DNA of 64,000 nucleotides from contig CANMUP010000003.1 in assembly GCA_947501105.1 (NCBI GenBank), positions 620,001-684,000 on the forward strand, written 5' to 3'. Shown piece after piece: positions 1-64,000 of this stretch. Origin of the DNA: an uncultured Flaviramulus sp. Its GTDB lineage: Bacteria > Bacteroidota > Bacteroidia > Flavobacteriales > Flavobacteriaceae. The position numbers and the translations under genes are program-made. The notes under the pieces are model-generated. The model made no database searches. It worked only from the letters and a program-made list of their open reading frames with translations, and was not told where the DNA came from. The first letter of the stretch is position 1. Each line of letters begins with the position of its first letter.

Positions 1-165
1 AGGTTTGATAAATTAGTTGATTCTTTATCTAATATAAACAACGTAAAGTATTATAATTACAAAAACACAAGTGATACATATAAAACACTAGATGGTGCAC
101 ATTTAAGTAAGCTTTATAGTGATAAGTTCACTGAAAGTTTATGTGATTCTATTTTAAAAAATTAA
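1..165 (+). CDS. C-terminal fragment of SGNH/DltD-like protein (truncated by window edge)
   Basis: Frame 1 is open from the first base to a TAA at 163-165, giving 54 residues with no start inside the window. The fragment contains the segment TLDGAHLS, a D-x-x-H pair as in the last block of SGNH-fold esterases and acyltransferases. It aligns with the end of the SGNH protein at 8749-9702 (YDGSHLES, then an amphipathic C-terminal helix). By analogy with the three complete MBOAT/SGNH pairs in this window, an MBOAT gene probably lies just to the left. That is inference. Confidence 0.6.
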   Translation, partial: RFDKLVDSLSNINNVKYYNYKNTSDTYKTLDGAHLSKLYSDKFTESLCDSILKN

Positions 166-210
166 TATAAACCTATTTCATTAACAACGTGTTTAATGAA
201 AATATAGAAT

Positions 211-1311
211 ATGAATAGTTTAGTTCCTTTAGATTTTTACTTTGATGTCTATATAAATGCATTTCTATTTCTAGTCTTGTTTACATTATTGCATACAAGA
301 ATATTGAAAATAGATGATCCAAAAAATATAAATTTCATAAAGGTTGCTGGATACATTTTACTAATCTTTGTTATTCTATACCTTGGACAAAGGCCTATAA
401 GCGGTAAGTATTTTGGAGATATGAGAACCTATGCAACATATTATGAAGACTATCAATTAGGAGCTCCTATAAAAGGTACAAAAGATATTTTCTTTCATGT
501 ATACATGAAAACATGTTCTTATTTTCTTTCTGTGCACATGTTCTTTACAATTTGTGTCATGATATACACATTGCCATTAGTAAGAATTTCTAAAGTGCTT
601 TTTAAAGAATATTGGTATTATGCATTTTTCATGTTTGTAGTATCATTTTCCTTTTATACCTATGGTGTAAATGGTATTAGAAATGGAGCAGCTGGGTCTT
701 TATTTTTATTGGGCTTAAGTTTTAAAAACAAAAAACTCTTAATGGGGTTATGCTTTTTAGCCGCGGTCTCATTTCATAAAACCATGTTTTTGCCAATAAT
801 AGCATACCTAATTACATACTTCTATAACAACCCAAAAGTGTTTTTAAAAGGTTGGTTGGCCTGCATACCCTTATCGTTAGTTTTAGGTAGTGTTTGGATT
901 TCGTTATTTGCAAGCTTGGGTTTTGGTGATGATGATAGACTTGCTGGTTATTTAACAAGCCAGGCTGAAGAAGGAACATTTGCATATACTGGGTTTCGTT
1001 GGGATTTCTTATTTCACAGTTCTTTCGCCGTTTTTGCGGGCTGGTATTTTGTATATAAAAAGAAGTACCAAGATAAATTTTATTTTCAAATTTTAAATAC
1101 TTACTTAATTTGTAATGGGTTTTGGATATTAGTCATTAACGCGAATTACTCAAATAGATTTGCATATTTAAGCTGGTTTATGATGGGATTGGTTATCATT
1201 TATCCTTTTCTTAAAGAAAGGTTCTTTAAAAGCCAGCATTTTATGATTGGGAAAGTAATATTTGTCTACTTTATGTTTACATTTTGTATGTATTATTTAT
1301 TTTATTGGTAA
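211..1311 (+). CDS. EpsG-family membrane protein, probable polysaccharide polymerase
   Basis: This 366-residue protein is made almost entirely of hydrophobic segments, with about ten predicted membrane spans. It has the pattern of EpsG/Wzy-like proteins: an early YLGQRP stretch followed by a polar loop containing GDMRTYATYYEDY, and a later YGVNGIRNGAAGSLFLLGL segment. EpsG-like proteins are thought to polymerise repeat units of extracellular polysaccharides at the inner membrane. The gene leads a four-gene plus-strand group with two glycosyltransferases and a CapK-like enzyme. Family assignment rests on the GIRNG-type motif and topology. Polymerase activity is inferred from family and context. 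Confidence 0.8.
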   Translation: MNSLVPLDFYFDVYINAFLFLVLFTLLHTRILKIDDPKNINFIKVAGYILLIFVILYLGQRPISGKYFGDMRTYATYYEDYQLGAPIKGTKDIFFHVYMKTCSYFLSVHMFFTICVMIYTLPLVRISKVLFKEYWYYAFFMFVVSFSFYTYGVNGIRNGAAGSLFLLGLSFKNKKLLMGLCFLAAVSFHKTMFLPIIAYLITYFYNNPKVFLKGWLACIPLSLVLGSVWISLFASLGFGDDDRLAGYLTSQAEEGTFAYTGFRWDFLFHSSFAVFAGWYFVYKKKYQDKFYFQILNTYLICNGFWILVINANYSNRFAYLSWFMMGLVIIYPFLKERFFKSQHFMIGKVIFVYFMFTFCMYYLFYW

Positions 1312-1332
1312 TAATTTAGCTATTAGAATTTT

Positions 1333-2223
1333 ATGAAAACAATTACTGTATTTACTCCAACATATAATCGAGCATATTGCCTGCATAAATGTTATGAGAG
1401 TTTAATTCATCAACCTAATCAAGACTTTGTTTGGCTAATCATTGATGATGGATCTACAGATGACACAAAAGAACTGGTAGAATCTTGGATTAAAGAAAGT
1501 AAAATTGATATTCAATATCATTTTCAAGAAAATTTAGGAATGCATGGCGGACATAATGCAGCATATAGACTCATCCAAACAACACTAAATGTTTGTATCG
1601 ACAGTGATGATTTTATGGCTGAAGGTGCTATAGAAAAAATCCTTAATCACTGGGAAGGAATTAAAGATAATCCAACCTTTGCTGGTTTAGTAGGGTTAGA
1701 TGCAGATGAAAGTGGGGCAATTATTGGAACAAAAATTCCAGAAGATATTAAAGCAACAACCTTGTATGAATTATACAACACTCACAAAGTTCTTGGAGAT
1801 AAAAAATTAGTATTACGAACAGATGTCGTAAAAAAATATCCTCCCTACCCTATTTATGAAGGAGAACGCTTTGTGCCTCTAGGGTACTTATACCAACTCA
1901 TTGATCAAGATTATAAATTGTTTCCTGTAAATGATGTTTTTTGTATTGTTGAATATATGCAAGATGGATCGAGTATGAATATACTTAAACAATACAGGCG
2001 TCATCCAAAAGGTTTTGCTTTTTCAAGAAAAAGTAGAATGAAATTAGCAAAAAGCTTTAAAGACAAGTTTAAAAATGCTATTCATTATGTTTCGAGTTCT
2101 TTATTTATTAATAATATTCGTTTCTTTAATGAATCGCCAAAGAAACTTACTACTCTGTTAGCAATTCCTTTCGGAGTAGCATTAAACTTATATATAAGAT
2201 ACAAAACAAAAAACGACTTCTAA
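1333..2223 (+). CDS. Family 2 glycosyltransferase
   Basis: The N-terminal half is a GT-A fold. It has TPTYNR at residues 8-13, the nucleotide-binding DDGSTDD at 38-44 and a metal-binding DSDD at 90-93. An inverting transferase using a nucleotide-sugar donor in the cytoplasm is expected. The C-terminal third is basic (RRHPKGFAFSRKSR) and has one hydrophobic stretch near the end, suggesting peripheral membrane contact. Its stop codon overlaps the start of the next glycosyltransferase by one base (TAATG), which indicates translational coupling. The sugar transferred cannot be told from the sequence. Confidence 0.9.
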   Translation: MKTITVFTPTYNRAYCLHKCYESLIHQPNQDFVWLIIDDGSTDDTKELVESWIKESKIDIQYHFQENLGMHGGHNAAYRLIQTTLNVCIDSDDFMAEGAIEKILNHWEGIKDNPTFAGLVGLDADESGAIIGTKIPEDIKATTLYELYNTHKVLGDKKLVLRTDVVKKYPPYPIYEGERFVPLGYLYQLIDQDYKLFPVNDVFCIVEYMQDGSSMNILKQYRRHPKGFAFSRKSRMKLAKSFKDKFKNAIHYVSSSLFINNIRFFNESPKKLTTLLAIPFGVALNLYIRYKTKNDF

Positions 2224-3362
2224 TGGCATTAATTAGAGTTTTACAAGTTTTTACGATTATGAATCGAGGAGGTGCAGAATCCATGATTATGAACTATTAT
2301 CGTAAACTAGATCGAAAAAAAGTACAATTTGATTTTTTGGTTCATAGAAAAGAAAAAGCTGCTTTTGATGATGAAATAGAAGCGTTAGGTGGCAAAATAC
2401 ATAGGTTCGACCCAATAAGTCCTTTTTTTCCAAAAAAGTATTATAATGAGTTAAGAGCATTTTTTAAAGAACACTCTGAATATTCTATAATTCATTCTCA
2501 TTTAAACACATTCAGCCCCTTTCCTTTAAAAATAGCAAGAGAGTTTAATATTCCCTGTAGAATAGCTCATGCGCATATAGCAATTGATAAAGTAAATCTT
2601 TCATCGTTTTTAAGCCAAAAAGAAAGCCTTAAGGAAACTTTTAAAAAAGTAATTAAGCTACAGTTAAAAAAACGAGTAAAAAAAGATGCTACGCATTTAT
2701 TTTCTTGTGGAGAAAAAGCTGGTGAATGGTTATTTGGAGATACATCATTTACAACAATGAATAATGCAATTGATACTGAAAAATTTAAATATGATGAATT
2801 AACATCTACTACATATAAGAAGAAGTTTAATTTACAAAACGAAATAGTTATTGGGCATATAGGCCGTTTTGTTAGTCAAAAAAATCATTCATTTTTATTA
2901 CAAATATTTGCAGCTCTTCTAAAAAGAAAGGCAAATTACACTTTGGTACTAATTGGAGATGGTCCACTTAGAGAATCTTTGGAAAATGAAGCTAAAAATT
3001 TAAAGATTGTTGATAAGGTCCATTTTTTAGGTGTTCGTACAGATATTCCACAATTATGCCAAATGATGGATTTATTCGTGTTCCCTTCTTTTTACGAAGG
3101 ATTGCCAGTTACCTTAATTGAAGCGCAAGCATCAAGTTTAAAAATATTTGCATCAGATTCTATTACGAATGAGGTGCATTTAACAGATAATATTCAATTT
3201 CTTTCAATTAATAAAACTGCTGATGAATGGGCTAAAAAAATAACTGAATTAGATTCAATTGAAAAAATAGATCAGACTGAAAAAATCGTCAAAGCAAATT
3301 ACGATATTGTTTCAAATACTTTACAAATTCAAGACTTTTATACGCAACAAGTAAATATATAA
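2223..3362 (+). CDS. Family 4 glycosyltransferase
   Basis: This is a 379-residue GT-B protein of the GT4 type. The N-terminal domain starts with RVLQVFTIMNRGGAES, the acceptor-side glycine loop. The C-terminal donor domain carries GHIGRFVSQKNH and the FPSFYEGLPVTLIEA segment, which holds the E-x7-E motif of retaining GT4 enzymes. It overlaps the upstream GT2 gene by one base and lies two bases from the following CapK-like gene, so the group is almost certainly one operon. It probably adds a sugar to the lipid-linked repeat unit. Donor and acceptor are unknown. Confidence 0.9.
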   Translation: MALIRVLQVFTIMNRGGAESMIMNYYRKLDRKKVQFDFLVHRKEKAAFDDEIEALGGKIHRFDPISPFFPKKYYNELRAFFKEHSEYSIIHSHLNTFSPFPLKIAREFNIPCRIAHAHIAIDKVNLSSFLSQKESLKETFKKVIKLQLKKRVKKDATHLFSCGEKAGEWLFGDTSFTTMNNAIDTEKFKYDELTSTTYKKKFNLQNEIVIGHIGRFVSQKNHSFLLQIFAALLKRKANYTLVLIGDGPLRESLENEAKNLKIVDKVHFLGVRTDIPQLCQMMDLFVFPSFYEGLPVTLIEAQASSLKIFASDSITNEVHLTDNIQFLSINKTADEWAKKITELDSIEKIDQTEKIVKANYDIVSNTLQIQDFYTQQVNI

Positions 3363-3364
3363 TT

Positions 3365-4768
3365 ATGGGTAAATTTCAAGAAAACGTATATAACAAACTG
3401 CCCTATCCTTTTAAATATGTATTATTAAATATAAAAGCCTTTCAAAATACGAAACAGCGATATACCCAAGAATTTGACACCTACTTAAAAGAATATATTA
3501 ACTTATGGAATGCTGATGAAAAAGTTATCAAAGAATATCAAAAAGAAAGATTAATTCTTTTGCTTTCAGAAGTTTATCAATACTCGAAATGGTATACCAA
3601 TAAAATGAAAGATTTGGGTATAACACTAAAAAGTATAAAAGAAGCACCATACGATGTTCTTCAAAAAATGCCTATTCTAAAAAAAACGGAAAGAAAAACA
3701 AATGCTGATTTACTTATAAATACCAACCGTAATACAGATGGTGTTGGCTATACTAGTGGAACATCTGGCTCTCCAACAATTAATTACTTAGATTCTGAAT
3801 CTATAAATCGTTCATTTGCATTATGGCGAAGATTTCATCATGCGATAGGTCTTGATACTAAAAAAGTAAGACAAGTACGTTTTTCAGGAAGATTAATGGT
3901 ACGCCCAGATGCTAAAAAACCTCCGTTTTGGGTATATAATCATTTTGAAAGACAATTATTAATGTCTACATACCACCTAACAGAGGTTAATTTAATCCAT
4001 TATATTAAAAAATTAAATCGTTTTAAGCCTATATTATTAGACGGTTATCCTTCTGCAATTTATATACTTAGTAGATTTATAAATGAGAATAACATCGTTT
4101 TAAATTTTACACCAAAAGCCATAGCAGTTACCGCTGAAACTTTACATGATTATCAACGATTAGAAATAGAAAAAGCATTTAATTGTCATGTATTTAACCA
4201 ATACGCCTCTAGTGAAGGAAGCCCCTTTATAACTGAGTGTGTACAAGGTAATTTGCATTTAAACTTAGATTCTGGCGTATTTGAATTTATAAATACTAAT
4301 GGAGAGAAAGCTAAACCCGGTGATGTTGCACAACTAGTAGTAACTAGCTTTACAAATTTAAAAACTCCTTTGGTACGATATAATATTGAAGACACTGTTT
4401 TGCTAGGTGAAGAAGGTAAAAAGTGTACATGCGGGTGCACAATGCCTATTATAGAGAAACTTACAGGAAGAGAGGATGATATTTTATGGACTGAAGAAAA
4501 AGGTTATGTAGGTAGAATGGATACCGCATATAAGGGGTTAGAAGGCATTGTTAAAAGTCAAATTATTCAAGAAAACCCTCAAGAGATTATTGTTAATTTA
4601 ATAGCAGATAAAAAATTTGATAGCAAAATGAAATCAAATTTTTTGCATAACTTAAAAACCCGATTAGGCGAAAATATAAGTTATACTATAAATATTGTTG
4701 AAGATATTCCGCTAGGTCCTAACGGTAAGTTTGATGCTGTAAAAAGAAATTTTAAAATAAAGTTATAA
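3365..4768 (+). CDS. CapK/PaaK-like adenylate-forming enzyme
   Basis: The protein (467 residues) belongs to the phenylacetate-CoA ligase-like (CapK) branch of adenylate-forming enzymes. Visible motifs are the P-loop-like YTSGTSGSPT near residue 130, YASSEGSP in the middle, TPLVRYNIEDTV before the hinge, and GPNGKFDAVKRN at the C-terminus with the catalytic-type lysine. CXXC-type cysteines (KCTCGC) sit between the core motifs, as often seen in this family. CapK homologues are common in capsule clusters, but their substrate is generally not established. A second, diverged copy lies at 21422-22753. It is the last gene of the left operon. Confidence 0.85.
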   Translation: MGKFQENVYNKLPYPFKYVLLNIKAFQNTKQRYTQEFDTYLKEYINLWNADEKVIKEYQKERLILLLSEVYQYSKWYTNKMKDLGITLKSIKEAPYDVLQKMPILKKTERKTNADLLINTNRNTDGVGYTSGTSGSPTINYLDSESINRSFALWRRFHHAIGLDTKKVRQVRFSGRLMVRPDAKKPPFWVYNHFERQLLMSTYHLTEVNLIHYIKKLNRFKPILLDGYPSAIYILSRFINENNIVLNFTPKAIAVTAETLHDYQRLEIEKAFNCHVFNQYASSEGSPFITECVQGNLHLNLDSGVFEFINTNGEKAKPGDVAQLVVTSFTNLKTPLVRYNIEDTVLLGEEGKKCTCGCTMPIIEKLTGREDDILWTEEKGYVGRMDTAYKGLEGIVKSQIIQENPQEIIVNLIADKKFDSKMKSNFLHNLKTRLGENISYTINIVEDIPLGPNGKFDAVKRNFKIKL

Positions 4769-4787
4769 TTATAAAAAGTTAATGCAA

Positions 4788-4820
4788 AAAAAAAGCTCTA
4801 CTAAGTAGAGCTTTTTTTAT
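4788..4820. terminator. Bidirectional rho-independent terminator
   Basis: The sequence AAAGCTCTA-CTAAG-TAGAGCTTT is a perfect hairpin flanked by an A-run on the left and a T-run on the right. It therefore works in both directions. It ends the plus-strand operon at 4768 and the minus-strand beta-helix gene whose stop is at 4833. Confidence 0.85.
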
Positions 4821-4832
4821 TATAATTAATTA

Positions 4833-6824
4833 TTAATTACATGTATTTCCTGTATCCGTTATTTCACTTGGATTTGTAGAACTATTATTTATACATTCAA
4901 ACCTATCAGCTCCTGTAGGCTCATATATAGTATTGTCTAAAAGCGAAATATTTGTATGCCCTTCATAAAGACGAATCCCATCGAAATCAGAAGGTTTTAT
5001 AATATTCTCTTGAATAGTCAGGTTTGACGAATTCCCTATTTGAATACCTGCAACTTCATTCTTACTAAATGTAATTCCGTTTACATTAGAAAAACTAACT
5101 TTCTTAGATGTTTTTAAAATATTCTCGGTTACTGTAAAAGTATAACTAGCATGTTCAGGTTTATTATTACTATGAGAAAAAGACATATTTAAACTCCCAG
5201 CAGATATCTCATTTCCTTTAATCTCAACATTATCAAGCCATGTGTTACTAACACTAATTCCTGCATAAGATGCGGTGATGTCATTGTTATATACTCTTGA
5301 ATTTATAGCTTTAGATAATTGAATACCATTAGCTCCACCAGAAATCACATTGTCATGAACATCAATATCATTTGAACTTAGAATAATTCCAGTGTTGTAA
5401 TTTTTAATGATATTTCCACTAACTTCGTTATTGTAGACAGTTTCTCCATCACCAGTAGCAAAAATAGCATAATTCGATGTTGATTGTGCACCATGGAATC
5501 TATTATTAATAATTTTTGTTCCGTTGGTATAAGTATATGCTACTTGTGTTTCCAAGTCGTTATCTTCAATAGTTACATTCTGTCCAATATGTACAGATAT
5601 AGACCCTCCTCTACTTCCGGTTTCAGTATTACCTCTTATAACTATATCAGTAACTTTTTCTCTTTCAATTAAAACTCCATTCGCATCTCGAACACGAGCG
5701 GCTTCAATATTAATTGCATAACCAACTTCACCACCATCAGCATTAGCATCCGGCTGTGCAGTATCAGTAAAAGTATTACCTTCAAAAAGCATATTTATAC
5801 CATCAGTTAGAGCTATAGACATTCTCCTGATATTTTTAAACTCACAATTTAAAACTTTAATATCTCTAGTTTGGTTATAATTAGGCTCATTAGTAAAGCC
5901 TATTGAGCTAATACTTAATCCTCCTTTAGAACCATCAAAAAACTTAATTCCATCAAGGGTGATATTTTTACCAGCTTGAATGTAGAATAAATGGCTACCT
6001 TCTAAACCATTATCATTAGGTGAAAAATATCGCACTTTTCTATCTCCGTGTAAATTTCCACCAGTAACAGTTACATTATCTTCATCTCTAATAGAGAAAA
6101 TTGCACCATTATCTAATTCATTCGTATTAATTGTAGCTGGTTGAATTCTTAAATGTGTATTATCCGTCATTACTAAATTAAAGTCAGACGGGATATTTAC
6201 AGCTTCTCTATGAGGGTAATAATTTGTTTCAGGAGGTGTTGGTCTAGATCCTTCAAAATATGCATCTATCTCATCCATTTTAAAGGTTGTTACTCCAAAA
6301 TCCTTAACTCTAAACATTAAAGATTGAAGTATCTTATTATTTTCCCATGCTATGTCAGAGGTAGTAACACCTTCAACAATTCCCCATCTTTTAGGGTCAA
6401 AATCAAATGCTGGATCTTTTAGTTGAGGATTAGAACCGCCCATTATTAAAGTTGAATTTAGAAGCTCTCCGCTAATAACATTTCCTACAGAGAAATTAAT
6501 AGTTCCATTAATTATATCTCCACCTTCATAAACAATAGTTACATTTTCTGGAAGGGTTACGGTTGATCCTCCTAAATCTAAAACACAATTTATTACAACC
6601 GTTGAGTTAGGTTGTACATCATCTAATGTAAAGTCACATAGTGCACTAGTATCTACATCTGTTGGTGTTTCAGTCTCATCAACATCTTCTGTATCATCAG
6701 TATCTTCTTCAACAACTTCTACTTCTGGTTCAACAAATAATTCCTCTTTATTACATGACATCATAGTAGTCATAAATAATAAAGTAAATAAAAAGGTTTT
6801 CATAATCGTTTTCATAGTTCTCAT
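4833..6824 (-). CDS. Right-handed parallel beta-helix lipoprotein
   Basis: The start is taken at the ATG at 6824. The longer reading frame would need a TTG at 6851 with no supporting signal. The resulting 663-residue protein begins with a lipoprotein signal (MRTMKTIMKTF, hydrophobic stretch, then MMSCNKE with the lipid-accepting cysteine). An acidic, threonine-rich linker follows (about residues 28-60). The rest shows many short repeats of the PbH1 type (for example GNNIT/V-x-DN and NTFTD patterns), typical of beta-helix lyases, epimerases and phage-tail-like glycan binders. It is encoded opposite to the polysaccharide operons on both sides. A role in trimming, epimerising or binding the exported polysaccharide at the cell surface is a context inference. 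No catalytic residues could be assigned. Confidence 0.75.
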   Translation of the reverse strand: MRTMKTIMKTFLFTLLFMTTMMSCNKEELFVEPEVEVVEEDTDDTEDVDETETPTDVDTSALCDFTLDDVQPNSTVVINCVLDLGGSTVTLPENVTIVYEGGDIINGTINFSVGNVISGELLNSTLIMGGSNPQLKDPAFDFDPKRWGIVEGVTTSDIAWENNKILQSLMFRVKDFGVTTFKMDEIDAYFEGSRPTPPETNYYPHREAVNIPSDFNLVMTDNTHLRIQPATINTNELDNGAIFSIRDEDNVTVTGGNLHGDRKVRYFSPNDNGLEGSHLFYIQAGKNITLDGIKFFDGSKGGLSISSIGFTNEPNYNQTRDIKVLNCEFKNIRRMSIALTDGINMLFEGNTFTDTAQPDANADGGEVGYAINIEAARVRDANGVLIEREKVTDIVIRGNTETGSRGGSISVHIGQNVTIEDNDLETQVAYTYTNGTKIINNRFHGAQSTSNYAIFATGDGETVYNNEVSGNIIKNYNTGIILSSNDIDVHDNVISGGANGIQLSKAINSRVYNNDITASYAGISVSNTWLDNVEIKGNEISAGSLNMSFSHSNNKPEHASYTFTVTENILKTSKKVSFSNVNGITFSKNEVAGIQIGNSSNLTIQENIIKPSDFDGIRLYEGHTNISLLDNTIYEPTGADRFECINNSSTNPSEITDTGNTCN

Positions 6825-7298
6825 AATTTGGGGGGCATTAAATTTTTTCAATAATAAAATTTTTTTTTAAAAAAATCGTTTAAGTGACTTGTTTTTTCGA
6901 TAAAATACATTTGTTTGATTATTTAATTTCGACGAAATGCAATTTTAAACGATAAAAAGAAATTCACATCTTCTGATTTAGTTTTTATATACGCATTAAA
7001 AACAATTTTGGATTACCCTTGCTACTTAAAATCGGACAAAAATATAATTTTATCGATAAAGAGTTTAAAAATGTTAATAAGTTAAGCTTACTTGTTAACA
7101 ACTAAATATTTAATAAACAAACACATACAAAACAAAAAAGAAAATTAATACACTAAATAAAAATATTAGAGATGTATTTAATATATAATTTATCAATTGA
7201 CCTTTTATATTTACGTTTTATCTTATTAATAATCAATTTTAAGCATATTTAAGTAAGTTCGTATAGCCAAAATATTAACCTACTAATTTGTTAGTGAG
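6825..7298. other. Long divergent intergenic region of the polysaccharide cluster
   Basis: These 474 bases lie between the minus-strand beta-helix gene and the large plus-strand operon and contain no credible gene. TACATTTG at 6906-6913 (plus) and TATTTTTG read on the minus strand from 7037-7044 fit the Bacteroidota -7 box, but neither has a TTG at the expected distance. Two perfect palindromes are present: TTTATCGATAAA at 7049-7060 and TTGTTAACAA at 7092-7101. Transcription of both flanking units presumably starts here. Confidence 0.5.
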
Positions 7299-8747
7299 AT
7301 GCTATTCAACTCTTTTGAGTTTCTTCTTTTTTTTCCAATAATTCTTATTGGGTTTTATGCTATTCCACATAAATATAGATGGTTATGGCTTTTATTAGGA
7401 AGCTATTACTTTTATATGGCACATGAGTTTGAGTTAGTTATTTTGCTATTTATCTCAACTTGTGTTGATTATTTTTGTGGACTTAGAATGCCCACTGCAA
7501 GCAAAAAAAATAAAATTTTTTACTTATTATTAAGCATATTTGTAAACCTTGGCATTTTATTTTCTTTTAAGTATTTATCCTTTTTCACTTCTTCTATTCA
7601 AGGATTACTTGGCTTTTTTGGAATAGTTATTTCTGAGACAGAAAACTTGGGCTCATATAACTTTAATCAAATATTAATTCCTGTTGGAATAAGCTTTTAT
7701 ACATTTCAAACTTTAAGTTATACTATAGATATTTACAGAGGCAAAATTGAACCTGAAAAGCATTTTGGAGTTTTTGCTCTTTATGTGTCCTTCTTTCCAC
7801 AATTAGTAGCTGGCCCTATTGAAAGGGCGTCTAGGCTAATCCCTCAGCTAAAAAAGAAAGTGGATATTAATCTTTCAAATATTAAAAAAGGCTTGATAAT
7901 GATGGCTTGGGGCTTTTTTCTAAAAGTAGTTGTAGCTGATAGACTTGGTGTATATGCAGACGCAGCTTTTAGTGATCCAGAATATAGTCACGGTTTACCT
8001 CTTTTTATAGGAGCTCTTTTTTTTGCAGGACAAATTTATTATGATTTTTCAGCATATACGTCTATTGCAATAGGGGCTGCAAAAACTATGGGCGTAGATT
8101 TAATGCAAAATTTTAACAGACCTTTTTTTGCTACATCCATTACCGATTTATGGAAACGTTGGCATATCTCTCTTGTAGAATGGTTGCGTGACTATTTGTT
8201 TATTCCCCTAGGAGGTTCAAAAGGCTCAAAACTTAAAACAATTAGAAACGTTTTTATTCTCTTTTTTGCAGTTGGTTTATGGCATGGAGCAAGCTGGACT
8301 TTCATAGTATGGGGGTTACTTAACGGAGCAATTTTAATATTAGAAAACATAACATCATCTTTAAGAATGCGTGTTTTTAAATTGTTACAATTAAAACAAG
8401 GTGCTATTAATTTTTTAGCTAGACTATTTGGAGTAAGTTATTTGCTAATGACATTGATTTTTTTTAGATCTCCCTCTATAAATCATGCCATATTATATAT
8501 TAAACAAATGTTTAATATTACTGGCTTACATGTTAATATATTGAATAATTATTTTGAGCTTGTTTTATGTTTTATTTTAATAGTTTTAGTGCAAACAATT
8601 CATTATTTTAAAGGTAATGATAAGGTTTATGAGCTGGTTACCCAACGTCCTAAATATATTAGGTATACCATGTATACTGCTTATGCTTTTATTATTGTTT
8701 TATTCGCTATAAATAGACAAAACACATTTATATATTTTCAATTTTAA
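7299..8747 (+). CDS. MBOAT-family O-acyltransferase (AlgI/DltB-like)
   Basis: This 482-residue polytopic protein carries the MBOAT signature set: PVGISFYTFQTLSYTIDIYRG, FPQLVAGPIERASRL, KRWHISLVEWLRDYLFIPLGG and the catalytic-histidine segment LWHGASWTF near residue 330. MBOAT enzymes such as AlgI and DltB move an acyl group from a cytoplasmic donor across the membrane onto a polymer. The next gene, an SGNH protein, starts two bases after the stop, the usual pairing. This is the first of three complete MBOAT/SGNH pairs in the window. Whether it carries acetyl or another acyl group cannot be told. Confidence 0.92.
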   Translation: MLFNSFEFLLFFPIILIGFYAIPHKYRWLWLLLGSYYFYMAHEFELVILLFISTCVDYFCGLRMPTASKKNKIFYLLLSIFVNLGILFSFKYLSFFTSSIQGLLGFFGIVISETENLGSYNFNQILIPVGISFYTFQTLSYTIDIYRGKIEPEKHFGVFALYVSFFPQLVAGPIERASRLIPQLKKKVDINLSNIKKGLIMMAWGFFLKVVVADRLGVYADAAFSDPEYSHGLPLFIGALFFAGQIYYDFSAYTSIAIGAAKTMGVDLMQNFNRPFFATSITDLWKRWHISLVEWLRDYLFIPLGGSKGSKLKTIRNVFILFFAVGLWHGASWTFIVWGLLNGAILILENITSSLRMRVFKLLQLKQGAINFLARLFGVSYLLMTLIFFRSPSINHAILYIKQMFNITGLHVNILNNYFELVLCFILIVLVQTIHYFKGNDKVYELVTQRPKYIRYTMYTAYAFIIVLFAINRQNTFIYFQF

Positions 8748-8748
8748 A

Positions 8749-9702
8749 ATGACTTTAAAAAAATTCATATTAAAACTATTATTATTTACAATGGGCTTTA
8801 TTGGGCTTTATTGCTTCTTTGTTGATAAACTATCAAAAGGACATGTTGATGAATATTATAATAAATTTACTCAAGAAGCTGGAGGATTAATAATAGGAAT
8901 ATCAAGAGCAAACATTGGAATTTCTCCATATGTTATCGAAGAAGAATTAATTAATATTGAGAAGCCTATAATAAATTTTGCAATAAATAGCTATCAATCT
9001 GGCTTTAGTGAGGTTTATTTTAATGCTATAAGAGAAAAAATAAAGAATAGAACAAACAAAGGTATATTCATTATATCTATAAATCCAGGAAACTTTTCTG
9101 CATTTTCTAATATTGACGATGATATTTTAACTACAGACAGTAATACTATTTTAGGTAAAACAAAAAATGTCGCATCTAATCCAAATTATAATTATATAAT
9201 TAACAATTATTCTGAACCATTATATAATGCATTCTATTCTAGAAAACCAGAACATCAAATCTCGCACAATAATGGGTGGAATGAAATAATACTTTATACA
9301 GAGCATGACACAATTACTAACAATACAATTAAATACTGGAAATCTCTTACCATAAAAAGAAATATTAAGAGAGTAAATACAGACGAAAAATCCCAATATC
9401 GTATTGATAGTTTTATAAAATTAATAAAGTTTTTAAAAGAGGAAGGGCACGTTTTTGTAATACGTATCCCGGCAGATACAGATATTATTAAATTTGAAAA
9501 CGATGTATGGCAAGGTTTTGACAAGGAGTTTGATAGTATCACGAAAAAATATAATGTTCCTTATTTTAATTATTCCAATAAATCTGATGAATATAAAACG
9601 TATGATGGTTCGCACTTAGAGTCTGAAAGCGCAAAAAAATTCACAAAACAACTAAGTTTGGACATAAAAAATTATCTGAAAGCAAAAAAATATAAAAATT
9701 AA
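8749..9702 (+). CDS. Membrane-anchored SGNH/DltD-like partner of MBOAT
   Basis: An N-terminal membrane segment (residues about 7-25) is followed by a GISRANIGISP motif. This corresponds to the GSSR-type block I of AlgJ/DltD-like proteins, with the serine kept. The C-terminus has YDGSHLES, which supplies the D-x-x-H pair. Such proteins face the periplasm and finish the acyl transfer begun by the MBOAT partner. The gene sits two bases behind the MBOAT gene and two bases before the first BioF2-like acyltransferase gene. Sequence similarity to the fragment at 1-165 is clear at the C-terminus. Confidence 0.75.
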   Translation: MTLKKFILKLLLFTMGFIGLYCFFVDKLSKGHVDEYYNKFTQEAGGLIIGISRANIGISPYVIEEELINIEKPIINFAINSYQSGFSEVYFNAIREKIKNRTNKGIFIISINPGNFSAFSNIDDDILTTDSNTILGKTKNVASNPNYNYIINNYSEPLYNAFYSRKPEHQISHNNGWNEIILYTEHDTITNNTIKYWKSLTIKRNIKRVNTDEKSQYRIDSFIKLIKFLKEEGHVFVIRIPADTDIIKFENDVWQGFDKEFDSITKKYNVPYFNYSNKSDEYKTYDGSHLESESAKKFTKQLSLDIKNYLKAKKYKN

Positions 9703-9703
9703 G

Positions 9704-10705
9704 GTGAATCCATATCTGCAAAATACATTCAAATCAATTTGGTTAACCCATTTTAATAATGGGAATACCGCCTTGGAGTTTAGCTTTGTTGATAAATTAA
9801 CTTTTGTAAAACACAAAATACTGCCCATATATTTTAATACAGGCGGAACAAATACAAAAGGTTTTAATTATAAATTATCTAACTCCCTTTTAAATGATTA
9901 CAAAAATAAAGTCTTCATAATTTGTGATGTGTACGGGTTTAATAATGAGAATTACTCAAAAAATGAGAAAATGGGTTGCTATAAAATTAAGCAGTACCCA
10001 GGTTATATTTGCGATTTGAGTAATCATCAAAGCCTAAAACATTACATGACTGATATTATTAGTAGAAAAAGTCGTTATAAGTTTAATAGTTATAAAAGGA
10101 ATTTAGAATCTACATACAAAATACATTATAAAATGTATTTAGATGATATCACTCCAGAGTTATATGAAAGTATCTTTTCTGATTTTCAACGTCTTTTAAA
10201 AAAACGTTTTTTAGATAAAAAAACTGTAAATAATAACTTAAACCCTGATGAATGGGCATTCTACAAAGAAGTTACTTTGCCAATGATGCTTAACAAAGAG
10301 GCGGGGCTTTTTGTGGTTTATGATGCCAATAAGCCAATAGCTATAACTTTGCTTAATTTTTCTACAAATACCATGTTTGATGTTATTAGAACTTTTGATA
10401 TTGATTATGCAAAATATAGACTAGGTTCTGTTAGCATCATGGGGCAAATAGATTGGTGCATAAAAAATAATATCAAAATTTTAGACTTTTCAAAAGGTTA
10501 TTTTGAATATAAAAAGCGATGGGCAAATAAGCCATATTGGTTTGAATATCATGTTTATTATGATAAAAAGTCAATTAAGGCAAAAACATTGGCTTTGTTT
10601 TATAAAAACTTTTTTTCCTTAAAATTATATCTTAGAAAAAAACACCTTACCAATTTTATACATGAATTGAGTTTTATTCTGAACAAAAAAAAATATGCTG
10701 AATAA
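9704..10705 (+). CDS. BioF2-like (GNAT-fold) acyltransferase, array copy 1
   Basis: This is a 333-residue protein with a GTG start two bases after the preceding stop. Family features shared across the array are visible. There is a basic N-terminal loop (KSRYKFNSYKRNLE), a KKRFLDKK helix and a VVYDANKPIAITLL strand pair. DIDYAKYRLGSVSIMGQIDWC and DFSKGYFEYKKRW follow. This pattern matches the Acetyltransf_6 (CelD/BioF2-like) branch of the GNAT superfamily, which includes enzymes acting on polysaccharides. It lacks the C-terminal module present in copies 3-8. Substrate is unknown. Position within a polysaccharide operon suggests N- or O-acylation of sugars. Confidence 0.75.
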   Translation: MNPYLQNTFKSIWLTHFNNGNTALEFSFVDKLTFVKHKILPIYFNTGGTNTKGFNYKLSNSLLNDYKNKVFIICDVYGFNNENYSKNEKMGCYKIKQYPGYICDLSNHQSLKHYMTDIISRKSRYKFNSYKRNLESTYKIHYKMYLDDITPELYESIFSDFQRLLKKRFLDKKTVNNNLNPDEWAFYKEVTLPMMLNKEAGLFVVYDANKPIAITLLNFSTNTMFDVIRTFDIDYAKYRLGSVSIMGQIDWCIKNNIKILDFSKGYFEYKKRWANKPYWFEYHVYYDKKSIKAKTLALFYKNFFSLKLYLRKKHLTNFIHELSFILNKKKYAE

Positions 10706-10749
10706 TTATTAATTAACTTCAGCCTTAAACAAAGCAAACTAGTTTAGAG

Positions 10750-11706
10750 ATGTTTCATAAACTTTTTCATTTTAAAAATGACCGTTTCATTTTTGATTTA
10801 TTTTTAGAAAATAAAATAAATTCGTTTTATGCATCTCATATTTTTAATAAACTAACAAACTCAAGGTTTGTTGCTAATTTAGTTTCATCTAATGTCTTTA
10901 AAACGATATACATCGTTAAAGATATTCCAGATTATTTAAGTTTAGAGTTTCAAAAACCAAATCAAACTTATTCCTTTAAAAAAGTAAAACAATACAAAGG
11001 GTATTTAGTGAATTTAGCTGAGTACAATAGCAACGAAGCTTTCATTGCCGAAAATTTAAATAAACGCAACAGAAAAAATTTATATTCAAAAGAAAGGAAG
11101 CTTAATAAAAATCATAATATTTCATCACAGATCTTCTTTGGAAGTATAAACAAAAAGGAATACGATAATATATTTGAAACCTTTTATATACTATTAGAGA
11201 ATAGGTTTAACGAAAAGCATACACATAATCGCTATTTATCAAACTGGAAAGATTTACAAGTATCTACATTTCAAAAAATCTTGGATAAGCAAGCATCATT
11301 GCACATTATTTATGATGATTTAAAGCCTGTAGCAATTACTTTAAATTTTCATAAAGGCGATATTGTTTTTAGCCATATACAAGCTTATGATATAAACTAT
11401 TCTAAGTACAATATGGGTGACATTTGTATGATGAATCAATTAGAGTGGCTAATAAATAATAACATTTCTGTATTTGACCTCTCTATGGGAAAAACTTATT
11501 ATAAAGAAAAATGGTGTAATTATACATATACATTTATATATCATGTTTTTTACAACCAAAAATCGTTGTTATCAAAAGTGTGTGCTAATATTATTGCGAA
11601 TGAGTTAAAGTTTATCCAGTTTTTAAGAGATAAAAATATTATTGGGAAGTTAATTAATTTTGATAAACTTCTTTATAACTATAAAAGCAACATTGCAAAA
11701 CAATAG
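10750..11706 (+). CDS. BioF2-like (GNAT-fold) acyltransferase, array copy 2
   Basis: This is a 318-residue paralogue of the preceding gene. It keeps the VKQYKGYLVNLAEYNS entry strand, the basic loop NKRNRKNLYSKERKL, DINYSKYNMGDICMMNQLEWL and DLSMGKTYYKEKW. Like copy 1, it ends shortly after the acyltransferase fold and lacks the extra C-terminal module. It is among the most diverged members at the basic loop. The next gene starts four bases after its stop. Function beyond family assignment is unknown. Confidence 0.72.
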   Translation: MFHKLFHFKNDRFIFDLFLENKINSFYASHIFNKLTNSRFVANLVSSNVFKTIYIVKDIPDYLSLEFQKPNQTYSFKKVKQYKGYLVNLAEYNSNEAFIAENLNKRNRKNLYSKERKLNKNHNISSQIFFGSINKKEYDNIFETFYILLENRFNEKHTHNRYLSNWKDLQVSTFQKILDKQASLHIIYDDLKPVAITLNFHKGDIVFSHIQAYDINYSKYNMGDICMMNQLEWLINNNISVFDLSMGKTYYKEKWCNYTYTFIYHVFYNQKSLLSKVCANIIANELKFIQFLRDKNIIGKLINFDKLLYNYKSNIAKQ

Positions 11707-11710
11707 TGAA

Positions 11711-12901
11711 ATGCTAAAGAAAATAAAACCAGAAGTTTTAGATGTTTTAAGCACTTTTCTTGAAAGGAAAAAGCCATTACCAATTTATGATAAAATTGTT
11801 AATACAATTTCTGGAATGTCTATTTATGAAGCTAAAAAAAGCAATGTCAAAAATGATAATTATCTATACTATATTTATGATTTTCCAGGATATTTAAAAG
11901 GCTCCGTCACCAAAAGTGGATGGAAATTAAAAACCATAAACACTTATAAAGGTTCTTTAATATTATTAAAAGACTATAAAAGCGTAGAAGATTATTTAAA
12001 GCATAAATTTAGTACAGGAAGAAGGTCAAAATTTAGAACTTACCAAAAAAGATTGGAAACCTGTTTTAATATTGAATACAAAACCTATTTTGGTAATATT
12101 TCTAAGAATGAGTATGAATTACTTTTTGAAGCTTTTCATGATATGACAAGAAAGCGCTTTTTAGAAAAGAAAACACAAAACTATGATTTATCTCGCTGGC
12201 ACATTTATCATGATATAGCATACCCACTAATCAATAGTAAGGAAGCCGCTTTGTTTGTTATTTTTAGTGATGGTAAGCCTATAAGTATTTGTTTAAATTT
12301 TGTTAGAGATAAAACCATTTATGGTTACTTAAGAACTTACGACACCGATTACTCTAAATTCTATTTAGGGTTTACCGATTTTATAAAACAGCTTCATTGG
12401 TGTTTTGAAAACAATATTGAGATTTTCGATTTATTAAAAGGAAGTTATCCATATAAAATGAGGTTAATTGATACTCAATACCCTTTTCAAAAACATGTTT
12501 TATACAATTCAAACTTTATTTTAACAACAATTTCTGCCAATTTAAACATTGCAAAAACTCAATCCTTTTATGCTTTGGTAAAAGTTTTAAAAAAGATGAA
12601 TGTAAATAAACTGTACTATAAATTTATAAATTATAAATACCGCAATAGAGAATTACAAGAATTGAAAAAAGGTTTTCAAAAAATTGATATTTTAGACAAT
12701 TTTAAAATAGAGCAAAATGAAGTATTAACAGAATTAAATCTTAACGATGATTCTTCAAAAACTTTAAAGAGATATGTATTTGATTTTTTGTATAGCAATC
12801 AAGAATTTATTCATAATATTAAGCTATTCAAGCATAAAAATGAATCCAACTCATATATAATCAAAGGAAAGAAAAACACTCGAAAAATAACGCTTATATA
12901 A
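11711..12901 (+). CDS. BioF2-like (GNAT-fold) acyltransferase, array copy 3
   Basis: The ATG at 11711 is chosen as start. An upstream TTG in the same frame (11660) would overlap the preceding gene, and the next paralogue begins with the same MLKKIKPE sequence. The 396-residue product has the family pattern: TYKGSLILLKDY, GRRSKFRTYQKRLE, DTDYSKFYLGFTDF, and DLLKGSYPYK. The last 45 or so residues form the additional module (FLYSNQEF ... YIIKGKKNTRKI). It is the closest relative of copy 4, which suggests a recent tandem duplication. Confidence 0.75.
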   Translation: MLKKIKPEVLDVLSTFLERKKPLPIYDKIVNTISGMSIYEAKKSNVKNDNYLYYIYDFPGYLKGSVTKSGWKLKTINTYKGSLILLKDYKSVEDYLKHKFSTGRRSKFRTYQKRLETCFNIEYKTYFGNISKNEYELLFEAFHDMTRKRFLEKKTQNYDLSRWHIYHDIAYPLINSKEAALFVIFSDGKPISICLNFVRDKTIYGYLRTYDTDYSKFYLGFTDFIKQLHWCFENNIEIFDLLKGSYPYKMRLIDTQYPFQKHVLYNSNFILTTISANLNIAKTQSFYALVKVLKKMNVNKLYYKFINYKYRNRELQELKKGFQKIDILDNFKIEQNEVLTELNLNDDSSKTLKRYVFDFLYSNQEFIHNIKLFKHKNESNSYIIKGKKNTRKITLI

Positions 12902-12908
12902 GCACCAC

Positions 12909-14078
12909 ATGCTTAAAAAAATAAAACCAGAAAATATAAATTACCTAAATACTTTTCTTGAAAAAAGAAAAGCAATACCTGTTTATAGTAGCCTTATAAA
13001 TACCATTTCTGGAGATACCTCTAATAAAAGCAATGAGACAAATATTATTAATAAAAGGAATATATACTGTATAAACGATTTCCCATCTTATTTAAAGGGA
13101 GATATTTCAGGCAATACTTGGAAAGCAAAAACTGTAAACACTTATAAAGGTTCATTAATCCTTCTAAAAAAATATGAAAACGCCAATGATTATTTAAAGA
13201 AGAAGTTTAAAACACCCAAGAGATTCAGAATTTATCAAAGCAAATTAGAAAACAGCTTTAATATTGAGTATAAGAGTTATTATGGAGATATCTCAAAAAA
13301 AGAGTACGATTATCTTTTTGAAGAATTTCACAAAATGCTTAAAACCAGATTTTTAGAAAAGAAAATCAAGAATCATGATTTGTCGCGCTGGGATATTTAT
13401 CGCGAGATTGCTTTTCCTTTAATTAAAAACAAGGAAGCCGTTTTTTTTGTTATTTATTCAGACAAAAAACCAATAAGTTTTTACTTAAATCTATTGCATG
13501 GTAAAACGGTATATGGTTATGTAAAAACTTATGATATTGATTACTCAAAATTTTCAATTGGTTTCATCAATTTTATTCAGCAACTACGCTGGTGTTTTGA
13601 AAATAACATTGAAGTTTACGATTTATTAAAAGGAAATTACGCTTACAAGAACAAGTTGATAGATCAAGAATTTTATTATCAAAAGCATATTATTTACAAT
13701 TCTAAATCTTTACTAGCTGTATTATCTGCTAATTTTATAATTGTAAAAAACCGACTGTTCTATAGCGCAGTAAATATTTTAAAAAAGTTAAAGGTTGATT
13801 TATTATATCATAAGTTTTCAAATTATATATATCAAAATAAATTTGTAAATGATACTCAAAGAGTTTTGATTACTAATTGTTCTGAAAAACCTAGTGAGCA
13901 ATTAGATCAAATAGATTTAGATGATGAGGCTTTTAGTTTTTTAAAAAGAATTACCTATAAATTTTTATACCATAATGACGAATCATTGGAAACAGTTAAA
14001 TTATTTAAGTTTAAAAATGAAGTAAAAACCTATCTTATCTCGGGGAAAAAGCAAATGCAAAAAATAACGTTTCAATAA
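12909..14078 (+). CDS. BioF2-like (GNAT-fold) acyltransferase, array copy 4
   Basis: This 389-residue protein is very similar to copy 3 along its whole length, including the MLKKIKPE start, the TYKGSLILLKKY strand, the LSRWDIYREIAFPLI helix and the DLLKGNYAYK motif. The C-terminal module is present (FLYHNDES ... YLISGKKQMQKITF). Only seven bases separate it from copy 3. As with the other members, an acyl-thioester donor and a sugar acceptor are plausible from family and context but are not shown by the sequence. Confidence 0.75.
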   Translation: MLKKIKPENINYLNTFLEKRKAIPVYSSLINTISGDTSNKSNETNIINKRNIYCINDFPSYLKGDISGNTWKAKTVNTYKGSLILLKKYENANDYLKKKFKTPKRFRIYQSKLENSFNIEYKSYYGDISKKEYDYLFEEFHKMLKTRFLEKKIKNHDLSRWDIYREIAFPLIKNKEAVFFVIYSDKKPISFYLNLLHGKTVYGYVKTYDIDYSKFSIGFINFIQQLRWCFENNIEVYDLLKGNYAYKNKLIDQEFYYQKHIIYNSKSLLAVLSANFIIVKNRLFYSAVNILKKLKVDLLYHKFSNYIYQNKFVNDTQRVLITNCSEKPSEQLDQIDLDDEAFSFLKRITYKFLYHNDESLETVKLFKFKNEVKTYLISGKKQMQKITFQ

Positions 14079-14080
14079 TT

Positions 14081-15259
14081 TTGGCCAAAGTTAAAAAAAT
14101 AACATTCTTAAAAGCTTTCACTGAAAATAGCTTACCTCCTATTTGCAGTAAAATTATTTATGGCAAAAATTTCTATTATAATACAAATACTGAGTTAGAC
14201 ATAGATTTAAAGAAACAAGTACTAATGTTTAAAGATGTTTCTGATTATGTAGATATAGAACTATTAGAACAGTCAAAAAGCATAGTTGTTAATAAAATAA
14301 AAACTATCAAAGGGCATTTAGTAGAACTTCATTTATTTAGTAATATAGTAGAGTATTTGGAAACTAATTTTAATTCCAAAAGCAGATCAAACTTTAGGCG
14401 CTATGAAAATAGGCTAAAAACATGTTTCAATATTAAATATGTATCCTATTATGGAGAGATTACAAAGCAAGAATACGACAGACTTTTTATTATTTTAAAA
14501 AGAATATTGGTTAGGAGGTTTACCGAGAAACAAGAATATAATTATGAATTGCAACATCTTGAAGGCTATCGCGATGTTTTATATGATATGATATTGGAAA
14601 AAAGAGCCAATTTATTTGTAATTTATGATGGTGATAAGCCTATTAGCGTTAGAATAAATATGTGCAAAAAAAATATAGCTTATTATATTTTAAGTGGCTA
14701 TGATATTGATTATTCAAAATTTCATTTAGGTTTTATTGATATGCTAAAAAATATAGAATGGTGTATAGATAATAACTTTGAGATTTACGACCTTTTAAAA
14801 GGTTATGATTATTATAAATCTAAATGGTCTACTAAAAAACATGATTATTATAATCACATAATTTATAATTCAAATTCAATAGCGACATTGCTAATTGGGC
14901 AATATATTACTACAAAGGAAATTATAAAGTATAAAGGCTACAGAGTTTTAAAAAAGTATAATTTACACACAAAATACAAAAGCATAAAAAGGCATGTATT
15001 TGGGATTAGAGCCTTTACTAGCAAAAAAAAGTTACCATCTGTATTAATAGAAAACGATACAAAAAGTACTGATCAAACAATTGAAATAAATATTGATAAA
15101 AATGATGAATATGCATTTTTAAGAAAACCTGTATACAACTTACTTTTTCTAAATAATGAATCTATCAATAATGTTACTATTAGCAAGTTTACAGGCTCAG
15201 AGAACACATTTAAAGTTCAACTTAAAAATAAAAGCAAACTCTTAAAAACCAATAATTAA
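14081..15259 (+). CDS. BioF2-like (GNAT-fold) acyltransferase, array copy 5 (TTG start)
   Basis: The start is a TTG two bases after the preceding stop. The first in-frame ATG would remove about 48 residues that align with the paralogues' N-termini. The product is 392 residues and has IKGHLVELHLF, SKSRSNFRRYENRLKTCF, DIDYSKFHLGFIDML and DLLKGYDYYKSKW. The C-terminal module is recognisable (LLFLNNESINNV) but its last strand is degenerate (LKNKSKLLK in place of GKxxxQKITF). Function as for the other array members. Confidence 0.72.
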   Translation: MAKVKKITFLKAFTENSLPPICSKIIYGKNFYYNTNTELDIDLKKQVLMFKDVSDYVDIELLEQSKSIVVNKIKTIKGHLVELHLFSNIVEYLETNFNSKSRSNFRRYENRLKTCFNIKYVSYYGEITKQEYDRLFIILKRILVRRFTEKQEYNYELQHLEGYRDVLYDMILEKRANLFVIYDGDKPISVRINMCKKNIAYYILSGYDIDYSKFHLGFIDMLKNIEWCIDNNFEIYDLLKGYDYYKSKWSTKKHDYYNHIIYNSNSIATLLIGQYITTKEIIKYKGYRVLKKYNLHTKYKSIKRHVFGIRAFTSKKKLPSVLIENDTKSTDQTIEINIDKNDEYAFLRKPVYNLLFLNNESINNVTISKFTGSENTFKVQLKNKSKLLKTNN

Positions 15260-15287
15260 AAAAGTATTTAAATAATATTAGCATTAA

Positions 15288-16502
15288 ATGCAAAGAAGTA
15301 AAAAACATATTAGGGCTAGTTTTTTTTTAGATCTCTTTCTTAAAGGAAAGAGTTTCCCTTCTTTTTACAAAAAAATAACGACCACTTTTTTAAATAATGA
15401 TGTTTACAGTTCACACCCAAGCGCAAAATTCAACTTTGATTATTTAACTTATTCTATATATGATATCCCTAATTACTTAGAAACAGAGTTTGACAAAACC
15501 ACCTCTTTAAAATTATTAACCGCACCACTCTACCCTGGTTATATTATAAATTTAACTTGTTTTAAAAACCTTGAAGATTACCTTAATAATCATTTAGGTA
15601 AACCCAGGAAATCACAACTAAAAAGATACCGAAAACGCTTAGATATATGTATTGCACCTAATTACAAAGTTTACTACGGTGATATTTCAAAAGATGAATA
15701 TAATATACTTTTCAACAGGCTTATATTAATGACAGAACGTCGTTTTGCTCAAAAAGAGGAATTAAATTTTGAGCTTCCTTTTTTAGAATTGTATCGAGAT
15801 ATGATGTATTCAATGATGCTGAATAAAAAAGCAAGCATATTTGTTATTTATCATGGCAAAAAGCCAATAAATATAACACTTAATTTTATAGATAATGCAT
15901 GCATTTTTCATTGGAATAGTTGTTATGATGTTGATTATCAAATGTTCAATTTAGGACATGTAAATATGGTAAACCACTTAGAATGGGCTTTCAATAAAGG
16001 GTTTAAGCTATTTGATATGGGTCGAGGTGATTTTTTGCACAAAAGAAAGTATGTAAACGAAAGCTATATTTATAATGAACATATAGTTTACAATTCAAAA
16101 TCCTTACCTGCATTAATTATAGCGCACTTAAAACTATTAAAATTAAAATTGCGGTATGGTACAATTAAATTTCTTAAAAAGTTCAATTTTCATTTATTCT
16201 ATGGTAAATATGCAAAGTATAAATATAGAGTTGTAAAATCAAGGCATAAAAATGATAAATCATACGCAGTTACTGCCAGTAATATAACTGAAATACCAAG
16301 CTTAGAAAAGTTAGCATTAATTGATCTAGATAATTATGACTATGATTTTTTAATAAAACCACTAAACTATTTTTTATATAAAAATCAAGACAATATGAAA
16401 AATGTAAAAGTTCTCACCGATTTAAAAGATGTGCAAACTTTTTATTTTAAAGGTGTAAAGATGCATCAAAAAGTAACTATTAAAATTAAGACAAATATTT
16501 AG
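15288..16502 (+). CDS. BioF2-like (GNAT-fold) acyltransferase, array copy 6
   Basis: This is a 404-residue paralogue with LYPGYIINLTCF, GKPRKSQLKRYRKRLD, DVDYQMFNLGHVNMVNHLEWA and DMGRGDFLHKRKY. The last motif differs from the YK(R)W pattern of its neighbours: the tyrosine of the YKxxW signature is replaced by histidine and the tryptophan by tyrosine. That may change specificity or activity. The C-terminal module is present (FLYKNQDNMKNVKVL ... FYFKGVKMHQKVTI). It lies ten bases upstream of copy 7. Confidence 0.72.
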   Translation: MQRSKKHIRASFFLDLFLKGKSFPSFYKKITTTFLNNDVYSSHPSAKFNFDYLTYSIYDIPNYLETEFDKTTSLKLLTAPLYPGYIINLTCFKNLEDYLNNHLGKPRKSQLKRYRKRLDICIAPNYKVYYGDISKDEYNILFNRLILMTERRFAQKEELNFELPFLELYRDMMYSMMLNKKASIFVIYHGKKPINITLNFIDNACIFHWNSCYDVDYQMFNLGHVNMVNHLEWAFNKGFKLFDMGRGDFLHKRKYVNESYIYNEHIVYNSKSLPALIIAHLKLLKLKLRYGTIKFLKKFNFHLFYGKYAKYKYRVVKSRHKNDKSYAVTASNITEIPSLEKLALIDLDNYDYDFLIKPLNYFLYKNQDNMKNVKVLTDLKDVQTFYFKGVKMHQKVTIKIKTNI

Positions 16503-16512
16503 CAAACCTTAA

Positions 16513-17664
16513 ATGAGTAACAAAAATAAAATAGTGGTCTTTCCAAAATTGTTTAAAACAAGTTCTGTTTGTAACTTGTACGAAAGCATTGAGTATTTTA
16601 ATTTAAAGGTTAACAATAACTCTATTGATACTCATTTTAAAACTACTGCAAACTCTATTTACTCACACAGGTTAGTTCCAGAATACTTTAAATTAAACCT
16701 TAGGCATAATACATTTAAAACTAAAATAATCCCTCAATTTAATTGGGGATATTCTATTTTACTAAACCCTTCCGATTCTATTGATGGCTATATGCAACGT
16801 CAATTTAACTCTAAAAAAAGAAACATATTGACAAGATATGTTAAACGATTAGAAACTTGTTTTGATGTTGAATACAAAATGTTTTATGGCGAAATAAGTA
16901 AAACCGATTATAATTTTGTTATGCAATCATTATACGATATGATAATTGCAAGGTTTGAGGAGCGAAACGAGCTACATAAAAACCTGCATGAATGGGATTA
17001 TTTATGTGAAAACACATTTTCGGAAATTCTTAATAAAAATGCTTCATTATTTGTAATTTATAATAAAGATGAGCCTATTGAGGTTTCTCTCAATTATCAT
17101 TTTGATAAAGTGTTATTTAGTTATTTGTCATCATTTGATGTCGATTATTCCAAGTTTGGTTTGGGTCATGTAGAAATTTATAAGCAAACCGAATGGTGTG
17201 CAAATCACGGTTACATTCTTTTTGAAATGGGTGTTGGTGGTATGGATTATAAGCGCAGGTGGAGTAATAACATTTACAGGTACAACCACTATATTGTTTA
17301 TAAAAAGCAATCTTATAAGCTTAAATTATTAATAATCAAAATAAAGCTAAAAGAGTATTTAAAATCTATAAAACTAAACGAAGTTTACCCAAAAATAAGA
17401 GCCATTTTTACTAAAAATCAAAAAAGACAAACCATTGCCATCGTTTCTGAAATAGAACAAGTAAAATATTTAAACACTAATGGTTATAAAGAAATAGAAC
17501 AAATGACTATGGCAGATAATCATTTAAAAAAGTGTATTAATAATTTTTTATACACATCAAAAAATCATATTAGAGATATAAGCATCTATAAAGCAGAAAA
17601 TTCATATATAATTAAAGGAAAAGAAAAGTTTCAAAAAGTTTCGTTTAATATACAAGACTGTTAA
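16513..17664 (+). CDS. BioF2-like (GNAT-fold) acyltransferase, array copy 7
   Basis: This 383-residue protein closes the tandem array. It has FNWGYSILLNPSDSIDGYM, NSKKRNILTRYVKRLETCF, DVDYSKFGLGHVEIYKQTEWC and EMGVGGMDYKRRW, and the C-terminal module (FLYTSKNHIRDI ... YIIKGKEKFQKV). Its closest relative appears to be the separate copy at 31083-32228, which shares the SLGSIEIYKKLEWC and YEFGMGDLSYKREW type motifs. A 99-base gap separates it from the following glycosyltransferase, larger than the gaps inside the array. Confidence 0.75.
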   Translation: MSNKNKIVVFPKLFKTSSVCNLYESIEYFNLKVNNNSIDTHFKTTANSIYSHRLVPEYFKLNLRHNTFKTKIIPQFNWGYSILLNPSDSIDGYMQRQFNSKKRNILTRYVKRLETCFDVEYKMFYGEISKTDYNFVMQSLYDMIIARFEERNELHKNLHEWDYLCENTFSEILNKNASLFVIYNKDEPIEVSLNYHFDKVLFSYLSSFDVDYSKFGLGHVEIYKQTEWCANHGYILFEMGVGGMDYKRRWSNNIYRYNHYIVYKKQSYKLKLLIIKIKLKEYLKSIKLNEVYPKIRAIFTKNQKRQTIAIVSEIEQVKYLNTNGYKEIEQMTMADNHLKKCINNFLYTSKNHIRDISIYKAENSYIIKGKEKFQKVSFNIQDC

Positions 17665-17763
17665 TCGCTTAACCTAGTAAAACAAGGAAAAAACCATCTG
17701 AGAACTATTTACTTTTATATATTTGCCAATGTGTCTATTAAAAGACTATTATAACCGCTTTTT

Positions 17764-18921
17764 ATGAAAAAGAAAATCATTAGAATTACCACTGTACCAT
17801 TATCACTAAGCGGTTTATTACAAGGTCAGTTAAAATTTATGTCAAACTATTTTGACATATTAGCAGTATCATCTCAAGGGGAAAACAATGCACTTAACAT
17901 GGTTTCAGAATATGAAAGTGTTCCTACATTACCCATTGAAATGACAAGAAAAATTACACCTTTAAAGGATCTTTATGCCGTATGGCAATTATATAAATTA
18001 TTTAGAAAAGAAAAGCCCTTTATTGTGCATTCGCACACACCAAAAGCAGGAACCCTCTCTATGCTTGCTGCAAAACTAGCAGGAGTACCTCATAGATTAC
18101 ATACTATTGCAGGTCTGCCCCTGGTTGAAGCAAAAGGAGCAAAAAGATTGTTGTTAAACTTGGTGGAAAAAATAACCTATAAATGTGCAACTAAAATATA
18201 CCCAAATTCTTTTGGACTAGTAGATATTATATTGGAGAACAACTTTACAAAAAAAGACAAATTAAAGGTTATAGCCAATGGGAGTTCTAATGGTATTGAT
18301 ACAGCATACTTTGACCCAAAATTATTTACCGAGCATGATAAATTATCAAAACTAAAAGCTTCATTAGGATTACTAAATGATGATTTTGTGTTTGTTTATG
18401 TAGGCAGATTAGTCTCTGATAAAGGTATAAATGAATTATTGCTTGCTTTTAACAAAATAAATAATGAAAATAATAAAGTAAAGCTTTTGCTTGTGGGTAC
18501 TTATGAAAATGAATTAGATCCGCTTTTACCAAAATCAATGGAAATCATAAAAAATAATAAAAATATTGTCTCTACGGGTTGGGTTGATGATGTTAGACCT
18601 TATTTTGTAATCTCAAATGTTTTAGTATTTCCAAGTTATCGAGAGGGGTTCCCTAATGTTGTTATGCAATCTGGCGCTATGGAATTACCTAGTATTGTAA
18701 CCAATATAAATGGCTGTAATGAAATTATAGAAGATGAGAAGCATGGCATTATTATCCCAACAAAAAATGATGATGCTATATACAAAGCAATGAATTATGT
18801 TTTAAATAATAGAAAAGAAGCTATAGAAATGGGAATACAGTCTAGAACTAATATAGTTCTAAAATTTGAACGACGAAGAGTTTGGGAAGCATTGCTTACA
18901 GAGTATAGTGGCTTGGCCTAA
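17764..18921 (+). CDS. Family 4 glycosyltransferase (CapM/PglA-like)
   Basis: This is a 385-residue GT-B enzyme. The N-terminal domain has SLSGLLQGQLKFM and the HSHTPKAGTLSMLAAKLAGVP segment. That segment is typical of bacterial GT4 enzymes that add the second sugar to an undecaprenyl-linked N-acetylated bacillosamine- or FucNAc-like sugar. The donor domain shows YVGRLVSDKGINELL and FPSYREGFPNVVMQSGAMELP with the E-x7 signature. It is a good candidate for the step after the phosphoglycosyl transferases at 22876 or 27108. The exact sugar is not deducible. Confidence 0.88.
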   Translation: MKKKIIRITTVPLSLSGLLQGQLKFMSNYFDILAVSSQGENNALNMVSEYESVPTLPIEMTRKITPLKDLYAVWQLYKLFRKEKPFIVHSHTPKAGTLSMLAAKLAGVPHRLHTIAGLPLVEAKGAKRLLLNLVEKITYKCATKIYPNSFGLVDIILENNFTKKDKLKVIANGSSNGIDTAYFDPKLFTEHDKLSKLKASLGLLNDDFVFVYVGRLVSDKGINELLLAFNKINNENNKVKLLLVGTYENELDPLLPKSMEIIKNNKNIVSTGWVDDVRPYFVISNVLVFPSYREGFPNVVMQSGAMELPSIVTNINGCNEIIEDEKHGIIIPTKNDDAIYKAMNYVLNNRKEAIEMGIQSRTNIVLKFERRRVWEALLTEYSGLA

Positions 18922-19003
18922 TAAAATAATTGACCTTATTACAAAATATACAGAGTTAGTTCTGATTATAATCGGTTTTATCAACACTTCATTTTATAAT
19001 TAA

Positions 19004-20413
19004 ATGCTTTTTAATTCAATAGATTTCTTGTTTTTTTTACCAATAGTATTTTTGCTCTATTGGATGCTGTCACAAAAATTAAAAGCACAAAATATATTAT
19101 TATTAATAAGTAGTTATATTTTTTATGGATGGTGGGATTATCGCTTTTTGTCTTTAATAATGCTTAGTACAGTAGTTGACTATTTTGTTGGTTTAAAATT
19201 ATATAAATCAGGAAGTAAATCTAACCGAAAGAGGTGGCTCATAGTAAGTCTATTGTTCAATATTGGCCTTTTAAGCTTTTTTAAATATTATAATTTTTTT
19301 ATTGAATCTTGGATTGAATCTCTTACTTTAATTGGCTATTCTGTTGAAAATACTTGGACATTACAAGTAATTCTCCCTGTTGGCATTTCGTTTTATACGT
19401 TTCAAACACTATCATACTCTATAGATATTTACAAAGGAAAGCTTTCGCCCACTAAAAATTTTATTGGTTTTGCTGCGTTTGTATCATTTTTTCCTCAGCT
19501 AGTTGCTGGACCAATTGAAAGAGCATCAAATTTACTCCCTCAAATATTAAACGCTCGGGAATATACATACAAGGCAATTTCTTCTGGTATAAAATTGATG
19601 ATATGGGGTTTTTTTTTAAAACTTGTTGTTGCAGATAGAGCTGCTATTTATGTAAATGCCGTATATAATAATATTGAAAACCATGATGGGTTAAGCTTTA
19701 TTGCGGCTACTCTTTTATTTGCTTTTCAAATCTATGGAGATTTTGCTGGATATTCATTAATCGCAATTGGTGTAGCCAAAATGTTCGGATTAAATTTAAT
19801 GACAAATTTCAACCGCCCATACTTCTCCCCTTCAATTAGTGAGTTTTGGAACAGATGGCATATATCATTATCGACATGGTTTAAAGATTATGTTTATATT
19901 CCTTTAGGCGGTAATCGGTCTAAAAAATGGCGTTGGTTATTTAACTTATTTATCACTTTTTTAATAAGTGGATTATGGCATGGCGCCAATTGGACTTTTG
20001 TAATATGGGGTGCATTAAATGGTATATATCTAATTTTTGAAGCACTCTTATTTAAAAATAAAAGAACAGGTATCATAAATATAATACTAACATTTATATT
20101 AATAAATTTTGCCTGGATTTTTTTTAGAGCAAATAGCTTAGAAGAAGCGAGTTATATAATAAATAAAATTTTTACGTCCCCAGGCAATTTATATATTGGG
20201 GCTGGAGATGACATAACAGCATCAATCTATGCCGCAATAGCCATCGGAATATTATTAATTGTAGAATTCAAAAAAGAATTTTTTAATTCTCTTTTTTCTA
20301 TTTCTAAAAATAAGTATGAAATTATAAGATTAATTGGTTATTCTTTTGTTGTATTTTTAATTTTATACTTAGGAGTATTTGGAGAAAGTCAATTTATTTA
20401 TTTTCAATTTTGA
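19004..20413 (+). CDS. MBOAT-family O-acyltransferase (second copy)
   Basis: The protein has 469 residues and the full MBOAT motif set: PVGISFYTFQTLSYSIDIYKGKL, FPQLVAGPIERASNL, FWNRWHISLSTWFKDYVYIPLGG and LWHGANWTFVIWG, which contains the proposed catalytic histidine. Multiple membrane spans are evident. It is followed after three bases by an SGNH partner gene. It is more similar to the third copy (34264-35715) than to the first (the LSTWF and WHGANWTF versions are shared). It probably passes acyl groups across the inner membrane onto the growing polysaccharide. Confidence 0.92.
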   Translation: MLFNSIDFLFFLPIVFLLYWMLSQKLKAQNILLLISSYIFYGWWDYRFLSLIMLSTVVDYFVGLKLYKSGSKSNRKRWLIVSLLFNIGLLSFFKYYNFFIESWIESLTLIGYSVENTWTLQVILPVGISFYTFQTLSYSIDIYKGKLSPTKNFIGFAAFVSFFPQLVAGPIERASNLLPQILNAREYTYKAISSGIKLMIWGFFLKLVVADRAAIYVNAVYNNIENHDGLSFIAATLLFAFQIYGDFAGYSLIAIGVAKMFGLNLMTNFNRPYFSPSISEFWNRWHISLSTWFKDYVYIPLGGNRSKKWRWLFNLFITFLISGLWHGANWTFVIWGALNGIYLIFEALLFKNKRTGIINIILTFILINFAWIFFRANSLEEASYIINKIFTSPGNLYIGAGDDITASIYAAIAIGILLIVEFKKEFFNSLFSISKNKYEIIRLIGYSFVVFLILYLGVFGESQFIYFQF

Positions 20414-20416
20414 TAT

Positions 20417-21355
20417 ATGAGAAAAGCTGAATTAAAACTTACGGCAATTAAAGTATTAAAATTTGTAATCATTTTACTGATTGTGGACTTTTGTCTAGGT
20501 TCAATATCAAAAGAAATATTTCTAAATCAAAAAACGGGGAAATTCCATAGATCTACATATTCAATATATGAAGCTAAAGAAGACATATTAATATTTGGTA
20601 GTTCACATGCTCATAGACATTATGTTCCCGAGGTAATAGAAAAAAAACTTTCAAAAACATGTTATAACGCAGGTGCAGAAGGACAACAATTACTCTTTCA
20701 TACAGTTTTGCAGAAAATGATCTTAAAAAGAACACTACCTAAACTAATTATATTAAACATTGATGAAAATTTTCTTTATAAAACAGACGCAGCATACAAC
20801 AGACTTAACGATTTAAACCCTTATTATCAAGATTTTAAAGATGAATTAAGACCTCTCTTTAGCTTAAATTCAAGTTTAGTTGATTTTAAATTATTCTTTA
20901 AGTCATATCAAACAAATTCTACACTTATTCATGCATTAAAATATTATCTGTCTCCACAAATTGACTATAAAGGTTATCGCCCACTGAATGGTAAAATGAC
21001 TCAAAACAAAGCAATGATTTATAAAAAAAATCATTCGGAAAAAGAGTTCATTGAAATAATTGATTATACATTTAAAAACGCACTTATAGATTTCATATCA
21101 AATGCAAAGAAAAACAATGTAAAACTAATTTTTGTTACTTCTCCAAATTTAATAGAAAGAAACATTTCAAAAAATGAATCATTCCAAATGATAAAAGAAA
21201 TTGCAAAGTTAGAAGAAATATCTTTTTTTAATTTTTTAAATTCCCCTACGTACCTTAATCAATACGATCTATTTCATGATCCAACACACCTGAATGATGA
21301 TGGAGCAAGGGTTTTTTCAAAAAGCGTTGCAGACATAATTAATTCGATAAATTAA
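20417..21355 (+). CDS. Membrane-anchored SGNH-like partner of MBOAT (second copy)
   Basis: A single N-terminal membrane segment (about residues 12-28) precedes a periplasmic domain. The domain has ILIFGSSHAHRHYVP (block I serine) and, near the C-terminus, FHDPTHLNDDGARVF, which gives the D-x-x-H pair. The protein has 312 residues. Direct coupling to the MBOAT gene in front argues for a shared reaction. The HAHR extension after the serine differs from the SRANIG version in the first pair, so the two pairs are likely to have different targets. Confidence 0.75.
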   Translation: MRKAELKLTAIKVLKFVIILLIVDFCLGSISKEIFLNQKTGKFHRSTYSIYEAKEDILIFGSSHAHRHYVPEVIEKKLSKTCYNAGAEGQQLLFHTVLQKMILKRTLPKLIILNIDENFLYKTDAAYNRLNDLNPYYQDFKDELRPLFSLNSSLVDFKLFFKSYQTNSTLIHALKYYLSPQIDYKGYRPLNGKMTQNKAMIYKKNHSEKEFIEIIDYTFKNALIDFISNAKKNNVKLIFVTSPNLIERNISKNESFQMIKEIAKLEEISFFNFLNSPTYLNQYDLFHDPTHLNDDGARVFSKSVADIINSIN

Positions 21356-21421
21356 TTATATTTATAAAGTTGCCGTTATTTGTTATGCAAAAAAAATATC
21401 ATTTACCTAAAATAGAAATCA

Positions 21422-22753
21422 ATGAGTTTCCTTTTTACTTTTTTTGAATATATGCGTCGTACTATTTTTTGGACAATAGATTTTATTAAAGGTGCACCAA
21501 TTAAAAATCATATAAAAGATATTTCTAATATTTTAAATAATTATTCTTCAAACGAGTCAATAAAAAAAAGAAAGGAATACTTATCGGATTTATTGAAACA
21601 TGCAACTTCTTCGACTGATTTTTACCAAAATATTCCCTACAACTCTTTGAATAATTTCCCTTTAATAAATAAAAATATAATTCAAAGTAAACCAGAAGAG
21701 TTTGAGTCTAGCCTTTATAGGAACAAAGTAAACAAATTAATTTGTACAAGTGGGTCTACTGGTGCCGTATTAAAAATTAAGCATGATAAAAACAAGGTGC
21801 ATAGAACCACTGCAGATACACTTTATTTTTCTAAAAAAATTGGATTCAAAACTGGTTCAAAACTGTTTTATTTTAGGCACTGGAATGAATATTACAAAAA
21901 AAGTAAACTATTACGTATAGTACAAAACATTAAACCTATTGAAGTTTTAAAAATTACCAAAAATTCAACTGAAGAATTAATTAGCGAAGTAAAAAACGCA
22001 TCTTCAAATGTTTTTTGGTTGGGCTATTCATCTGCCTTTGAGCAAACATGTAACCATCTTGAATCAATAAAAGCACTCTCTTTAAACAATAATGTAAAAG
22101 GAATAATTGCAATATCGGAAGGGCTAAATAAAAGCACTAAAGCTCGTTTAAAAAAATATTTCAAAGCCCCAGTAGTGTCTAGATATTCTAATATGGAGAA
22201 TGGGATCCTCGCTCAACAAGAAATAGATTCAGACCATTTTACCATTAACTGGGCTAGCTTCTATGTAGAAGTGTTTAAATTCGATGAAGATATTCTTGCT
22301 GAATCTGGAGAGTTAGGAAGAATTATAATTACAGATTTATTTAACTACTGTACCCCAATGATTAGGTATGACACTGGTGATATTGGGATAGTTAATTATA
22401 ATTGCTCTCCTCCAGTTTTTAAAACTATCGAAGGTAGAAAAATGGATACTATTTTTAATACAAAAGGAGAAGTTGTTTCATCCTTTATTATGATTAACAA
22501 TTATACATACTCTGGGGTAAAACAAAGTCAGCTTATACAGGAAGGAGAAAAAAAGTATACTATAAAATTGAATACTTCAGATATATTCAATCAAGAGAAA
22601 AAACTTTTAAAAGATTTTAAAGATTATCTAGGAGATGACGCCGAAATTAAAATAGAATACGTTCTCGAGATTCCGCTGTTAGCATCAGGCAAAAGAAAGA
22701 CTACAATAAACAATTATTCCAAAAATAATTTTAAGAGAGACCGAAACAAGTAA
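21422..22753 (+). CDS. CapK/PaaK-like adenylate-forming enzyme (second copy)
   Basis: The enzyme has 443 residues. It shows CTSGSTGAVLKIKHD (nucleotide-binding loop, near residue 105), YSNMENG in the acceptor pocket region, and TPMIRYDTGDIGIV with the ribose-binding aspartate. LLASGKRKTTINNY at the C-terminus carries the conserved lysine. It is clearly diverged from the copy at 3365-4768, and the CXXC insert is absent. Capsule-cluster homologues are of unknown substrate. Activation of a carboxylic acid for attachment to the polysaccharide is one possibility. Confidence 0.8.
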   Translation: MSFLFTFFEYMRRTIFWTIDFIKGAPIKNHIKDISNILNNYSSNESIKKRKEYLSDLLKHATSSTDFYQNIPYNSLNNFPLINKNIIQSKPEEFESSLYRNKVNKLICTSGSTGAVLKIKHDKNKVHRTTADTLYFSKKIGFKTGSKLFYFRHWNEYYKKSKLLRIVQNIKPIEVLKITKNSTEELISEVKNASSNVFWLGYSSAFEQTCNHLESIKALSLNNNVKGIIAISEGLNKSTKARLKKYFKAPVVSRYSNMENGILAQQEIDSDHFTINWASFYVEVFKFDEDILAESGELGRIIITDLFNYCTPMIRYDTGDIGIVNYNCSPPVFKTIEGRKMDTIFNTKGEVVSSFIMINNYTYSGVKQSQLIQEGEKKYTIKLNTSDIFNQEKKLLKDFKDYLGDDAEIKIEYVLEIPLLASGKRKTTINNYSKNNFKRDRNK

Positions 22754-22875
22754 CTCAACGATAAAATAATAAAAGAGAACGTTTTTACTTAATATAAAAG
22801 CTTATTTTTTGTAGATAATTATATATTTGAGTTATTAATAGCAGCAAAAAATAAAGTTAAAGTAAACCACTGAGT

Positions 22876-23481
22876 TTGTACAAAAATATAATAAAGCGAC
22901 TATTAGATTTTATTTTTGCCTTTTTAGGGATAATTATATTATCTCCATTAACACTAACTATCATAATTATTATGATGGTTGCAAACAAAGGAACTCCTTT
23001 TTTTTTACAAAGTAGACCTGGAAAAAATGAAAAAATCTTCAAAATTGTTAAGTTTAAAACAATGAATTCCTTAAGAGGTGAAAATGGAGAACTATTACCC
23101 GACAAAGATCGTCTAACCTCTATAGGTAAGTTTGTTAGAAAATATTCGCTAGACGAGATCCCTCAGCTTTTTAATGTATTAATTGGCGATATGTCTTTAA
23201 TTGGCCCACGCCCACTTATTATAGAGTATTTACCTATTTATAATGAGACTCAAAAAAAGCGTCATAATGTTAAGCCAGGAATTACTGGATGGGCACAAAT
23301 AAATGGGAGAAATTCAATAACATGGCAGAAAAAATTTGAACTTGATGTTTGGTATGTTGACAATATTAATTTCATTTTAGATATCAAAATATTTGTAAAA
23401 ACTTTTATAAAAGTTTTACAGAAAAAGGATGTAAACCTATCAAATGATTTAACCTCCGAGTATTTTAATGGTAAGAATTGA
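22876..23481 (+). CDS. Small phosphoglycosyl transferase (PglC-like), initiating enzyme
   Basis: The TTG start at 22876 gives 201 residues, the usual size for single-spanning phosphoglycosyl transferases. An N-terminal re-entrant hydrophobic helix is followed by QSRPGKNEKIFKIVKFKTM, SLDEIPQLFNVL (the catalytic Asp-Glu pair), GDMSLIGPRPL and PGITGWAQINGRN. The enzyme transfers a phosphosugar from a UDP-sugar onto undecaprenyl phosphate and so starts the repeat unit. A second, less canonical copy lies at 27108-27716. Confidence 0.9.
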   Translation: MYKNIIKRLLDFIFAFLGIIILSPLTLTIIIIMMVANKGTPFFLQSRPGKNEKIFKIVKFKTMNSLRGENGELLPDKDRLTSIGKFVRKYSLDEIPQLFNVLIGDMSLIGPRPLIIEYLPIYNETQKKRHNVKPGITGWAQINGRNSITWQKKFELDVWYVDNINFILDIKIFVKTFIKVLQKKDVNLSNDLTSEYFNGKN

Positions 23482-23490
23482 TTTTTTATT

Positions 23491-24588
23491 ATGAGCAAAG
23501 ATTTAAATGTAATAGGGCTTACTAAAAAAATGCTTCGAGATAATATCGAACAAAATACATATTGGAAAGGAACACTTGCACCGTTGCCAAAAAGCAAAGC
23601 TATATGGCTTTTATCGAACCCAAGAATTAATGAAGACGACTACTGCTGTGTTTTAACTATGGAAGGAGCAAAAATGATTTCATTCATTTATATGATTCCA
23701 GACTTCCTGAATATGCAAGAAAAAAACTCAAAAAAAGTTTATTGGATGATTTCTTGGTGGGTTCACCCAAAATATAAAAACACTGTTTTAGGAACTTACA
23801 CTTTTTACGAAGCACTAAAATTAGCTGAAAATCAAATTATTATTAAATCATACGCTGAGCATATAGCAGATTTTTATCAAAAGCAACCCTTTACAGTAAT
23901 AGCATCAAGGTTAAGGTATACTATTTTTTTAAGTGTTGACCCATCAATGCTGGTTGGTCGATTTAAATTTTTAAAATCATTTAGATCAATCCTTGATAAA
24001 TTTGATTATGTGGTTGCATCTATTATAAACAGAATTAACTATAATAAATTAAAGAAAAGAACAAAAGGGCTTTTTTATGATTATATTAATGAATTAGACA
24101 ATGACACTTGGAGTTTTATTGAACCTCTATGCAAAAATGATTTGATTTTAAAATCAAAAGACTATGTGAGTTGGCAAATAGATAACAAACAATATACACA
24201 GTTTATTGTGGGTTCTAAACAGCAATACAAATCATTAGAAACTGGAATAAGCAATAACATTCATTCTCACAGTTTGAAAATTGTTAAAGACAAAGAAATT
24301 ATCGGGTTTTTATCCTATATAATTAATTATAATGAATTTAATGTAAGATATTTTTTAGTTAAAAAAGAAGAATACTATAACCTATGTATTGATGTTTTAG
24401 TAGAGAACTTTATTAAAAAAAGAACAAAATTCATCTTCACTGATGACACAAAGCTCGCTGAGAATATTAGAAAACGTTTTTTAACTGTATTTACACATAA
24501 ATCAACAAAAAAAGGTTTGGCTCACAATAGTTTAAAGTTAAGTATAGAAAACGCAAATTTATTAAACAGAGATGGTCATTTTTATTAA
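23491..24588 (+). CDS. GNAT-superfamily protein of unknown substrate
   Basis: This is a 365-residue protein. The first half contains a GNAT-like core (VYWMISWWVHPKYKNTVLGTYTFYEAL followed by a helix and IADFYQKQPFTV), in which the VHPKYKNTVLG stretch resembles the acetyl-CoA loop. The second half has a KSKDYVSWQI segment and a second strand-rich region (FLSYIINYNEFNVRYFLV), suggesting a duplicated fold. It is distinct from the BioF2-like array. It is placed directly before the DltA-like ligase and carrier protein, so it may use the carrier-bound acyl group. That is inference. Confidence 0.6.
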   Translation: MSKDLNVIGLTKKMLRDNIEQNTYWKGTLAPLPKSKAIWLLSNPRINEDDYCCVLTMEGAKMISFIYMIPDFLNMQEKNSKKVYWMISWWVHPKYKNTVLGTYTFYEALKLAENQIIIKSYAEHIADFYQKQPFTVIASRLRYTIFLSVDPSMLVGRFKFLKSFRSILDKFDYVVASIINRINYNKLKKRTKGLFYDYINELDNDTWSFIEPLCKNDLILKSKDYVSWQIDNKQYTQFIVGSKQQYKSLETGISNNIHSHSLKIVKDKEIIGFLSYIINYNEFNVRYFLVKKEEYYNLCIDVLVENFIKKRTKFIFTDDTKLAENIRKRFLTVFTHKSTKKGLAHNSLKLSIENANLLNRDGHFY

Positions 24589-24612
24589 TTGTAATGTAGA
24601 ATAGTATACTAA

Positions 24613-26115
24613 ATGAAGTTTTTAAAAAACATACAAAAATCAATAGAAAATAATTCTAAGCATAATGTGCTTTGCATTAGTAATGTATATTACACTTATA
24701 GCGATTTTGAGAGTGAAATTAAAAAAATTAGGTATGCTATAGCAAATACTATTGACTCATCAGAAAAACTAATAGGTTTAGTAACAAATGATGATATACA
24801 AACATATGCTAGTATAGTTGCCCTATGGCTTGAAGGAAAAGCCTATGTTCCAGTAAATCCTGACACACCACTAGATAGAAATTATCATATTTTTGAATCT
24901 ACAAAAACCAAGTATGTAATTGATTCTTCCAAAGTCTCACTTTATTCAAATTATAAAGTAATTAGCTCTAGTGAATTACAAAATCAACACCCAAGTTTAA
25001 ATCCGAAAGATTTTTCCGGAGCAGAAGATGAGATAGCGTATATTTTATTTACATCAGGTACTACGGGCACACCAAAAGGTGTCCCAATTACATTTAATAA
25101 CGTTCAAGCATTAGTAAATGCAATTGATGCTGAGCCTGAATTCAATCTTAACAATACAGACAGATGTCTTCAAATGTTCGAACTAACTTTTGATTTTTCT
25201 GTCGTTACATATTTGTTCCCATTATTAGCTGGTTCTTGTATGTATACCATACCAAAGGGAACCATTAAATATTTTTATATTTTCAAACTCATCAAAGAAA
25301 AGGCATTAACTGTCCTAACTATGGTGCCTTCTATAATAAACTACCTACGCCCCTATTTTCCAGAAATTGACGAGACTTCTGTTAGATATTGTAGTTTTGG
25401 AGGTGGAGCGTTACACAGTGATATCGCAAAAGAATGGAGTGACTGCTTGCCAAACTGTAAGATATTTAATTATTACGGGCCAACAGAATTTACCGTATAT
25501 AGTGGTTTTTATCCATACAACAAAGAGACTCATACTAAAGCCCATAATGGTATAATTGCTATTGGTACACCGCAAAAAGATACTTTATATCTTATAGTAA
25601 ATGAAAATAATGAAGAAGTAGCCATTGGTGAAACTGGTGAGCTTTGTCTAGGTGGACCTCAAATAACACCCGGTTATTGGAAGAATGAAGAAAGAAATAA
25701 ATTAAGCTTTTTTGTTAGAACTGAAAACAATAAAAACATAAGATACTATAAAACAGGTGATTTATGTGTTAAAGATGAAGATGGCGATTTTCTTTATGTA
25801 GGCAGAAGTGATTTTCAAGTAAAAATAAGAGGTTATAGAGTTGAGCTATCAGAAATTGAGTTTCATGCCAAGGTCAAATCCAAAGAAAAGGTTAATATGG
25901 TAGCTTTAGACATTTATAATAATCTAGGAAATGCTGAATTAGGACTTGCAATTGAATCTGAAGCTTTTGATACCGTAGAAATGTTTGAGTATATGAAAAC
26001 AAAAGTGCCTAGTTACATGATTCCTATGCATGTTAGGTTTATTAAGGAATTCCCGCATAGTATTAATGGGAAAATTGACAGGAAAGAATTAAAAAAACAT
26101 TTTAAGATAAATTAA
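24613..26115 (+). CDS. DltA-like stand-alone adenylation enzyme
   Basis: This is a 500-residue adenylate-forming enzyme of the amino-acid-activating type, close to the length of D-alanine:carrier ligases. Motifs in order are LFTSGTTGTPKGV (A3), NYYGPTEFTVY (A5), GELCLGGPQITPGYW (A6), YKTGDLCVKDEDGDFLYVGR (A7), KIRGYRVELSEIE (A8) and NGKIDRKEL (A10, catalytic lysine). It activates a carboxylic or amino acid as the adenylate and loads it onto a carrier protein. The carrier gene follows after four bases. The substrate cannot be read from the motifs with confidence. Confidence 0.88.
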   Translation: MKFLKNIQKSIENNSKHNVLCISNVYYTYSDFESEIKKIRYAIANTIDSSEKLIGLVTNDDIQTYASIVALWLEGKAYVPVNPDTPLDRNYHIFESTKTKYVIDSSKVSLYSNYKVISSSELQNQHPSLNPKDFSGAEDEIAYILFTSGTTGTPKGVPITFNNVQALVNAIDAEPEFNLNNTDRCLQMFELTFDFSVVTYLFPLLAGSCMYTIPKGTIKYFYIFKLIKEKALTVLTMVPSIINYLRPYFPEIDETSVRYCSFGGGALHSDIAKEWSDCLPNCKIFNYYGPTEFTVYSGFYPYNKETHTKAHNGIIAIGTPQKDTLYLIVNENNEEVAIGETGELCLGGPQITPGYWKNEERNKLSFFVRTENNKNIRYYKTGDLCVKDEDGDFLYVGRSDFQVKIRGYRVELSEIEFHAKVKSKEKVNMVALDIYNNLGNAELGLAIESEAFDTVEMFEYMKTKVPSYMIPMHVRFIKEFPHSINGKIDRKELKKHFKIN

Positions 26116-26119
26116 ATTT

Positions 26120-26368
26120 ATGAATAGAGAAGAAATTTTAGATAAAGTTACCGTAGCTTTTACAAATATATTAGAACATAACAACTTCCAACTAAAAGGC
26201 GAAACAACAGCAGATGATGTTGATGGTTGGGAATCTATAACACATATGATGATCATTTCTGAAATCGAAAAGACTTTTAGTATCAAGTTTAAGCTGATGG
26301 ATTTAATGAATATGAATAGCGTTGGAGACTTATTAAACACTATAGAATCTGAATTATTAATAAATTAG
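26120..26368 (+). CDS. Acyl/peptidyl carrier protein
   Basis: This 82-residue acidic helical protein carries VDGWESITHMMIISEIEKTF, in which the serine of W-E-S is the expected phosphopantetheine site at the start of helix II. It is the natural partner of the adenylation enzyme four bases upstream. The pair mirrors DltA and DltC. A phosphopantetheinyl transferase is not in this window. Confidence 0.9.
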   Translation: MNREEILDKVTVAFTNILEHNNFQLKGETTADDVDGWESITHMMIISEIEKTFSIKFKLMDLMNMNSVGDLLNTIESELLIN

Positions 26369-26409
26369 TAACTTCATTTCATATTTAAACAAAAATCCCA
26401 AACAAAAAA

Positions 26410-27078
26410 GTGAAAAAAATTGTAGTAATTGGTGCATCTGGTCATGCAAAGGTTATCATCGATATTATTGAAAAGCGCAATGAATACCAGATAATTGGGT
26501 TAATAGATTCGTTCAAGAAACCCAATCAAAAAGTAATGGGTTACCCAATTTTAGGAAAGGAAAATTTAATTCCTGAATTAATGATAAACCAAAGAGTAAT
26601 TGGTGGAGTTATTGCCATTGGAGATAATTGGTCTAGAAGTAATCTAAGAGATATCATAAAATCTTTGGCTCCTAAGTTTAAGTTTTTACCTGCTATACAT
26701 CCAAATTCAATTTTATATAATAACATAAAGATAAAACAAGGAGTTGTTATAATGGCCGGAGCTATAGTAAACTCTGATTCTTCAATAGAAGAGTTTTGTA
26801 TTTTAAATACAAAATCATCTTTAGGGCATGATAGCATAATGAAAAAATTCTCTAGTTTAGCCCCAAATGCCACTACAGGCGGACATGTAAATATTGGTGA
26901 GTTTTCAGCAGTATCAATTGGAGCAACTATTATTCAAAGTATTAAAATCGGAAAACACTCTGTTATTGGTGCTGGTTCACTAGTGCTAGATGATATTGGT
27001 AATAATTTAATTGCTTTTGGGTCGCCAGCAAAAGAAATAAAAAAAAGGCAAAATGGAGAATCATATTTAGCAAAATAA
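26410..27078 (+). CDS. NeuD/PglD-type sugar O- or N-acetyltransferase (GTG start)
   Basis: This 222-residue protein begins with a GTG and a nucleotide-binding-like VVIGASGHAKVIIDIIE. It continues into a left-handed beta-helix of hexapeptide repeats (KQGVVIMAGAIVNSD, CILNTKSSLGHDS, VNIGEFSAVSIGATI) with the catalytic-type histidine in LGHDS. This is the PglD/NeuD family, which acetylates UDP-4-amino sugars or sialic acid. It lies directly before a phosphoglycosyl transferase gene, the common PglC/PglD arrangement. No PglE-type aminotransferase is visible in this window. Confidence 0.88.
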   Translation: MKKIVVIGASGHAKVIIDIIEKRNEYQIIGLIDSFKKPNQKVMGYPILGKENLIPELMINQRVIGGVIAIGDNWSRSNLRDIIKSLAPKFKFLPAIHPNSILYNNIKIKQGVVIMAGAIVNSDSSIEEFCILNTKSSLGHDSIMKKFSSLAPNATTGGHVNIGEFSAVSIGATIIQSIKIGKHSVIGAGSLVLDDIGNNLIAFGSPAKEIKKRQNGESYLAK

Positions 27079-27107
27079 TATATGATGTCAACTAATAAAA
27101 TGTTTTA

Positions 27108-27716
27108 ATGTATACATTATTTTTTAAAAACATATTGGATTTTTTTATTTCTCTAATTGGCTTAATAATACTGTCACCAGTAATAGTAATATTAATATTA
27201 TTGCTAATTTTTACCAATAAAGGGAAACCTTTTTTTTTACAATTAAGACCAGGAAAGCATGGTAAACTTTTTAAAATTATTAAGTTTAAAACAATGACTG
27301 ATTTAAAACCAAACTTAAAAAAAGAGGAACATAGTTTAAATCGTGTTACTAAAACAGGAGTTTTTATTAGAAAATATTCGTTAGATGAAATTTTACAACT
27401 AGTTAACGTTTTAAAAGGAGATATGAGTTTAATAGGCCCTAGACCTTTATTAGTTGAGTATTTACCATTATATAACGATATTCAAAAAACAAGACATAAT
27501 GTAAAGCCTGGTATTACTGGGTGGGCGCAAATTAAAGGTAGAAATGCAATAAGCTGGAACCAAAAGTTCGAATATGATGTTTGGTATGTTAAAAACATAA
27601 GCTTTTGGTTAGACATAAAAATTTTATTTCTTACTATGTTAAAAGTTATTAAAAAAGATGGTGTTAACACTAACGAAAGTATGACTATGCCAGCATGGAA
27701 AGGTAATAACCCATAA
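27108..27716 (+). CDS. Small phosphoglycosyl transferase, second copy with altered DEIPQ motif
   Basis: The protein has 202 residues and the same architecture as the copy at 22876: membrane helix, LRPGKHGKLFKIIKFKTM, GDMSLIGPRPLLVEY and PGITGWAQIKGRN. The normally conserved proline after the catalytic Asp-Glu is leucine here (SLDEILQLVNVL in place of DEIPQ). The catalytic acid residues are kept, so activity is possible but the active-site geometry may differ. It sits between two NeuD-type acetyltransferase genes. Confidence 0.85.
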   Translation: MYTLFFKNILDFFISLIGLIILSPVIVILILLLIFTNKGKPFFLQLRPGKHGKLFKIIKFKTMTDLKPNLKKEEHSLNRVTKTGVFIRKYSLDEILQLVNVLKGDMSLIGPRPLLVEYLPLYNDIQKTRHNVKPGITGWAQIKGRNAISWNQKFEYDVWYVKNISFWLDIKILFLTMLKVIKKDGVNTNESMTMPAWKGNNP

Positions 27717-27739
27717 TTAATAAAAAAATAGAATATATA

Positions 27740-28384
27740 ATGAAAAAGCCTATTAGTAAAAAAAAGGTAAGAATTTATGGAGCTGGTGGCCATTCTCAAG
27801 TTATAAAAGAGGTTTTGGAAAAAAATAATTATGATGTAACAGAAACGTTTGATGATAAGCCCAAAAATGTTCATCATGCTTCTAAGAATGTTTCTATTGG
27901 TGCGAGAAAAAATATAGACAGTTTCCCTCATGTTGGCGATCCTGTTATAATAGCAGTTGGAATAAATTCTGAAAGAGCAGAAATAGCTGAATTCTTAAAA
28001 TGTGATTACGAGAAGGCCGTTCATCATTCAGCAATAATATCCGATACTTCTAAAATTGGAGAAGGAACTGTTGTATTTGCAGGCGCAATTATTCAACCTA
28101 ATACCTCTATAGGAAAGCATGTTATTATAAATACAGGAGCCAGTGTCGATCATGATAATATAATTGGAGATTTCGCACATGTATCCCCTAAAGCAGCTTT
28201 ATGTGGACATGTGGAAGTTGGTGAAGGCTCTCATGTAGGTGTAGGAGCTGTCGTTATCCCTAAAGTGAAGATTGGCAAATGGTGCACTATTGGAGCTGGA
28301 ACAATTGTTTTAAAAGATGTTCCAGATTATTCAACACTCGTAGGAAACCCTGGAGTAGTAATTAAAACAAAAAAACCAAATTAA
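27740..28384 (+). CDS. NeuD/PglD-type acetyltransferase, second copy
   Basis: This 214-residue protein has the RIYGAGGHSQVIKEVLEKN N-terminal subdomain and hexapeptide repeats (GEGTVVFAGAIIQPN, ASVDHDNIIGDF with the active-site histidine, CGHVEVGEGSHVGVGAVV). It is diverged from the copy at 26410. Together with the phosphoglycosyl transferase in front it forms a second PglC/PglD-like module. The product would be an N-acetylated amino sugar precursor, if the family function holds. Confidence 0.88.
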   Translation: MKKPISKKKVRIYGAGGHSQVIKEVLEKNNYDVTETFDDKPKNVHHASKNVSIGARKNIDSFPHVGDPVIIAVGINSERAEIAEFLKCDYEKAVHHSAIISDTSKIGEGTVVFAGAIIQPNTSIGKHVIINTGASVDHDNIIGDFAHVSPKAALCGHVEVGEGSHVGVGAVVIPKVKIGKWCTIGAGTIVLKDVPDYSTLVGNPGVVIKTKKPN

Positions 28385-28386
28385 AA

Positions 28387-31053
28387 GTGGACACATACAG
28401 TACAACATCGGATATTACATTTATTGGCTCTGGAATTTCAACCTCTTTCAGTATTATAAACTTTTTAGACCTTATTGATACTAGAGCTAGTATAAATGAT
28501 AAAATATCTATAAACATAATCGAGAAATATTCTGAGTTTAACATAGGAGTTCCTTATGGCTCAAGATCTGGTTTTTCTACACTTTTAATAACTTCTTTAA
28601 GAAACTTCCTAATTGAGCCAGAACTTAGTTTATTCATCAAGTGGCTCAATAAAAACAAAACATGGCTTTTAGAAAAGTTTGAAAAAGAAGGAGGAGTTTT
28701 ATCAAAAAAGTGGCTTTTAGATAACAAAGAGGATATTCAAAATAACAAATGGAAAGACCTTTTTATTCCAAGACGCTTTTTTGGTTGTTATATTAATTTA
28801 AGAGTTAATAATAAAATCAAAGAACTATCCGAAAAAGAATGCATTAATGTTAATTTTATTACTGGCGAAGTAATCGATATTGAAAAAAACAAAAGCATAT
28901 ATAAAATCTCATTGGAGAATAATTCTGAAATCATTTCTAAAAAAGTAGTTTTATCTGTAGGGTCCCTACCTATAAACTATTTGTGGAAAAATAAAGATTT
29001 AATAGAAGAGAAAAATTTAATGTTTGTTAATAACCCATATAAACCAGCATTAGGGGTTGTTTTAAATAAAATTAATCACTTTATAAAAAATAGAAATGGC
29101 GAGAAGCCTGCTAATATCCTTATAGTTGGGGCTAATGCTAGTGCATTAGAATTGATATACAAGATTAATGACTTCTCAAAAGAGGAATACAAAAATACGA
29201 ATTTCACATTTCTCTCAACTCAAGGCACAATTCCCGATGCAGTAATTGATGAAGAAAGGCAAAAAAAGTTTATACCAAATTATTTGAATGAATTAAAAAA
29301 TGAAAAAAACATAACTGCAAAATCTATTGCTGATGCTACTTTTAAAGATCTTGATAAAGCCGATGAAATTAATTTAGGGGCTGCTTCAACTGTAGATATT
29401 GTCTCGAAATATTTTGGCGTTTTACTAGAAGGTCTTAATTCTGATGAACTTGAAATATTTGCATGCCACTACGGAAATCAAATTGGAAAAAGGCAGCGTT
29501 GCGCTGGCTTACATTACTCTAATGTTATAGCTGAGTTAGAAAAGCAAAATAGATTTGAACATATAGCAGGTCGTTTTAATAACTTAAATCTTGACAATAA
29601 TGGTGATTATAATTTGGAGTATATAGATACATATTCAAAAAAAAAGAAAATACATAAAGAGCCTTTTCATATTATTATTAATTGTATTGGAAGTAAGAAT
29701 CTAAATAGTAAAGACCTACCTCTACTACATCAAAATTTAATTAAAAAGAATTATTGCGTTCCTAATCAATCAAATATTGGATTTCACGTAAACAAATCCT
29801 TAGAGGCTAGTGAAAACCTACATATAATGGGGCCTATGCTAGCAGGTAACGTAGTAGGCAATAGAGCGGTGTGGCACGTTGAGCATTGTGGAAGAATTAT
29901 TTGGCTTTCTAAAATATTATCAAAGATTCTATTTGACGACATTTATGGTAACAATGATTATACTCCAAAAAGGTATGAATTGGAAATTAATAGTTTGAAT
30001 AATGATACTAGCATAGAAAAATACAGACAGCTATTAACAGAAAACTGGAATAATAATATATATTATGCCTACAATCATTTAAAATATTTTGAAAATGAAA
30101 CAAATGCTCTAAAATATTTTTTGTTCAAAATTAATGATTCTACTAAAATATTAATGCCAATAATTTTGAGACAAGTAGAAGTTAACGGCGAAAAAACAAG
30201 GCATTTTGATGCTATTACTCCTTATGGGTATAGTGGACCTCTATATAGCAGTGGTGTAACTGAAGAATGTCTAAAAGAGTTTTGGAAAGCAGTTGATAAT
30301 TGGTATAAAGAAAATAATGTCATTACAGAATTTATAAGATTTAGCTTAAACGGAAACTATTCTGGGTATAACGGATTGTTAATAAACACCCTTAATAATG
30401 TAAAAGGCATACTTGTAAATGATTTCGATCTCCATTGGCTATCATTCTTACCCAAAGTACGAAATAATTATCGCAAAGCAGCTTCATATAATTTAGAGGT
30501 TAAAATTTTTGACACTCAAGATATCAATGAAAAAACTATAAAAGTGTTTTTTGATATCTATACAGAAACAATGAAAAGGCTTAATGCCAAAGCTATATAC
30601 TTCTTTTCATTAAATTATTTTAAAAGCTTAATATTAAATAATTTGAATGAGTTTTCAATAGCATTTGCTTACCTAGATGACATTCCTATTTCAACAGAAC
30701 TAATAATAAAAAACGACAAAACAATATTTGCATTTCTTGGTGGTACAGATGCAAATTATTATAGTTATAGACCTAATGATTTTTTAAGGGTAGAAATTAT
30801 AAAATGGGCGGTAAAAAACAATTTAAAATATTATGTATTAGGTGGTGGTCTAAAAGATAAAGATGGCCTGTACAAAAGTAAAAAGGCACTTTTTCCTAAA
30901 AACGATGATGCCATATTTTACACTGGAAGGAAAATAATTGATTATGAAGTATATGAAAGGTTATGTGTAGAACATATAGATGATTATGCAGAAATACATA
31001 AAGAAGAATTAAAGAATTACTTTTTCCCTCTATATAGATTTAATAATAGATAA
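28387..31053 (+). CDS. Fusion: FAD/NAD(P)-binding domain plus FemAB-like acyltransferase
   Basis: The GTG at 28387 lies two bases after the preceding stop and gives 888 residues. Residues 1-520 or so form an FAD/NAD(P)-binding unit. It has the dinucleotide loop FIGSGISTSFS near the N-terminus, a second loop ILIVGANASALEL in the middle, and NCIGSKNL and LHIMGPMLAGNVVGNRAVWH toward its end. This resembles the NAD_binding_9 type found with N-hydroxylases and related flavoenzymes. The remaining 350 residues or so match a FemAB-like GNAT protein: ITPYGYSGPL, YTETMKRLNAKAIYFFS, VLGGGLKDKDGLYKSK and a terminal FFPLYRFN. That half is homologous to the free-standing gene at 32263-33312. The fusion suggests that oxidation and acyl transfer act on the same substrate, which is inference. 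Confidence 0.75.
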   Translation: MDTYSTTSDITFIGSGISTSFSIINFLDLIDTRASINDKISINIIEKYSEFNIGVPYGSRSGFSTLLITSLRNFLIEPELSLFIKWLNKNKTWLLEKFEKEGGVLSKKWLLDNKEDIQNNKWKDLFIPRRFFGCYINLRVNNKIKELSEKECINVNFITGEVIDIEKNKSIYKISLENNSEIISKKVVLSVGSLPINYLWKNKDLIEEKNLMFVNNPYKPALGVVLNKINHFIKNRNGEKPANILIVGANASALELIYKINDFSKEEYKNTNFTFLSTQGTIPDAVIDEERQKKFIPNYLNELKNEKNITAKSIADATFKDLDKADEINLGAASTVDIVSKYFGVLLEGLNSDELEIFACHYGNQIGKRQRCAGLHYSNVIAELEKQNRFEHIAGRFNNLNLDNNGDYNLEYIDTYSKKKKIHKEPFHIIINCIGSKNLNSKDLPLLHQNLIKKNYCVPNQSNIGFHVNKSLEASENLHIMGPMLAGNVVGNRAVWHVEHCGRIIWLSKILSKILFDDIYGNNDYTPKRYELEINSLNNDTSIEKYRQLLTENWNNNIYYAYNHLKYFENETNALKYFLFKINDSTKILMPIILRQVEVNGEKTRHFDAITPYGYSGPLYSSGVTEECLKEFWKAVDNWYKENNVITEFIRFSLNGNYSGYNGLLINTLNNVKGILVNDFDLHWLSFLPKVRNNYRKAASYNLEVKIFDTQDINEKTIKVFFDIYTETMKRLNAKAIYFFSLNYFKSLILNNLNEFSIAFAYLDDIPISTELIIKNDKTIFAFLGGTDANYYSYRPNDFLRVEIIKWAVKNNLKYYVLGGGLKDKDGLYKSKKALFPKNDDAIFYTGRKIIDYEVYERLCVEHIDDYAEIHKEELKNYFFPLYRFNNR

Positions 31054-31082
31054 ACCATACTCAGATAAATTACTACCTCCCA

Positions 31083-32228
31083 ATGAATAAAAAGAATAGC
31101 GACTTTTTTTTTGAATATTACGAAAAATGTAGGATTCCAGATTCTTTTTCAGAGGTTTTTTATACTCAAGAAAAAACGGTTTACAAAAACACAAATTATC
31201 AAGAAAATAAAAATTTAAGCCATATTAATTCTGTTATGTTTGTTCCTGCATATATTAATCCGAGAATTAATAATAGCCTGTTTAAGGCGAAAAAAATTAA
31301 TCAGTTTTTTAAAGGCTACGCTATTTTTTTAGATGAATTTAATTCAATTGATGAATACTTAAAGTATCGCTTTAAAAAAAATGCAAAATCTATACGAAAA
31401 CGAATTAAAAGATTAGAGCTTAGTTTTGCAATAAGTTATCACTTCTATTTTGGAGAGATTTCTGAAGAAGACTATCACTTTTTTATGGACACTTTAAAAA
31501 AGATGATAATAAATAGATTTAAAGAAAGAAACGATGTTAGTCAAAACTTATTGAACTGGGATCACTATCATAAAATATTCTTTGATTTAATTAATGACAA
31601 AAAAGCATCTCTATTTGTAATAAAAAATGGAAAAGAGCCTATTTGTATATCAGTAAGTAATCACTTTAATGGAAAGATGTTTAGCTCTGTATCGTCATAT
31701 GATATTGATTTTGCAAAATTCAGTTTGGGTAGCATTGAAATTTATAAAAAATTAGAGTGGTGTTTAGAAAACAACCATAACACTTATGAATTTGGTATGG
31801 GAGATTTGAGTTATAAGCGTGAATGGTCTAATAATGTATACAATTTTGAGCACCAAATTATTTATCCAAAAAAATCCATTATAGCAAAAATAAAAGCTAA
31901 TACAGAATTTATAAAAGTAAATATAAAAGAAGGTATTTACAAGATAGCCTACGTACGTTATAAAAAATGGAAAGCTAAACGAAAAAAGAATATTCCAATT
32001 CAATTAAGCTACAATATGCTTTCTGGAGATGATATAGTAGACTATAAAAATCTTAGCAAAGTCGATTATAATTTAGAGAGTCATTCATTTTTAAGAAAAG
32101 TGGTTTTTGATTTTTTATATTCTAACATGGAAAATATCGGTAATGTTGATGTATTTGAATTATCAAAATTAGAAAAATCGTATTTAATTATTGGACAATC
32201 TAGCAAACAGAAAATCATATTTGATTAA
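31083..32228 (+). CDS. BioF2-like (GNAT-fold) acyltransferase, dispersed copy 8
   Basis: This is a 381-residue paralogue of the 9704-17664 array. It shows FKGYAIFLDEFNSIDEY, KKNAKSIRKRIKRLE, DIDFAKFSLGSIEIYKKLEWC and YEFGMGDLSYKREW, and the C-terminal module (FLYSNMENIGNVDVF ... YLIIGQSSKQKIIF). It is closest to array copy 7. Its position 13 kb away, between the FAD-FemAB fusion and a FemAB-like gene, links the array to the ligase/carrier section of the operon. Confidence 0.75.
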   Translation: MNKKNSDFFFEYYEKCRIPDSFSEVFYTQEKTVYKNTNYQENKNLSHINSVMFVPAYINPRINNSLFKAKKINQFFKGYAIFLDEFNSIDEYLKYRFKKNAKSIRKRIKRLELSFAISYHFYFGEISEEDYHFFMDTLKKMIINRFKERNDVSQNLLNWDHYHKIFFDLINDKKASLFVIKNGKEPICISVSNHFNGKMFSSVSSYDIDFAKFSLGSIEIYKKLEWCLENNHNTYEFGMGDLSYKREWSNNVYNFEHQIIYPKKSIIAKIKANTEFIKVNIKEGIYKIAYVRYKKWKAKRKKNIPIQLSYNMLSGDDIVDYKNLSKVDYNLESHSFLRKVVFDFLYSNMENIGNVDVFELSKLEKSYLIIGQSSKQKIIFD

Positions 32229-32262
32229 CCAAAGGCTAGGTTTATAAAAGGCACATATAATA

Positions 32263-33312
32263 GTGAGTAACAACAAATTAATAGCAAATTTTAAAATCAT
32301 TAATAAAAAGAATGAATGGCAAAATACCCTAGAGGATATTGGTCATTACGATTTTTATCATACTTATGATTATCATTATTTATCTAAATCTGAGAGTGAA
32401 AAAGCTATATTGTTAAAATATGAAGAAGGAAATAAAATGATTTGCTTCCCTTTGATAATAAGAAAAATTGGTGATTCAGGCTTTTTTGATGCAACCTCTG
32501 TTTATGGCTATGCGGGTCCGTTACAAAAGAATATTGACAAAAATTTTCAAAATGATGTTTTTGCTGAAGCATTAAATAATTACTTCATTAATGAGAAAAT
32601 AATATCAGTTTTTTCAAGATTAAGCCCATATATAGCAAATCAAGATGTTGTGCTTAACCAAATTGGAGAAATAAAAAAATTGTGGAAAGTTGTTAATATA
32701 GATTTAACTATTGGTTTAAAAAAACAACGCGAACTATACTCTCGAACCACAAAGCGATATATAAATAAATGCAGAAAACTATGTGATGTAATAATAAGCG
32801 ATTCATCATCAAGCATCGATGATTTTGTTTCCTTGTATTATGAAAACATGAACCGTGTAAATGCAAAGAAAGATTATTATTTTTCTAAAGAATATTTTTT
32901 GCAATTTATTAATGGGGAAGATTACAAAACTGATATAATGTTTGCAGTTTTTAAAGAAACCGGTGAAATTATTTCTGCAGCATTAATGGTAAAAACTAAT
33001 GATATTGTCCAATATCATCTGTCGGGAACAAAAGCTGAATATTTACATTTATCTCCTATTCGATTGCTAATAGACGAAATGAGGGTTAATGCTACTCAAG
33101 AAAGCAAAACTTATTTTAATCTTGGAGGCGGTTTAGGAAATACAGACGATGGCTTATTTAAATTCAAATCGTCCTTCTCAAAAGATTATAAACCATTTAA
33201 AATATGGAAACACATAATAAATAATAATGTTTATGATAACTTGGTAGATCAATATGCGACTTCAGATTGTGATTCAAGCTTTTTTCCATTATACAGATGC
33301 AATGGACTATAA
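32263..33312 (+). CDS. FemAB-like GNAT acyltransferase (GTG start)
   Basis: This 349-residue protein has SVYGYAGPLQKN, YSRTTKRYINKCRKL, YYENMNRVNAKKDYYFS, YHLSGTKAEYLHLSPIRLL and FNLGGGLGNTDDGLFKFKSSF. This is the FemAB/BioF2-like pattern in which a lysine-rich loop after the GGG motif contacts the donor. It ends with FFPLYRCN, the same ending as the C-terminal half of the fusion protein at 28387-31053, to which it is homologous. Its stop overlaps the convergent minus-strand SGNH gene by six bases. It is the last gene of the long plus-strand operon. Confidence 0.75.
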   Translation: MSNNKLIANFKIINKKNEWQNTLEDIGHYDFYHTYDYHYLSKSESEKAILLKYEEGNKMICFPLIIRKIGDSGFFDATSVYGYAGPLQKNIDKNFQNDVFAEALNNYFINEKIISVFSRLSPYIANQDVVLNQIGEIKKLWKVVNIDLTIGLKKQRELYSRTTKRYINKCRKLCDVIISDSSSSIDDFVSLYYENMNRVNAKKDYYFSKEYFLQFINGEDYKTDIMFAVFKETGEIISAALMVKTNDIVQYHLSGTKAEYLHLSPIRLLIDEMRVNATQESKTYFNLGGGLGNTDDGLFKFKSSFSKDYKPFKIWKHIINNNVYDNLVDQYATSDCDSSFFPLYRCNGL

Positions 33313-34257
33313 CGTTTCTAATTGTTTAGTTAAATAATTAGCAATTAAATGCCTACCATGATTATTCCAATGCCTATCATATATTAAAGTCGTTGGTGTT
33401 TTAGATTTATTTAGCGCATTATAAAAATCTATGTACTTATAATTATTATTATTTAAATACTCTAAAAATATTGGAGGTGTAATATTTGAATCTAAAAGAA
33501 GTACGAACCTTTTTTTATCGTAACCATATTTTTTTATTAGAGATTTAAAATTTTCAATATATATCAAATGTGTTTTTTGAATATCCTCCTTAGTCTTTTC
33601 TTTAACAGTTTTGTTTGGTTTTTCTTTAAAAAGAGCTGACATTCTACCTATAGCATTCATTACAGGGTCAAAAAGTCCACTATTCTGTGCATATACTATT
33701 AGTTTAATTTTACGAATACTATTGTACAAAGGCGTTTCCAAATGCATTCGGTCTTGAATTACGCTATATTCTCCTCTTGTCAAATCATTTTCAAATTTTA
33801 AGCCTAGAACAACATAGTCTATTTTATCAAACATATCTTCATAGGCGTGAATTAAGTGCAACTGATCTGCAAAATCATAGCCAGCATACCCAAATTCATA
33901 TACTTCAACACTATCTAACCTATTCTCCATTTTTTTACCAATAGAATTATAATAATGCTGATGAAAACCTTCAATAAAAGAATCGCCCACTAAAGCTATT
34001 TCTTTTTTATTATCAGATGGTGCAAACTCTCTATACGAATTATAACCAGAGCTATTAATTTTATACTCTGAAAAATTTTGCCTCCTAATTCCTGTTACAG
34101 AAACTCCTGCCTGATTTGGCACCCACTTTTCTACATTAAACTCATCAACATAACGCGAAGGATAGTCTTTAGTTAAATGAAAAACACGTATTGCAACTTC
34201 TAATACTAATAGTATTAAAAAGCCGTATAAGATGGTTTTAAATAGTAATTTTTTCAT
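33307..34257 (-). CDS. SGNH/GDSL-like partner of MBOAT (third copy)
   Basis: The protein (316 residues) has one N-terminal membrane helix, then a periplasmic domain with IALVGDSFIEGF (GDS block I) and DRHWNNHGRHLIANYL (D-x-H block V). It is a canonical GDSL-like version, unlike the GISR and GSSH versions in the other pairs. The gene lies six bases downstream of the third MBOAT gene on the minus strand. It probably acts as an esterase or acyltransferase on the exported polysaccharide. Confidence 0.78.
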   Translation of the reverse strand: MKKLLFKTILYGFLILLVLEVAIRVFHLTKDYPSRYVDEFNVEKWVPNQAGVSVTGIRRQNFSEYKINSSGYNSYREFAPSDNKKEIALVGDSFIEGFHQHYYNSIGKKMENRLDSVEVYEFGYAGYDFADQLHLIHAYEDMFDKIDYVVLGLKFENDLTRGEYSVIQDRMHLETPLYNSIRKIKLIVYAQNSGLFDPVMNAIGRMSALFKEKPNKTVKEKTKEDIQKTHLIYIENFKSLIKKYGYDKKRFVLLLDSNITPPIFLEYLNNNNYKYIDFYNALNKSKTPTTLIYDRHWNNHGRHLIANYLTKQLETL

Positions 34258-34263
34258 TTTAGC

Positions 34264-35715
34264 TTAAAATTGAAAATAAATAAACGACCTATCGATGTTA
34301 TCATCATAAAACAGCAACATAAATAGAATTATAATAGTGTATGCAATAAACCTCACTATTTTTGATTTGAATTTAAAAGGAGAACGTTCGTCTTTTCTAA
34401 TTCTATATTCATATATAACAAAAAGTATTATAAGAATGTAATAATCAATCATTCTGTAACCCATCGGGTGCTGATAAACTTCGTAAGTAAAGTTCGAAAT
34501 TATTATTTTTATAAATGCAAAGGCATCAGTAATAGATTCCGATCTAAAAAATATTCGTGAAAATGTTACTATTCCAAAGGTTAAAACTACCTGCCCAATT
34601 TCTTTTAATGATGGAAAAATGGAATGTTCCCCTACTACACTATTTTTATAAATAGTGTTTCTACCCAATAAAAATACGGGAATAAATGCTAGAGCGTGAA
34701 ATGCTCCCCAAAAAATAAAGGTCCAGTTTGCACCATGCCAAAACCCACTGACAAGAAAAATAATAATAATATTTCTAACAGATTTAAGCTTACTAACACG
34801 TGATCCTCCTAACGGTATATAAACGTAGTGTCTAAACCATGTTGAAAGTGAGACATGCCACCTTTGCCAATATTCCGCAACATTTCTTGAAAAGTTAGGA
34901 AATTTAAAGTTAGACATTAATTCTATGCCAAATAACTTTGCAGTACCAATTGCAATATCTGAATATCCACTAAAATCACCATACACTTGAAAGCTAAATA
35001 AGGTCACTCCTAAAATTAGTGTAGATGCAGGGTAATTAGCATAATTTGCAAAAACATCATCTACTATTGGTCCTAAAGAATCTGCAATAACAACCTTCTT
35101 AAAAAGCCCCCACAATATTAATTTTAAACCACTTACAGTTTGGTTATAGCTGAATTTTCTTTTATTGGTAATTTGTTTTAATAAATTAGAAGCACGTTCA
35201 ATTGGTCCTGCAACTAATTGTGGAAAAAAGCTAACAAATGCTGCAAATGATAAAAAGTCTCTAGTTGGTTTTAACTTTCTGTAATAAATATCAAACGAAT
35301 AAGACATAGTTTGAAAGGTGTAAAACGATATACCTACTGGTAAAATAACACGCAATGTCCAAGTGCTTTCCATGTTGTAACCAAACATTGAAAACATATC
35401 TACCCAAGAATCAACAAAAAAATTGTAATACTTAAAAAAACCTAAGAGACCAACATTAAAAAAAACGCTTACCCATAGCCAAGACTTTCTTATAGATTTC
35501 TTTTCGTTAGCATCAATTTTTATTCCTACTATATAATCTACTGTGGTACTAAGTAATATAAGTGAAAGAAATCTCCAATCCCACCAGCCATAAAATAAAT
35601 AACTAGCGAAAAGTAGTAGTAAGTTTTGTGCCTTTAGACTCTTTTTAAAAACTAACCAGTATAGCGAAAAAACTATAGCTAAAAATATAAAAAACTCTAA
35701 AGAATTAAATACCAT
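34264..35715 (-). CDS. MBOAT-family O-acyltransferase (third copy)
   Basis: The protein has 483 residues and many membrane spans. It has PVGISFYTFQTMSYSFDIYYRKL, FPQLVAGPIERASNL, YWQRWHVSLSTWFRHYVYIPLGG and FWHGANWTFIFWG. It is more similar to the second copy than to the first. With its SGNH partner it forms a two-gene minus-strand unit that converges on the main operon, so its expression can be set independently. It marks the right edge of the polysaccharide cluster. Confidence 0.92.
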   Translation of the reverse strand: MVFNSLEFFIFLAIVFSLYWLVFKKSLKAQNLLLLFASYLFYGWWDWRFLSLILLSTTVDYIVGIKIDANEKKSIRKSWLWVSVFFNVGLLGFFKYYNFFVDSWVDMFSMFGYNMESTWTLRVILPVGISFYTFQTMSYSFDIYYRKLKPTRDFLSFAAFVSFFPQLVAGPIERASNLLKQITNKRKFSYNQTVSGLKLILWGLFKKVVIADSLGPIVDDVFANYANYPASTLILGVTLFSFQVYGDFSGYSDIAIGTAKLFGIELMSNFKFPNFSRNVAEYWQRWHVSLSTWFRHYVYIPLGGSRVSKLKSVRNIIIIFLVSGFWHGANWTFIFWGAFHALAFIPVFLLGRNTIYKNSVVGEHSIFPSLKEIGQVVLTFGIVTFSRIFFRSESITDAFAFIKIIISNFTYEVYQHPMGYRMIDYYILIILFVIYEYRIRKDERSPFKFKSKIVRFIAYTIIILFMLLFYDDNIDRSFIYFQF

Positions 35716-36011
35716 GCATTACAAATTAAAAATGTATAAACAGTCGAAATATCAATAAATGTCTTACAAAGCTTTAATTAAATCAAAATTACTCTTTGAA
35801 TTACAAAATTACTATACAATCGGCATTAATAATAGTAATTAGAATGTTTCTAATAATTCAAATATAGCCTATTGGCTTAGACAACTATGTCGAAGTAATT
35901 GGTTATTAATCTAAAAATAAATTATAAAGCATTTAAAATTGATATTTTGGTACTTTAAACGATTCAAATATTAGCTTATAGCGTTTCAGCTAGAATAAAA
36001 TTATTGCAAAA

Positions 36012-36860
36012 ATGAATATCGTATCTGAAATTGTAAAACAAAGTCGGCCTATAGAAGAAATAACTTCTATTGACTCTACAACGTTTAAAAAAAACTATTT
36101 TAATAAAAAGAAGCCTGTTATAATTAAGGGGCATGCTAGAGAATGGGGAGCAACAAAAAAATGGAATCTAGATTTTTTTTTAAAACTCAAAGACGATAAA
36201 GATATACTCTTATTATCAGACAACTTTATTCAAGACGATAACAGATATAAAAGTGCTTCATTTAAAGAGTATATAAAGAAGCTAAAAAATGCCGAAAACA
36301 CTAACATTACTGTAAAAGATTACCTAACAACCCTAGATGTTTTTGAATATTATCCTCATCTAAAAAGTGATGTTGATTTTTCCTTGTTTGAAAAACATAC
36401 AAAAACCAACGATGTTGCAGCTTGGATAGGTCCGGCAAATACTATTTCTGGTTTTCATGCAGATACTGCTAACAACTTATATGCACAAATTAAAGGTGAA
36501 AAAAGATTTATTATAGCTTCAACCAAATTTAACAAATACATGTATCCTAGTAAAAAGCATATATATGGGGCTGTAGCAAGCGAAGTTGATATAAATAATT
36601 TTAGTGAAGAGAAACATCCAAAAATTAAAGATATAGAATTTCAAAGCGTTATTCTTCAACCTGGAGATGTTCTATTTGTTCCTCAAAACTGGTGGCATTA
36701 TGTACAAGCCTTAACGCCCTCTATTAGTATAAGCAATTTTGGTTACACTAAATTTGAGGTTTACAGCTTAAAACTTAAAGAAAGGATAATACAATCATTA
36801 CACAAAAGAGGGTATTACAAGGCTAACAACTGTTTTTGTTGCGAACAAAAAATAAAATAA
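36012..36860 (+). CDS. JmjC/cupin_8-like protein
   Basis: This is a 282-residue protein of the cupin_8 (JmjC-like) family. The N-terminal part has KKPVIIKGHAREWGATKKWN. The core contains the metal-binding HAD triad (SGFHADTANN), KRFIIAS, and a second histidine in FVPQNWWHYVQAL after a PGDVLFV strand. Such proteins are Fe(II)/2-oxoglutarate-dependent hydroxylases in other systems. The substrate here is unknown. The C-terminus has a CFCC cluster that could bind an extra metal. A strong terminator follows the gene. Confidence 0.8.
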   Translation: MNIVSEIVKQSRPIEEITSIDSTTFKKNYFNKKKPVIIKGHAREWGATKKWNLDFFLKLKDDKDILLLSDNFIQDDNRYKSASFKEYIKKLKNAENTNITVKDYLTTLDVFEYYPHLKSDVDFSLFEKHTKTNDVAAWIGPANTISGFHADTANNLYAQIKGEKRFIIASTKFNKYMYPSKKHIYGAVASEVDINNFSEEKHPKIKDIEFQSVILQPGDVLFVPQNWWHYVQALTPSISISNFGYTKFEVYSLKLKERIIQSLHKRGYYKANNCFCCEQKIK

Positions 36861-36895
36861 AACTAAAAAAGCCCTTTTAAAGGGCTTTTTTAGTT
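36861..36895. terminator. Bidirectional rho-independent terminator
   Basis: A perfect inverted repeat (AACTAAAAAAGCCCTTT and its complement around a TA centre) spans the gap between the plus-strand cupin gene and the minus-strand Lrp gene. The GCCC/GGGC core is flanked by A and T runs, so it terminates both. Confidence 0.88.
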
Positions 36896-36913
36896 TTATA
36901 GGTATATAATAAT

Positions 36914-37393
36914 TTATAATTCGTTAAAAATAGAATGCATTAAACGCTTTTTATCATTTAAACTTTCTTCAAGAGAGATCATTGTTTCAGTTCTATAAAC
37001 ACCTTCAATATCATCAAGCATAAAAATAACTTCTTTTGCGTGCTCAGTACTTCTAGCTCTAATTTTACAGAAAATATTAAATTTCCCTGTAGTAATATGT
37101 GCTACTGTTACAAAAGGAATATTATTAATGCGCTCTAAAACAAATTTTGTTTGAGAGGTGTTATTTAAAAATACACCAACATAAGCAATAAATGAGTATC
37201 CAAGTTTTTTATAATCCAGTGTTAATGATGAACCCTTAATTATACCAGATTCTTCCATTTTTTTAACACGTACATGTACAGTACCTGCAGAAATTAATAA
37301 TTTTTTAGCTATGTCAGTAAAAGGAATCCTTGTGTTATCTATTAACATATCAAGAATTTGATGATCGATTTCGTCTAATTTAATTTTCCCCAT
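36914..37393 (-). CDS. Lrp/AsnC-family transcriptional regulator
   Basis: The protein has 159 residues with the standard layout. An N-terminal helix-turn-helix (LDEIDHQILDMLIDNTRIPFTDIAKKL, then SAGTVHVRVKKMEESGII) is followed by a RAM ligand-binding domain (SFIAYVGVFLNNT, VTTGKFNIFCKIRAR-type strand). It would bind DNA as an oligomer and respond to an amino acid. The gene lies 76 bases downstream of the M14 carboxypeptidase gene on the same strand and may be cotranscribed with it. The target genes are not known. Confidence 0.92.
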   Translation of the reverse strand: MGKIKLDEIDHQILDMLIDNTRIPFTDIAKKLLISAGTVHVRVKKMEESGIIKGSSLTLDYKKLGYSFIAYVGVFLNNTSQTKFVLERINNIPFVTVAHITTGKFNIFCKIRARSTEHAKEVIFMLDDIEGVYRTETMISLEESLNDKKRLMHSIFNEL

Positions 37394-37469
37394 AATTAAT
37401 TATTCTTAAATAAAAAGCAAAATTAATACATTTTCATTAATAATTATATATTTTTTTTGCTTTTTATTG

Positions 37470-38621
37470 TTAAAATAATGCAATTTTCTCATTATTCATC
37501 ATCACGAAATCGTTTTCGTAACCTAACTGTACCTCATTACCTTTTTCATCGAATACTTTAAATCCATTGGCATCTAATATTTTATGAGCAAAAAAAGTAT
37601 CCATTTTATCTATTTTTTCAATTTTGGGAATGAATTCTATTCTATTATCAATTAAAGTTTCCTGATACATAATCCCAATGTCATGTAATTTATCTTCATA
37701 CTCCCCTCCTAGTTTAGCATTTCTGATTATAACATCAAAAAAGCATTTTTCGTTTTCAGGAATATCAAAATATGCTTTGTATAAACTACCATCAACAACG
37801 TTATTAGCTATATAATTTAAAGACTCTAGCATAGACATATAAATATACTCTCGTGTTATATCTCGTGCATAATCGTTATGAAAATGACCAGCTTCAAACA
37901 AAATTGTAGGGACATTTGCATTTTGAAATGTATCTCCTACACAATTCAAATTAAAAGCATCATCATAAACACCAACTTGATTAGGTATTACTTTTTGAAG
38001 CATAGCATTCATGATCGCTATAACCTCCATGGCTACTTTACGATTTGGTGTAATTGTACAATCTTTATCTTGAGCTGGGGCTAAAAACGATACAGTAGCT
38101 GGCTTATTTACATTTCCAGCACTAAAAATTGTACGCTGTCCGTGAAGGTTATAACAAAAATGTGGCTTAAACTCATCGAAAACCTCTCTAATTACCTTGC
38201 TTTCTGGTTGTGATAAACGCTGTGCATCTCTATTTAAATCTATGTTTTTCGCATTAACTCTTGTGTAAGCATTAGCTCCGTCTGGATTTAAAATAGGTAT
38301 AATACACAAAGTACAAGCCTGCAAAATATAATCTAGATTAGAATCTTTACTTAAAAGCGTATTTAAAATATCAAATATTGCTTTGGTAGTTGTCGATTCG
38401 TTTCCGTGCATTTGCGACCACATCAATATTTTTTTATTTCCGTTACCAATCTTTAACGAATAAATAGGATTGTCTAAAACAGATTTACCAATAGTATTTA
38501 CACCTAAAGATTTGCTTAACTTTTCTAATAAAGGTTCAATATTATTATTAGTAATATATCTATGATTCAGGCTGCTTTCTTTATGTTTTAAAAACAGTGA
38601 TTCAATATCTTCTACGTTCAT
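37470..38621 (-). CDS. M14-family zinc carboxypeptidase
   Basis: This 383-residue protein carries the M14 zinc site: MHGNESTTTKAIFD (H-x-x-E) and YNLHGQRTIF (third zinc ligand). It also has NIDLNRDAQ (substrate-carboxylate contacts) and LFEAGHFHND (catalytic glutamate). No signal peptide is visible, so a cytoplasmic location is suggested. It probably trims peptides from the C-terminus. Upstream lie a TACATTTG box read on the minus strand (38639-38646), a TTG 16 bases farther out, and a 14-base palindrome. Confidence 0.88.
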   Translation of the reverse strand: MNVEDIESLFLKHKESSLNHRYITNNNIEPLLEKLSKSLGVNTIGKSVLDNPIYSLKIGNGNKKILMWSQMHGNESTTTKAIFDILNTLLSKDSNLDYILQACTLCIIPILNPDGANAYTRVNAKNIDLNRDAQRLSQPESKVIREVFDEFKPHFCYNLHGQRTIFSAGNVNKPATVSFLAPAQDKDCTITPNRKVAMEVIAIMNAMLQKVIPNQVGVYDDAFNLNCVGDTFQNANVPTILFEAGHFHNDYARDITREYIYMSMLESLNYIANNVVDGSLYKAYFDIPENEKCFFDVIIRNAKLGGEYEDKLHDIGIMYQETLIDNRIEFIPKIEKIDKMDTFFAHKILDANGFKVFDEKGNEVQLGYENDFVMMNNEKIALF

Positions 38622-38638
38622 TGAAATTTTTTAAAATA

Positions 38639-38672
38639 CAAATGTAAACATTTACTAATTTACAATTGTAAA
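38639..38672 (-). promoter_or_regulatory. Promoter and palindromic operator of the M14 carboxypeptidase gene
   Basis: On the minus strand TACATTTG (38646-38639) matches the Bacteroidota -7 box TAnnTTTG, and a TTG lies 16 bases upstream (38665-38663), one base short of the usual spacing. The TTG sits inside the perfect palindrome TTTACAATTGTAAA at 38659-38672. Its TTACA-N2-TGTAA core recurs at the neighbouring helix-turn-helix gene, so a repressor site is likely. Confidence 0.55.
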
Positions 38673-38871
38673 CACATGTTTATTAGCAGTTTGTTTACAT
38701 TACTATACAAATTGAACGTTTTAATCGACCTATAATTATCAATAATTGGTGCTGTCTAAATAATAACACATATATATATTATTTTCAGATATTTATAGTG
38801 TTTTATATAAATTATAAGTTCAATTTTTAAAACAATATTATGTATTCTAAACACTATTATTTCAAATATAT

Positions 38872-38887
38872 CGTTACATTTGTAACG
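38872..38887 (+). promoter_or_regulatory. Promoter with overlapping operator of the HTH regulator gene
   Basis: TACATTTG at 38875-38882 matches the -7 box and lies about 31 bases before the ATG at 38914. It is embedded in the inverted repeat CGTTACA-TT-TGTAACG (38872-38887). A protein bound there would block the promoter, which suggests autoregulation by the gene it drives. The core is the same TTACA-N2-TGTAA found at 38659-38672. Confidence 0.6.
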
Positions 38888-38913
38888 TAACTAGCCCTAA
38901 TCCCAAGTTTACA

Positions 38914-39282
38914 ATGATAAACAATGAAGATTTTGTTAAACGACTCCAAAAAGTAATAGATTATTACGGTGAATCCGCTTCGTCCTTCGCTGAAAAAATT
39001 GGTGCCCAACGCTCTAGTATTTCGCATATTTTGTCTGGCAGAAACAAGCCTAGTTTAGACTTTATTTTAAAAATCCTTTCCTCATTTCCTGAAGTTGAAT
39101 TGTATTGGTTGTTAAATGGCAAAGGCGAATTTCCATCTAACAATAATCCAGTCGATGAAAAAACCAAAACTCCAGAATTAAAATTTGAAGACACATTGCA
39201 ATCTGAAATTGGAAACAAAAAAAAGATTGAGCGCATAATTATTTTTTATTCTGACGGAAGTTTTAAAAATTTTCAGAATTAA
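38914..39282 (+). CDS. XRE-type helix-turn-helix regulator
   Basis: The protein has 122 residues. Residues 5-70 form a five-helix Cro/C1-type domain (SASSFAEKIGAQRSSISHILSGRNKPSLDFILKIL). A variable linker follows, and then a short C-terminal strand motif (KIERIIIFYSDGSFKNF). The gene is divergent from the M14/Lrp unit. Two similar palindromes in the shared 292-base upstream region suggest it controls both itself and the peptidase. Confidence 0.88.
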   Translation: MINNEDFVKRLQKVIDYYGESASSFAEKIGAQRSSISHILSGRNKPSLDFILKILSSFPEVELYWLLNGKGEFPSNNNPVDEKTKTPELKFEDTLQSEIGNKKKIERIIIFYSDGSFKNFQN

Positions 39283-39295
39283 CAGCTTTCTTTAC

Positions 39296-39303
39296 TAGCT
39301 TTG
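39296..39303 (+). promoter_or_regulatory. -7 promoter box of the small lipoprotein gene
   Basis: TAGCTTTG fits TAnnTTTG and lies 15 bases before the ATG at 39319. An in-frame TTG at 39301 falls inside this box and so cannot be the translation start of a transcript made from it. Confidence 0.5.
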
Positions 39304-39318
39304 CATAAATTATTTTTT

Positions 39319-39687
39319 ATGCGCTTTTTATGCTTCCTCTTATTACTTAGTCTTTTTAGTTGTTACGAAACTGCAAGGGACTGTAAAGATTATAAAACTG
39401 GTGAATTTTATAGTGAAGTTTCTATAAATGATGAGTTATTCAGATCAACATTTATAAGAACAAAAAAATTACAGATAGAAACTTATAATAACCAAATTGA
39501 TTCATCAAAATTGAGGTGGATAAATGATTGTGAGGTGATTTTTAAAACTATCAACCCCAAAAATATGGCTGAAAAGAAAGATATTCACTTGAAAATTCTA
39601 ACTACTACTGATTCCTCGTATACTTTTGAATATTCTTATGTTGGTGAAACAAAAAAACAAAAAGGAATAGCTTATAAAGCTAAGTAA
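39319..39687 (+). CDS. Small lipoprotein of unknown function
   Basis: Starting at the ATG at 39319, the 122-residue product has a lipoprotein signal with a lipobox ending in LFSC. It is followed by YETARDCKDYKTGEF, a KLRWINDCEVIF strand with a second conserved-looking cysteine, and NPKNMAEKKDIHLKIL. The compact strand-rich region suggests a small beta-barrel or beta-sandwich at the cell envelope. Flavobacterial homologues are, to my recollection, sometimes mislabelled as DNA topoisomerase IV. Nothing in the sequence supports that name. Confidence 0.7.
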   Translation: MRFLCFLLLLSLFSCYETARDCKDYKTGEFYSEVSINDELFRSTFIRTKKLQIETYNNQIDSSKLRWINDCEVIFKTINPKNMAEKKDIHLKILTTTDSSYTFEYSYVGETKKQKGIAYKAK

Positions 39688-39690
39688 TAA

Positions 39691-40191
39691 CTAATCAAAA
39701 GGATATAAAAACGATTCTACTAAATTGAATTTCAACTCTTTGTTGCTAGTTATTTCGTAAGTTAAAAATATTTCACCCCAATATTCACCATCAGAAAAAT
39801 CGGCAATAATCCATTTATGGTTTAGCATTTTTACAGTGTTAATCAATATTTTTCTGCCTTCGCTCGCTGCGTATGGCACTATAGGATGATCTCCTTTAGC
39901 TTCATTTAATTTATAAAGTTCGTCTTTTATAAAAGGTATTAATTCATCTACATTATAGCCATCATTTTCAAAATAGCTAATTGCATCTTCATTTCTGTTC
40001 AAATTAAAATGTGAAAGACTTAAAACTTCATCCTGAAGCGCAGCTATAGAATCTTTATATTTTAAGGATTTAGACTTGTAATTTTCTAGCTTATTATCTA
40101 TGTCTTCGAATACACGCTTAGAGTTAACATATTGAAACAGTATTAACAATACCGAAAACACAAATAGATACATAAAAATTCTTTGTTTCAT
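39691..40191 (-). CDS. Unknown membrane-anchored protein with coiled coil
   Basis: This 166-residue protein has one N-terminal hydrophobic helix (about residues 5-22) and then a predicted coiled coil (IDNKLENYKSKSLKYKDSIAAL). A C-terminal alpha/beta region follows (GRKILINTVKMLNHKWIIADFSDGEYWGEIFLTYEI). I do not recognise the family. It converges with the lipoprotein gene and lies 11 bases downstream of the MBL gene on the same strand, so the two are probably cotranscribed. Confidence 0.65.
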   Translation of the reverse strand: MKQRIFMYLFVFSVLLILFQYVNSKRVFEDIDNKLENYKSKSLKYKDSIAALQDEVLSLSHFNLNRNEDAISYFENDGYNVDELIPFIKDELYKLNEAKGDHPIVPYAASEGRKILINTVKMLNHKWIIADFSDGEYWGEIFLTYEITSNKELKFNLVESFLYPFD

Positions 40192-40202
40192 CTTTTTTAA
40201 TT

Positions 40203-40964
40203 TTATACGGTTATTTTTAAACCATCATAAGCCAAAAAAACATTTTCTGGCAGATTTTGTTGTACTTCGTCATGAAAGCCTAACAAGTGACTTATATGTG
40301 TTAAATACGTTTTTTCTGGTCTTACTTTTTCAATAAACTGCAATGCTTCTTCTAAATTGAAATGAGAAATATGCGGTTGAATACGTAACGCATTAACAAC
40401 TAGAACTTTTAGGTTTCTAAGTTTTTCAACTTCATCATCATCTACTGTCTTTACATCTGTTAAATATGCAAAGTCATTAAACCTGAAACCAAAAACTTGA
40501 ACAAAATAATGATTTACATCAATAGGCACAACTTCAATTCCTGATAAATCAAATGGTATATTTTCAATAATGTTTGTTATTATTGTTGGTGCACCAGGGT
40601 ATTTATTTTCTGTTTCAAAAATATAATCAAATCTACTTTTTATTGATTTAATAACGCGCTCGTGTGCATATATATTCATATCACCATTCATGTAACACAA
40701 GGGTCTAATGTCGTCTATACCTGCTACATGATCAGAGTGTTCGTGCGTAAATATAATACCATCAATTTTTTCGCATCCACATTTCAACATTTGTTGCCTA
40801 AAATCCGGACCACAATCAATCACATAAGCAAAATTATCCCATTCAATTAAAATAGAAACCCTCAACCGTTTGTCTTTAGGGTTTTCACTTAAACATACAG
40901 GATGCTTGCTCCCAATAACCGGAATACCTTGAGATGTACCTGTGCCAAGAAATGTAATTTTCAA
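40203..40964 (-). CDS. MBL-fold metallo-hydrolase (PhnP-like)
   Basis: The start is taken at the TTG at 40964 (KITFLGTGTSQGIP). A second TTG three codons upstream is possible. The product has 253 residues and the metallo-beta-lactamase signature THEHSDH with the following GIDDIRPL. Later come FAYLTDV and YLTHISHLLGFH, which provide the remaining metal ligands. The layout matches PhnP-like phosphodiesterases and other cytosolic MBL enzymes of the Bacteroidota. The substrate is not evident. Confidence 0.88.
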   Translation of the reverse strand: MKITFLGTGTSQGIPVIGSKHPVCLSENPKDKRLRVSILIEWDNFAYVIDCGPDFRQQMLKCGCEKIDGIIFTHEHSDHVAGIDDIRPLCYMNGDMNIYAHERVIKSIKSRFDYIFETENKYPGAPTIITNIIENIPFDLSGIEVVPIDVNHYFVQVFGFRFNDFAYLTDVKTVDDDEVEKLRNLKVLVVNALRIQPHISHFNLEEALQFIEKVRPEKTYLTHISHLLGFHDEVQQNLPENVFLAYDGLKITV

Positions 40965-41003
40965 AAAAATCAATTATTTAACTACAAAAATAAGCTTATT
41001 TTT

Positions 41004-41032
41004 TTGTTTGCTACAGTTATTTAATACCTTTG
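41004..41032 (+). promoter_or_regulatory. Promoter (TTG-N18-TACCTTTG) of the following conserved gene
   Basis: TTG at 41004-41006 and TACCTTTG at 41025-41032 are 18 bases apart, which matches the consensus for Bacteroidota housekeeping promoters in both sequence and spacing. The ATG at 41062 is 30 bases downstream. This excludes an upstream in-frame start at 40942. Confidence 0.7.
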
Positions 41033-41061
41033 TATTATTAAAAACTACTCAAAAAAAGATT

Positions 41062-42540
41062 ATGGAAATTACCATAAAGGGGGATAAAGAATTTGATGAT
41101 ATTCCATCATTGAAGTCTAAAGCACTACGTATAAATTTAAACGAAAATATTTACGGAACATTTGCTGAGATTGGTGCAGGTCAAGAAACTTGTCGTCACT
41201 TTTTTCGAGCTGGTGGTGCGTCGGGGACTATAGCAAAAGCAATGTCTGCTTACGACAAGGACTTTAGTGATGCCATTTATGGGATAGAAGATGATAGGCG
41301 CTATGTAACAGAAGCGCGTTTGCGTAAGATGCTTTCTCATGAAATGAGTCTTATGGAAAAACGTATTACTCGTGATAAACATCCTAATAAGATATTTTTC
41401 ACTTATGCTAATACCGTAGCAACAATTGACTTTGCTAAAAAATTTAAAGGTCATGGTTGGGTAGGCATTAAATATCAAGTTGAATCAGAGGGAGATTATA
41501 ACGAAATAATATTGCATGTTCGTTTTAAAGAAACTGATCCTCGTTTACAACAAGAAACCTTAGGTGTTTTAGGCACAAACCTTATTTATGGTGCCTTTTA
41601 TAAGTATAACGAACCAAAAAAATTACTACGCTATCTATACGACCACTTAGATCAAGATCAATTAGAAATTGATACGATTAACTTTTCTGGTCCTGTTTTT
41701 AAAGACGTAGACAATAGACTTATGAGTTTACAACTGGTTAAAAATGGCATGACGGATGCCGTTATGTTTAGTCCAGATGGCAATAACGTACTTCCTGCAA
41801 AAGTTTTATACAAAAAGAATATTTTAGCTTTGCGTGGTAGTTTTAGGCCAGTAACTAAAGTAAACATGGCTATGTATGAGAAATCATATGATATGTTTAT
41901 TAAGGAAAACAAAGTAGATGTAGACAAAACTGAAGTTGTTTTTGAAATAACCTTATCTAATCTCCGTGCCGAAGGAGAAATAGATGAGCAAGATTTTATG
42001 GATAGAGCAGATTTATTATGCTCACTTGGGCAATCAGTAATGATTTCTAATTTCCAAGAATACTACAAAGTGGTTGAATACTTCTCTACTTATACCAAAG
42101 CAAGAATGGGGCTTGCCATGGGAGTCAACAATTTGATTGATATTTTTGATGAAAAATACTATCGCCATTTAAGTGGTGGGATACTTGAAGCTTTCGGAAA
42201 ATTATTCTTCAAAGATTTGAAAGTATATTTATACCCAATGCTTGATCCAGAAACAGGAGAATTAATTGATAGTAAAAATTTAAAGGTTTATCCACGCATG
42301 AAAGAGCTTTATAAGTTCTTTAAATACAACGGAAAAGTAATTGATATTGAAGATTATGACACCAGTATTATGAGTATTTTTTCTAGAGAAATTCTTCAAA
42401 AAATTGAAAACGGAGAACGCGGTTGGGAAAATATGCTTCCAGAAGGTACTGCAGATTTAATTAAAGATTACCGATTGTTTGGATACACACGCAAGCCTTT
42501 AAAACCAACAACAATTAAGAAAAGAGTAGCAAAAAAATAG
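41062..42540 (+). CDS. Conserved Bacteroidota protein of unknown function
   Basis: The ATG at 41062, downstream of a good promoter, gives 492 residues. The protein is soluble. Recognisable stretches are TFAEIGAGQETCRHFFRAGG, ASGTIAKAMSAYDKDF, GVLGTNLIYGAFY and HLSGGILEAFGKLFF. I recall close relatives throughout Flavobacteriia, often with a doubtful nicotinate-nucleotide adenylyltransferase label. No HxGH adenylyltransferase motif is present here, so that name is not adopted. The gene is monocistronic and ends in a strong terminator. A housekeeping role is likely but unknown. Confidence 0.75.
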   Translation: MEITIKGDKEFDDIPSLKSKALRINLNENIYGTFAEIGAGQETCRHFFRAGGASGTIAKAMSAYDKDFSDAIYGIEDDRRYVTEARLRKMLSHEMSLMEKRITRDKHPNKIFFTYANTVATIDFAKKFKGHGWVGIKYQVESEGDYNEIILHVRFKETDPRLQQETLGVLGTNLIYGAFYKYNEPKKLLRYLYDHLDQDQLEIDTINFSGPVFKDVDNRLMSLQLVKNGMTDAVMFSPDGNNVLPAKVLYKKNILALRGSFRPVTKVNMAMYEKSYDMFIKENKVDVDKTEVVFEITLSNLRAEGEIDEQDFMDRADLLCSLGQSVMISNFQEYYKVVEYFSTYTKARMGLAMGVNNLIDIFDEKYYRHLSGGILEAFGKLFFKDLKVYLYPMLDPETGELIDSKNLKVYPRMKELYKFFKYNGKVIDIEDYDTSIMSIFSREILQKIENGERGWENMLPEGTADLIKDYRLFGYTRKPLKPTTIKKRVAKK

Positions 42541-42554
42541 AAATTCACTTATAG

Positions 42555-42588
42555 AAAAAAAGCTTTGGTTAACCAAAGCCTTTTTTTT
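42555..42588. terminator. Rho-independent terminator
   Basis: GCTTTGG-TTAA-CCAAAGC forms a perfect hairpin between an A-run and a run of eight T residues. It ends the plus-strand gene at 42540 and, read on the other strand, the peroxiredoxin gene. Confidence 0.85.
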
Positions 42589-42592
42589 GTGC

Positions 42593-43045
42593 TTACTCTA
42601 ATATTTGAGTAGCATGTATTTTAGCTTTTACTTTATCAATAACCTTTTCAATAATGCCTTCTTCATTAACAACAAATGTTAGGCGGTGAATACCATCAAA
42701 AGTACGCCCCATAAATTTTTTCTCACCCCAAACACCAAAAGCGTTAATAACTTCTTTGTCAACATCAGCTAATAGCGGATAAGGAAAATTAAATTTCTTT
42801 TTAAAATTAGACTGCTTTTTTTGAGTATCTGCACTAACTCCTATAATCTCATAACCTTGCTCTTGCAAAACTGCATATTCATCTCTTAAATTACAAGCTT
42901 CAACAGTACATGTTGGAGTGTTAGCTTTTGGATAAAAGAAAACAACTAATTTCTTTCCTTTATAATCAGATAGTTTCACGATGTTTCCTTGCTCATCATA
43001 AGCTTCAAAATTTGGTGCTTTATCACCTACTTTTAATGTTGTCAT
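42593..43045 (-). CDS. bcp: Bcp-type thioredoxin-dependent peroxiredoxin
   Basis: The ATG at 43045 (MTTLKVGDKAPNF) is preferred to an upstream in-frame ATG because the family starts here. The product has 150 residues. NTPTCTVEACNLRDEY holds the peroxidatic cysteine and, five residues later, the resolving cysteine of the atypical 2-Cys Bcp/PrxQ class. It reduces hydroperoxides with electrons from thioredoxin. The gene is divergent from the endonuclease III gene with 35 bases between the two starts. Confidence 0.92.
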   Translation of the reverse strand: MTTLKVGDKAPNFEAYDEQGNIVKLSDYKGKKLVVFFYPKANTPTCTVEACNLRDEYAVLQEQGYEIIGVSADTQKKQSNFKKKFNFPYPLLADVDKEVINAFGVWGEKKFMGRTFDGIHRLTFVVNEEGIIEKVIDKVKAKIHATQILE

Positions 43046-43051
43046 ATTGTT

Positions 43052-43059
43052 TAACTTTG
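43052..43059 (+). promoter_or_regulatory. -7 promoter box of the endonuclease III gene
   Basis: TAACTTTG fits TAnnTTTG and lies 21 bases before the ATG at 43081. A TTG at the proper distance is not evident, so only half of the consensus is met. Confidence 0.5.
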
Positions 43060-43080
43060 TTATTGCTAAAATACAACTCA

Positions 43081-43740
43081 ATGACCAAACAAGAAAGTGT
43101 AAACTTTATTATTAATACACTATATAAACTATACCCAGAAATACCAATTCCTCTAGACCACAAGGATCCATACACATTACTTATTGCAGTATTAATGTCT
43201 GCTCAAAGTACCGATGTTCGTGTAAATAAAATAACGCCTTTACTTTTTCAAAAAGCAGACAACCCTTATGATATGGTAAAACTTACTGTTGAAGAAATTA
43301 GAGACATTATAAAGCCAGTTGGCTTATCACCTATGAAAAGCAAAGGAATTCATGGCTTATCAAAAATTATAATTGAAAAGCATAACGGCAAAGTTCCGCA
43401 AAGTTTTGAAGCTTTAGAAGAACTTCCTGCTGTAGGTCATAAAACAGCTAGTGTGGTTATGTCGCAAGCCTTTGGTGTTCCTGCCTTTCCTGTTGATACA
43501 CATATTCACAGATTAATGTACAGATGGAATTTAAGCAATGGTAAAAACGTAGTTCAAACTGAAAAAGATGCTAAACGTCTATTTCCAGAGGAACTTTGGA
43601 ATGAGTTACATCTACAAATTATTTGGTATGGGCGACAATATTCTCCAGCTAGAGGCTGGGATATGGAAAAGGATATTATCACAAAAACTATAGGCAGAAA
43701 AAGTGTTTTAAACGAGTATTATAAAAAAAAGAAGTCCTGA
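43081..43740 (+). CDS. nth: Endonuclease III-like DNA glycosylase without Fe-S cluster cysteines
   Basis: The ATG at 43081 gives 219 residues, the usual start for this family. An in-frame upstream start would run through the divergent gene. The helix-hairpin-helix core is intact: LMSAQSTDVRVNKITP, ELPAVGHKTASVVMSQAF with the catalytic lysine, and FPVDTHIHRLMYR with the catalytic aspartate. It would remove oxidised pyrimidines and nick abasic sites. The protein contains no cysteine at all, so the C-x6-C-x2-C-x5-C [4Fe-4S] loop of the E. coli enzyme is missing. The C-terminus ends in a short basic tail. Confidence 0.9.
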   Translation: MTKQESVNFIINTLYKLYPEIPIPLDHKDPYTLLIAVLMSAQSTDVRVNKITPLLFQKADNPYDMVKLTVEEIRDIIKPVGLSPMKSKGIHGLSKIIIEKHNGKVPQSFEALEELPAVGHKTASVVMSQAFGVPAFPVDTHIHRLMYRWNLSNGKNVVQTEKDAKRLFPEELWNELHLQIIWYGRQYSPARGWDMEKDIITKTIGRKSVLNEYYKKKKS

Positions 43741-43763
43741 CGACTAACAATCAGGACTTTTTT
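43732..43763 (+). terminator. Rho-independent terminator overlapping the nth stop codon
   Basis: AAGTCCTGA and its complement TCAGGACTT pair around a ten-base loop, followed by six T residues. The TGA stop codon lies within the left arm. Confidence 0.8.
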
Positions 43764-43769
43764 CAAAAT

Positions 43770-43916
43770 TTAGTTTAGAAGCGCTTCAAACTTCAATTTA
43801 TTACAATTTATAACACTTAAAGCCTTAGAATAATTTAGAAGAAAATTAACCGTTTCTTCTTTCGGTTCGAGTTCTTTTAAGTTTTTAATAGAATTTTCAG
43901 AGTAAAGTTTTGCCAT
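43770..43916 (-). CDS. Conserved 48-residue small protein downstream of the ECF sigma factor
   Basis: A 48-codon reading frame begins MAKLYSENSIKNLKELEP and continues through KEETVNFLLNYSKALSVI to FEALLN. It is strongly amphipathic and looks like a helical hairpin. The gene lies 56 bases downstream of the sigma-factor gene on the same strand. I recall similar short ORFs (with a T/VxFLLNYSKAL core) behind this sigma factor in other Flavobacteriia, which supports it being real. The function is unknown. A regulator of the sigma factor is one guess. Confidence 0.65.
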   Translation of the reverse strand: MAKLYSENSIKNLKELEPKEETVNFLLNYSKALSVINCNKLKFEALLN

Positions 43917-43972
43917 TTTAATAAATTATGGGTTATTTATTAAGGTAACGTAACAAAACTTTATTTATTGTA

Positions 43973-44563
43973 TTAGTTCGTTAAAACAATATTATGCTTA
44001 TCTATAATCTTTCTTAAATTAATTAATGCATAACGCATTCGCCCCAATGCTGTGTTGATACTAACCCCTGTTCTATCTGAAATTTCTTTAAAACTCATAT
44101 CGCTATAAATACGCATCATCAGTACCTCTTTTTGATCTTCTGGCAACTTATCAACCAAACGTCTTACATCATTTTCTACCTGTTCTTTTATAATGGCTTT
44201 TTCAGCATTTAAACTATTATCACTAAGCACAGAAAAAATACTAAAATCACCACTGTTATCAAATTTTGGCATACGATTATTTTTTCTAAAAAAGTCTATA
44301 ACTAAGTTATGAGAAATACGCATTACCCAAGGTAAAAATTTCCCTTCTTCATTATATGCACCACGTTTAAGAGTACGAATAACTTTAATGAATGTATCCT
44401 GAAAAATATCTTCAGCTACATCTCTATCATAAACTTTTGAATAAATAAAACTATAAATTTTTTGCTTGTGCCTTGTTATAAGAATTTCTAAGGAACTTTC
44501 ATCGCCTTTAATATAGTTGCTAACCAAAATAGCATCTGAAATAAGTTTGTATTGCATAATCAT
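43973..44563 (-). CDS. ECF-type RNA polymerase sigma factor
   Basis: The start is placed at ATG 44563 (MIMQYKLISDAIL), giving 196 residues. The longer frame would add about 40 residues foreign to the family. Region 2 is seen in DRDVAEDIFQDTFIKVIRTLKRG with the preceding YSFIYSKVY. Region 4 is seen in LPEDQKEVLMMRIYSDMSFKEISDRTGVSINTALGRMRYAL, including the helix-turn-helix. It directs RNA polymerase to specific promoters. No anti-sigma factor is adjacent. A 48-residue ORF follows instead. The 5-prime leader can form an AAGCAA/TTGCTT hairpin. Confidence 0.92.
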   Translation of the reverse strand: MIMQYKLISDAILVSNYIKGDESSLEILITRHKQKIYSFIYSKVYDRDVAEDIFQDTFIKVIRTLKRGAYNEEGKFLPWVMRISHNLVIDFFRKNNRMPKFDNSGDFSIFSVLSDNSLNAEKAIIKEQVENDVRRLVDKLPEDQKEVLMMRIYSDMSFKEISDRTGVSINTALGRMRYALINLRKIIDKHNIVLTN

Positions 44564-44762
44564 TACTTTTAGTGCATTGAAGCAAGCTTCTTTGCTTGGG
44601 GTTAAATTTTTAAAAAGTAATGTTCTGCTATAGGCGAGAGTTGTTTTTGTAGTTAATATGAAATCAAATATAACAACAATCATTCCTAAAAAGCAAAAAA
44701 AATGCGTTTTTTTTAACTATTTATTAAACAATAATCCATTTTTTAAGCTGATTTACTTATAG

Positions 44763-44770
44763 TATCTTTG
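44763..44770 (+). promoter_or_regulatory. -7 promoter box of uvrA
   Basis: TATCTTTG matches TAnnTTTG and lies 24 bases before the ATG at 44795. No TTG is seen at the -33 position, where TTT occurs instead. Confidence 0.55.
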
Positions 44771-44794
44771 CAAAATTATTCCTTTTTATAGCCT

Positions 44795-47575
44795 ATGATT
44801 ACTAATATTTCTGAAGTAAACCCGAAACAAAATATCATTATTAAAGGTGCAAAATTGCATAACCTAAAAAATATTGATGTTGTTATCCCTAGAAATAAAT
44901 TAGTAGTAATTACTGGATTATCTGGTTCTGGTAAATCTAGTTTAGCATTTGATACGCTTTACGCGGAAGGACAACGACGCTATGTTGAAAGCCTCTCAAG
45001 TTATGCAAGACAGTTTTTAGGCCGACTTAACAAACCAAAAGTAGACTTTATAAAAGGGATAGCCCCTGCTATTGCTATAGAGCAAAAGGTGAATTCAACC
45101 AATCCACGATCTACCGTAGGTACAACTACTGAAATTTACGATTATTTAAAACTGCTATTTGCCAGAATTGGTAAAACCTACTCTCCAATTTCTGGAAATG
45201 AAGTAAAAAAGGATTCAGTTACAGATGTTTTAAATTATTTAAAAACATTTCCTGAAGGCGAAAAGTTATTACTCCTAGCTCCTATCCATTTAGAAGAAGG
45301 GCGCTCAATGACCGATAAGCTTAAAACTTTAAACCAACAAGGCTACGCAAGAATTAAAGTAAAGGATACTGTTATAAGAATTGACGAAGCTAATGGTATA
45401 GGAGAGAAAAACATTTTTTTAGTTGTTGATAGAGTTATTATAAGAGATGAAGACGACTTTTTTAATCGTTTAGCGGATGCTATACAAACTGCATTTTTTG
45501 AAGGTAAAGGCGAATGTATAGTAGAAACACTTTCTGACAAGAAGCAACGCGTTTTTAACAATAAATTTGAAATAGATAACATTACTTTTTTAGAACCTAA
45601 TGTACATTTATTCAGTTTTAATAACCCGTACGGTGCTTGCCCCAAATGTGAAGGATATGGTGATATTATTGGGATAGATGATGATTTAGTAATCCCAAAC
45701 ACAGGATTATCGGTTTACGAAAATGCTATTTTTCCATGGCGTGGTGAAAGCATGAGTTGGTATAGAGACCAGTTGGTTAACAACTCCCACAAATTTGATT
45801 TTCCAATTCATAAACCCTTTTTCGAATTAAGCAAAGCACAAAAACAACTTATTTGGACTGGCAATAAACATTTTGAAGGTTTAAATTCTTTTTTTGCAGA
45901 ATTAGAATCTAAAGCATATAAAATACAAAACCGAGTAATGCTATCGCGTTACCGTGGAAAAACAAAATGTAAAACTTGTAATGGTAAACGTTTACGTGTA
46001 GAAGCTAATTATGTAAAAATTGCAGGTGCAACAATTACAGATTTGGTAGAAATGCCTTTAGACAAATTGGCAAACTTCTTTAAACAGCTAGAGTTAAACG
46101 ATTATGACACACAAATTGCTAACAGGCTTTTAAAAGAAATTAATAACAGGTTGTTGTTTCTATCAAACGTAGGTTTAGATTATTTGACTTTAAATAGAAA
46201 ATCTAACACTCTATCTGGTGGCGAAAGTCAACGTATTAATCTAGCAACGTCACTAGGCAGTAGTTTAGTTGGCTCAATGTATATTTTGGATGAGCCTAGT
46301 ATTGGTTTACACCCAAAAGATACAGAACGTTTAATTTCTGTTTTAAAATCTCTAAGAGATTTAGGGAATACTGTTATTGTAGTAGAGCATGACGAAGATA
46401 TTATGAAAGCTGCCGATAGTATTATTGACATTGGCCCTGAAGCAGGAACGTTTGGTGGTCATGTGGTTGCGAATGGTACTTATGCTGATATTTTAGCTTC
46501 TGACTCTTTAACAGCTCAATATTTAAATGAAACTTTAAAAATTGAGATTCCTCAAACACGGCGAGAATCAAAACATCATGTTGATATTATTGGAGCTCGC
46601 GAAAATAATTTAAAGAATATCGACGTTCGTTTCCCACTAAGCATGCTAACAGTTATTACTGGTGTTTCTGGTAGCGGAAAAAGTACTTTGGTAAAAAAGA
46701 TTTTGTATCCAGCATTACAAAAGAAGCTAACCGACTTTGGAGATAAACCAGGTCAATTTACAGCGTTGGAAGGCAATTTTAGTAATATTAAGCATATTGA
46801 GTTTGTAGACCAAAATCCTATCGGACGATCGTCTCGCTCAAATCCTGTAACATATATAAAAGCTTACGATGATATTCGCGCATTGTTTTCAAATCAGAAA
46901 CTAAGCAAGATAAGAAACTATCAAGCTAAGCACTTTTCGTTTAATGTAGATGGCGGACGCTGTGAGACTTGTAAGGGTGAAGGTGAAGTAACTATTGAAA
47001 TGCAGTTTATGGCAGATGTGCATTTAGAATGTGAAACATGCAAAGGCAAACGCTTTAAAAAAGAAGTATTAGAAGTAACTTTTGCTGACAAAAATATTGA
47101 TGATATTTTAAACTTAACTATTGATGATGCCGTCGCTTTTTTTGAAACGAACGATCAACTTAAGATTAAAACAAAATTAAAACCATTGCAAGATGTTGGT
47201 TTAGGTTATGTAACTTTAGGACAAAGCTCTTCTACCCTTTCTGGTGGTGAAGCCCAGCGTATAAAACTTGCAACATTTTTAGGAAAAGGGAATAATAAAG
47301 ACAAAGCGCTTTTTATTTTTGATGAACCCACAACTGGCTTACATTTTCATGATATTCAAAAACTCTTAAAATCGTTTAATGCTTTAATTGAAAAAGGACA
47401 TTCTATCATTGTAGTAGAGCACAATTTAGAACTCATTAAATGTGCTGATTACATAATTGATTTAGGTCCAAAAGGAGGTGAAACTGGTGGTAATCTGGTA
47501 GCAACAGGAACACCAGAAGACATTGTGAAGACCAAAGCTTCAGAAACAGGAAAGTTCTTAAAAGAAAAACTATGA
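44795..47575 (+). CDS. uvrA: UvrA, excinuclease ABC subunit A
   Basis: This is a 926-residue protein with the two ABC ATPase modules of UvrA. The first Walker A is GLSGSGKSSLAFDT, followed by AEGQRRYVESLSSYARQFL. The first signature and Walker B are LSGGESQRINLATSLGS and MYILDEPSIGLHP. The second set is GVSGSGKSTLVKK, LSGGEAQRIKLATFL and LFIFDEPTTGLHFHD. Zinc-binding CxxC pairs occur in both halves (CPKCEGYG, CKTCNGKR, CETCKGEGEV, CETCKGKRF). It acts with UvrB in nucleotide excision repair. The length and motifs are complete. The next gene converges after nine bases. Confidence 0.97.
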   Translation: MITNISEVNPKQNIIIKGAKLHNLKNIDVVIPRNKLVVITGLSGSGKSSLAFDTLYAEGQRRYVESLSSYARQFLGRLNKPKVDFIKGIAPAIAIEQKVNSTNPRSTVGTTTEIYDYLKLLFARIGKTYSPISGNEVKKDSVTDVLNYLKTFPEGEKLLLLAPIHLEEGRSMTDKLKTLNQQGYARIKVKDTVIRIDEANGIGEKNIFLVVDRVIIRDEDDFFNRLADAIQTAFFEGKGECIVETLSDKKQRVFNNKFEIDNITFLEPNVHLFSFNNPYGACPKCEGYGDIIGIDDDLVIPNTGLSVYENAIFPWRGESMSWYRDQLVNNSHKFDFPIHKPFFELSKAQKQLIWTGNKHFEGLNSFFAELESKAYKIQNRVMLSRYRGKTKCKTCNGKRLRVEANYVKIAGATITDLVEMPLDKLANFFKQLELNDYDTQIANRLLKEINNRLLFLSNVGLDYLTLNRKSNTLSGGESQRINLATSLGSSLVGSMYILDEPSIGLHPKDTERLISVLKSLRDLGNTVIVVEHDEDIMKAADSIIDIGPEAGTFGGHVVANGTYADILASDSLTAQYLNETLKIEIPQTRRESKHHVDIIGARENNLKNIDVRFPLSMLTVITGVSGSGKSTLVKKILYPALQKKLTDFGDKPGQFTALEGNFSNIKHIEFVDQNPIGRSSRSNPVTYIKAYDDIRALFSNQKLSKIRNYQAKHFSFNVDGGRCETCKGEGEVTIEMQFMADVHLECETCKGKRFKKEVLEVTFADKNIDDILNLTIDDAVAFFETNDQLKIKTKLKPLQDVGLGYVTLGQSSSTLSGGEAQRIKLATFLGKGNNKDKALFIFDEPTTGLHFHDIQKLLKSFNALIEKGHSIIVVEHNLELIKCADYIIDLGPKGGETGGNLVATGTPEDIVKTKASETGKFLKEKL

Positions 47576-47584
47576 TTTTTTATT

Positions 47585-48661
47585 TCAATAAGACAAAAAC
47601 CCAACAAAACTAATAATAACTACAGCAATTGGAATTACAATCATTAAATAAACAAAGGACGTTAAACCTGATTTAAAAAAGCTTAAAAACCAGCCATGTT
47701 TATAAAAACGTTTTATAGCTATAAGTAAATAAAAATATGTAGAAGCTACAAGCAAAAAGTCTATCCAATCTGGCACATCCCAAAAATAATTCACAATAAG
47801 TATTAAGCTAAAAACTGTGAATAAATATGAAAAGAAATAAAAACTAAAGACTAAATGATGCGAGTATGAACCTCGCTTAAAAAACAATAATTTTAAAATT
47901 AATGCAAAAATTGGCAAGAGAATAAATAAAGAAATTGGAATAGCATCATAGGCAGCTTGCAATATTTGTCCGCCATTTCTCTGTTTATAAAATTTCAACC
48001 CTTGTCCAAAAAACTTTCTTTTAAGCGATCCTGCATCATCATTCATTCCCATTGCCTTAAAAATGGTTTCATTGGGTGCATCTATAGCAATTAAAGAATC
48101 TACTTTTTTTGTATCAAAATCGAATGTAGGCTTTATATTTTTACCATTCTTTACATTGGTTTTTATTAAAGAATCTAATGCTTTTGCTTGCTTTTCATCT
48201 ATTCCTACTATACCTTCTTCTTTTAAAGGCTTTAATATACTATCTAGTTTTACAGAATCTATTGCTTGTTCTACTTTTACTTTCGTACTATCAGAAACCA
48301 AAGGTTTTTCTAATGTTTTCTTTAGCGCCGTATCAAATTCTTGAACCTGTTTTCTAACAACAGTAGTCGTTAATAAAAAGAAAAATACAACCGATATAAA
48401 TAAGTAGAGTTGTGCAGGGTGTAAGTATAATAAACGCTTACCTTCAATAAAGCGACTTGCTAAATACCCAGGTTTAAACAACAACGGGAAAAAGCTTTTA
48501 AAAAAGCGTGCGTCAAACGAAAAATAGTTACTTATCGTATTATAAAATAAAACACCAATAGTAAGTTCATCTTTTGTTTTTTGTCCACAATGCGGGCAAA
48601 ATTCAAATCCTTCTTCAAAACTTTCTTCGCAATTTTTACAAGTATCGTATTGTTTTTCCAT
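47585..48661 (-). CDS. DUF3667 membrane protein with N-terminal zinc ribbon
   Basis: The protein has 358 residues. The N-terminus is a zinc ribbon (CKNCEESFEEGFEFCPHCGQK). FFKSFFPLLFKPGYLASRFIEGKRLLYLHPAQLYLFISVVFFFLL follows, which is the DUF3667 signature in front of the first membrane helix. A charged soluble loop of about 120 residues separates this from four more membrane helices. The function of the family is unknown. The gene stands alone on the minus strand. Confidence 0.85.
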   Translation of the reverse strand: MEKQYDTCKNCEESFEEGFEFCPHCGQKTKDELTIGVLFYNTISNYFSFDARFFKSFFPLLFKPGYLASRFIEGKRLLYLHPAQLYLFISVVFFFLLTTTVVRKQVQEFDTALKKTLEKPLVSDSTKVKVEQAIDSVKLDSILKPLKEEGIVGIDEKQAKALDSLIKTNVKNGKNIKPTFDFDTKKVDSLIAIDAPNETIFKAMGMNDDAGSLKRKFFGQGLKFYKQRNGGQILQAAYDAIPISLFILLPIFALILKLLFFKRGSYSHHLVFSFYFFSYLFTVFSLILIVNYFWDVPDWIDFLLVASTYFYLLIAIKRFYKHGWFLSFFKSGLTSFVYLMIVIPIAVVIISFVGFLSY

Positions 48662-48745
48662 TAAAATGATTGGTTTCTATAAAAGTAAAAAAAAGTATTA
48701 ACAATTCCAGAATATTAAAAACCTAACTATTAGCGACTTACATTT

Positions 48746-48762
48746 TTGGCACATTAATTGAA
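48746..48762 (+). promoter_or_regulatory. Sigma-54-type promoter of the acidic-tail exported protein
   Basis: TTGGCAC-ATTAA-TTGA matches the -24/-12 promoter TTGGCAC-N5-TTGC at all but the last base of the -12 box, with the required spacing. It lies about 60 bases before the ATG at 48823. The paralogous gene at 52176 has an equally placed site. Confidence 0.65.
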
Positions 48763-48822
48763 AACTACAAAACAAATAGCGTAAGCCGAAAAGCTCAAGA
48801 GTAGGCATAAATTAAATCCTAT

Positions 48823-49548
48823 ATGATTATGAAAAGATTATTACTATTATTTACAGGCTTGTTAATAGGATTAACAACAGTATCAGCAACAGAGCTAAAT
48901 CACAAAGACCAAAAAACCAAGTTAGAGAAAACGAAACGCTATCGTTATGCTCAACCTATTATGTTTGTAGAACGAGGTGTTGAGTTTTTAGTATTTCCAG
49001 ATGGAAGCTTCGATTTTAATACAAATTATGAAGATCCGTTTTATAACGATTCTTATTATAGAACAAGAAATACCAAAAGAAGTCGTGTAAATACTACTTA
49101 TGGCGCTCCTGGTAGACGTGTTAAGTATACATCTTACAGATATAAAAAGAGAGGTGTTTCAATCTCGCATGACAGAGATGGTAAAGTAAGACGTATTGGT
49201 AGCATATTTTTAAATTATGATAGATACGGAAAACTTAAACGTGTAGGCTCAATATACATGAGTTATAAGCATCGTAATGGAACATTAACCCAAGTTGGAG
49301 GTTTAAAAGTTAAGTATAACCATTGGGGAGAGATTGTATATACTCGTGGGCAAGTAAACCGTTTTAGCAACAGTTGTAATATTTGCGGGGTTAGTTCTTG
49401 TGATATAGATCATAATCATAGAGATAGACATGATGATTACGACAACGATTGGTATGATGAAGATGATGGGATTTACAATAACGATGATGATTTTTACTAT
49501 TACAAACAAAACGGTAAAACGAAAAAACATAAAAAAAGAAAACATTAA
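48823..49548 (+). CDS. Exported protein of unknown function with acidic/basic tail
   Basis: The product has 241 residues (or 239 from the ATG at 48829). A signal peptide (KRLLLLFTGLLIGLTTVSA) precedes a conserved FVERGVEFLVFPDGSFDFN motif, shared with the protein at 52176-53435. A region of repeated sequence follows (RDGKVRRIGSIFLNYDRYGKLKRVGSIYMSY, VGGLKVKYNHWGEIV). The last 45 residues or so are very rich in Asp, His, Asn and Tyr and end in KKHKKRKH. I do not recognise a named domain. The sequence suggests an envelope protein with short beta repeats. Confidence 0.75.
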   Translation: MIMKRLLLLFTGLLIGLTTVSATELNHKDQKTKLEKTKRYRYAQPIMFVERGVEFLVFPDGSFDFNTNYEDPFYNDSYYRTRNTKRSRVNTTYGAPGRRVKYTSYRYKKRGVSISHDRDGKVRRIGSIFLNYDRYGKLKRVGSIYMSYKHRNGTLTQVGGLKVKYNHWGEIVYTRGQVNRFSNSCNICGVSSCDIDHNHRDRHDDYDNDWYDEDDGIYNNDDDFYYYKQNGKTKKHKKRKH

Positions 49549-49565
49549 TCCTAAATTCTAAAAAG

Positions 49566-49610
49566 TGAATATCCCTTTGATAATTATTATCAAGGGGATA
49601 TTTTTTTTAA
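49566..49610. terminator. Rho-independent terminator
   Basis: AATATCCC-TTTGATAAT and its near-complement ATTATCAA-GGGGATATT form a long hairpin followed by eight T residues. It ends the plus-strand gene at 49548. The opposite strand is the 3-prime side of the GH109-like gene. Confidence 0.8.
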
Positions 49611-49626
49611 AATATTTAAACGTATT

Positions 49627-51027
49627 CTATTTCAATATGGCTAATGGCTCAGTGTTTTTCCATTTGCCTCTTGTAAAATCTGGAAATGCTTGCGGTGCTC
49701 CACCATGTGCTACAGATTTTTCGCTTAATGGCGCAACGGCACTCCAATGGCAACCTTCGTAAACATTTTGATCTAGTGGTTCTCCATTGCGTAAGCATTC
49801 AACTATTCTGTAAAGCATCATAAAATCCATTCCTCCATGACCTCCCATTGTTTTGGATAATTCACCCAAACGCAGGTATAACGGATGCTCATATTTTTCA
49901 TAAATCTTTTCTAACTGCTCGCCTTGTGCCCAACTATGATGGTCTTCTGTTACGCCTTCTACGCCTCCTTCTAGTGCAATTCGTGTAGGGAAACCTGCTA
50001 AAGTTCCTTTTGTACCTTGCACTAAATTAAGACGAGAATATGGTCTCGGGCTAGTTTCATCCCATTGAATCATAATGGTTCTACCTAAAGTGGTTTTAAT
50101 AATAGAGGTATTAAAATCTCCGCCTTTATAATCTAATTGATTCCATTTATGATCTTCAGCATAATTTTTATTTGCATAAGCCTTTCTTCCTAAAGCCGGT
50201 GTTGAAAAAGAAACCAGACTATTAAAGTTATCTTCTCCCCTAGCTAAATTCATATATTGAGCCACTGGACCCAATCCATGAGTTGGGTAAAGATTTCCGT
50301 TTCTAGTAGCGTAATGATGAGTTCTCCATGACCCAGTTCCTCTTTCTTGTTGATACATTTGGCCTCTTAACTCATGTATATATGCTGCTTCGCCATGTAA
50401 AAGATCACCAATAACACCTTGTCTGCACATATTTAAATATAGAAGCTCTTCTCTACCGTAGTTAACATTCTCCATCATCATACAATGCTTTTGAGTTTGC
50501 TCAGAAGTAAACACGATGTCCCACATCTCTTCTAAAGTAACAGCTAAAGGTACTTCAACAAAAGCATGCGCGCCTTTTTTCATAGCTTCAATAGCCATTG
50601 GTGCATGATTGTTCCAATTTGTAGAAATAAAAACAGCATCTGGTTTTACTTCATCTAGCATTAACTTCCATTTATCTTCAGCTCCATGATAAACAGCTAT
50701 GTTTTTATGACGCGACCCTTTTCCTATTTTTTTACACCTTTCTGCAGACAGATTAGCTAAATCTTCATACAAATCACTTATAGCTACTATTTCTGTACCT
50801 TCAATTGATGCTAACTGCGTTGCATGACCACTACCGCGAGCACCAACACCGATCATTGCAATACGCACTTTACTTAATTTTGGAGCTGCAAACCCGCCCA
50901 TATATTTACCATCGTGCTCAAAACCTGGGGTGTTACTTGAGTAAGCAGGCAACATACTACCTAAACTTAGTGCAACACCAGAAAGTGATGTTTTTTTAAT
51001 AAAGCTTCTTCTGTTTAAATTTTTCAT
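49627..51027 (-). CDS. Secreted GH109-like Gfo/Idh/MocA-fold glycosidase
   Basis: This 466-residue protein starts with a Tat-type signal (NRRSFIKKTSLSGVALSLGS). An NAD-binding Rossmann domain follows (RIAMIGVGARGSGHATQLA, IVAISDLYEDLA). The downstream HAFVEVPLAVT and HHYATRNGNLYPTHGLGPVAQYM segments are typical of family GH109 alpha-N-acetylgalactosaminidases. These cleave by an NAD-dependent redox mechanism and are exported folded with their cofactor. An oxidoreductase of the same fold without glycosidase activity is possible. The upstream region contains two ATTGTCAAT palindromes 20 bases apart. Confidence 0.85.
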   Translation of the reverse strand: MKNLNRRSFIKKTSLSGVALSLGSMLPAYSSNTPGFEHDGKYMGGFAAPKLSKVRIAMIGVGARGSGHATQLASIEGTEIVAISDLYEDLANLSAERCKKIGKGSRHKNIAVYHGAEDKWKLMLDEVKPDAVFISTNWNNHAPMAIEAMKKGAHAFVEVPLAVTLEEMWDIVFTSEQTQKHCMMMENVNYGREELLYLNMCRQGVIGDLLHGEAAYIHELRGQMYQQERGTGSWRTHHYATRNGNLYPTHGLGPVAQYMNLARGEDNFNSLVSFSTPALGRKAYANKNYAEDHKWNQLDYKGGDFNTSIIKTTLGRTIMIQWDETSPRPYSRLNLVQGTKGTLAGFPTRIALEGGVEGVTEDHHSWAQGEQLEKIYEKYEHPLYLRLGELSKTMGGHGGMDFMMLYRIVECLRNGEPLDQNVYEGCHWSAVAPLSEKSVAHGGAPQAFPDFTRGKWKNTEPLAILK

Positions 51028-51179
51028 TGGTAATAATTTGTAAAATTAAATTTTATTTATCATGGATTAATTTGAATAATTGTCAATAAATTATAATAAT
51101 TGTCAATACCAAATGTATAAAATTTAATTTATTTAGCCTAAATAATTTTTTGCATATACTAATATGTATTTGCGCAAAT
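51028..51179 (-). promoter_or_regulatory. Upstream region of the GH109-like gene with repeated palindromes
   Basis: The 13-base direct repeat ATAATTGTCAATA occurs at 51076-51088 and 51096-51108, a 20-base period. Each copy contains the palindrome ATTGTCAAT. Just beyond, CAAATGTA at 51110-51117 reads TACATTTG on the minus strand, a -7 promoter box without a TTG at the expected distance. The repeats therefore lie between the presumed transcription start and the gene. Confidence 0.45.
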
Positions 51180-51448
51180 TGATAAATTAAATTTGCTAAA
51201 ATGAAAACTCGAATTTACTGTGGAATTGAGTTTTATGTGGTTCGTTTAACGGTTTGTGTATGAAACGTAGCGTGTAAAAAGGCGCTAACTTTTCGGATAA
51301 ACACAGGGCCGAACTTTTATGTTTTGTTTTTACTTTTTTAATTTTAAAAGCCAAATTTAAAATTTGGCGATCTTTGTATACAAGCACAAACCTTTCGGAT
51401 TAGCACTTACTAGCTATGTTTTATACACCTTGTTGTACGTTCGTTTAA
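51180..51448. repeat. Possible flavobacterial cassette-associated repeat
   Basis: This stretch has no credible gene. A 63-residue minus-strand frame at 51196-51387 lacks any support. Read on the minus strand it holds ACAACAAGGTGTATAAAACA, CTAGTAAGTGCTAATCCGAA, a palindrome GCCAAATTTAAAATTTGGC (51350-51368) and TACACGCTACGTTTCATACA. From memory this resembles a non-coding repeat often found beside single accessory genes in flavobacterial genomes. That recollection could not be tested here. Confidence 0.4.
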
Positions 51449-51931
51449 TTATTCAGTTTCCTCATTATATATCCGACTGAAGTTTGAAAATTCAGTATCT
51501 TTTAAATCATTTTCTATTACTTTTTTGGCAACATTAAAATCAACAACAAAACAACAAACTTCCATTGTTCCAGTTCCGATACTTCCCCCATCACAAAATC
51601 CGAGTCCAGTCCAACCCAAAGTTTCGTCCATTCGGCTTTGCAGTTGGTGCCGTTTTTCCACGTCCTTTTCCGTTCCCATTCCATCAACATTAAATTCAAT
51701 CAGAAGCCTAGAGTGGTCTTCAGATTCAATTGGTTGAAATCCGTTTTCAGTTTGTTCCAGAATTTCTTTTTGTATTTTTTTATGAAAGTCGGTGAACAAA
51801 CCAGATTTCACTTCTCTAAAATTTCCATTTGTTCCTACTATTCCGCTATGGACAATTCCAGTTTTTTTGTCCTTGTCCCAGGTTTCCCAATAATGTAATT
51901 CGTTATTTATCTCTTTGTATAGTTTCAGCAT
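51449..51931 (-). CDS. Unknown protein, possibly WGR-like, in a cassette-like insert
   Basis: The ATG at 51931 (MLKLYKEINNELHYWETW) gives 160 residues. An upstream in-frame ATG at 51973 is less likely. The N-terminal 50 residues (YWETWDKDKKTGIVHSGIVGTNGNFREVKS) faintly resemble a WGR-type fold. The C-terminal half has TLGWTGLGFCDGGSIGTGTMEVCCFVVD. No family is recognised with confidence. The gene is visibly richer in G and C than its surroundings and is flanked by repeat-like DNA, which suggests horizontal acquisition. A cytosolic location is expected. Confidence 0.6.
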   Translation of the reverse strand: MLKLYKEINNELHYWETWDKDKKTGIVHSGIVGTNGNFREVKSGLFTDFHKKIQKEILEQTENGFQPIESEDHSRLLIEFNVDGMGTEKDVEKRHQLQSRMDETLGWTGLGFCDGGSIGTGTMEVCCFVVDFNVAKKVIENDLKDTEFSNFSRIYNEETE

Positions 51932-52122
51932 TTTCTTATTTGTTCTGGGTTTCTTAAATGACGTACAATGCAAAAATAAAGTCCCGTTTCAATGAACTTT
52001 ATCGATTGTTAAACGAAGTTAGCTAATTTTCCCCACAGAAATAGCCTTATCCTTTTCAACTTAAAAAAAGTTATTAACTATTGTTTGTTGATTTACAAGG
52101 GTTTAAAGGCTACTCTCTTTTT
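51932..52122. other. Intergenic DNA right of the cassette-like gene
   Basis: The part up to about 52020 (including a TGACGTACAATGC stretch) is similar in base use to the insert. Beyond it the normal A/T-rich background returns, so the insert boundary is probably near 52020. No gene is visible. Confidence 0.4.
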
Positions 52123-52139
52123 TTGGCACGCTGTTTGTA
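52123..52139 (+). promoter_or_regulatory. Sigma-54-type promoter of the basic-tail exported protein
   Basis: TTGGCACG-CTGT-TTGTA fits the -24/-12 consensus TTGGCACG-N4-TTGCA except for one base. It lies 37 bases before the ATG at 52176, a normal 5-prime leader length. Confidence 0.7.
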
Positions 52140-52175
52140 AATAGTTAAATGTATCACAAATAAAAATTTACAATT

Positions 52176-53435
52176 ATGAAAAAGTTAATATTCATTTTAT
52201 CAGCATTAATCCTTACAGGGTTTACTGCTACAGCAACCACAACCAATGCAGATAACAGTACTTCATCTATATATAGCAGAGGTTATGGTAAATCTTTCAT
52301 TTTTGTAGAAGGAGGTATTGAGTTTTCAGTATTTCCTGATGGTCAATTCGATTTTAATTTACAGCGCTATGCTTCAAACGTAAATGTCTCTATTGGCTCT
52401 CCAAACGTTAACTTCAGTTTTAATTCTGGTTACGATTATAATGCTTATGTGCAGTATGATGAATTTGGAGCTATTATTCAAATTGAGAACACTCCTATTT
52501 ATTATGACTATTACGGTCGTATCTCGCAAGCAGGAAATATAAACATAAACTACAACAGCTATGGTTACATATCTCGTGTAGGTGGACTTTATGTAAATTA
52601 TGATAGATATAACAGATACTCATATTGCTCTGGATTTATAAACATTTATAACAGAGGTTATATTTACAGACCTTGGCATAGGTATTACAGTATTCCATCT
52701 TACGATTACTGTGTAGTTTACAACAGACCTTACAGACAGTACTATAACCCAATTCGTTATACTTATAACAGACCGTTTTATAATAACTACAGACCAAGAA
52801 CTGCTATTGCTACAAGACGTGGACATAAAGTTTATAGAAATAGGAATTATGCTACTGTATACAGAAGTACAAGAAACAGAACACAAATAAACAGACGCGC
52901 TAATTCTAGAAGAGATATTGCTCAAGCAAATTCTAGTAGAAGAAACAACAACTCTAGTGCAAGAAAAAATAACTCAACTGTAAACAGAAACTCTAGAACT
53001 AATTCTCAGAGAATTAATAGAGAATCTACTAGACGTGAAAATACTAGAACAAATACACCTTCTAGAAATAACACACGTGCAAATAATACTAAAAGAACGA
53101 GAGAAAGCGTTACTAGAACTAACAGACCAAGTGTTAATAGAAATAGAACAGTAACTAGAGATAGAAATACTTCGGTTACTAGAAAACCAAATAACGCAAA
53201 CACACGTACATATAATAAAAGACAGAATACAACTAGAAATACTCAACGTGTAGCTACAAGGACTCCTCAAAATAAGCCTAGAGCTACACAAAGAACTACG
53301 ACTAGAACTAGTAAACCTAGATCTACTCAAAGAGCAACTTCAAGGTCTACACAAAGTAAACCAAGAGCTACACAAAGCAGAAGAAGTAATTCTAGTAACA
53401 AAAATACAAGATCGACTTCAAGAAGAAGATCATAA
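52176..53435 (+). CDS. Exported protein with arginine/asparagine/threonine-rich basic tail
   Basis: This is a 419-residue protein. A signal peptide (KKLIFILSALILTGFTATA) is followed by FVEGGIEFSVFPDGQFDFN, the motif shared with the protein at 48823-49548. Tyr- and Asn-rich repeats follow (YDYYGRISQAGNININYNSYGYISRVGGLYVNY). From about residue 205 onward the chain is low-complexity, dominated by Arg, Asn, Thr and Ser (RRANSRRDI, TRTNTPSRNN, KPRATQRTTT), and strongly positive. Such a tail could bind acidic polysaccharide or nucleic acid outside the cell. That is speculation. Confidence 0.75.
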   Translation: MKKLIFILSALILTGFTATATTTNADNSTSSIYSRGYGKSFIFVEGGIEFSVFPDGQFDFNLQRYASNVNVSIGSPNVNFSFNSGYDYNAYVQYDEFGAIIQIENTPIYYDYYGRISQAGNININYNSYGYISRVGGLYVNYDRYNRYSYCSGFINIYNRGYIYRPWHRYYSIPSYDYCVVYNRPYRQYYNPIRYTYNRPFYNNYRPRTAIATRRGHKVYRNRNYATVYRSTRNRTQINRRANSRRDIAQANSSRRNNNSSARKNNSTVNRNSRTNSQRINRESTRRENTRTNTPSRNNTRANNTKRTRESVTRTNRPSVNRNRTVTRDRNTSVTRKPNNANTRTYNKRQNTTRNTQRVATRTPQNKPRATQRTTTRTSKPRSTQRATSRSTQSKPRATQSRRSNSSNKNTRSTSRRRS

Positions 53436-53457
53436 CAATTTTGGTTGGTTAGTTGGA

Positions 53458-53505
53458 AATCCCCGCGATAAGTTTGCCTCAAAGCAAATTCGTGGGGTTT
53501 TCTCT
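53458..53505. terminator. Probable rho-independent terminator
   Basis: CCCCGCGATAAGTTTGC and GCAAATTCGTGGGG form an imperfect hairpin around a CTCAAA loop, with T-rich sequence on the right and an A-rich strand on the left. It separates two convergent genes. Confidence 0.7.
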
Positions 53506-53511
53506 TTTTAG

Positions 53512-54969
53512 TTATTTACGTTTTACAATTTTATCAATTAACTCAGTTATATTTTCTGAAAATTTAAATAAATAAATTGCCAGTCCGTATAAAATTGTAA
53601 TAAGTGCAGATTTTAGAATGATATTGATAATGGGATGAAAAGAAAAATCCCAGAAATAAAATAGAACTACACCTAATGTGATACATGCTCCTATTTTTAA
53701 TGTATTAGCGCTAAAAGGTAACATATTGAATTTCTTGTAAACAAAAATCAACTTAATTGTATTGTATAGAACGATGGCTAAAAAAGTTGCTAAAGCGGCC
53801 CCGTTAATACCATAAAGCGGAATAAGTAAAATGTTTAAAAAAACCATTACAATTACCAGTATTACACCAAAAAATAACACCATTCTATAATAATCGCTAT
53901 TAAATAAAATAGCATTATTACTCCCTAAAGTAGCATCATATAATTTAGCAACACTAATTATAAAAACTACAAAAAGCCCACCATTAAACTCTTCTGGAAT
54001 TATATTGTATAGCTGATTGATGTTAAGCACTATCAATAAAAAAATAAAACCACTAATGATAAACAAGTTAAGCGAGCTGCGCTTGTATAAATCCTTTAAG
54101 GAATCAAAATTCTTTTCATTTAAATACTTAGCAGACAATGGTAATAATATTTGATGCATTGATCGTTGCGGTACAGCTATAACAGCAGCAATAAAAATAG
54201 CAACATTGTAGTATGCAATTTGCTCAATAGGAATATAATACCCTAACATTACTTTATCTATATCTAAGAGAATGGTTGCTATAGAGCCCGCAATAATTAT
54301 TAAAAAAGAGTATTTTAATATCGCGCTTAAACCGTTTACTTTTTTAAATGTAATAATTGGGAGTTTTATACTAAAAGCATATAGTAGCATGACTATCATT
54401 CTTAAAACATAAACAACTACCAAACCAATCATAAACTGCTCAACATCAACAACTCCAAAATAAAGACAGAACAATAAAACCATGGTACCTACTCTATGGA
54501 AAACTTCTTTCATAAAATTACCAAACACGGTTTGCATTTGTACCTTAGTCCATGCAAAAAACACTTCAAAATACGCCAAAGCAATTGCTATAGCTATGGT
54601 ATGCCATAAGTATTTTGTTATAATAGAATTTTTTATTGATAAAAAATCACCTATCATTTCATAACAAAGATTAGTAATTATAATTAACGGAAAAATGATT
54701 GCTAGAGGCAAGAATAACATAAGTGTTAAAAAGCTATTCAGGGACACTCGCGTTTTAAAAGATGAATAAAATTTTACTAAAGTATTATGTACACCAAAAG
54801 CCATTAAAGGCATAATTACATATGCTAAAGAGAGCATATACCCTACCATACCATAATATTCATCGCTAAGGAATTCTGTATAAAGAAACAGCGTATTAAT
54901 TGCACCAATTAAAAACCCCAGATAAGTGGATAATATGTTTTTAAATGATTGCGATGCAACAATTCCCAT
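53512..54969 (-). CDS. Wzx-like polysaccharide/oligosaccharide flippase
   Basis: The protein has 485 residues and about 14 membrane segments. The start (ASQSFKNILSTYLGFLIGAINTLFLYTEFL) and the internal NAILFNSDYYRMVLFFGVILVIVMVFLNILLIPLYGINGAALATF stretch are typical of the MOP/Wzx family. It would flip lipid-linked oligosaccharides across the inner membrane. It overlaps the upstream glycosyltransferase by one base. It could serve the cluster at 1-35715, which lacks its own flippase in this window, but that is inference. Confidence 0.88.
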   Translation of the reverse strand: MGIVASQSFKNILSTYLGFLIGAINTLFLYTEFLSDEYYGMVGYMLSLAYVIMPLMAFGVHNTLVKFYSSFKTRVSLNSFLTLMLFLPLAIIFPLIIITNLCYEMIGDFLSIKNSIITKYLWHTIAIAIALAYFEVFFAWTKVQMQTVFGNFMKEVFHRVGTMVLLFCLYFGVVDVEQFMIGLVVVYVLRMIVMLLYAFSIKLPIITFKKVNGLSAILKYSFLIIIAGSIATILLDIDKVMLGYYIPIEQIAYYNVAIFIAAVIAVPQRSMHQILLPLSAKYLNEKNFDSLKDLYKRSSLNLFIISGFIFLLIVLNINQLYNIIPEEFNGGLFVVFIISVAKLYDATLGSNNAILFNSDYYRMVLFFGVILVIVMVFLNILLIPLYGINGAALATFLAIVLYNTIKLIFVYKKFNMLPFSANTLKIGACITLGVVLFYFWDFSFHPIINIILKSALITILYGLAIYLFKFSENITELIDKIVKRK

Positions 54970-56246
54970 TATATTAATTTAGATAAAGCTTCTGTTAACG
55001 ATTTTCTACTATATTTTTGCAAACCAATACCATGCGACTGTAATGTTTTATTCTTAAACGCTTTATAATGATTCAATATAGTCGATTTTAACGATTCGTA
55101 ATCATTATAATAAAAGTAATTCCCTGTATTAGTTTCTTTTATAATTTTTTCGACATCTGAGTCTTTCGGGCCTAAAGCTAAAATTGGTCTGTTAGAAACC
55201 ATATACTCAAATAGTTTTCCAGGAATAATACATTTTGTTTCTTCGGAATCAATTTCAATTAACAATAATACTTGTGATTTTTTTTGATATATAATAGATT
55301 GATTATGTGAAACATAACCTACATTATCTATATAATCACTTAAATTATATTTTTTAATTGAATTAAGCACATCTTTACTTACTGCTCCAACGAAATTCAG
55401 CTGAAAATCTTTAGCAAAACCTTCATCAATTTGTGTTAAATCACTTAAAACTTCCCATAAAATTTCTGGATTCCTTTTAGATAACAAAGAACCAATATGC
55501 GCTATTGAAAACTTAGAATCTAATTCTACTTTTCCAACAGACTCATAATCATATCCATTAGTTATAACTTCAATAGGTTTCTTTGTTATACTTTCAAACT
55601 CTTTTTTAGTTACAGAACTCGTTACAATAATTTGATCCGCAGTATTTAAAACTTGTTTTTCTAGTATTTTATGTTTTTGCTGAGCCTTTTTAGTTAGTTT
55701 TAATTGTTTATGATACCCAATAGTTGTCCAAGGATCTCTAAAATCTGCTAGCCATCTAACCTCTAATTTTTCTTTTAACTGCATGCCAATAAGATGCAAA
55801 CTATGTGGCGGACCAGTAGTAATAATAGTATCTATATCGTTTTCAGAAATATAGTTTGACAGGTAAGAAACAGAAGGTTTTATCCAGTTTTTACGAGCAT
55901 CTGGTATAAAATAATTACCACGAACGTAAAGCATTGCTTTCTCAATGAAGCGCTGCTTATTTTTTTCAGAAATAATCCCTTTGCTTATTGTCTTAGATGA
56001 TTTTTTTGAAAATAATCCTGCTAATTTATAAGGTTCTTTTATTGGTTTTTTTATAATTGTTAAACTATCTGAAACTTCAGATATTAAACTCTTATCAATC
56101 AAAGGGTAATTAGGGTTTTCTGGAATATAAACTATAGGTTCAATATTAAATTGAGGTAAGTATTTAATAAATTTCAACCAACGCTGAACTCCAGGGCCTC
56201 CTGCCGGCGGCCAATAATATGTTATAATGAGTGCTTTTTTACGCAC
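54969..56246 (-). CDS. GT4-like glycosyltransferase
   Basis: This is a 425-residue GT-B protein. The N-terminus (KALIITYYWPPAGGPGVQRWLKF) has the PPxGGxxVxR acceptor-domain loop of this subgroup. The middle has WLADFRDPWT. The donor domain has AHIGSLLSKRNPEIL and a SEETKCIIPGKLFEYM segment with the glutamate pair. It lies between the YfhO gene, which it overlaps by eight bases, and the flippase, which it overlaps by one base. The three form a tightly coupled set. Confidence 0.88.
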   Translation of the reverse strand: MRKKALIITYYWPPAGGPGVQRWLKFIKYLPQFNIEPIVYIPENPNYPLIDKSLISEVSDSLTIIKKPIKEPYKLAGLFSKKSSKTISKGIISEKNKQRFIEKAMLYVRGNYFIPDARKNWIKPSVSYLSNYISENDIDTIITTGPPHSLHLIGMQLKEKLEVRWLADFRDPWTTIGYHKQLKLTKKAQQKHKILEKQVLNTADQIIVTSSVTKKEFESITKKPIEVITNGYDYESVGKVELDSKFSIAHIGSLLSKRNPEILWEVLSDLTQIDEGFAKDFQLNFVGAVSKDVLNSIKKYNLSDYIDNVGYVSHNQSIIYQKKSQVLLLIEIDSEETKCIIPGKLFEYMVSNRPILALGPKDSDVEKIIKETNTGNYFYYNDYESLKSTILNHYKAFKNKTLQSHGIGLQKYSRKSLTEALSKLI

Positions 56247-58671
56247 TTTCTGGTCGTTTTTTCTTAAACTCGTAAAATAATCCTCCTAAAAGCAATAATC
56301 CAAAAAAGATAGAACTCGCTAGAGCAATGCTACTTCCTGTTTTTACAACATCTGGATCAAACTTAAATTCAATAACATGCTTTCCAGCCGGAATCTCCAT
56401 ACCTCGCAGCGTATAATTTACACGCATATGCTTAGCTTTTTTTCCATCAATCAATGTTTTCCAGCCATTACCATAATACACCTCAGAAAACACTGCAAAT
56501 CCATCATTCGAATTGTTTGATTCGTATTTTAAATAATTAGGAGTAACTTTTTTCAAATTTATTGATGCTAAAGAATCTAATTTAAAACTATCATTAAAAT
56601 CTGAAACTGGAATTCTAATATCTATTAAAGCTTGCTTCTTATTATTTAAGCTATCTAAAAACTTAATTTCTTCGTCAGCAGATGACACTCCAATTAGTTT
56701 CTCAATAAACCATGCATTTCCGTTTGCTTCTTCATTAGTGTAAGGCACAAGGCTACCGTTATCATCTTGAATAATGATGTACTTAGTATTTAACATATTA
56801 AGCACATTAATATTATTTTTAGCAATATAAAAATCAAACAGTTCTCTGTATCGCTTTAATTCAGCAGCATTATAACCATTTAGCGAATTGTGGTAATACG
56901 ATGGTTTTGATGGCCCTGAAACCAAATCAAACACTCTAAAGTGCGTCGTATCTTTTAATATTTCTTTATCGGCTTCATTCTTCTGAAAAGGCTTATTTAC
57001 TTGCATCGCAGACACAAAATCATCATTATTTACATAACGTTTATCTACACCAACTAAATCAAAAAGAATAAGAGCTGCAAAAGCAATCATAACCCATTTT
57101 TCTTTTAGTTTTTCTTTTAAAAACATAAAAATTAAACCAGCAGAAAGCAATACTAATATGAGCGTTCTAATCGTATCATTAGTAAACAACGCCTTTCTAT
57201 CTTCCTTGATGGCATCAATAAAAGCTTGCCCGTAATTCTGACGGTAAAATCCATCATTAACACCAGCAAAATCAAAAGATGATTTAAACAATAAAAACAG
57301 AATAGCTATCCCTCCAGTTATTATTGCAGTGAATTTTAAAGCTTTTAGTTTCTCTTCTTTCTTTTCAAAATCATTAAACAATCTTACAAGCCCAAAAATT
57401 GCCAAGGCCGGAATACACAGCTCTAAAATTACTTGTATGGAACTTACTGCCCTAAACTTATTGTAAAGGGGCACATAATCAATAAAGAAGTCAGTTAAAA
57501 ATGCAAATGGTTGGCTTTTTCCATAAGACAGTAGTAATGATAGAATTGTTCCGCCAATTAACCACCATTTTAAACGACCCTTAACCAAAAACAAAGCAAA
57601 GACAAACAAAAATAATACAACCGCCCCTATATAAGCAGGAGCTTCTACAATAGGTTGGTCGCCCCAATACGTTGGTGCTCGTTTTGATTCTTGCAAAGCT
57701 TGACTTGGTGATGCTCCTAACTTCCTAAAAGCTTCATAAGTTGCAGAATCCTTACCAACGTCCTCTCCATTTCCTCCTCCCATCAAACGTGGGATATAAA
57801 GGTTAAACGTTTCTAAAATACCATAGCTAAATTGTGTGATATACTCTCTGTCTAAGCCAGAAGTAGGCTCTTTTTCTGAACCATCAGCATTTATAGTTAG
57901 CTCACTTTTTCCACGTGTGCTTTCCTTAACATATTCTTTTGTTGCAAGAATTCCAGTAGCGTTTAAGGCTAATGAAAGCAAAACAGCAGCAAATAAAATT
58001 CCAACAGATTTAAAATAATGTGGTAGTATTTTCTTTTTATAAGCATCAATCAAGTAAGCAATTCCTAAAACAATAACTAGTAATAGCAAATAATAAGTCA
58101 TCTGAAAATGATTTGCTACAATTTCTAGACCCATTGCTATTACAGTTAGTAAAAACCCTAGAATATATTTTTTCCTAAAGGTTAAAATGATACCGCTTAA
58201 AACTAAAGGCATATAGGCTATAGCATGAGCTTTACTATTATGGCCTACACCAAGAATAATTATTAAATAAGTAGAAAACCCAAAAGCAACAGCGCCAATG
58301 GCAGCAAGCTTAAAATCAACTTTTAAAACTAGTAAAAGCACATAAAATCCTAACAAATATAGAAAAAGGTAGTCAGCTGGTCTTGGCAAAAAACGCAAAG
58401 TCAAATCTAATTTCTTAATATAATTATGTGGATATTTTGCTCCTAATTGATACGTTGGCATACCACTAAAAGCACTATTTGTCCAATAAGTTTCCTCGCC
58501 AGTTTTTACGCTAAAATCTTTTTGCTGCTTACTCATGCCGATATATTGCACGATATCGCTTTGTAAAATCTGTTTCCCTTTTAAAACTGGACTAAAATAT
58601 GCTAAAGATAGTATTACAAACCCTACTAGAACTAGTAAATGTGGAAGTGCTTTTTTTAATGAAAATTGCAT
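56239..58671 (-). CDS. YfhO-family membrane protein
   Basis: This is an 810-residue protein with about 13 membrane segments in the first 560 residues. A periplasmic domain follows (HFRVFDLVSGPSKPSYYHNSLNGYNAAELKRY), with a final membrane helix near the C-terminus. The GYNAAELKRYREL segment and the late YGNGWKTLIDGKKAKHMRVNYTLRGMEIPAGKH match the YfhO (PF09586) family. These are GT-C-like membrane proteins linked in other bacteria to glycosylation of teichoic acids or lipids. Substrate is unknown here. Confidence 0.9.
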   Translation of the reverse strand: MQFSLKKALPHLLVLVGFVILSLAYFSPVLKGKQILQSDIVQYIGMSKQQKDFSVKTGEETYWTNSAFSGMPTYQLGAKYPHNYIKKLDLTLRFLPRPADYLFLYLLGFYVLLLVLKVDFKLAAIGAVAFGFSTYLIIILGVGHNSKAHAIAYMPLVLSGIILTFRKKYILGFLLTVIAMGLEIVANHFQMTYYLLLLVIVLGIAYLIDAYKKKILPHYFKSVGILFAAVLLSLALNATGILATKEYVKESTRGKSELTINADGSEKEPTSGLDREYITQFSYGILETFNLYIPRLMGGGNGEDVGKDSATYEAFRKLGASPSQALQESKRAPTYWGDQPIVEAPAYIGAVVLFLFVFALFLVKGRLKWWLIGGTILSLLLSYGKSQPFAFLTDFFIDYVPLYNKFRAVSSIQVILELCIPALAIFGLVRLFNDFEKKEEKLKALKFTAIITGGIAILFLLFKSSFDFAGVNDGFYRQNYGQAFIDAIKEDRKALFTNDTIRTLILVLLSAGLIFMFLKEKLKEKWVMIAFAALILFDLVGVDKRYVNNDDFVSAMQVNKPFQKNEADKEILKDTTHFRVFDLVSGPSKPSYYHNSLNGYNAAELKRYRELFDFYIAKNNINVLNMLNTKYIIIQDDNGSLVPYTNEEANGNAWFIEKLIGVSSADEEIKFLDSLNNKKQALIDIRIPVSDFNDSFKLDSLASINLKKVTPNYLKYESNNSNDGFAVFSEVYYGNGWKTLIDGKKAKHMRVNYTLRGMEIPAGKHVIEFKFDPDVVKTGSSIALASSIFFGLLLLGGLFYEFKKKRPESA

Positions 58672-58838
58672 GAATATGTGTTAAAAACAATAGTTGTGAA
58701 AATAAACATAATTTTTGAAACCTAACTCATATTTATTTTAGATTCCCCTTTTCATTTTAACAAACTCAGCGTAGCTCATGGGAATGATAGGTTTTGAGGT
58801 TTTTGATATAAAAACACCAAAAAAAAAGACTTTAATAG

Positions 58839-59123
58839 TTAATCAATTTCTTCATAATCTACATAATCCCCAACATCTTTACTTGAGGTTTTAGTATTTG
58901 GCATTTTATCAATACTCACTTCTCCTTCTTTTTTAGGTTTTTCTTGTTGTTGTCTTCCTTGAAACTGCCCAAACTGATCTCCAAATCGTTGCTCAGCTTT
59001 TTTAGCAACATATTTCATCAAAAATGGCGCAAATAGTCGTGATAATATTTTAACTCCAAAATATACCAACATTATAATTAGTATTGTTTTTACTAATCCT
59101 ACAACAGATGCATACTGTAACAT
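58839..59123 (-). CDS. DUF4834-family small membrane protein
   Basis: The ATG at 59123 (MLQYASVVGLVKTILII) gives 94 residues. One membrane helix (KTILIIMLVYFGVKIL) is followed by a basic stretch and then a Gln-rich, charged cytoplasmic tail ending in DVGDYVDYEEID. That acidic end is characteristic of DUF4834 proteins of the Bacteroidota. The function is unknown. An upstream in-frame start at 59150 would add nine residues. Confidence 0.78.
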   Translation of the reverse strand: MLQYASVVGLVKTILIIMLVYFGVKILSRLFAPFLMKYVAKKAEQRFGDQFGQFQGRQQQEKPKKEGEVSIDKMPNTKTSSKDVGDYVDYEEID

Positions 59124-59201
59124 AAAAAAATATTTTACACAAAAATACAATTCTAATCACTTAAAAAACGTTCAAAAATGATAAAAAAAGTATAAAATAT
59201 C

Positions 59202-59209
59202 TATATTTG
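59202..59209 (+). promoter_or_regulatory. -7 promoter box of the transporter-like gene
   Basis: TATATTTG matches TAnnTTTG exactly. It lies about 72 bases before the ATG at 59282, leaving a medium-length leader. No TTG is visible at the -33 position. Confidence 0.5.
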
Positions 59210-59281
59210 AGCATCCTATCAAAAAATTTTAATAAAAGTAATGAGCATCCTTAAATTATAGATACATAAAAAATATTCATT

Positions 59282-60292
59282 ATGAGCCCAATCAAATCTA
59301 CCTTAATTTTATTACTAAGCTTAATTACCACACAAGCGTTTAGTCAATATACAGATGTTATTAATTCGAATAGACCAGGCACTTCACGTAGTGCGTTCTC
59401 AGTAGGAACAAACGTTGCACAATTTGAAGTTGGTCCTTATATATTAAAAGAAAAAAGAACACCAGCTACTGCTTTTGAAGTTTCTGGCTTTGGAATAGAT
59501 TTCGCTGCACGGTACGGTTTGCTTTGGGAAGAGTTGGAGTTAAATATTGAAGGCTCTTATCAAAACGACACCAAAACATATACCTCGAATTTAGCTGCTG
59601 AAGATTCTCGTTCAAATTTTAAATTTTTAAGTATCGGAGCTAAATATTTGGTTTACGATCCCTATAAAAATTCTGAGGAAGACAAACCAAATTTATACAG
59701 CTGGAATGCAAATCATCGTTTTAAGTGGAAATCGCTAATTCCTGCGGTTTCAGTTTATTTAGGTGCAAATTATGACACTAAACAAAACCCATACACAGCT
59801 CCGGAAATTGAAGGTTTTAGCCCTAAAGTTATGATAGCTACACAAAATAATTTTGCTGGTGGTTGGGTAATGGTTTTAAATTTAATTAAAGATAGAATTG
59901 GTACTGATCAATCAGATTTTCAATATATATTGACTTTAACACACTCCTTTAATCCTAAATGGGTAATTTTTGGTGAAGCACAAGGTATACAAAGTGATTT
60001 TTATGCAGATAATCTTTTTAGATTTGGCGGTGCTTATTTATGGGGAAAAGACTTCCAGTTAGACACAGCACTTACATTTAATACTAAAGACACACCGTCA
60101 GTTTTTAGTGTAAACTTCGGAGCGTCTTATAGGTTAGATTTTCATAAAGATAAAGAAATAGACAACGGAAATTCAGCAAAAGAAGAATCAGAAAGAAAAT
60201 CAAGAAGTAAAAAAAGTAGAAAAAAGAAAGATAAAGAAGCTGACGAGCCAGAAAAAAAACAAAAAAGAAAAGACAATGATTTTGATAACTAA
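59282..60292 (+). CDS. Outer-membrane transporter-like protein (phenol MetA-like) with Lys-rich tail
   Basis: This is a 336-residue protein. A signal peptide (KSTLILLLSLITTQAFSQ) precedes INSNRPGTSRSAFSVGTNVAQFEVGPY, typical of the MetA-pathway transporter-like family in Bacteroidota. Alternating polar and hydrophobic strands suggest an outer-membrane beta-barrel. After about residue 285 the chain becomes an extremely charged tail rich in Lys, Glu and Arg (SERKSRSKKSRKKKDKEADE), unusual for a barrel protein. Substrate is unknown. Confidence 0.75.
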   Translation: MSPIKSTLILLLSLITTQAFSQYTDVINSNRPGTSRSAFSVGTNVAQFEVGPYILKEKRTPATAFEVSGFGIDFAARYGLLWEELELNIEGSYQNDTKTYTSNLAAEDSRSNFKFLSIGAKYLVYDPYKNSEEDKPNLYSWNANHRFKWKSLIPAVSVYLGANYDTKQNPYTAPEIEGFSPKVMIATQNNFAGGWVMVLNLIKDRIGTDQSDFQYILTLTHSFNPKWVIFGEAQGIQSDFYADNLFRFGGAYLWGKDFQLDTALTFNTKDTPSVFSVNFGASYRLDFHKDKEIDNGNSAKEESERKSRSKKSRKKKDKEADEPEKKQKRKDNDFDN

Positions 60293-60318
60293 AACAAATC
60301 AAAATCCATCATTATAAT

Positions 60319-61440
60319 ATGATTGAACTTAAAGAAGTAACCACCAAAAAAGACTTAAAAGCATTTGTGAAGTTTCCATTTAAACTTTACAAGGGCTCAA
60401 AATATTGGGTCCCTCCTATCATATCTGAAGAAATAAGATCATTAGACAAGAAAGTGAATCCTGCTTTCAAAGATGCAGATGCCCGTTTTTTTTTAGCATA
60501 TAGAAACAATGACGTTGTAGGTAGAATTGCTTGTGTTATTAATTGGATTGAAGTTAATGAACAAAACCATAAGAAAATGCGTTTTGGATGGTTTGATGTT
60601 GTTGACGATATTGAGGTTACTCAAGCATTATTAGAAAAAGTTAATGAAATTGGAAAAGCAAATAACTTAGAGTTTATTGAAGGTCCCGTTGGTTTTTCAA
60701 ATTTAGATAAAGTTGGTGTGCTTACTCATGGTTTCGACCAAATTGGTAGTATGATTACATGGCATAACCACCCATATTATGCGGCGCATTTTGAAAAACT
60801 AGGCTATACTGTTGCAAAAACGTATTCGGAAAATAAAATGGAGTTTAAAAATATTCTTCCTGTGTATTTTTCTAAAATTCAAGATTTAATAAAAAGACGC
60901 TATCACTTAAAAGCTTTAAATTTCACCAAGAATAAGGATATCATGCCTTATACTGATGAAATGTTTGAGGTTTTCTCAAAATCGCATGCTAAGCTTTCTT
61001 CTTTCGTAGAAATAAACCAAGAGCAAAAAGCATACTTTAAAAAGAAATTCATTGGATTTCTAAATCCAGAATATGTAAAGTTTGTATTAGATAAGGATGA
61101 TAAGCTTATAGGTTTTGGAATTGTAACCCCATCCTATGCCGAAGCGTTACAAAAAATGAACGGTAAATTGTTTCCTTTTGGAATAAGACACTTATTACAT
61201 GCTAAAAAGCATGCAAAAACTGTAACCTTTTATTTAATTGGAGTTTTACCAGAATATCAAAACAAAGGTATTACGGCTATTATTTTTAATGAATTTCATA
61301 AAACTTTTTCTGAAAAAGGCATAGAGTTATGTATTAGAGGTCCTGAGTTAGATGACAACGAAGCTATACATAAGTTATGGAAAAACTTTAAACCAGTGAC
61401 TCATAAAAGACGTTGTACTTTTATAAAAGATATTGCATAA
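60319..61440 (+). CDS. GNAT-fold protein of unknown substrate
   Basis: This 373-residue protein starts IELKEVTTKKDLKAFVKFPFKLYKGSKYWVPP. Later it has a VVGRIACVINW strand, EGPVGFSNLDKVGVLTHGFD, and a C-terminal YLIGVLPEYQNKGITAIIFNEF with a GNAT acetyl-CoA loop of the Q-x-x-G type. Homologues are widespread in the Bacteroidota and, from memory, often miscalled GTP cyclohydrolase. It is unrelated in detail to the BioF2 array. It follows the transporter-like gene after 26 bases and may be cotranscribed. Confidence 0.75.
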   Translation: MIELKEVTTKKDLKAFVKFPFKLYKGSKYWVPPIISEEIRSLDKKVNPAFKDADARFFLAYRNNDVVGRIACVINWIEVNEQNHKKMRFGWFDVVDDIEVTQALLEKVNEIGKANNLEFIEGPVGFSNLDKVGVLTHGFDQIGSMITWHNHPYYAAHFEKLGYTVAKTYSENKMEFKNILPVYFSKIQDLIKRRYHLKALNFTKNKDIMPYTDEMFEVFSKSHAKLSSFVEINQEQKAYFKKKFIGFLNPEYVKFVLDKDDKLIGFGIVTPSYAEALQKMNGKLFPFGIRHLLHAKKHAKTVTFYLIGVLPEYQNKGITAIIFNEFHKTFSEKGIELCIRGPELDDNEAIHKLWKNFKPVTHKRRCTFIKDIA

Positions 61441-61472
61441 AAAAATCCGATTTGTAAAAATCGGATTTTTTT
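61441..61472. terminator. Rho-independent terminator
   Basis: AAATCCGATTT and AAATCGGATTT pair around a short GTAA loop, with an A-run before and a T-run after. It serves the two convergent genes on either side. Confidence 0.85.
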
Positions 61473-61493
61473 AGAATATAATTATATTTTGAA

Positions 61494-62753
61494 CTACTCA
61501 CCCATTGCAGCCATTACTGCAGCAGATAAGCGTTTGTATGTTCCGTTTTCTAATCGGTCTCTTATAGCATCAAAAGCATCTAAAGTTTCTTCTACATCTT
61601 TTAATGTATGAGTAGCCGTAGGAATCATTCTTAGCAAAATTAATCCTTTAGGTATCACTGGGTAAACCACTATAGAACAGAATATTCCATAATTTTCACG
61701 TAAATCTCTAACTAAGGCCATAGCTTCAGGAATACTACCTTTTAAATACACAGGTGTTACGCAACTTTGTGTTGTTCCTATATTGAAACCTCGTTCTTTT
61801 AAACCAGATTGCAATGCATTAACAATAGTCCATAAGTTTTGCTTTAATTCTGGCATTGTTCGTAACATATCCAAACGCTTTAATGCACCTACAACTAGTT
61901 GCATTTGTAGTGATTTGGCAAACATTTGTGAACGTAAATTATACTTTAAATAATCTATAATTTCTTGGTCTGCTGCAATAAAAGCACCTGTACTTGCCAT
62001 AGATTTTGCAAATGTTGCAAAATATACATCAATATCATCTTGAACCCCTTGCTCTTCTCCAGCGCCTGCTCCTGTAGCTCCTAAAGTTCCAAAACCATGA
62101 GCATCATCAACAAATAATCTGAAATTAAATTTCTTTTTAAGTTCAACTATTTCTTTTAAACGACCTTGTTCACCACGCATTCCAAATACGCCTTCAGAGA
62201 TAACTAAAATACCTCCTCCTGTTTGTTCTGCCATTTTAGTGGCACGCTCTAAGTTTTTTTCTAAACTCACAACGTCGTTATGCTTATATGTAAATCGTTT
62301 ACCCATATGCAAACGAACACCATCAATAATACAGGCATGTGCATCAACATCGTAAACTATGATATCATCTTTAGAAACCAAAGCATCAATTGTAGATACC
62401 ATACCTTGATAACCAAAATTTAAAAGATAGGCTGCTTCTTTTTTAACAAAAGATGCTAATTCATCTTGAAGTTTTTCATGCAAATCTGTATGACCAGACA
62501 TCATTCTTGCTCCCATTGGGTATGCCGATCCGTAATCTGCTGCTGCTTGAGCATCTACTTTACGAACCTCAGGATGATTTGCTAAACCTAAATAATCATT
62601 AATACTCCAAGTAATAACATCCTTTCCTTGAAATTTCATACGATTAGAAATCTCACCCTCTAACTTAGGAAACACGAAATACCCTTCGGCTTGAGACGCC
62701 CATTTACCTAATGGCCCTTTATCTTTATAAATCTTTTCGAATAAATCTTTCAT
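61494..62753 (-). CDS. PLP-dependent alpha-oxoamine synthase (SPT- or cysteate acyltransferase-like)
   Basis: This 419-residue enzyme is of the KBL/BioF/SPT family. It has WSINDYLGLANHPEV, GSAYPMGARMMSGHTDLHEKL, LLNFGYQG, a DDAHGFGTLG motif with the PLP-contacting histidine, and TFAKSMASTGAF with the lysine forming the Schiff base. Family members condense an amino acid with an acyl thioester. In Flavobacteriia such enzymes make 3-ketosphinganine or, from cysteate, the first intermediate of sulfonolipids. The neighbouring cysteine-synthase-like gene supports the second option but does not prove it. Confidence 0.85.
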   Translation of the reverse strand: MKDLFEKIYKDKGPLGKWASQAEGYFVFPKLEGEISNRMKFQGKDVITWSINDYLGLANHPEVRKVDAQAAADYGSAYPMGARMMSGHTDLHEKLQDELASFVKKEAAYLLNFGYQGMVSTIDALVSKDDIIVYDVDAHACIIDGVRLHMGKRFTYKHNDVVSLEKNLERATKMAEQTGGGILVISEGVFGMRGEQGRLKEIVELKKKFNFRLFVDDAHGFGTLGATGAGAGEEQGVQDDIDVYFATFAKSMASTGAFIAADQEIIDYLKYNLRSQMFAKSLQMQLVVGALKRLDMLRTMPELKQNLWTIVNALQSGLKERGFNIGTTQSCVTPVYLKGSIPEAMALVRDLRENYGIFCSIVVYPVIPKGLILLRMIPTATHTLKDVEETLDAFDAIRDRLENGTYKRLSAAVMAAMGE

Positions 62754-62844
62754 TTATTATAAATCTTTTGCTATCAAAAAACAAACTTGTACATCACATA
62801 AAAGTGCATACAACGACCGCTTTTAGTTCTTTAGTTAGTTGCTG

Positions 62845-62852
62845 CAAAATTA
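62845..62852 (-). promoter_or_regulatory. Possible -7 promoter box of the alpha-oxoamine synthase gene
   Basis: CAAAATTA reads TAATTTTG on the minus strand, an exact TAnnTTTG. It lies about 92 bases before the ATG at 62753. No matching TTG was found, so support is limited. Confidence 0.35.
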
Positions 62853-62904
62853 AATATTTAAATTGTTTGTACATAATTTTTAGGCTTCAATTATTTATAA
62901 AACA

Positions 62905-62942
62905 AAAAAAGAGCTTCATTTTTAAAAATAAAGCTCTTTTAT
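62905..62942. terminator. Rho-independent terminator
   Basis: GAGCTT-C-ATTTTTAAAAAT-A-AAGCTC forms an almost perfect stem with A and T tails on its two sides. It ends the cysteine-synthase-like gene on the minus strand and separates it from the downstream alpha-oxoamine synthase. Confidence 0.8.
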
Positions 62943-62957
62943 ATATCCTTTAATACC

Positions 62958-63998
62958 CTATTTTATATACTGTATGGTTTCGGCTGCTTCTTCATTAATA
63001 CTATCAAAAAAGCCTTGTTCTTTCATCCATTTATCGCTATATACTTTACTCATATAGCGAGATCCGTGATCTGGAAAAATAATAACAATATTATCACCTT
63101 CCTTAAATTCATTATTCTCTCCTAATTGAGCAACTGCTTGCATAGCTGCCCCAGAAGTATAACCCACAAATAAACCTTCCGTTTTGGCTATTAACCTTGC
63201 AGTATGAGCACTTTCTTCATCAGTAACCTTAACAAACTCATCAATAACATCAAAATTTGTGGCTGTAGGGATTAAATTCTTTCCTAAACCTTCAATTCTA
63301 TACGGATAAATTTCTTTTTCGTCAAACTCCCTAGTTTCGTGATATTTCTTAATAACTGAACCAAAAGCATCAACACCTATAACTTTAATATTAGGATTTT
63401 GTTCTTTTAAATATTTAGCAGTTCCAGAAATTGTTCCACCAGTACCACTACAAGCTACTAAATGTGTAATTTCTCCTTCTGTTTGATTCCAGATTTCTGG
63501 ACCAGTAGAATTATAATGTGCATCAATGTTTAATTCATTGAAGTACTGGTTAATGTATACTGAGCCATTTATTTCTTCATGTAGACGCTTTGCAACTTGA
63601 TAGTAAGATCTAGGGTCGTCTGCACTAACATGTGCTGGACAAACATAAACCTTTGCACCCATAGTTTTTAGCATATCAATCTTGTCTGCGGAAGACTTTG
63701 AGCTAACTGCTAAAACGCATTCATAACCCTTTATAATACTAACCATAGCAATACTAAAACCTGTATTACCAGAGGTTGTTTCTATAATAGTGTCACCTGG
63801 GGAAAGAATACCTTTCCTTTCTGCTTCTTCTATAATGTGCAATGCTATTCTATCTTTTGAAGAATGTCCTGGATTAAAGGATTCAACTTTAGCAAAGAAG
63901 TTTCCTTTAAATTTTGAAGTTATTTTATTAAGTCTAATAAGTGGTGTATTACCTACTAAGTCTAATACATTATCAAAAACCTGATTGTTGTGTTTCAT
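62958..63998 (-). CDS. PLP-dependent cysteine-synthase-family protein
   Basis: The protein has 346 residues and appears complete, ending two bases from the window edge. It has [29 protein letters not shown] with the PLP lysine, [13 protein letters not shown] and [16 protein letters not shown]. In common O-acetylserine sulfhydrylases the lysine loop reads PGGSVKDR. Here it is PGHSSKDR, so the substrate may differ. Candidates are cysteine synthase, a cystathionine beta-synthase-like enzyme or cysteate synthase. The following gene on the same strand is an alpha-oxoamine synthase. Confidence 0.85.
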
Positions 63999-64000
63999 AA

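Follow-up and report, generated by a model that had tools for sequence, protein, structure and literature searches.

The window (the whole 64,000-nucleotide stretch analysed) belongs to a modular glycan locus in a Flavobacteriaceae-type genome, in which we resolve three modules: a transferase (GNATx) with its own ligase and carrier protein, a dltA-C-B-D-ordered operon, and FemAB-type transferases with an ordered array of GNAT-fold paralogues. Because the same genes recur in related genera with their order kept, the locus is not a chance assembly. We propose, with belief and doubt about evenly balanced, that these modules act separately to decorate a Wzx/Wzy-type surface glycan; several separate aminoacyl or acyl attachment kits, one of them an ordered FemX-like row, may mean that the decorated surface sugar is of a new kind.

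Table 1. Genes of the glycan locus in window coordinates.
Feature	Position	Strand	Remark
DltD-like SGNH1, 3' end; last gene of dltA-C-B-D-ordered operon	1..165	+	
EpsG-family (Wzy-like) polymerase	211..1311	+	
PaaK/CapK-like adenylate-forming enzyme a	3365..4768	+	
MBOAT2 (DltB/AlgI-type)	7299..8747	+	family match, WHG
SGNH2, partner of MBOAT2	8749..9702	+	32-33% identity to DltD-like SGNH1
G1, first array member (G1 clade)	9704..10705	+	
G2 array member	10750..11706	+	
G3 array member	11660..12901	+	
G4 array member	12909..14078	+	structure predicted, FemX-like
G5 array member	14081..15259	+	
G6 array member	15288..16502	+	
G7 array member	16513..17664	+	
GT4 glycosyltransferase	17764..18921	+	
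MBOAT3	19004..20413	+	family match, WHG
SGNH3	20417..21355	+	motifs
PaaK/CapK-like adenylate-forming enzyme b	21422..22753	+	
PglC-type phosphoglycosyltransferase 1	22876..23481	+	
GNATx, tandem-GNAT/NMT-like transferase, ligase partner	23491..24588	+	
DltA/AlmE-like amino-acid adenylation ligase	24613..26115	+	
Carrier protein	26120..26368	+	phosphopantetheine site read as GWES
PglD/NeuD-type acyltransferase 1	26410..27078	+	
PglC-type phosphoglycosyltransferase 2	27108..27716	+	
PglD/NeuD-type acyltransferase 2	27740..28384	+	
FAD/NAD(P)-binding domain fused to FemAB-type transferase	28387..31053	+	FemX-type Lys conserved
G8 array paralogue	31083..32228	+	
FemAB-type transferase, FemX homologue	32263..33312	+	
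SGNH4	33307..34257	-	D-x-H-W motif
MBOAT4	34264..35715	-	family match, WHG
Cupin_8/JmjC-type hydroxylase	36012..36860	+	

The cluster extends at least 17 kb upstream of the window start, where it holds a second DltA-like ligase with its own carrier and a fourth MBOAT/SGNH pair; gene names given without a family search (e.g. Wzc, ATP-grasp, HAD) were assigned by eye. An earlier note on positions 7,299 to 35,715 had described an acyltransferase expansion and genes for carrier-linked (amino)acylation in a surface-polysaccharide locus, and this description holds: profile matches and motifs bear out the DltA-like enzyme, the carrier and three MBOAT/SGNH pairs, the flavin-domain fusion is indeed FAD/NAD(P)-binding plus FemAB-type, and the GNAT-fold proteins, estimated at about ten, number eleven (the eight array paralogues, the free-standing FemAB-type transferase, the FemAB half of the fusion, and GNATx). 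The polymerase that it listed alongside exists as an EpsG-family gene but lies outside that range; the PaaK-like adenylating enzyme at 21422, which has a counterpart at 3365, was considered as the polymerase and rejected.

Of the eight paralogous GNAT-fold proteins that make up the array, seven lie in tandem and one (G8) apart; two FemAB-type proteins accompany them. Its family occurs in at least 68 of 299 family genomes, array counts per genome in these searches being lower bounds. Order was compared over 80 loci, the best 80 of 122 by alignment of the first member (loci without a g1-type member fall outside this sample), each read with 10 kb flanks beyond which some arrays extend, and with every plus-strand array-type gene from g1 onward counted as a member, contiguous or not. 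These loci hold one to seven members in conserved order: over 694 array pairs, which are not independent of one another, 3102 position pairs were concordant and 37 discordant. In a tree of 43 sequences the array positions form separate clades across genera, G3 more weakly (94/91), and the conserved order may reflect inheritance of the array as a block. A FemAB gene lies 5' of g1 in 53 of the 80 loci (immediately adjacent in 49) and MBOAT2 in 20; a FemAB match at 1e-30 is absent from 21 of the 68 array genomes. No tRNA gene lies inside an array; across 60 of the 80 loci three tRNAs were found, including a tRNA-Glu ~0.5 kb 5' of a FemAB gene (locus L110). The array proteins carry a charge of +4 to +7 per 100 amino acids, and the PglC-type and some other neighbours are equally basic.

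We consider the array members probably to be FemX-like, aminoacyl-tRNA-dependent transferases that act stepwise on a glycan precursor. Foldseek ranked the predicted structure of G4, the sole member folded (pLDDT 90.4), closest to FemX, followed by 2hqy (of unknown function), streptothricin-type aminoacyl-tRNA synthases, MprF and, later, FemA; the top matches (4ii9, 7z5y and 7z6a) have E values of 5e-8 to 7e-8 with low TM scores of 0.37-0.44, and the acetyl-CoA GNATs PamZ and VipF likewise match this fold below 1e-3. In profile-profile comparison the array aligns with the FemAB proteins at 66% probability (E 5.5e-5); no PDB sequence matches its profile at E<=1, and a PF02388 search of G1-G8 gave no match. 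PF02388 (cut-off 24 bits) matches the free-standing FemAB-type transferase at 32.2 bits and the C-terminal half of the fusion at 30.9 bits. The FemAB profile matches FemX at 1.4e-14 and aligns a lysine with chain position 306 (4ii9) or 305 (1ne9), which is taken to be the catalytic Lys305 of FemX, a role described in the available part of the source (PMC12945691). This FemX-type lysine, K302 in the free-standing FemAB-type transferase, is invariant in all 22 FemAB rows, and a lysine, K247 in G4, stands at a comparable place in all 43 array rows.

Alternatively, though we regard this as somewhat unlikely, the array members would be ordinary acyl-CoA-dependent N-acyltransferases (PF13480, CelD/HfsK-like), each acylating its own amino sugar, or its own site within a large repeat unit, so that their number follows the structure of the glycan. 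PF13480, which Pfam classes as acetyltransferase, scores above its cut-off in all eight members, and HfsK is a FemX-like GNAT required for the Caulobacter holdfast whose chemistry is left unsettled in the available text (PMC5362036); the lack of tRNA genes within the arrays fits as well. The nearest folds of G4, by contrast, are mostly aminoacyl-tRNA enzymes, a FemAB gene often lies directly 5' of g1, and acyltransferase genes outnumber glycosyltransferase genes in the cluster, all of which speak against acyl-CoA donors. The CoA motif [QR]xxGx[GA] was likewise found in 0 of 43 array rows at the place examined, with the proviso that PF13480 proteins in general may lack it.

On the tRNA-dependent reading, which we prefer, the FemAB-type transferase and the ordered array would add aminoacyl groups successively to a sugar carried on a lipid or nucleotide, with aminoacyl-tRNA the most likely donor, and the resulting aminoacyl or short peptide side chain would owe its structure to array length and content. 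A bolder form of this proposal, offered tentatively and rather unlikely to be right in full, is a template-free assembly line: FemAB would start, and the collinear array extend, a peptide built from aminoacyl-tRNAs on the glycan precursor, gene number and kind would correspond to side-chain length and sequence, strains would differ as array genes are gained and lost, and JmjC- and FAD-type enzymes would oxidise the product further. Among the 80 loci, a JmjC-type hydroxylase gene accompanies 9 of the 30 with at least four members and none of the 50 that have fewer. If the proposal is true, marine Flavobacteriaceae build peptide- or aminoacyl-bearing surface glycans via FemX-type chemistry, the genes offer a direct handle through comparison of array length with product length, and carrier-fed (Dlt/AlmE-like) and tRNA-fed aminoacylation are separated inside one glycan locus. 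To our knowledge, FemX-type chemistry is so far known from peptidoglycan, antibiotics and lipids, and none of the titles and abstracts listed in literature searches dealt with aminoacylated or peptide-bearing glycans from FemX-like arrays.

A 4-amino-4,6-dideoxy sugar (PglF-, PglE-, PglD- and PglC-like genes) and GalNAcA (TviB/TviC-like genes) are probably among the precursor sugars, and amino or hydroxyl groups of the glycan would provide the decoration sites. Family searches identified Poly_export/SLBB (Wza-type), Polysacc_synt (Wzx-type) and EpsG polymerase genes in the cluster, and a Wzc-like gene was read by eye, a set typical of capsule or O-antigen export. This gene content argues against the modules decorating a glycoprotein glycan or other conjugate rather than O-antigen or capsule, which we judge unlikely. 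That possibility draws on Cellulophaga fucicola, in which a NeuB-family locus and the array lie on different contigs: the separate locus could make the published Pse-containing O-polysaccharide (PMC3210612), and the array may there act on a different glycan. As described in the available part of that report, this O-polysaccharide contains no amino acid, which counts against our own proposal.

The ligase and carrier form a module with GNATx. Strong GNATx matches occur in 15 of the 299 family genomes, all 15 of which have the ligase; the ligase lies within 200 bp of GNATx in 15 of 16 strong copies and ~6 kb away in the remaining one (genome G215), and in the loci read each ligase is followed by a carrier gene, apart from the first of two ligases in genome G218. 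The predicted structure of GNATx matches N-myristoyltransferases and tandem GNATs, and its profile had no meaningful match among PDB sequences. We propose that the ligase would adenylate a small amino acid and load the carrier, from which GNATx would transfer it in the cytoplasm. The ligase scores 194 bits against PF00501 and 297.3 bits, under the cut-off of 317.4, against the amino-acid adenylation domain TIGR01733; the carrier scores 24 bits against PF00550 (cut-off 20.8). An amino acid is the likely substrate because the ligase retains the aspartate that, we assume, binds the alpha-amino group, and the bulky residues in the specificity pockets of both ligases, read by eye, suggest a small one. 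Among PDB sequences their best relative is linear gramicidin synthetase subunit A, the second domain of which is presumably glycine-activating. Assignment of the in-window ligase to DltA was rejected (TIGR01734, 249.8 bits versus an equivalog cut-off of 559.85). By eye its loop, YCSFGGGALH, lacks the DltA-pocket cysteine (presumably C268 of B. cereus), whereas the upstream ligase reads FSLFCGEALP, a CGE loop that we take to be DltA-like. No MBOAT or DltD-like gene adjoins this ligase and carrier, which in the window are flanked by GNATx and PglD; in relatives, too, GNATx neighbours the ligase.

The four dlt protein types, which the earlier note had counted in its range, do occur in dlt order, but in a separate operon that it missed, which spans the left end of the window (-3942 to 165, starting at G000:C3:616058). 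This order is kept in 8 of 8 distinct clusters with a second-ligase match of at least 57% identity; the operon scores below the NCBIfam equivalog cut-offs for DltA (270.5 of 559.85 bits) and DltB (171.5 of 375). It would load a further amino acid (D-Ala or one like it) and pass it across the membrane onto the glycan. A neighbourhood search, as the note had suggested, shows ligase, carrier and GNATx to be strongly associated and ligase and array moderately: among the matches listed for the 299 genomes, 13 have both and 5 have the ligase without an array match, which is above chance (Fisher p 5e-6, kinship ignored). Distances between ligase, array and FemAB genes (65 array and 44 FemAB places) are upper bounds. 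The note's single pathway, in which one acyl or aminoacyl group is loaded by this ligase and carrier and then distributed by the MBOAT/SGNH pairs and the array, is improbable despite this co-occurrence, the presence of all protein types within one cluster and the dlt-ordered operon immediately 5' of MBOAT2-SGNH2-array in genome G240 and two Flavivirga loci (L076, L098), given that 55 of the 68 array genomes lack this ligase, which led us to reject carrier-fed acylation by the array, that GNATx adjoins the ligase, that many FemAB-adjoining arrays have no carrier gene in the stretch read, and that the MBOAT/SGNH pairs do not adjoin the ligase and carrier in the window.

Several known systems resemble parts of this locus. 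The FemXAB/MurMN branch-peptide transferases share the FemX-like fold, the FemX-type lysine, several paralogues and a lipid-linked sugar as plausible acceptor, whereas here up to eight paralogues stand in conserved order in a Gram-negative glycan locus, with PF13480-type sequences that mostly carry an extra C-terminal stretch. Streptothricin-type aminoacyl-tRNA-dependent synthases (Orf11 and, by PDB title, Sbb17 and Sba18) also have a FemX-like fold, and Orf11 is described in the available text as aminoacylating an amino-sugar intermediate (PMC12945691), but these are single enzymes of antibiotic pathways rather than arrays in a polysaccharide locus. The upstream operon has the ligase, carrier, MBOAT, SGNH order of dltABCD D-alanylation, from which it differs in scoring far below the DltA and DltB cut-offs and in its Gram-negative host, and the in-window ligase in lacking the pocket cysteine. 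Ligase, carrier and FemAB genes, the same kinds of protein, are associated with XrtA/PEP-CTERM; membership was rejected for the ligase (TIGR03098, 179.6 versus 592.35 bits) and for FemAB (TIGR03019, 33 versus 260.35 bits). Both ligases have as a sequence relative 4oxi, presumably AlmE, and AlmG is, we assume, of the lysophospholipid-acyltransferase family, to which GNATx by its model does not belong. AlmEFG of Vibrio cholerae (glycine on lipid A) likewise sets ligase, carrier and transferase side by side, as the available text has it (PMC12930378), whereas here the transferase is tandem GNAT/NMT-like and the setting a glycan cluster. The O-antigen R-group genes (wfp) of Flavobacterium psychrophilum share PglF/E, a PglD-like acyltransferase, a dedicated carrier and a PglC-like initiator; in the available part of that paper their roles are predictions, the R group is predicted from ketoacyl synthases, and the word "ligase" does not occur (PMC6519341).

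Each of the three MBOAT genes within positions 7,299 to 35,715 has an SGNH-like partner, of which SGNH2 and SGNH3 had no Pfam match and SGNH4 only sub-threshold ones. Of the motifs that define SGNH proteins, G-x-S is found near the N-terminus of all three partners and D-x-x-H at the C-terminus of SGNH2 and SGNH3, and SGNH4 terminates in D-x-H-W, which we take to be the AlgJ/AlgX motif. These pairs could carry out ordinary O-acylation.

The genome is 4.19 Mb in size and the window has a GC content of ~25–37%; throughout 7299–33312, genes lie on the plus strand with short intergenic gaps. SGNH-type motifs are present in the MBOAT partners at 8749, 20417 and 33307, the first two having no Pfam match and the third only sub-threshold ones. 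Genes for an Lrp regulator and an M14 carboxypeptidase (36914–38621, minus strand) border the glycan locus in 7/9 relatives, array present or absent. A right-handed beta-helix gene (PF13229; 4833–6851, minus strand, opposite to the cluster), perhaps a glycan epimerase or lyase, was found in the loci of 8/9 relatives.

Genes assigned with Pfam and NCBIfam (window coordinates)
Feature	Position	Strand
MBOAT genes	7299, 19004, 34264	
PF13480 (Acetyltransf_6) genes	9704, 10750, 11660, 12909, 14081, 15288, 16513, 31083	
FemAB-type gene	32263	+
Fusion: FAD/NAD(P)-binding (PF13454) N-terminal, FemAB-type C-terminal	28387	+
Weak GNAT match (GNATx)	23491	+
DltA-like adenylation enzyme	24613	+
Carrier	26120	+
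PglC-type (two), PglD-type (two)	within cluster	+
PaaK-like ligases (two)	3365, 21422	+

Dlt operons occur in Photorhabdus and Bordetella. The earlier note had joined the ligase, the carrier, the MBOAT/SGNH pairs and the GNAT-fold array into one Dlt-like system; the four dlt parts do exist together as one operon, but this operon lies upstream (-3942 to 165, negative positions preceding the window) and does not consist of the genes it named. A genome search gave six AMP-binding places, one of them 4 kb upstream of the window, and reading the 40 kb before the window revealed an operon in the order dltA-C-B-D: a ligase (-3942 to -2455), a carrier, an MBOAT protein and a DltD-like SGNH protein ending at 165, for which Pfam gave no match. 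The same region holds Wza-, Wzx- and glycosyltransferase genes (Pfam), PglF-like, PglE-like and TviB/TviC-like genes, and a Wzc-like gene read by eye. The dltA-C-B-D order is kept in all eight distinct clusters matching the upstream ligase at at least 57% identity (our own, G240, G019, G070, G215, L076, L098 and L150); weaker relatives (30–32%) in L085, L087, L105, L126 and L147 have different surroundings. Directly after this operon in G070 (L037:11609–15942) stands a gene of 576 aa, without a match among the proteins of our own cluster, followed by carrier, MBOAT and SGNH1-like genes.

The ligase at 24613 belongs to a module of its own. Its relatives occur in 18/299 family genomes (E<=1e-60) and those of GNATx, the tandem-GNAT/NMT-like transferase, in 16/299 (E<=1e-20). 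Strong GNATx copies (at least 359 bits) number 16 in 15 genomes; 15 lie within 200 bp of a ligase, and the sixteenth (G215) adjoins a carrier gene, with the ligase ~6 kb away. The three ligase genomes without a strong GNATx copy are the most distant (31–39% identity), and the match in one of them, G162, sits in a 5240-codon frame. In the loci read, a carrier gene follows each ligase, with one exception in G218: there the GNATx-ligase pair is duplicated in tandem (L044, L045), and the first ligase has no carrier gene behind it while the second has one. An alignment of 14 ligases shows no variation in the adenylation core motifs or in the Asp at position 194, and a GNATx model (pLDDT 79) has N-myristoyltransferases and tandem GNATs as its nearest folds. 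We read this module as a cytoplasmic carrier-to-acceptor transfer system, whose logic resembles that of the known AlmEFG (PMC12930378) but whose transferase is of a different family.

The array family was found in 68/299 family genomes (E<=1e-20), 55 of them ligase-free; array and ligase coincide in 13 (Fisher p 5e-6, uncorrected for kinship). FemAB occurs in 77/299 (E<=1e-30) and coincides with the array in 47 (p 1.4e-18, likewise uncorrected), 21/68 array genomes having no FemAB match at that threshold. Where both could be placed, the nearest pair lay within 2.5 kb in 34/42 genomes, 25 of these pairs within 150 bp and 7 on opposite strands. Across a phylum-wide sample of 296 genomes, the array was found in 5 (E<=1e-20) and GNATx in 2 (E<=1e-15), both counts including our own genome and all being listed under the same family.

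Among the best 80 of 122 loci from a scan with an alignment of first members, titles name Flavobacteriaceae bacteria or Zobellia, Cellulophaga, Arenibacter, Maribacter, Flavivirga, Winogradskyella, Flagellimonas and other genera, which we take to be Flavobacteriaceae; the sole exception, L125, is an assembled genome titled Algicola, a gammaproteobacterial name in taxonomy. In these 80, a plus-strand FemAB-type gene precedes the first member in 53 (as its immediate neighbour in 49, within five genes of it in the remaining 4), the MBOAT gene related to that at 7299 lies at most two genes before it in 20, and neither precedes it in 7. Seventeen loci hold a single member, 24 hold two, 9 hold three, 3 each hold four and five, 15 hold six and 9 hold seven.

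The eight PF13480 proteins are paralogues of ~27–52% mutual identity. A tree built from 43 sequences places each array position in a clade with its equivalents from other genera, the third least firmly (94/91; a larger tree of 98 sequences leaves it unseparated from the fourth). In the loci examined, the array gene that comes first behind FemAB falls into the clade of the first position (23 sequences, support 100/99). The MBOAT (7299), SGNH (8749), array and glycosyltransferase (17764) genes recur in this order in 5/9 loci (G240, G019, G070, G006, G072), some without the second or fourth member; the block is missing from G177, G121, G218 and G220, although G177 and G218 retain the eighth member. 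Reciprocal best hits between arrays of at least three members agreed in order 3102 times and disagreed 37 times (1582 and 37 excluding the first position) over 694 mutually non-independent pairs, an outcome that block inheritance would also predict. Judged on titles and abstract starts, no paper was found that describes glycan loci with ordered arrays of FemX-like proteins. The known HfsK is a single FemX-like GNAT in polysaccharide synthesis (PMC5362036); carrier-fed sugar acylation is predicted in Flavobacterium (PMC6519341), and PMC12419801 concerns glycan gene systems of other kinds.

A model of the fourth member (pLDDT 90.4) matched FemX best, with modest TM scores (0.37–0.44), followed by 2hqy (function unknown), by Sbb17 and Sba18, aminoacyl-tRNA-dependent peptide synthases in complexes with streptothrisamine according to their PDB titles, and by MprF; FemA, ATE1 and acetyl-CoA enzymes ranked lower. 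The FemAB profile matched FemX (1.4e-14), and the match includes an aligned Lys that we take to be the catalytic Lys305, whose role is treated in PMC12945691. This Lys is invariant in 22/22 FemAB rows; a Lys stands at a comparable place in 43/43 array rows, the equivalence being judged by eye as the array-FemAB profile alignment ends before it, and a CoA motif was found in 0/43 at the place looked at. We tentatively infer that aminoacyl-tRNA is the likeliest donor and that the enzymes act stepwise.

Three observations weigh against this reading of the chemistry. No tRNA gene lies inside an array in the 60 of 80 loci scanned (three tRNA genes altogether); a tRNA-Glu gene stands ~0.5 kb before the FemAB gene in L110. 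Secondly, an array is present in Cellulophaga fucicola DSM 24786 (L089), presumably the same strain as NN015860. The O-polysaccharide of NN015860 is described as Gal-Glc-Pse, with amino acids absent (PMC3210612). The NeuB-family genes of C. fucicola form a separate glycan locus on a different contig, and the array may therefore serve another, unstudied glycan. Thirdly, a FemAB match is missing from 21/68 of the genomes that carry the array.

Long arrays have further companions. Within the best 80 of 122 loci, a JmjC-type hydroxylase gene is nearby in 9/30 arrays of at least four members versus 0/50 shorter ones, and the FAD-FemAB fusion in 10/30 versus 2/50. The window itself carries a Cupin_8/JmjC-type hydroxylase of this kind (36012–36860), which may oxidise aminoacyl groups. 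In G177 the fusion occurs as two separate genes; in G006 and G072 it extends to ~1235 aa and matches FemAB a second time (loci L040, L046 and L049). By eye, array loci (L056, L060, L062, L069, L070 and L082) may in addition have ATP-grasp-like and HAD-like genes ahead of FemAB, some with formyltransferase-, methyltransferase- or PLP-decarboxylase-like genes.
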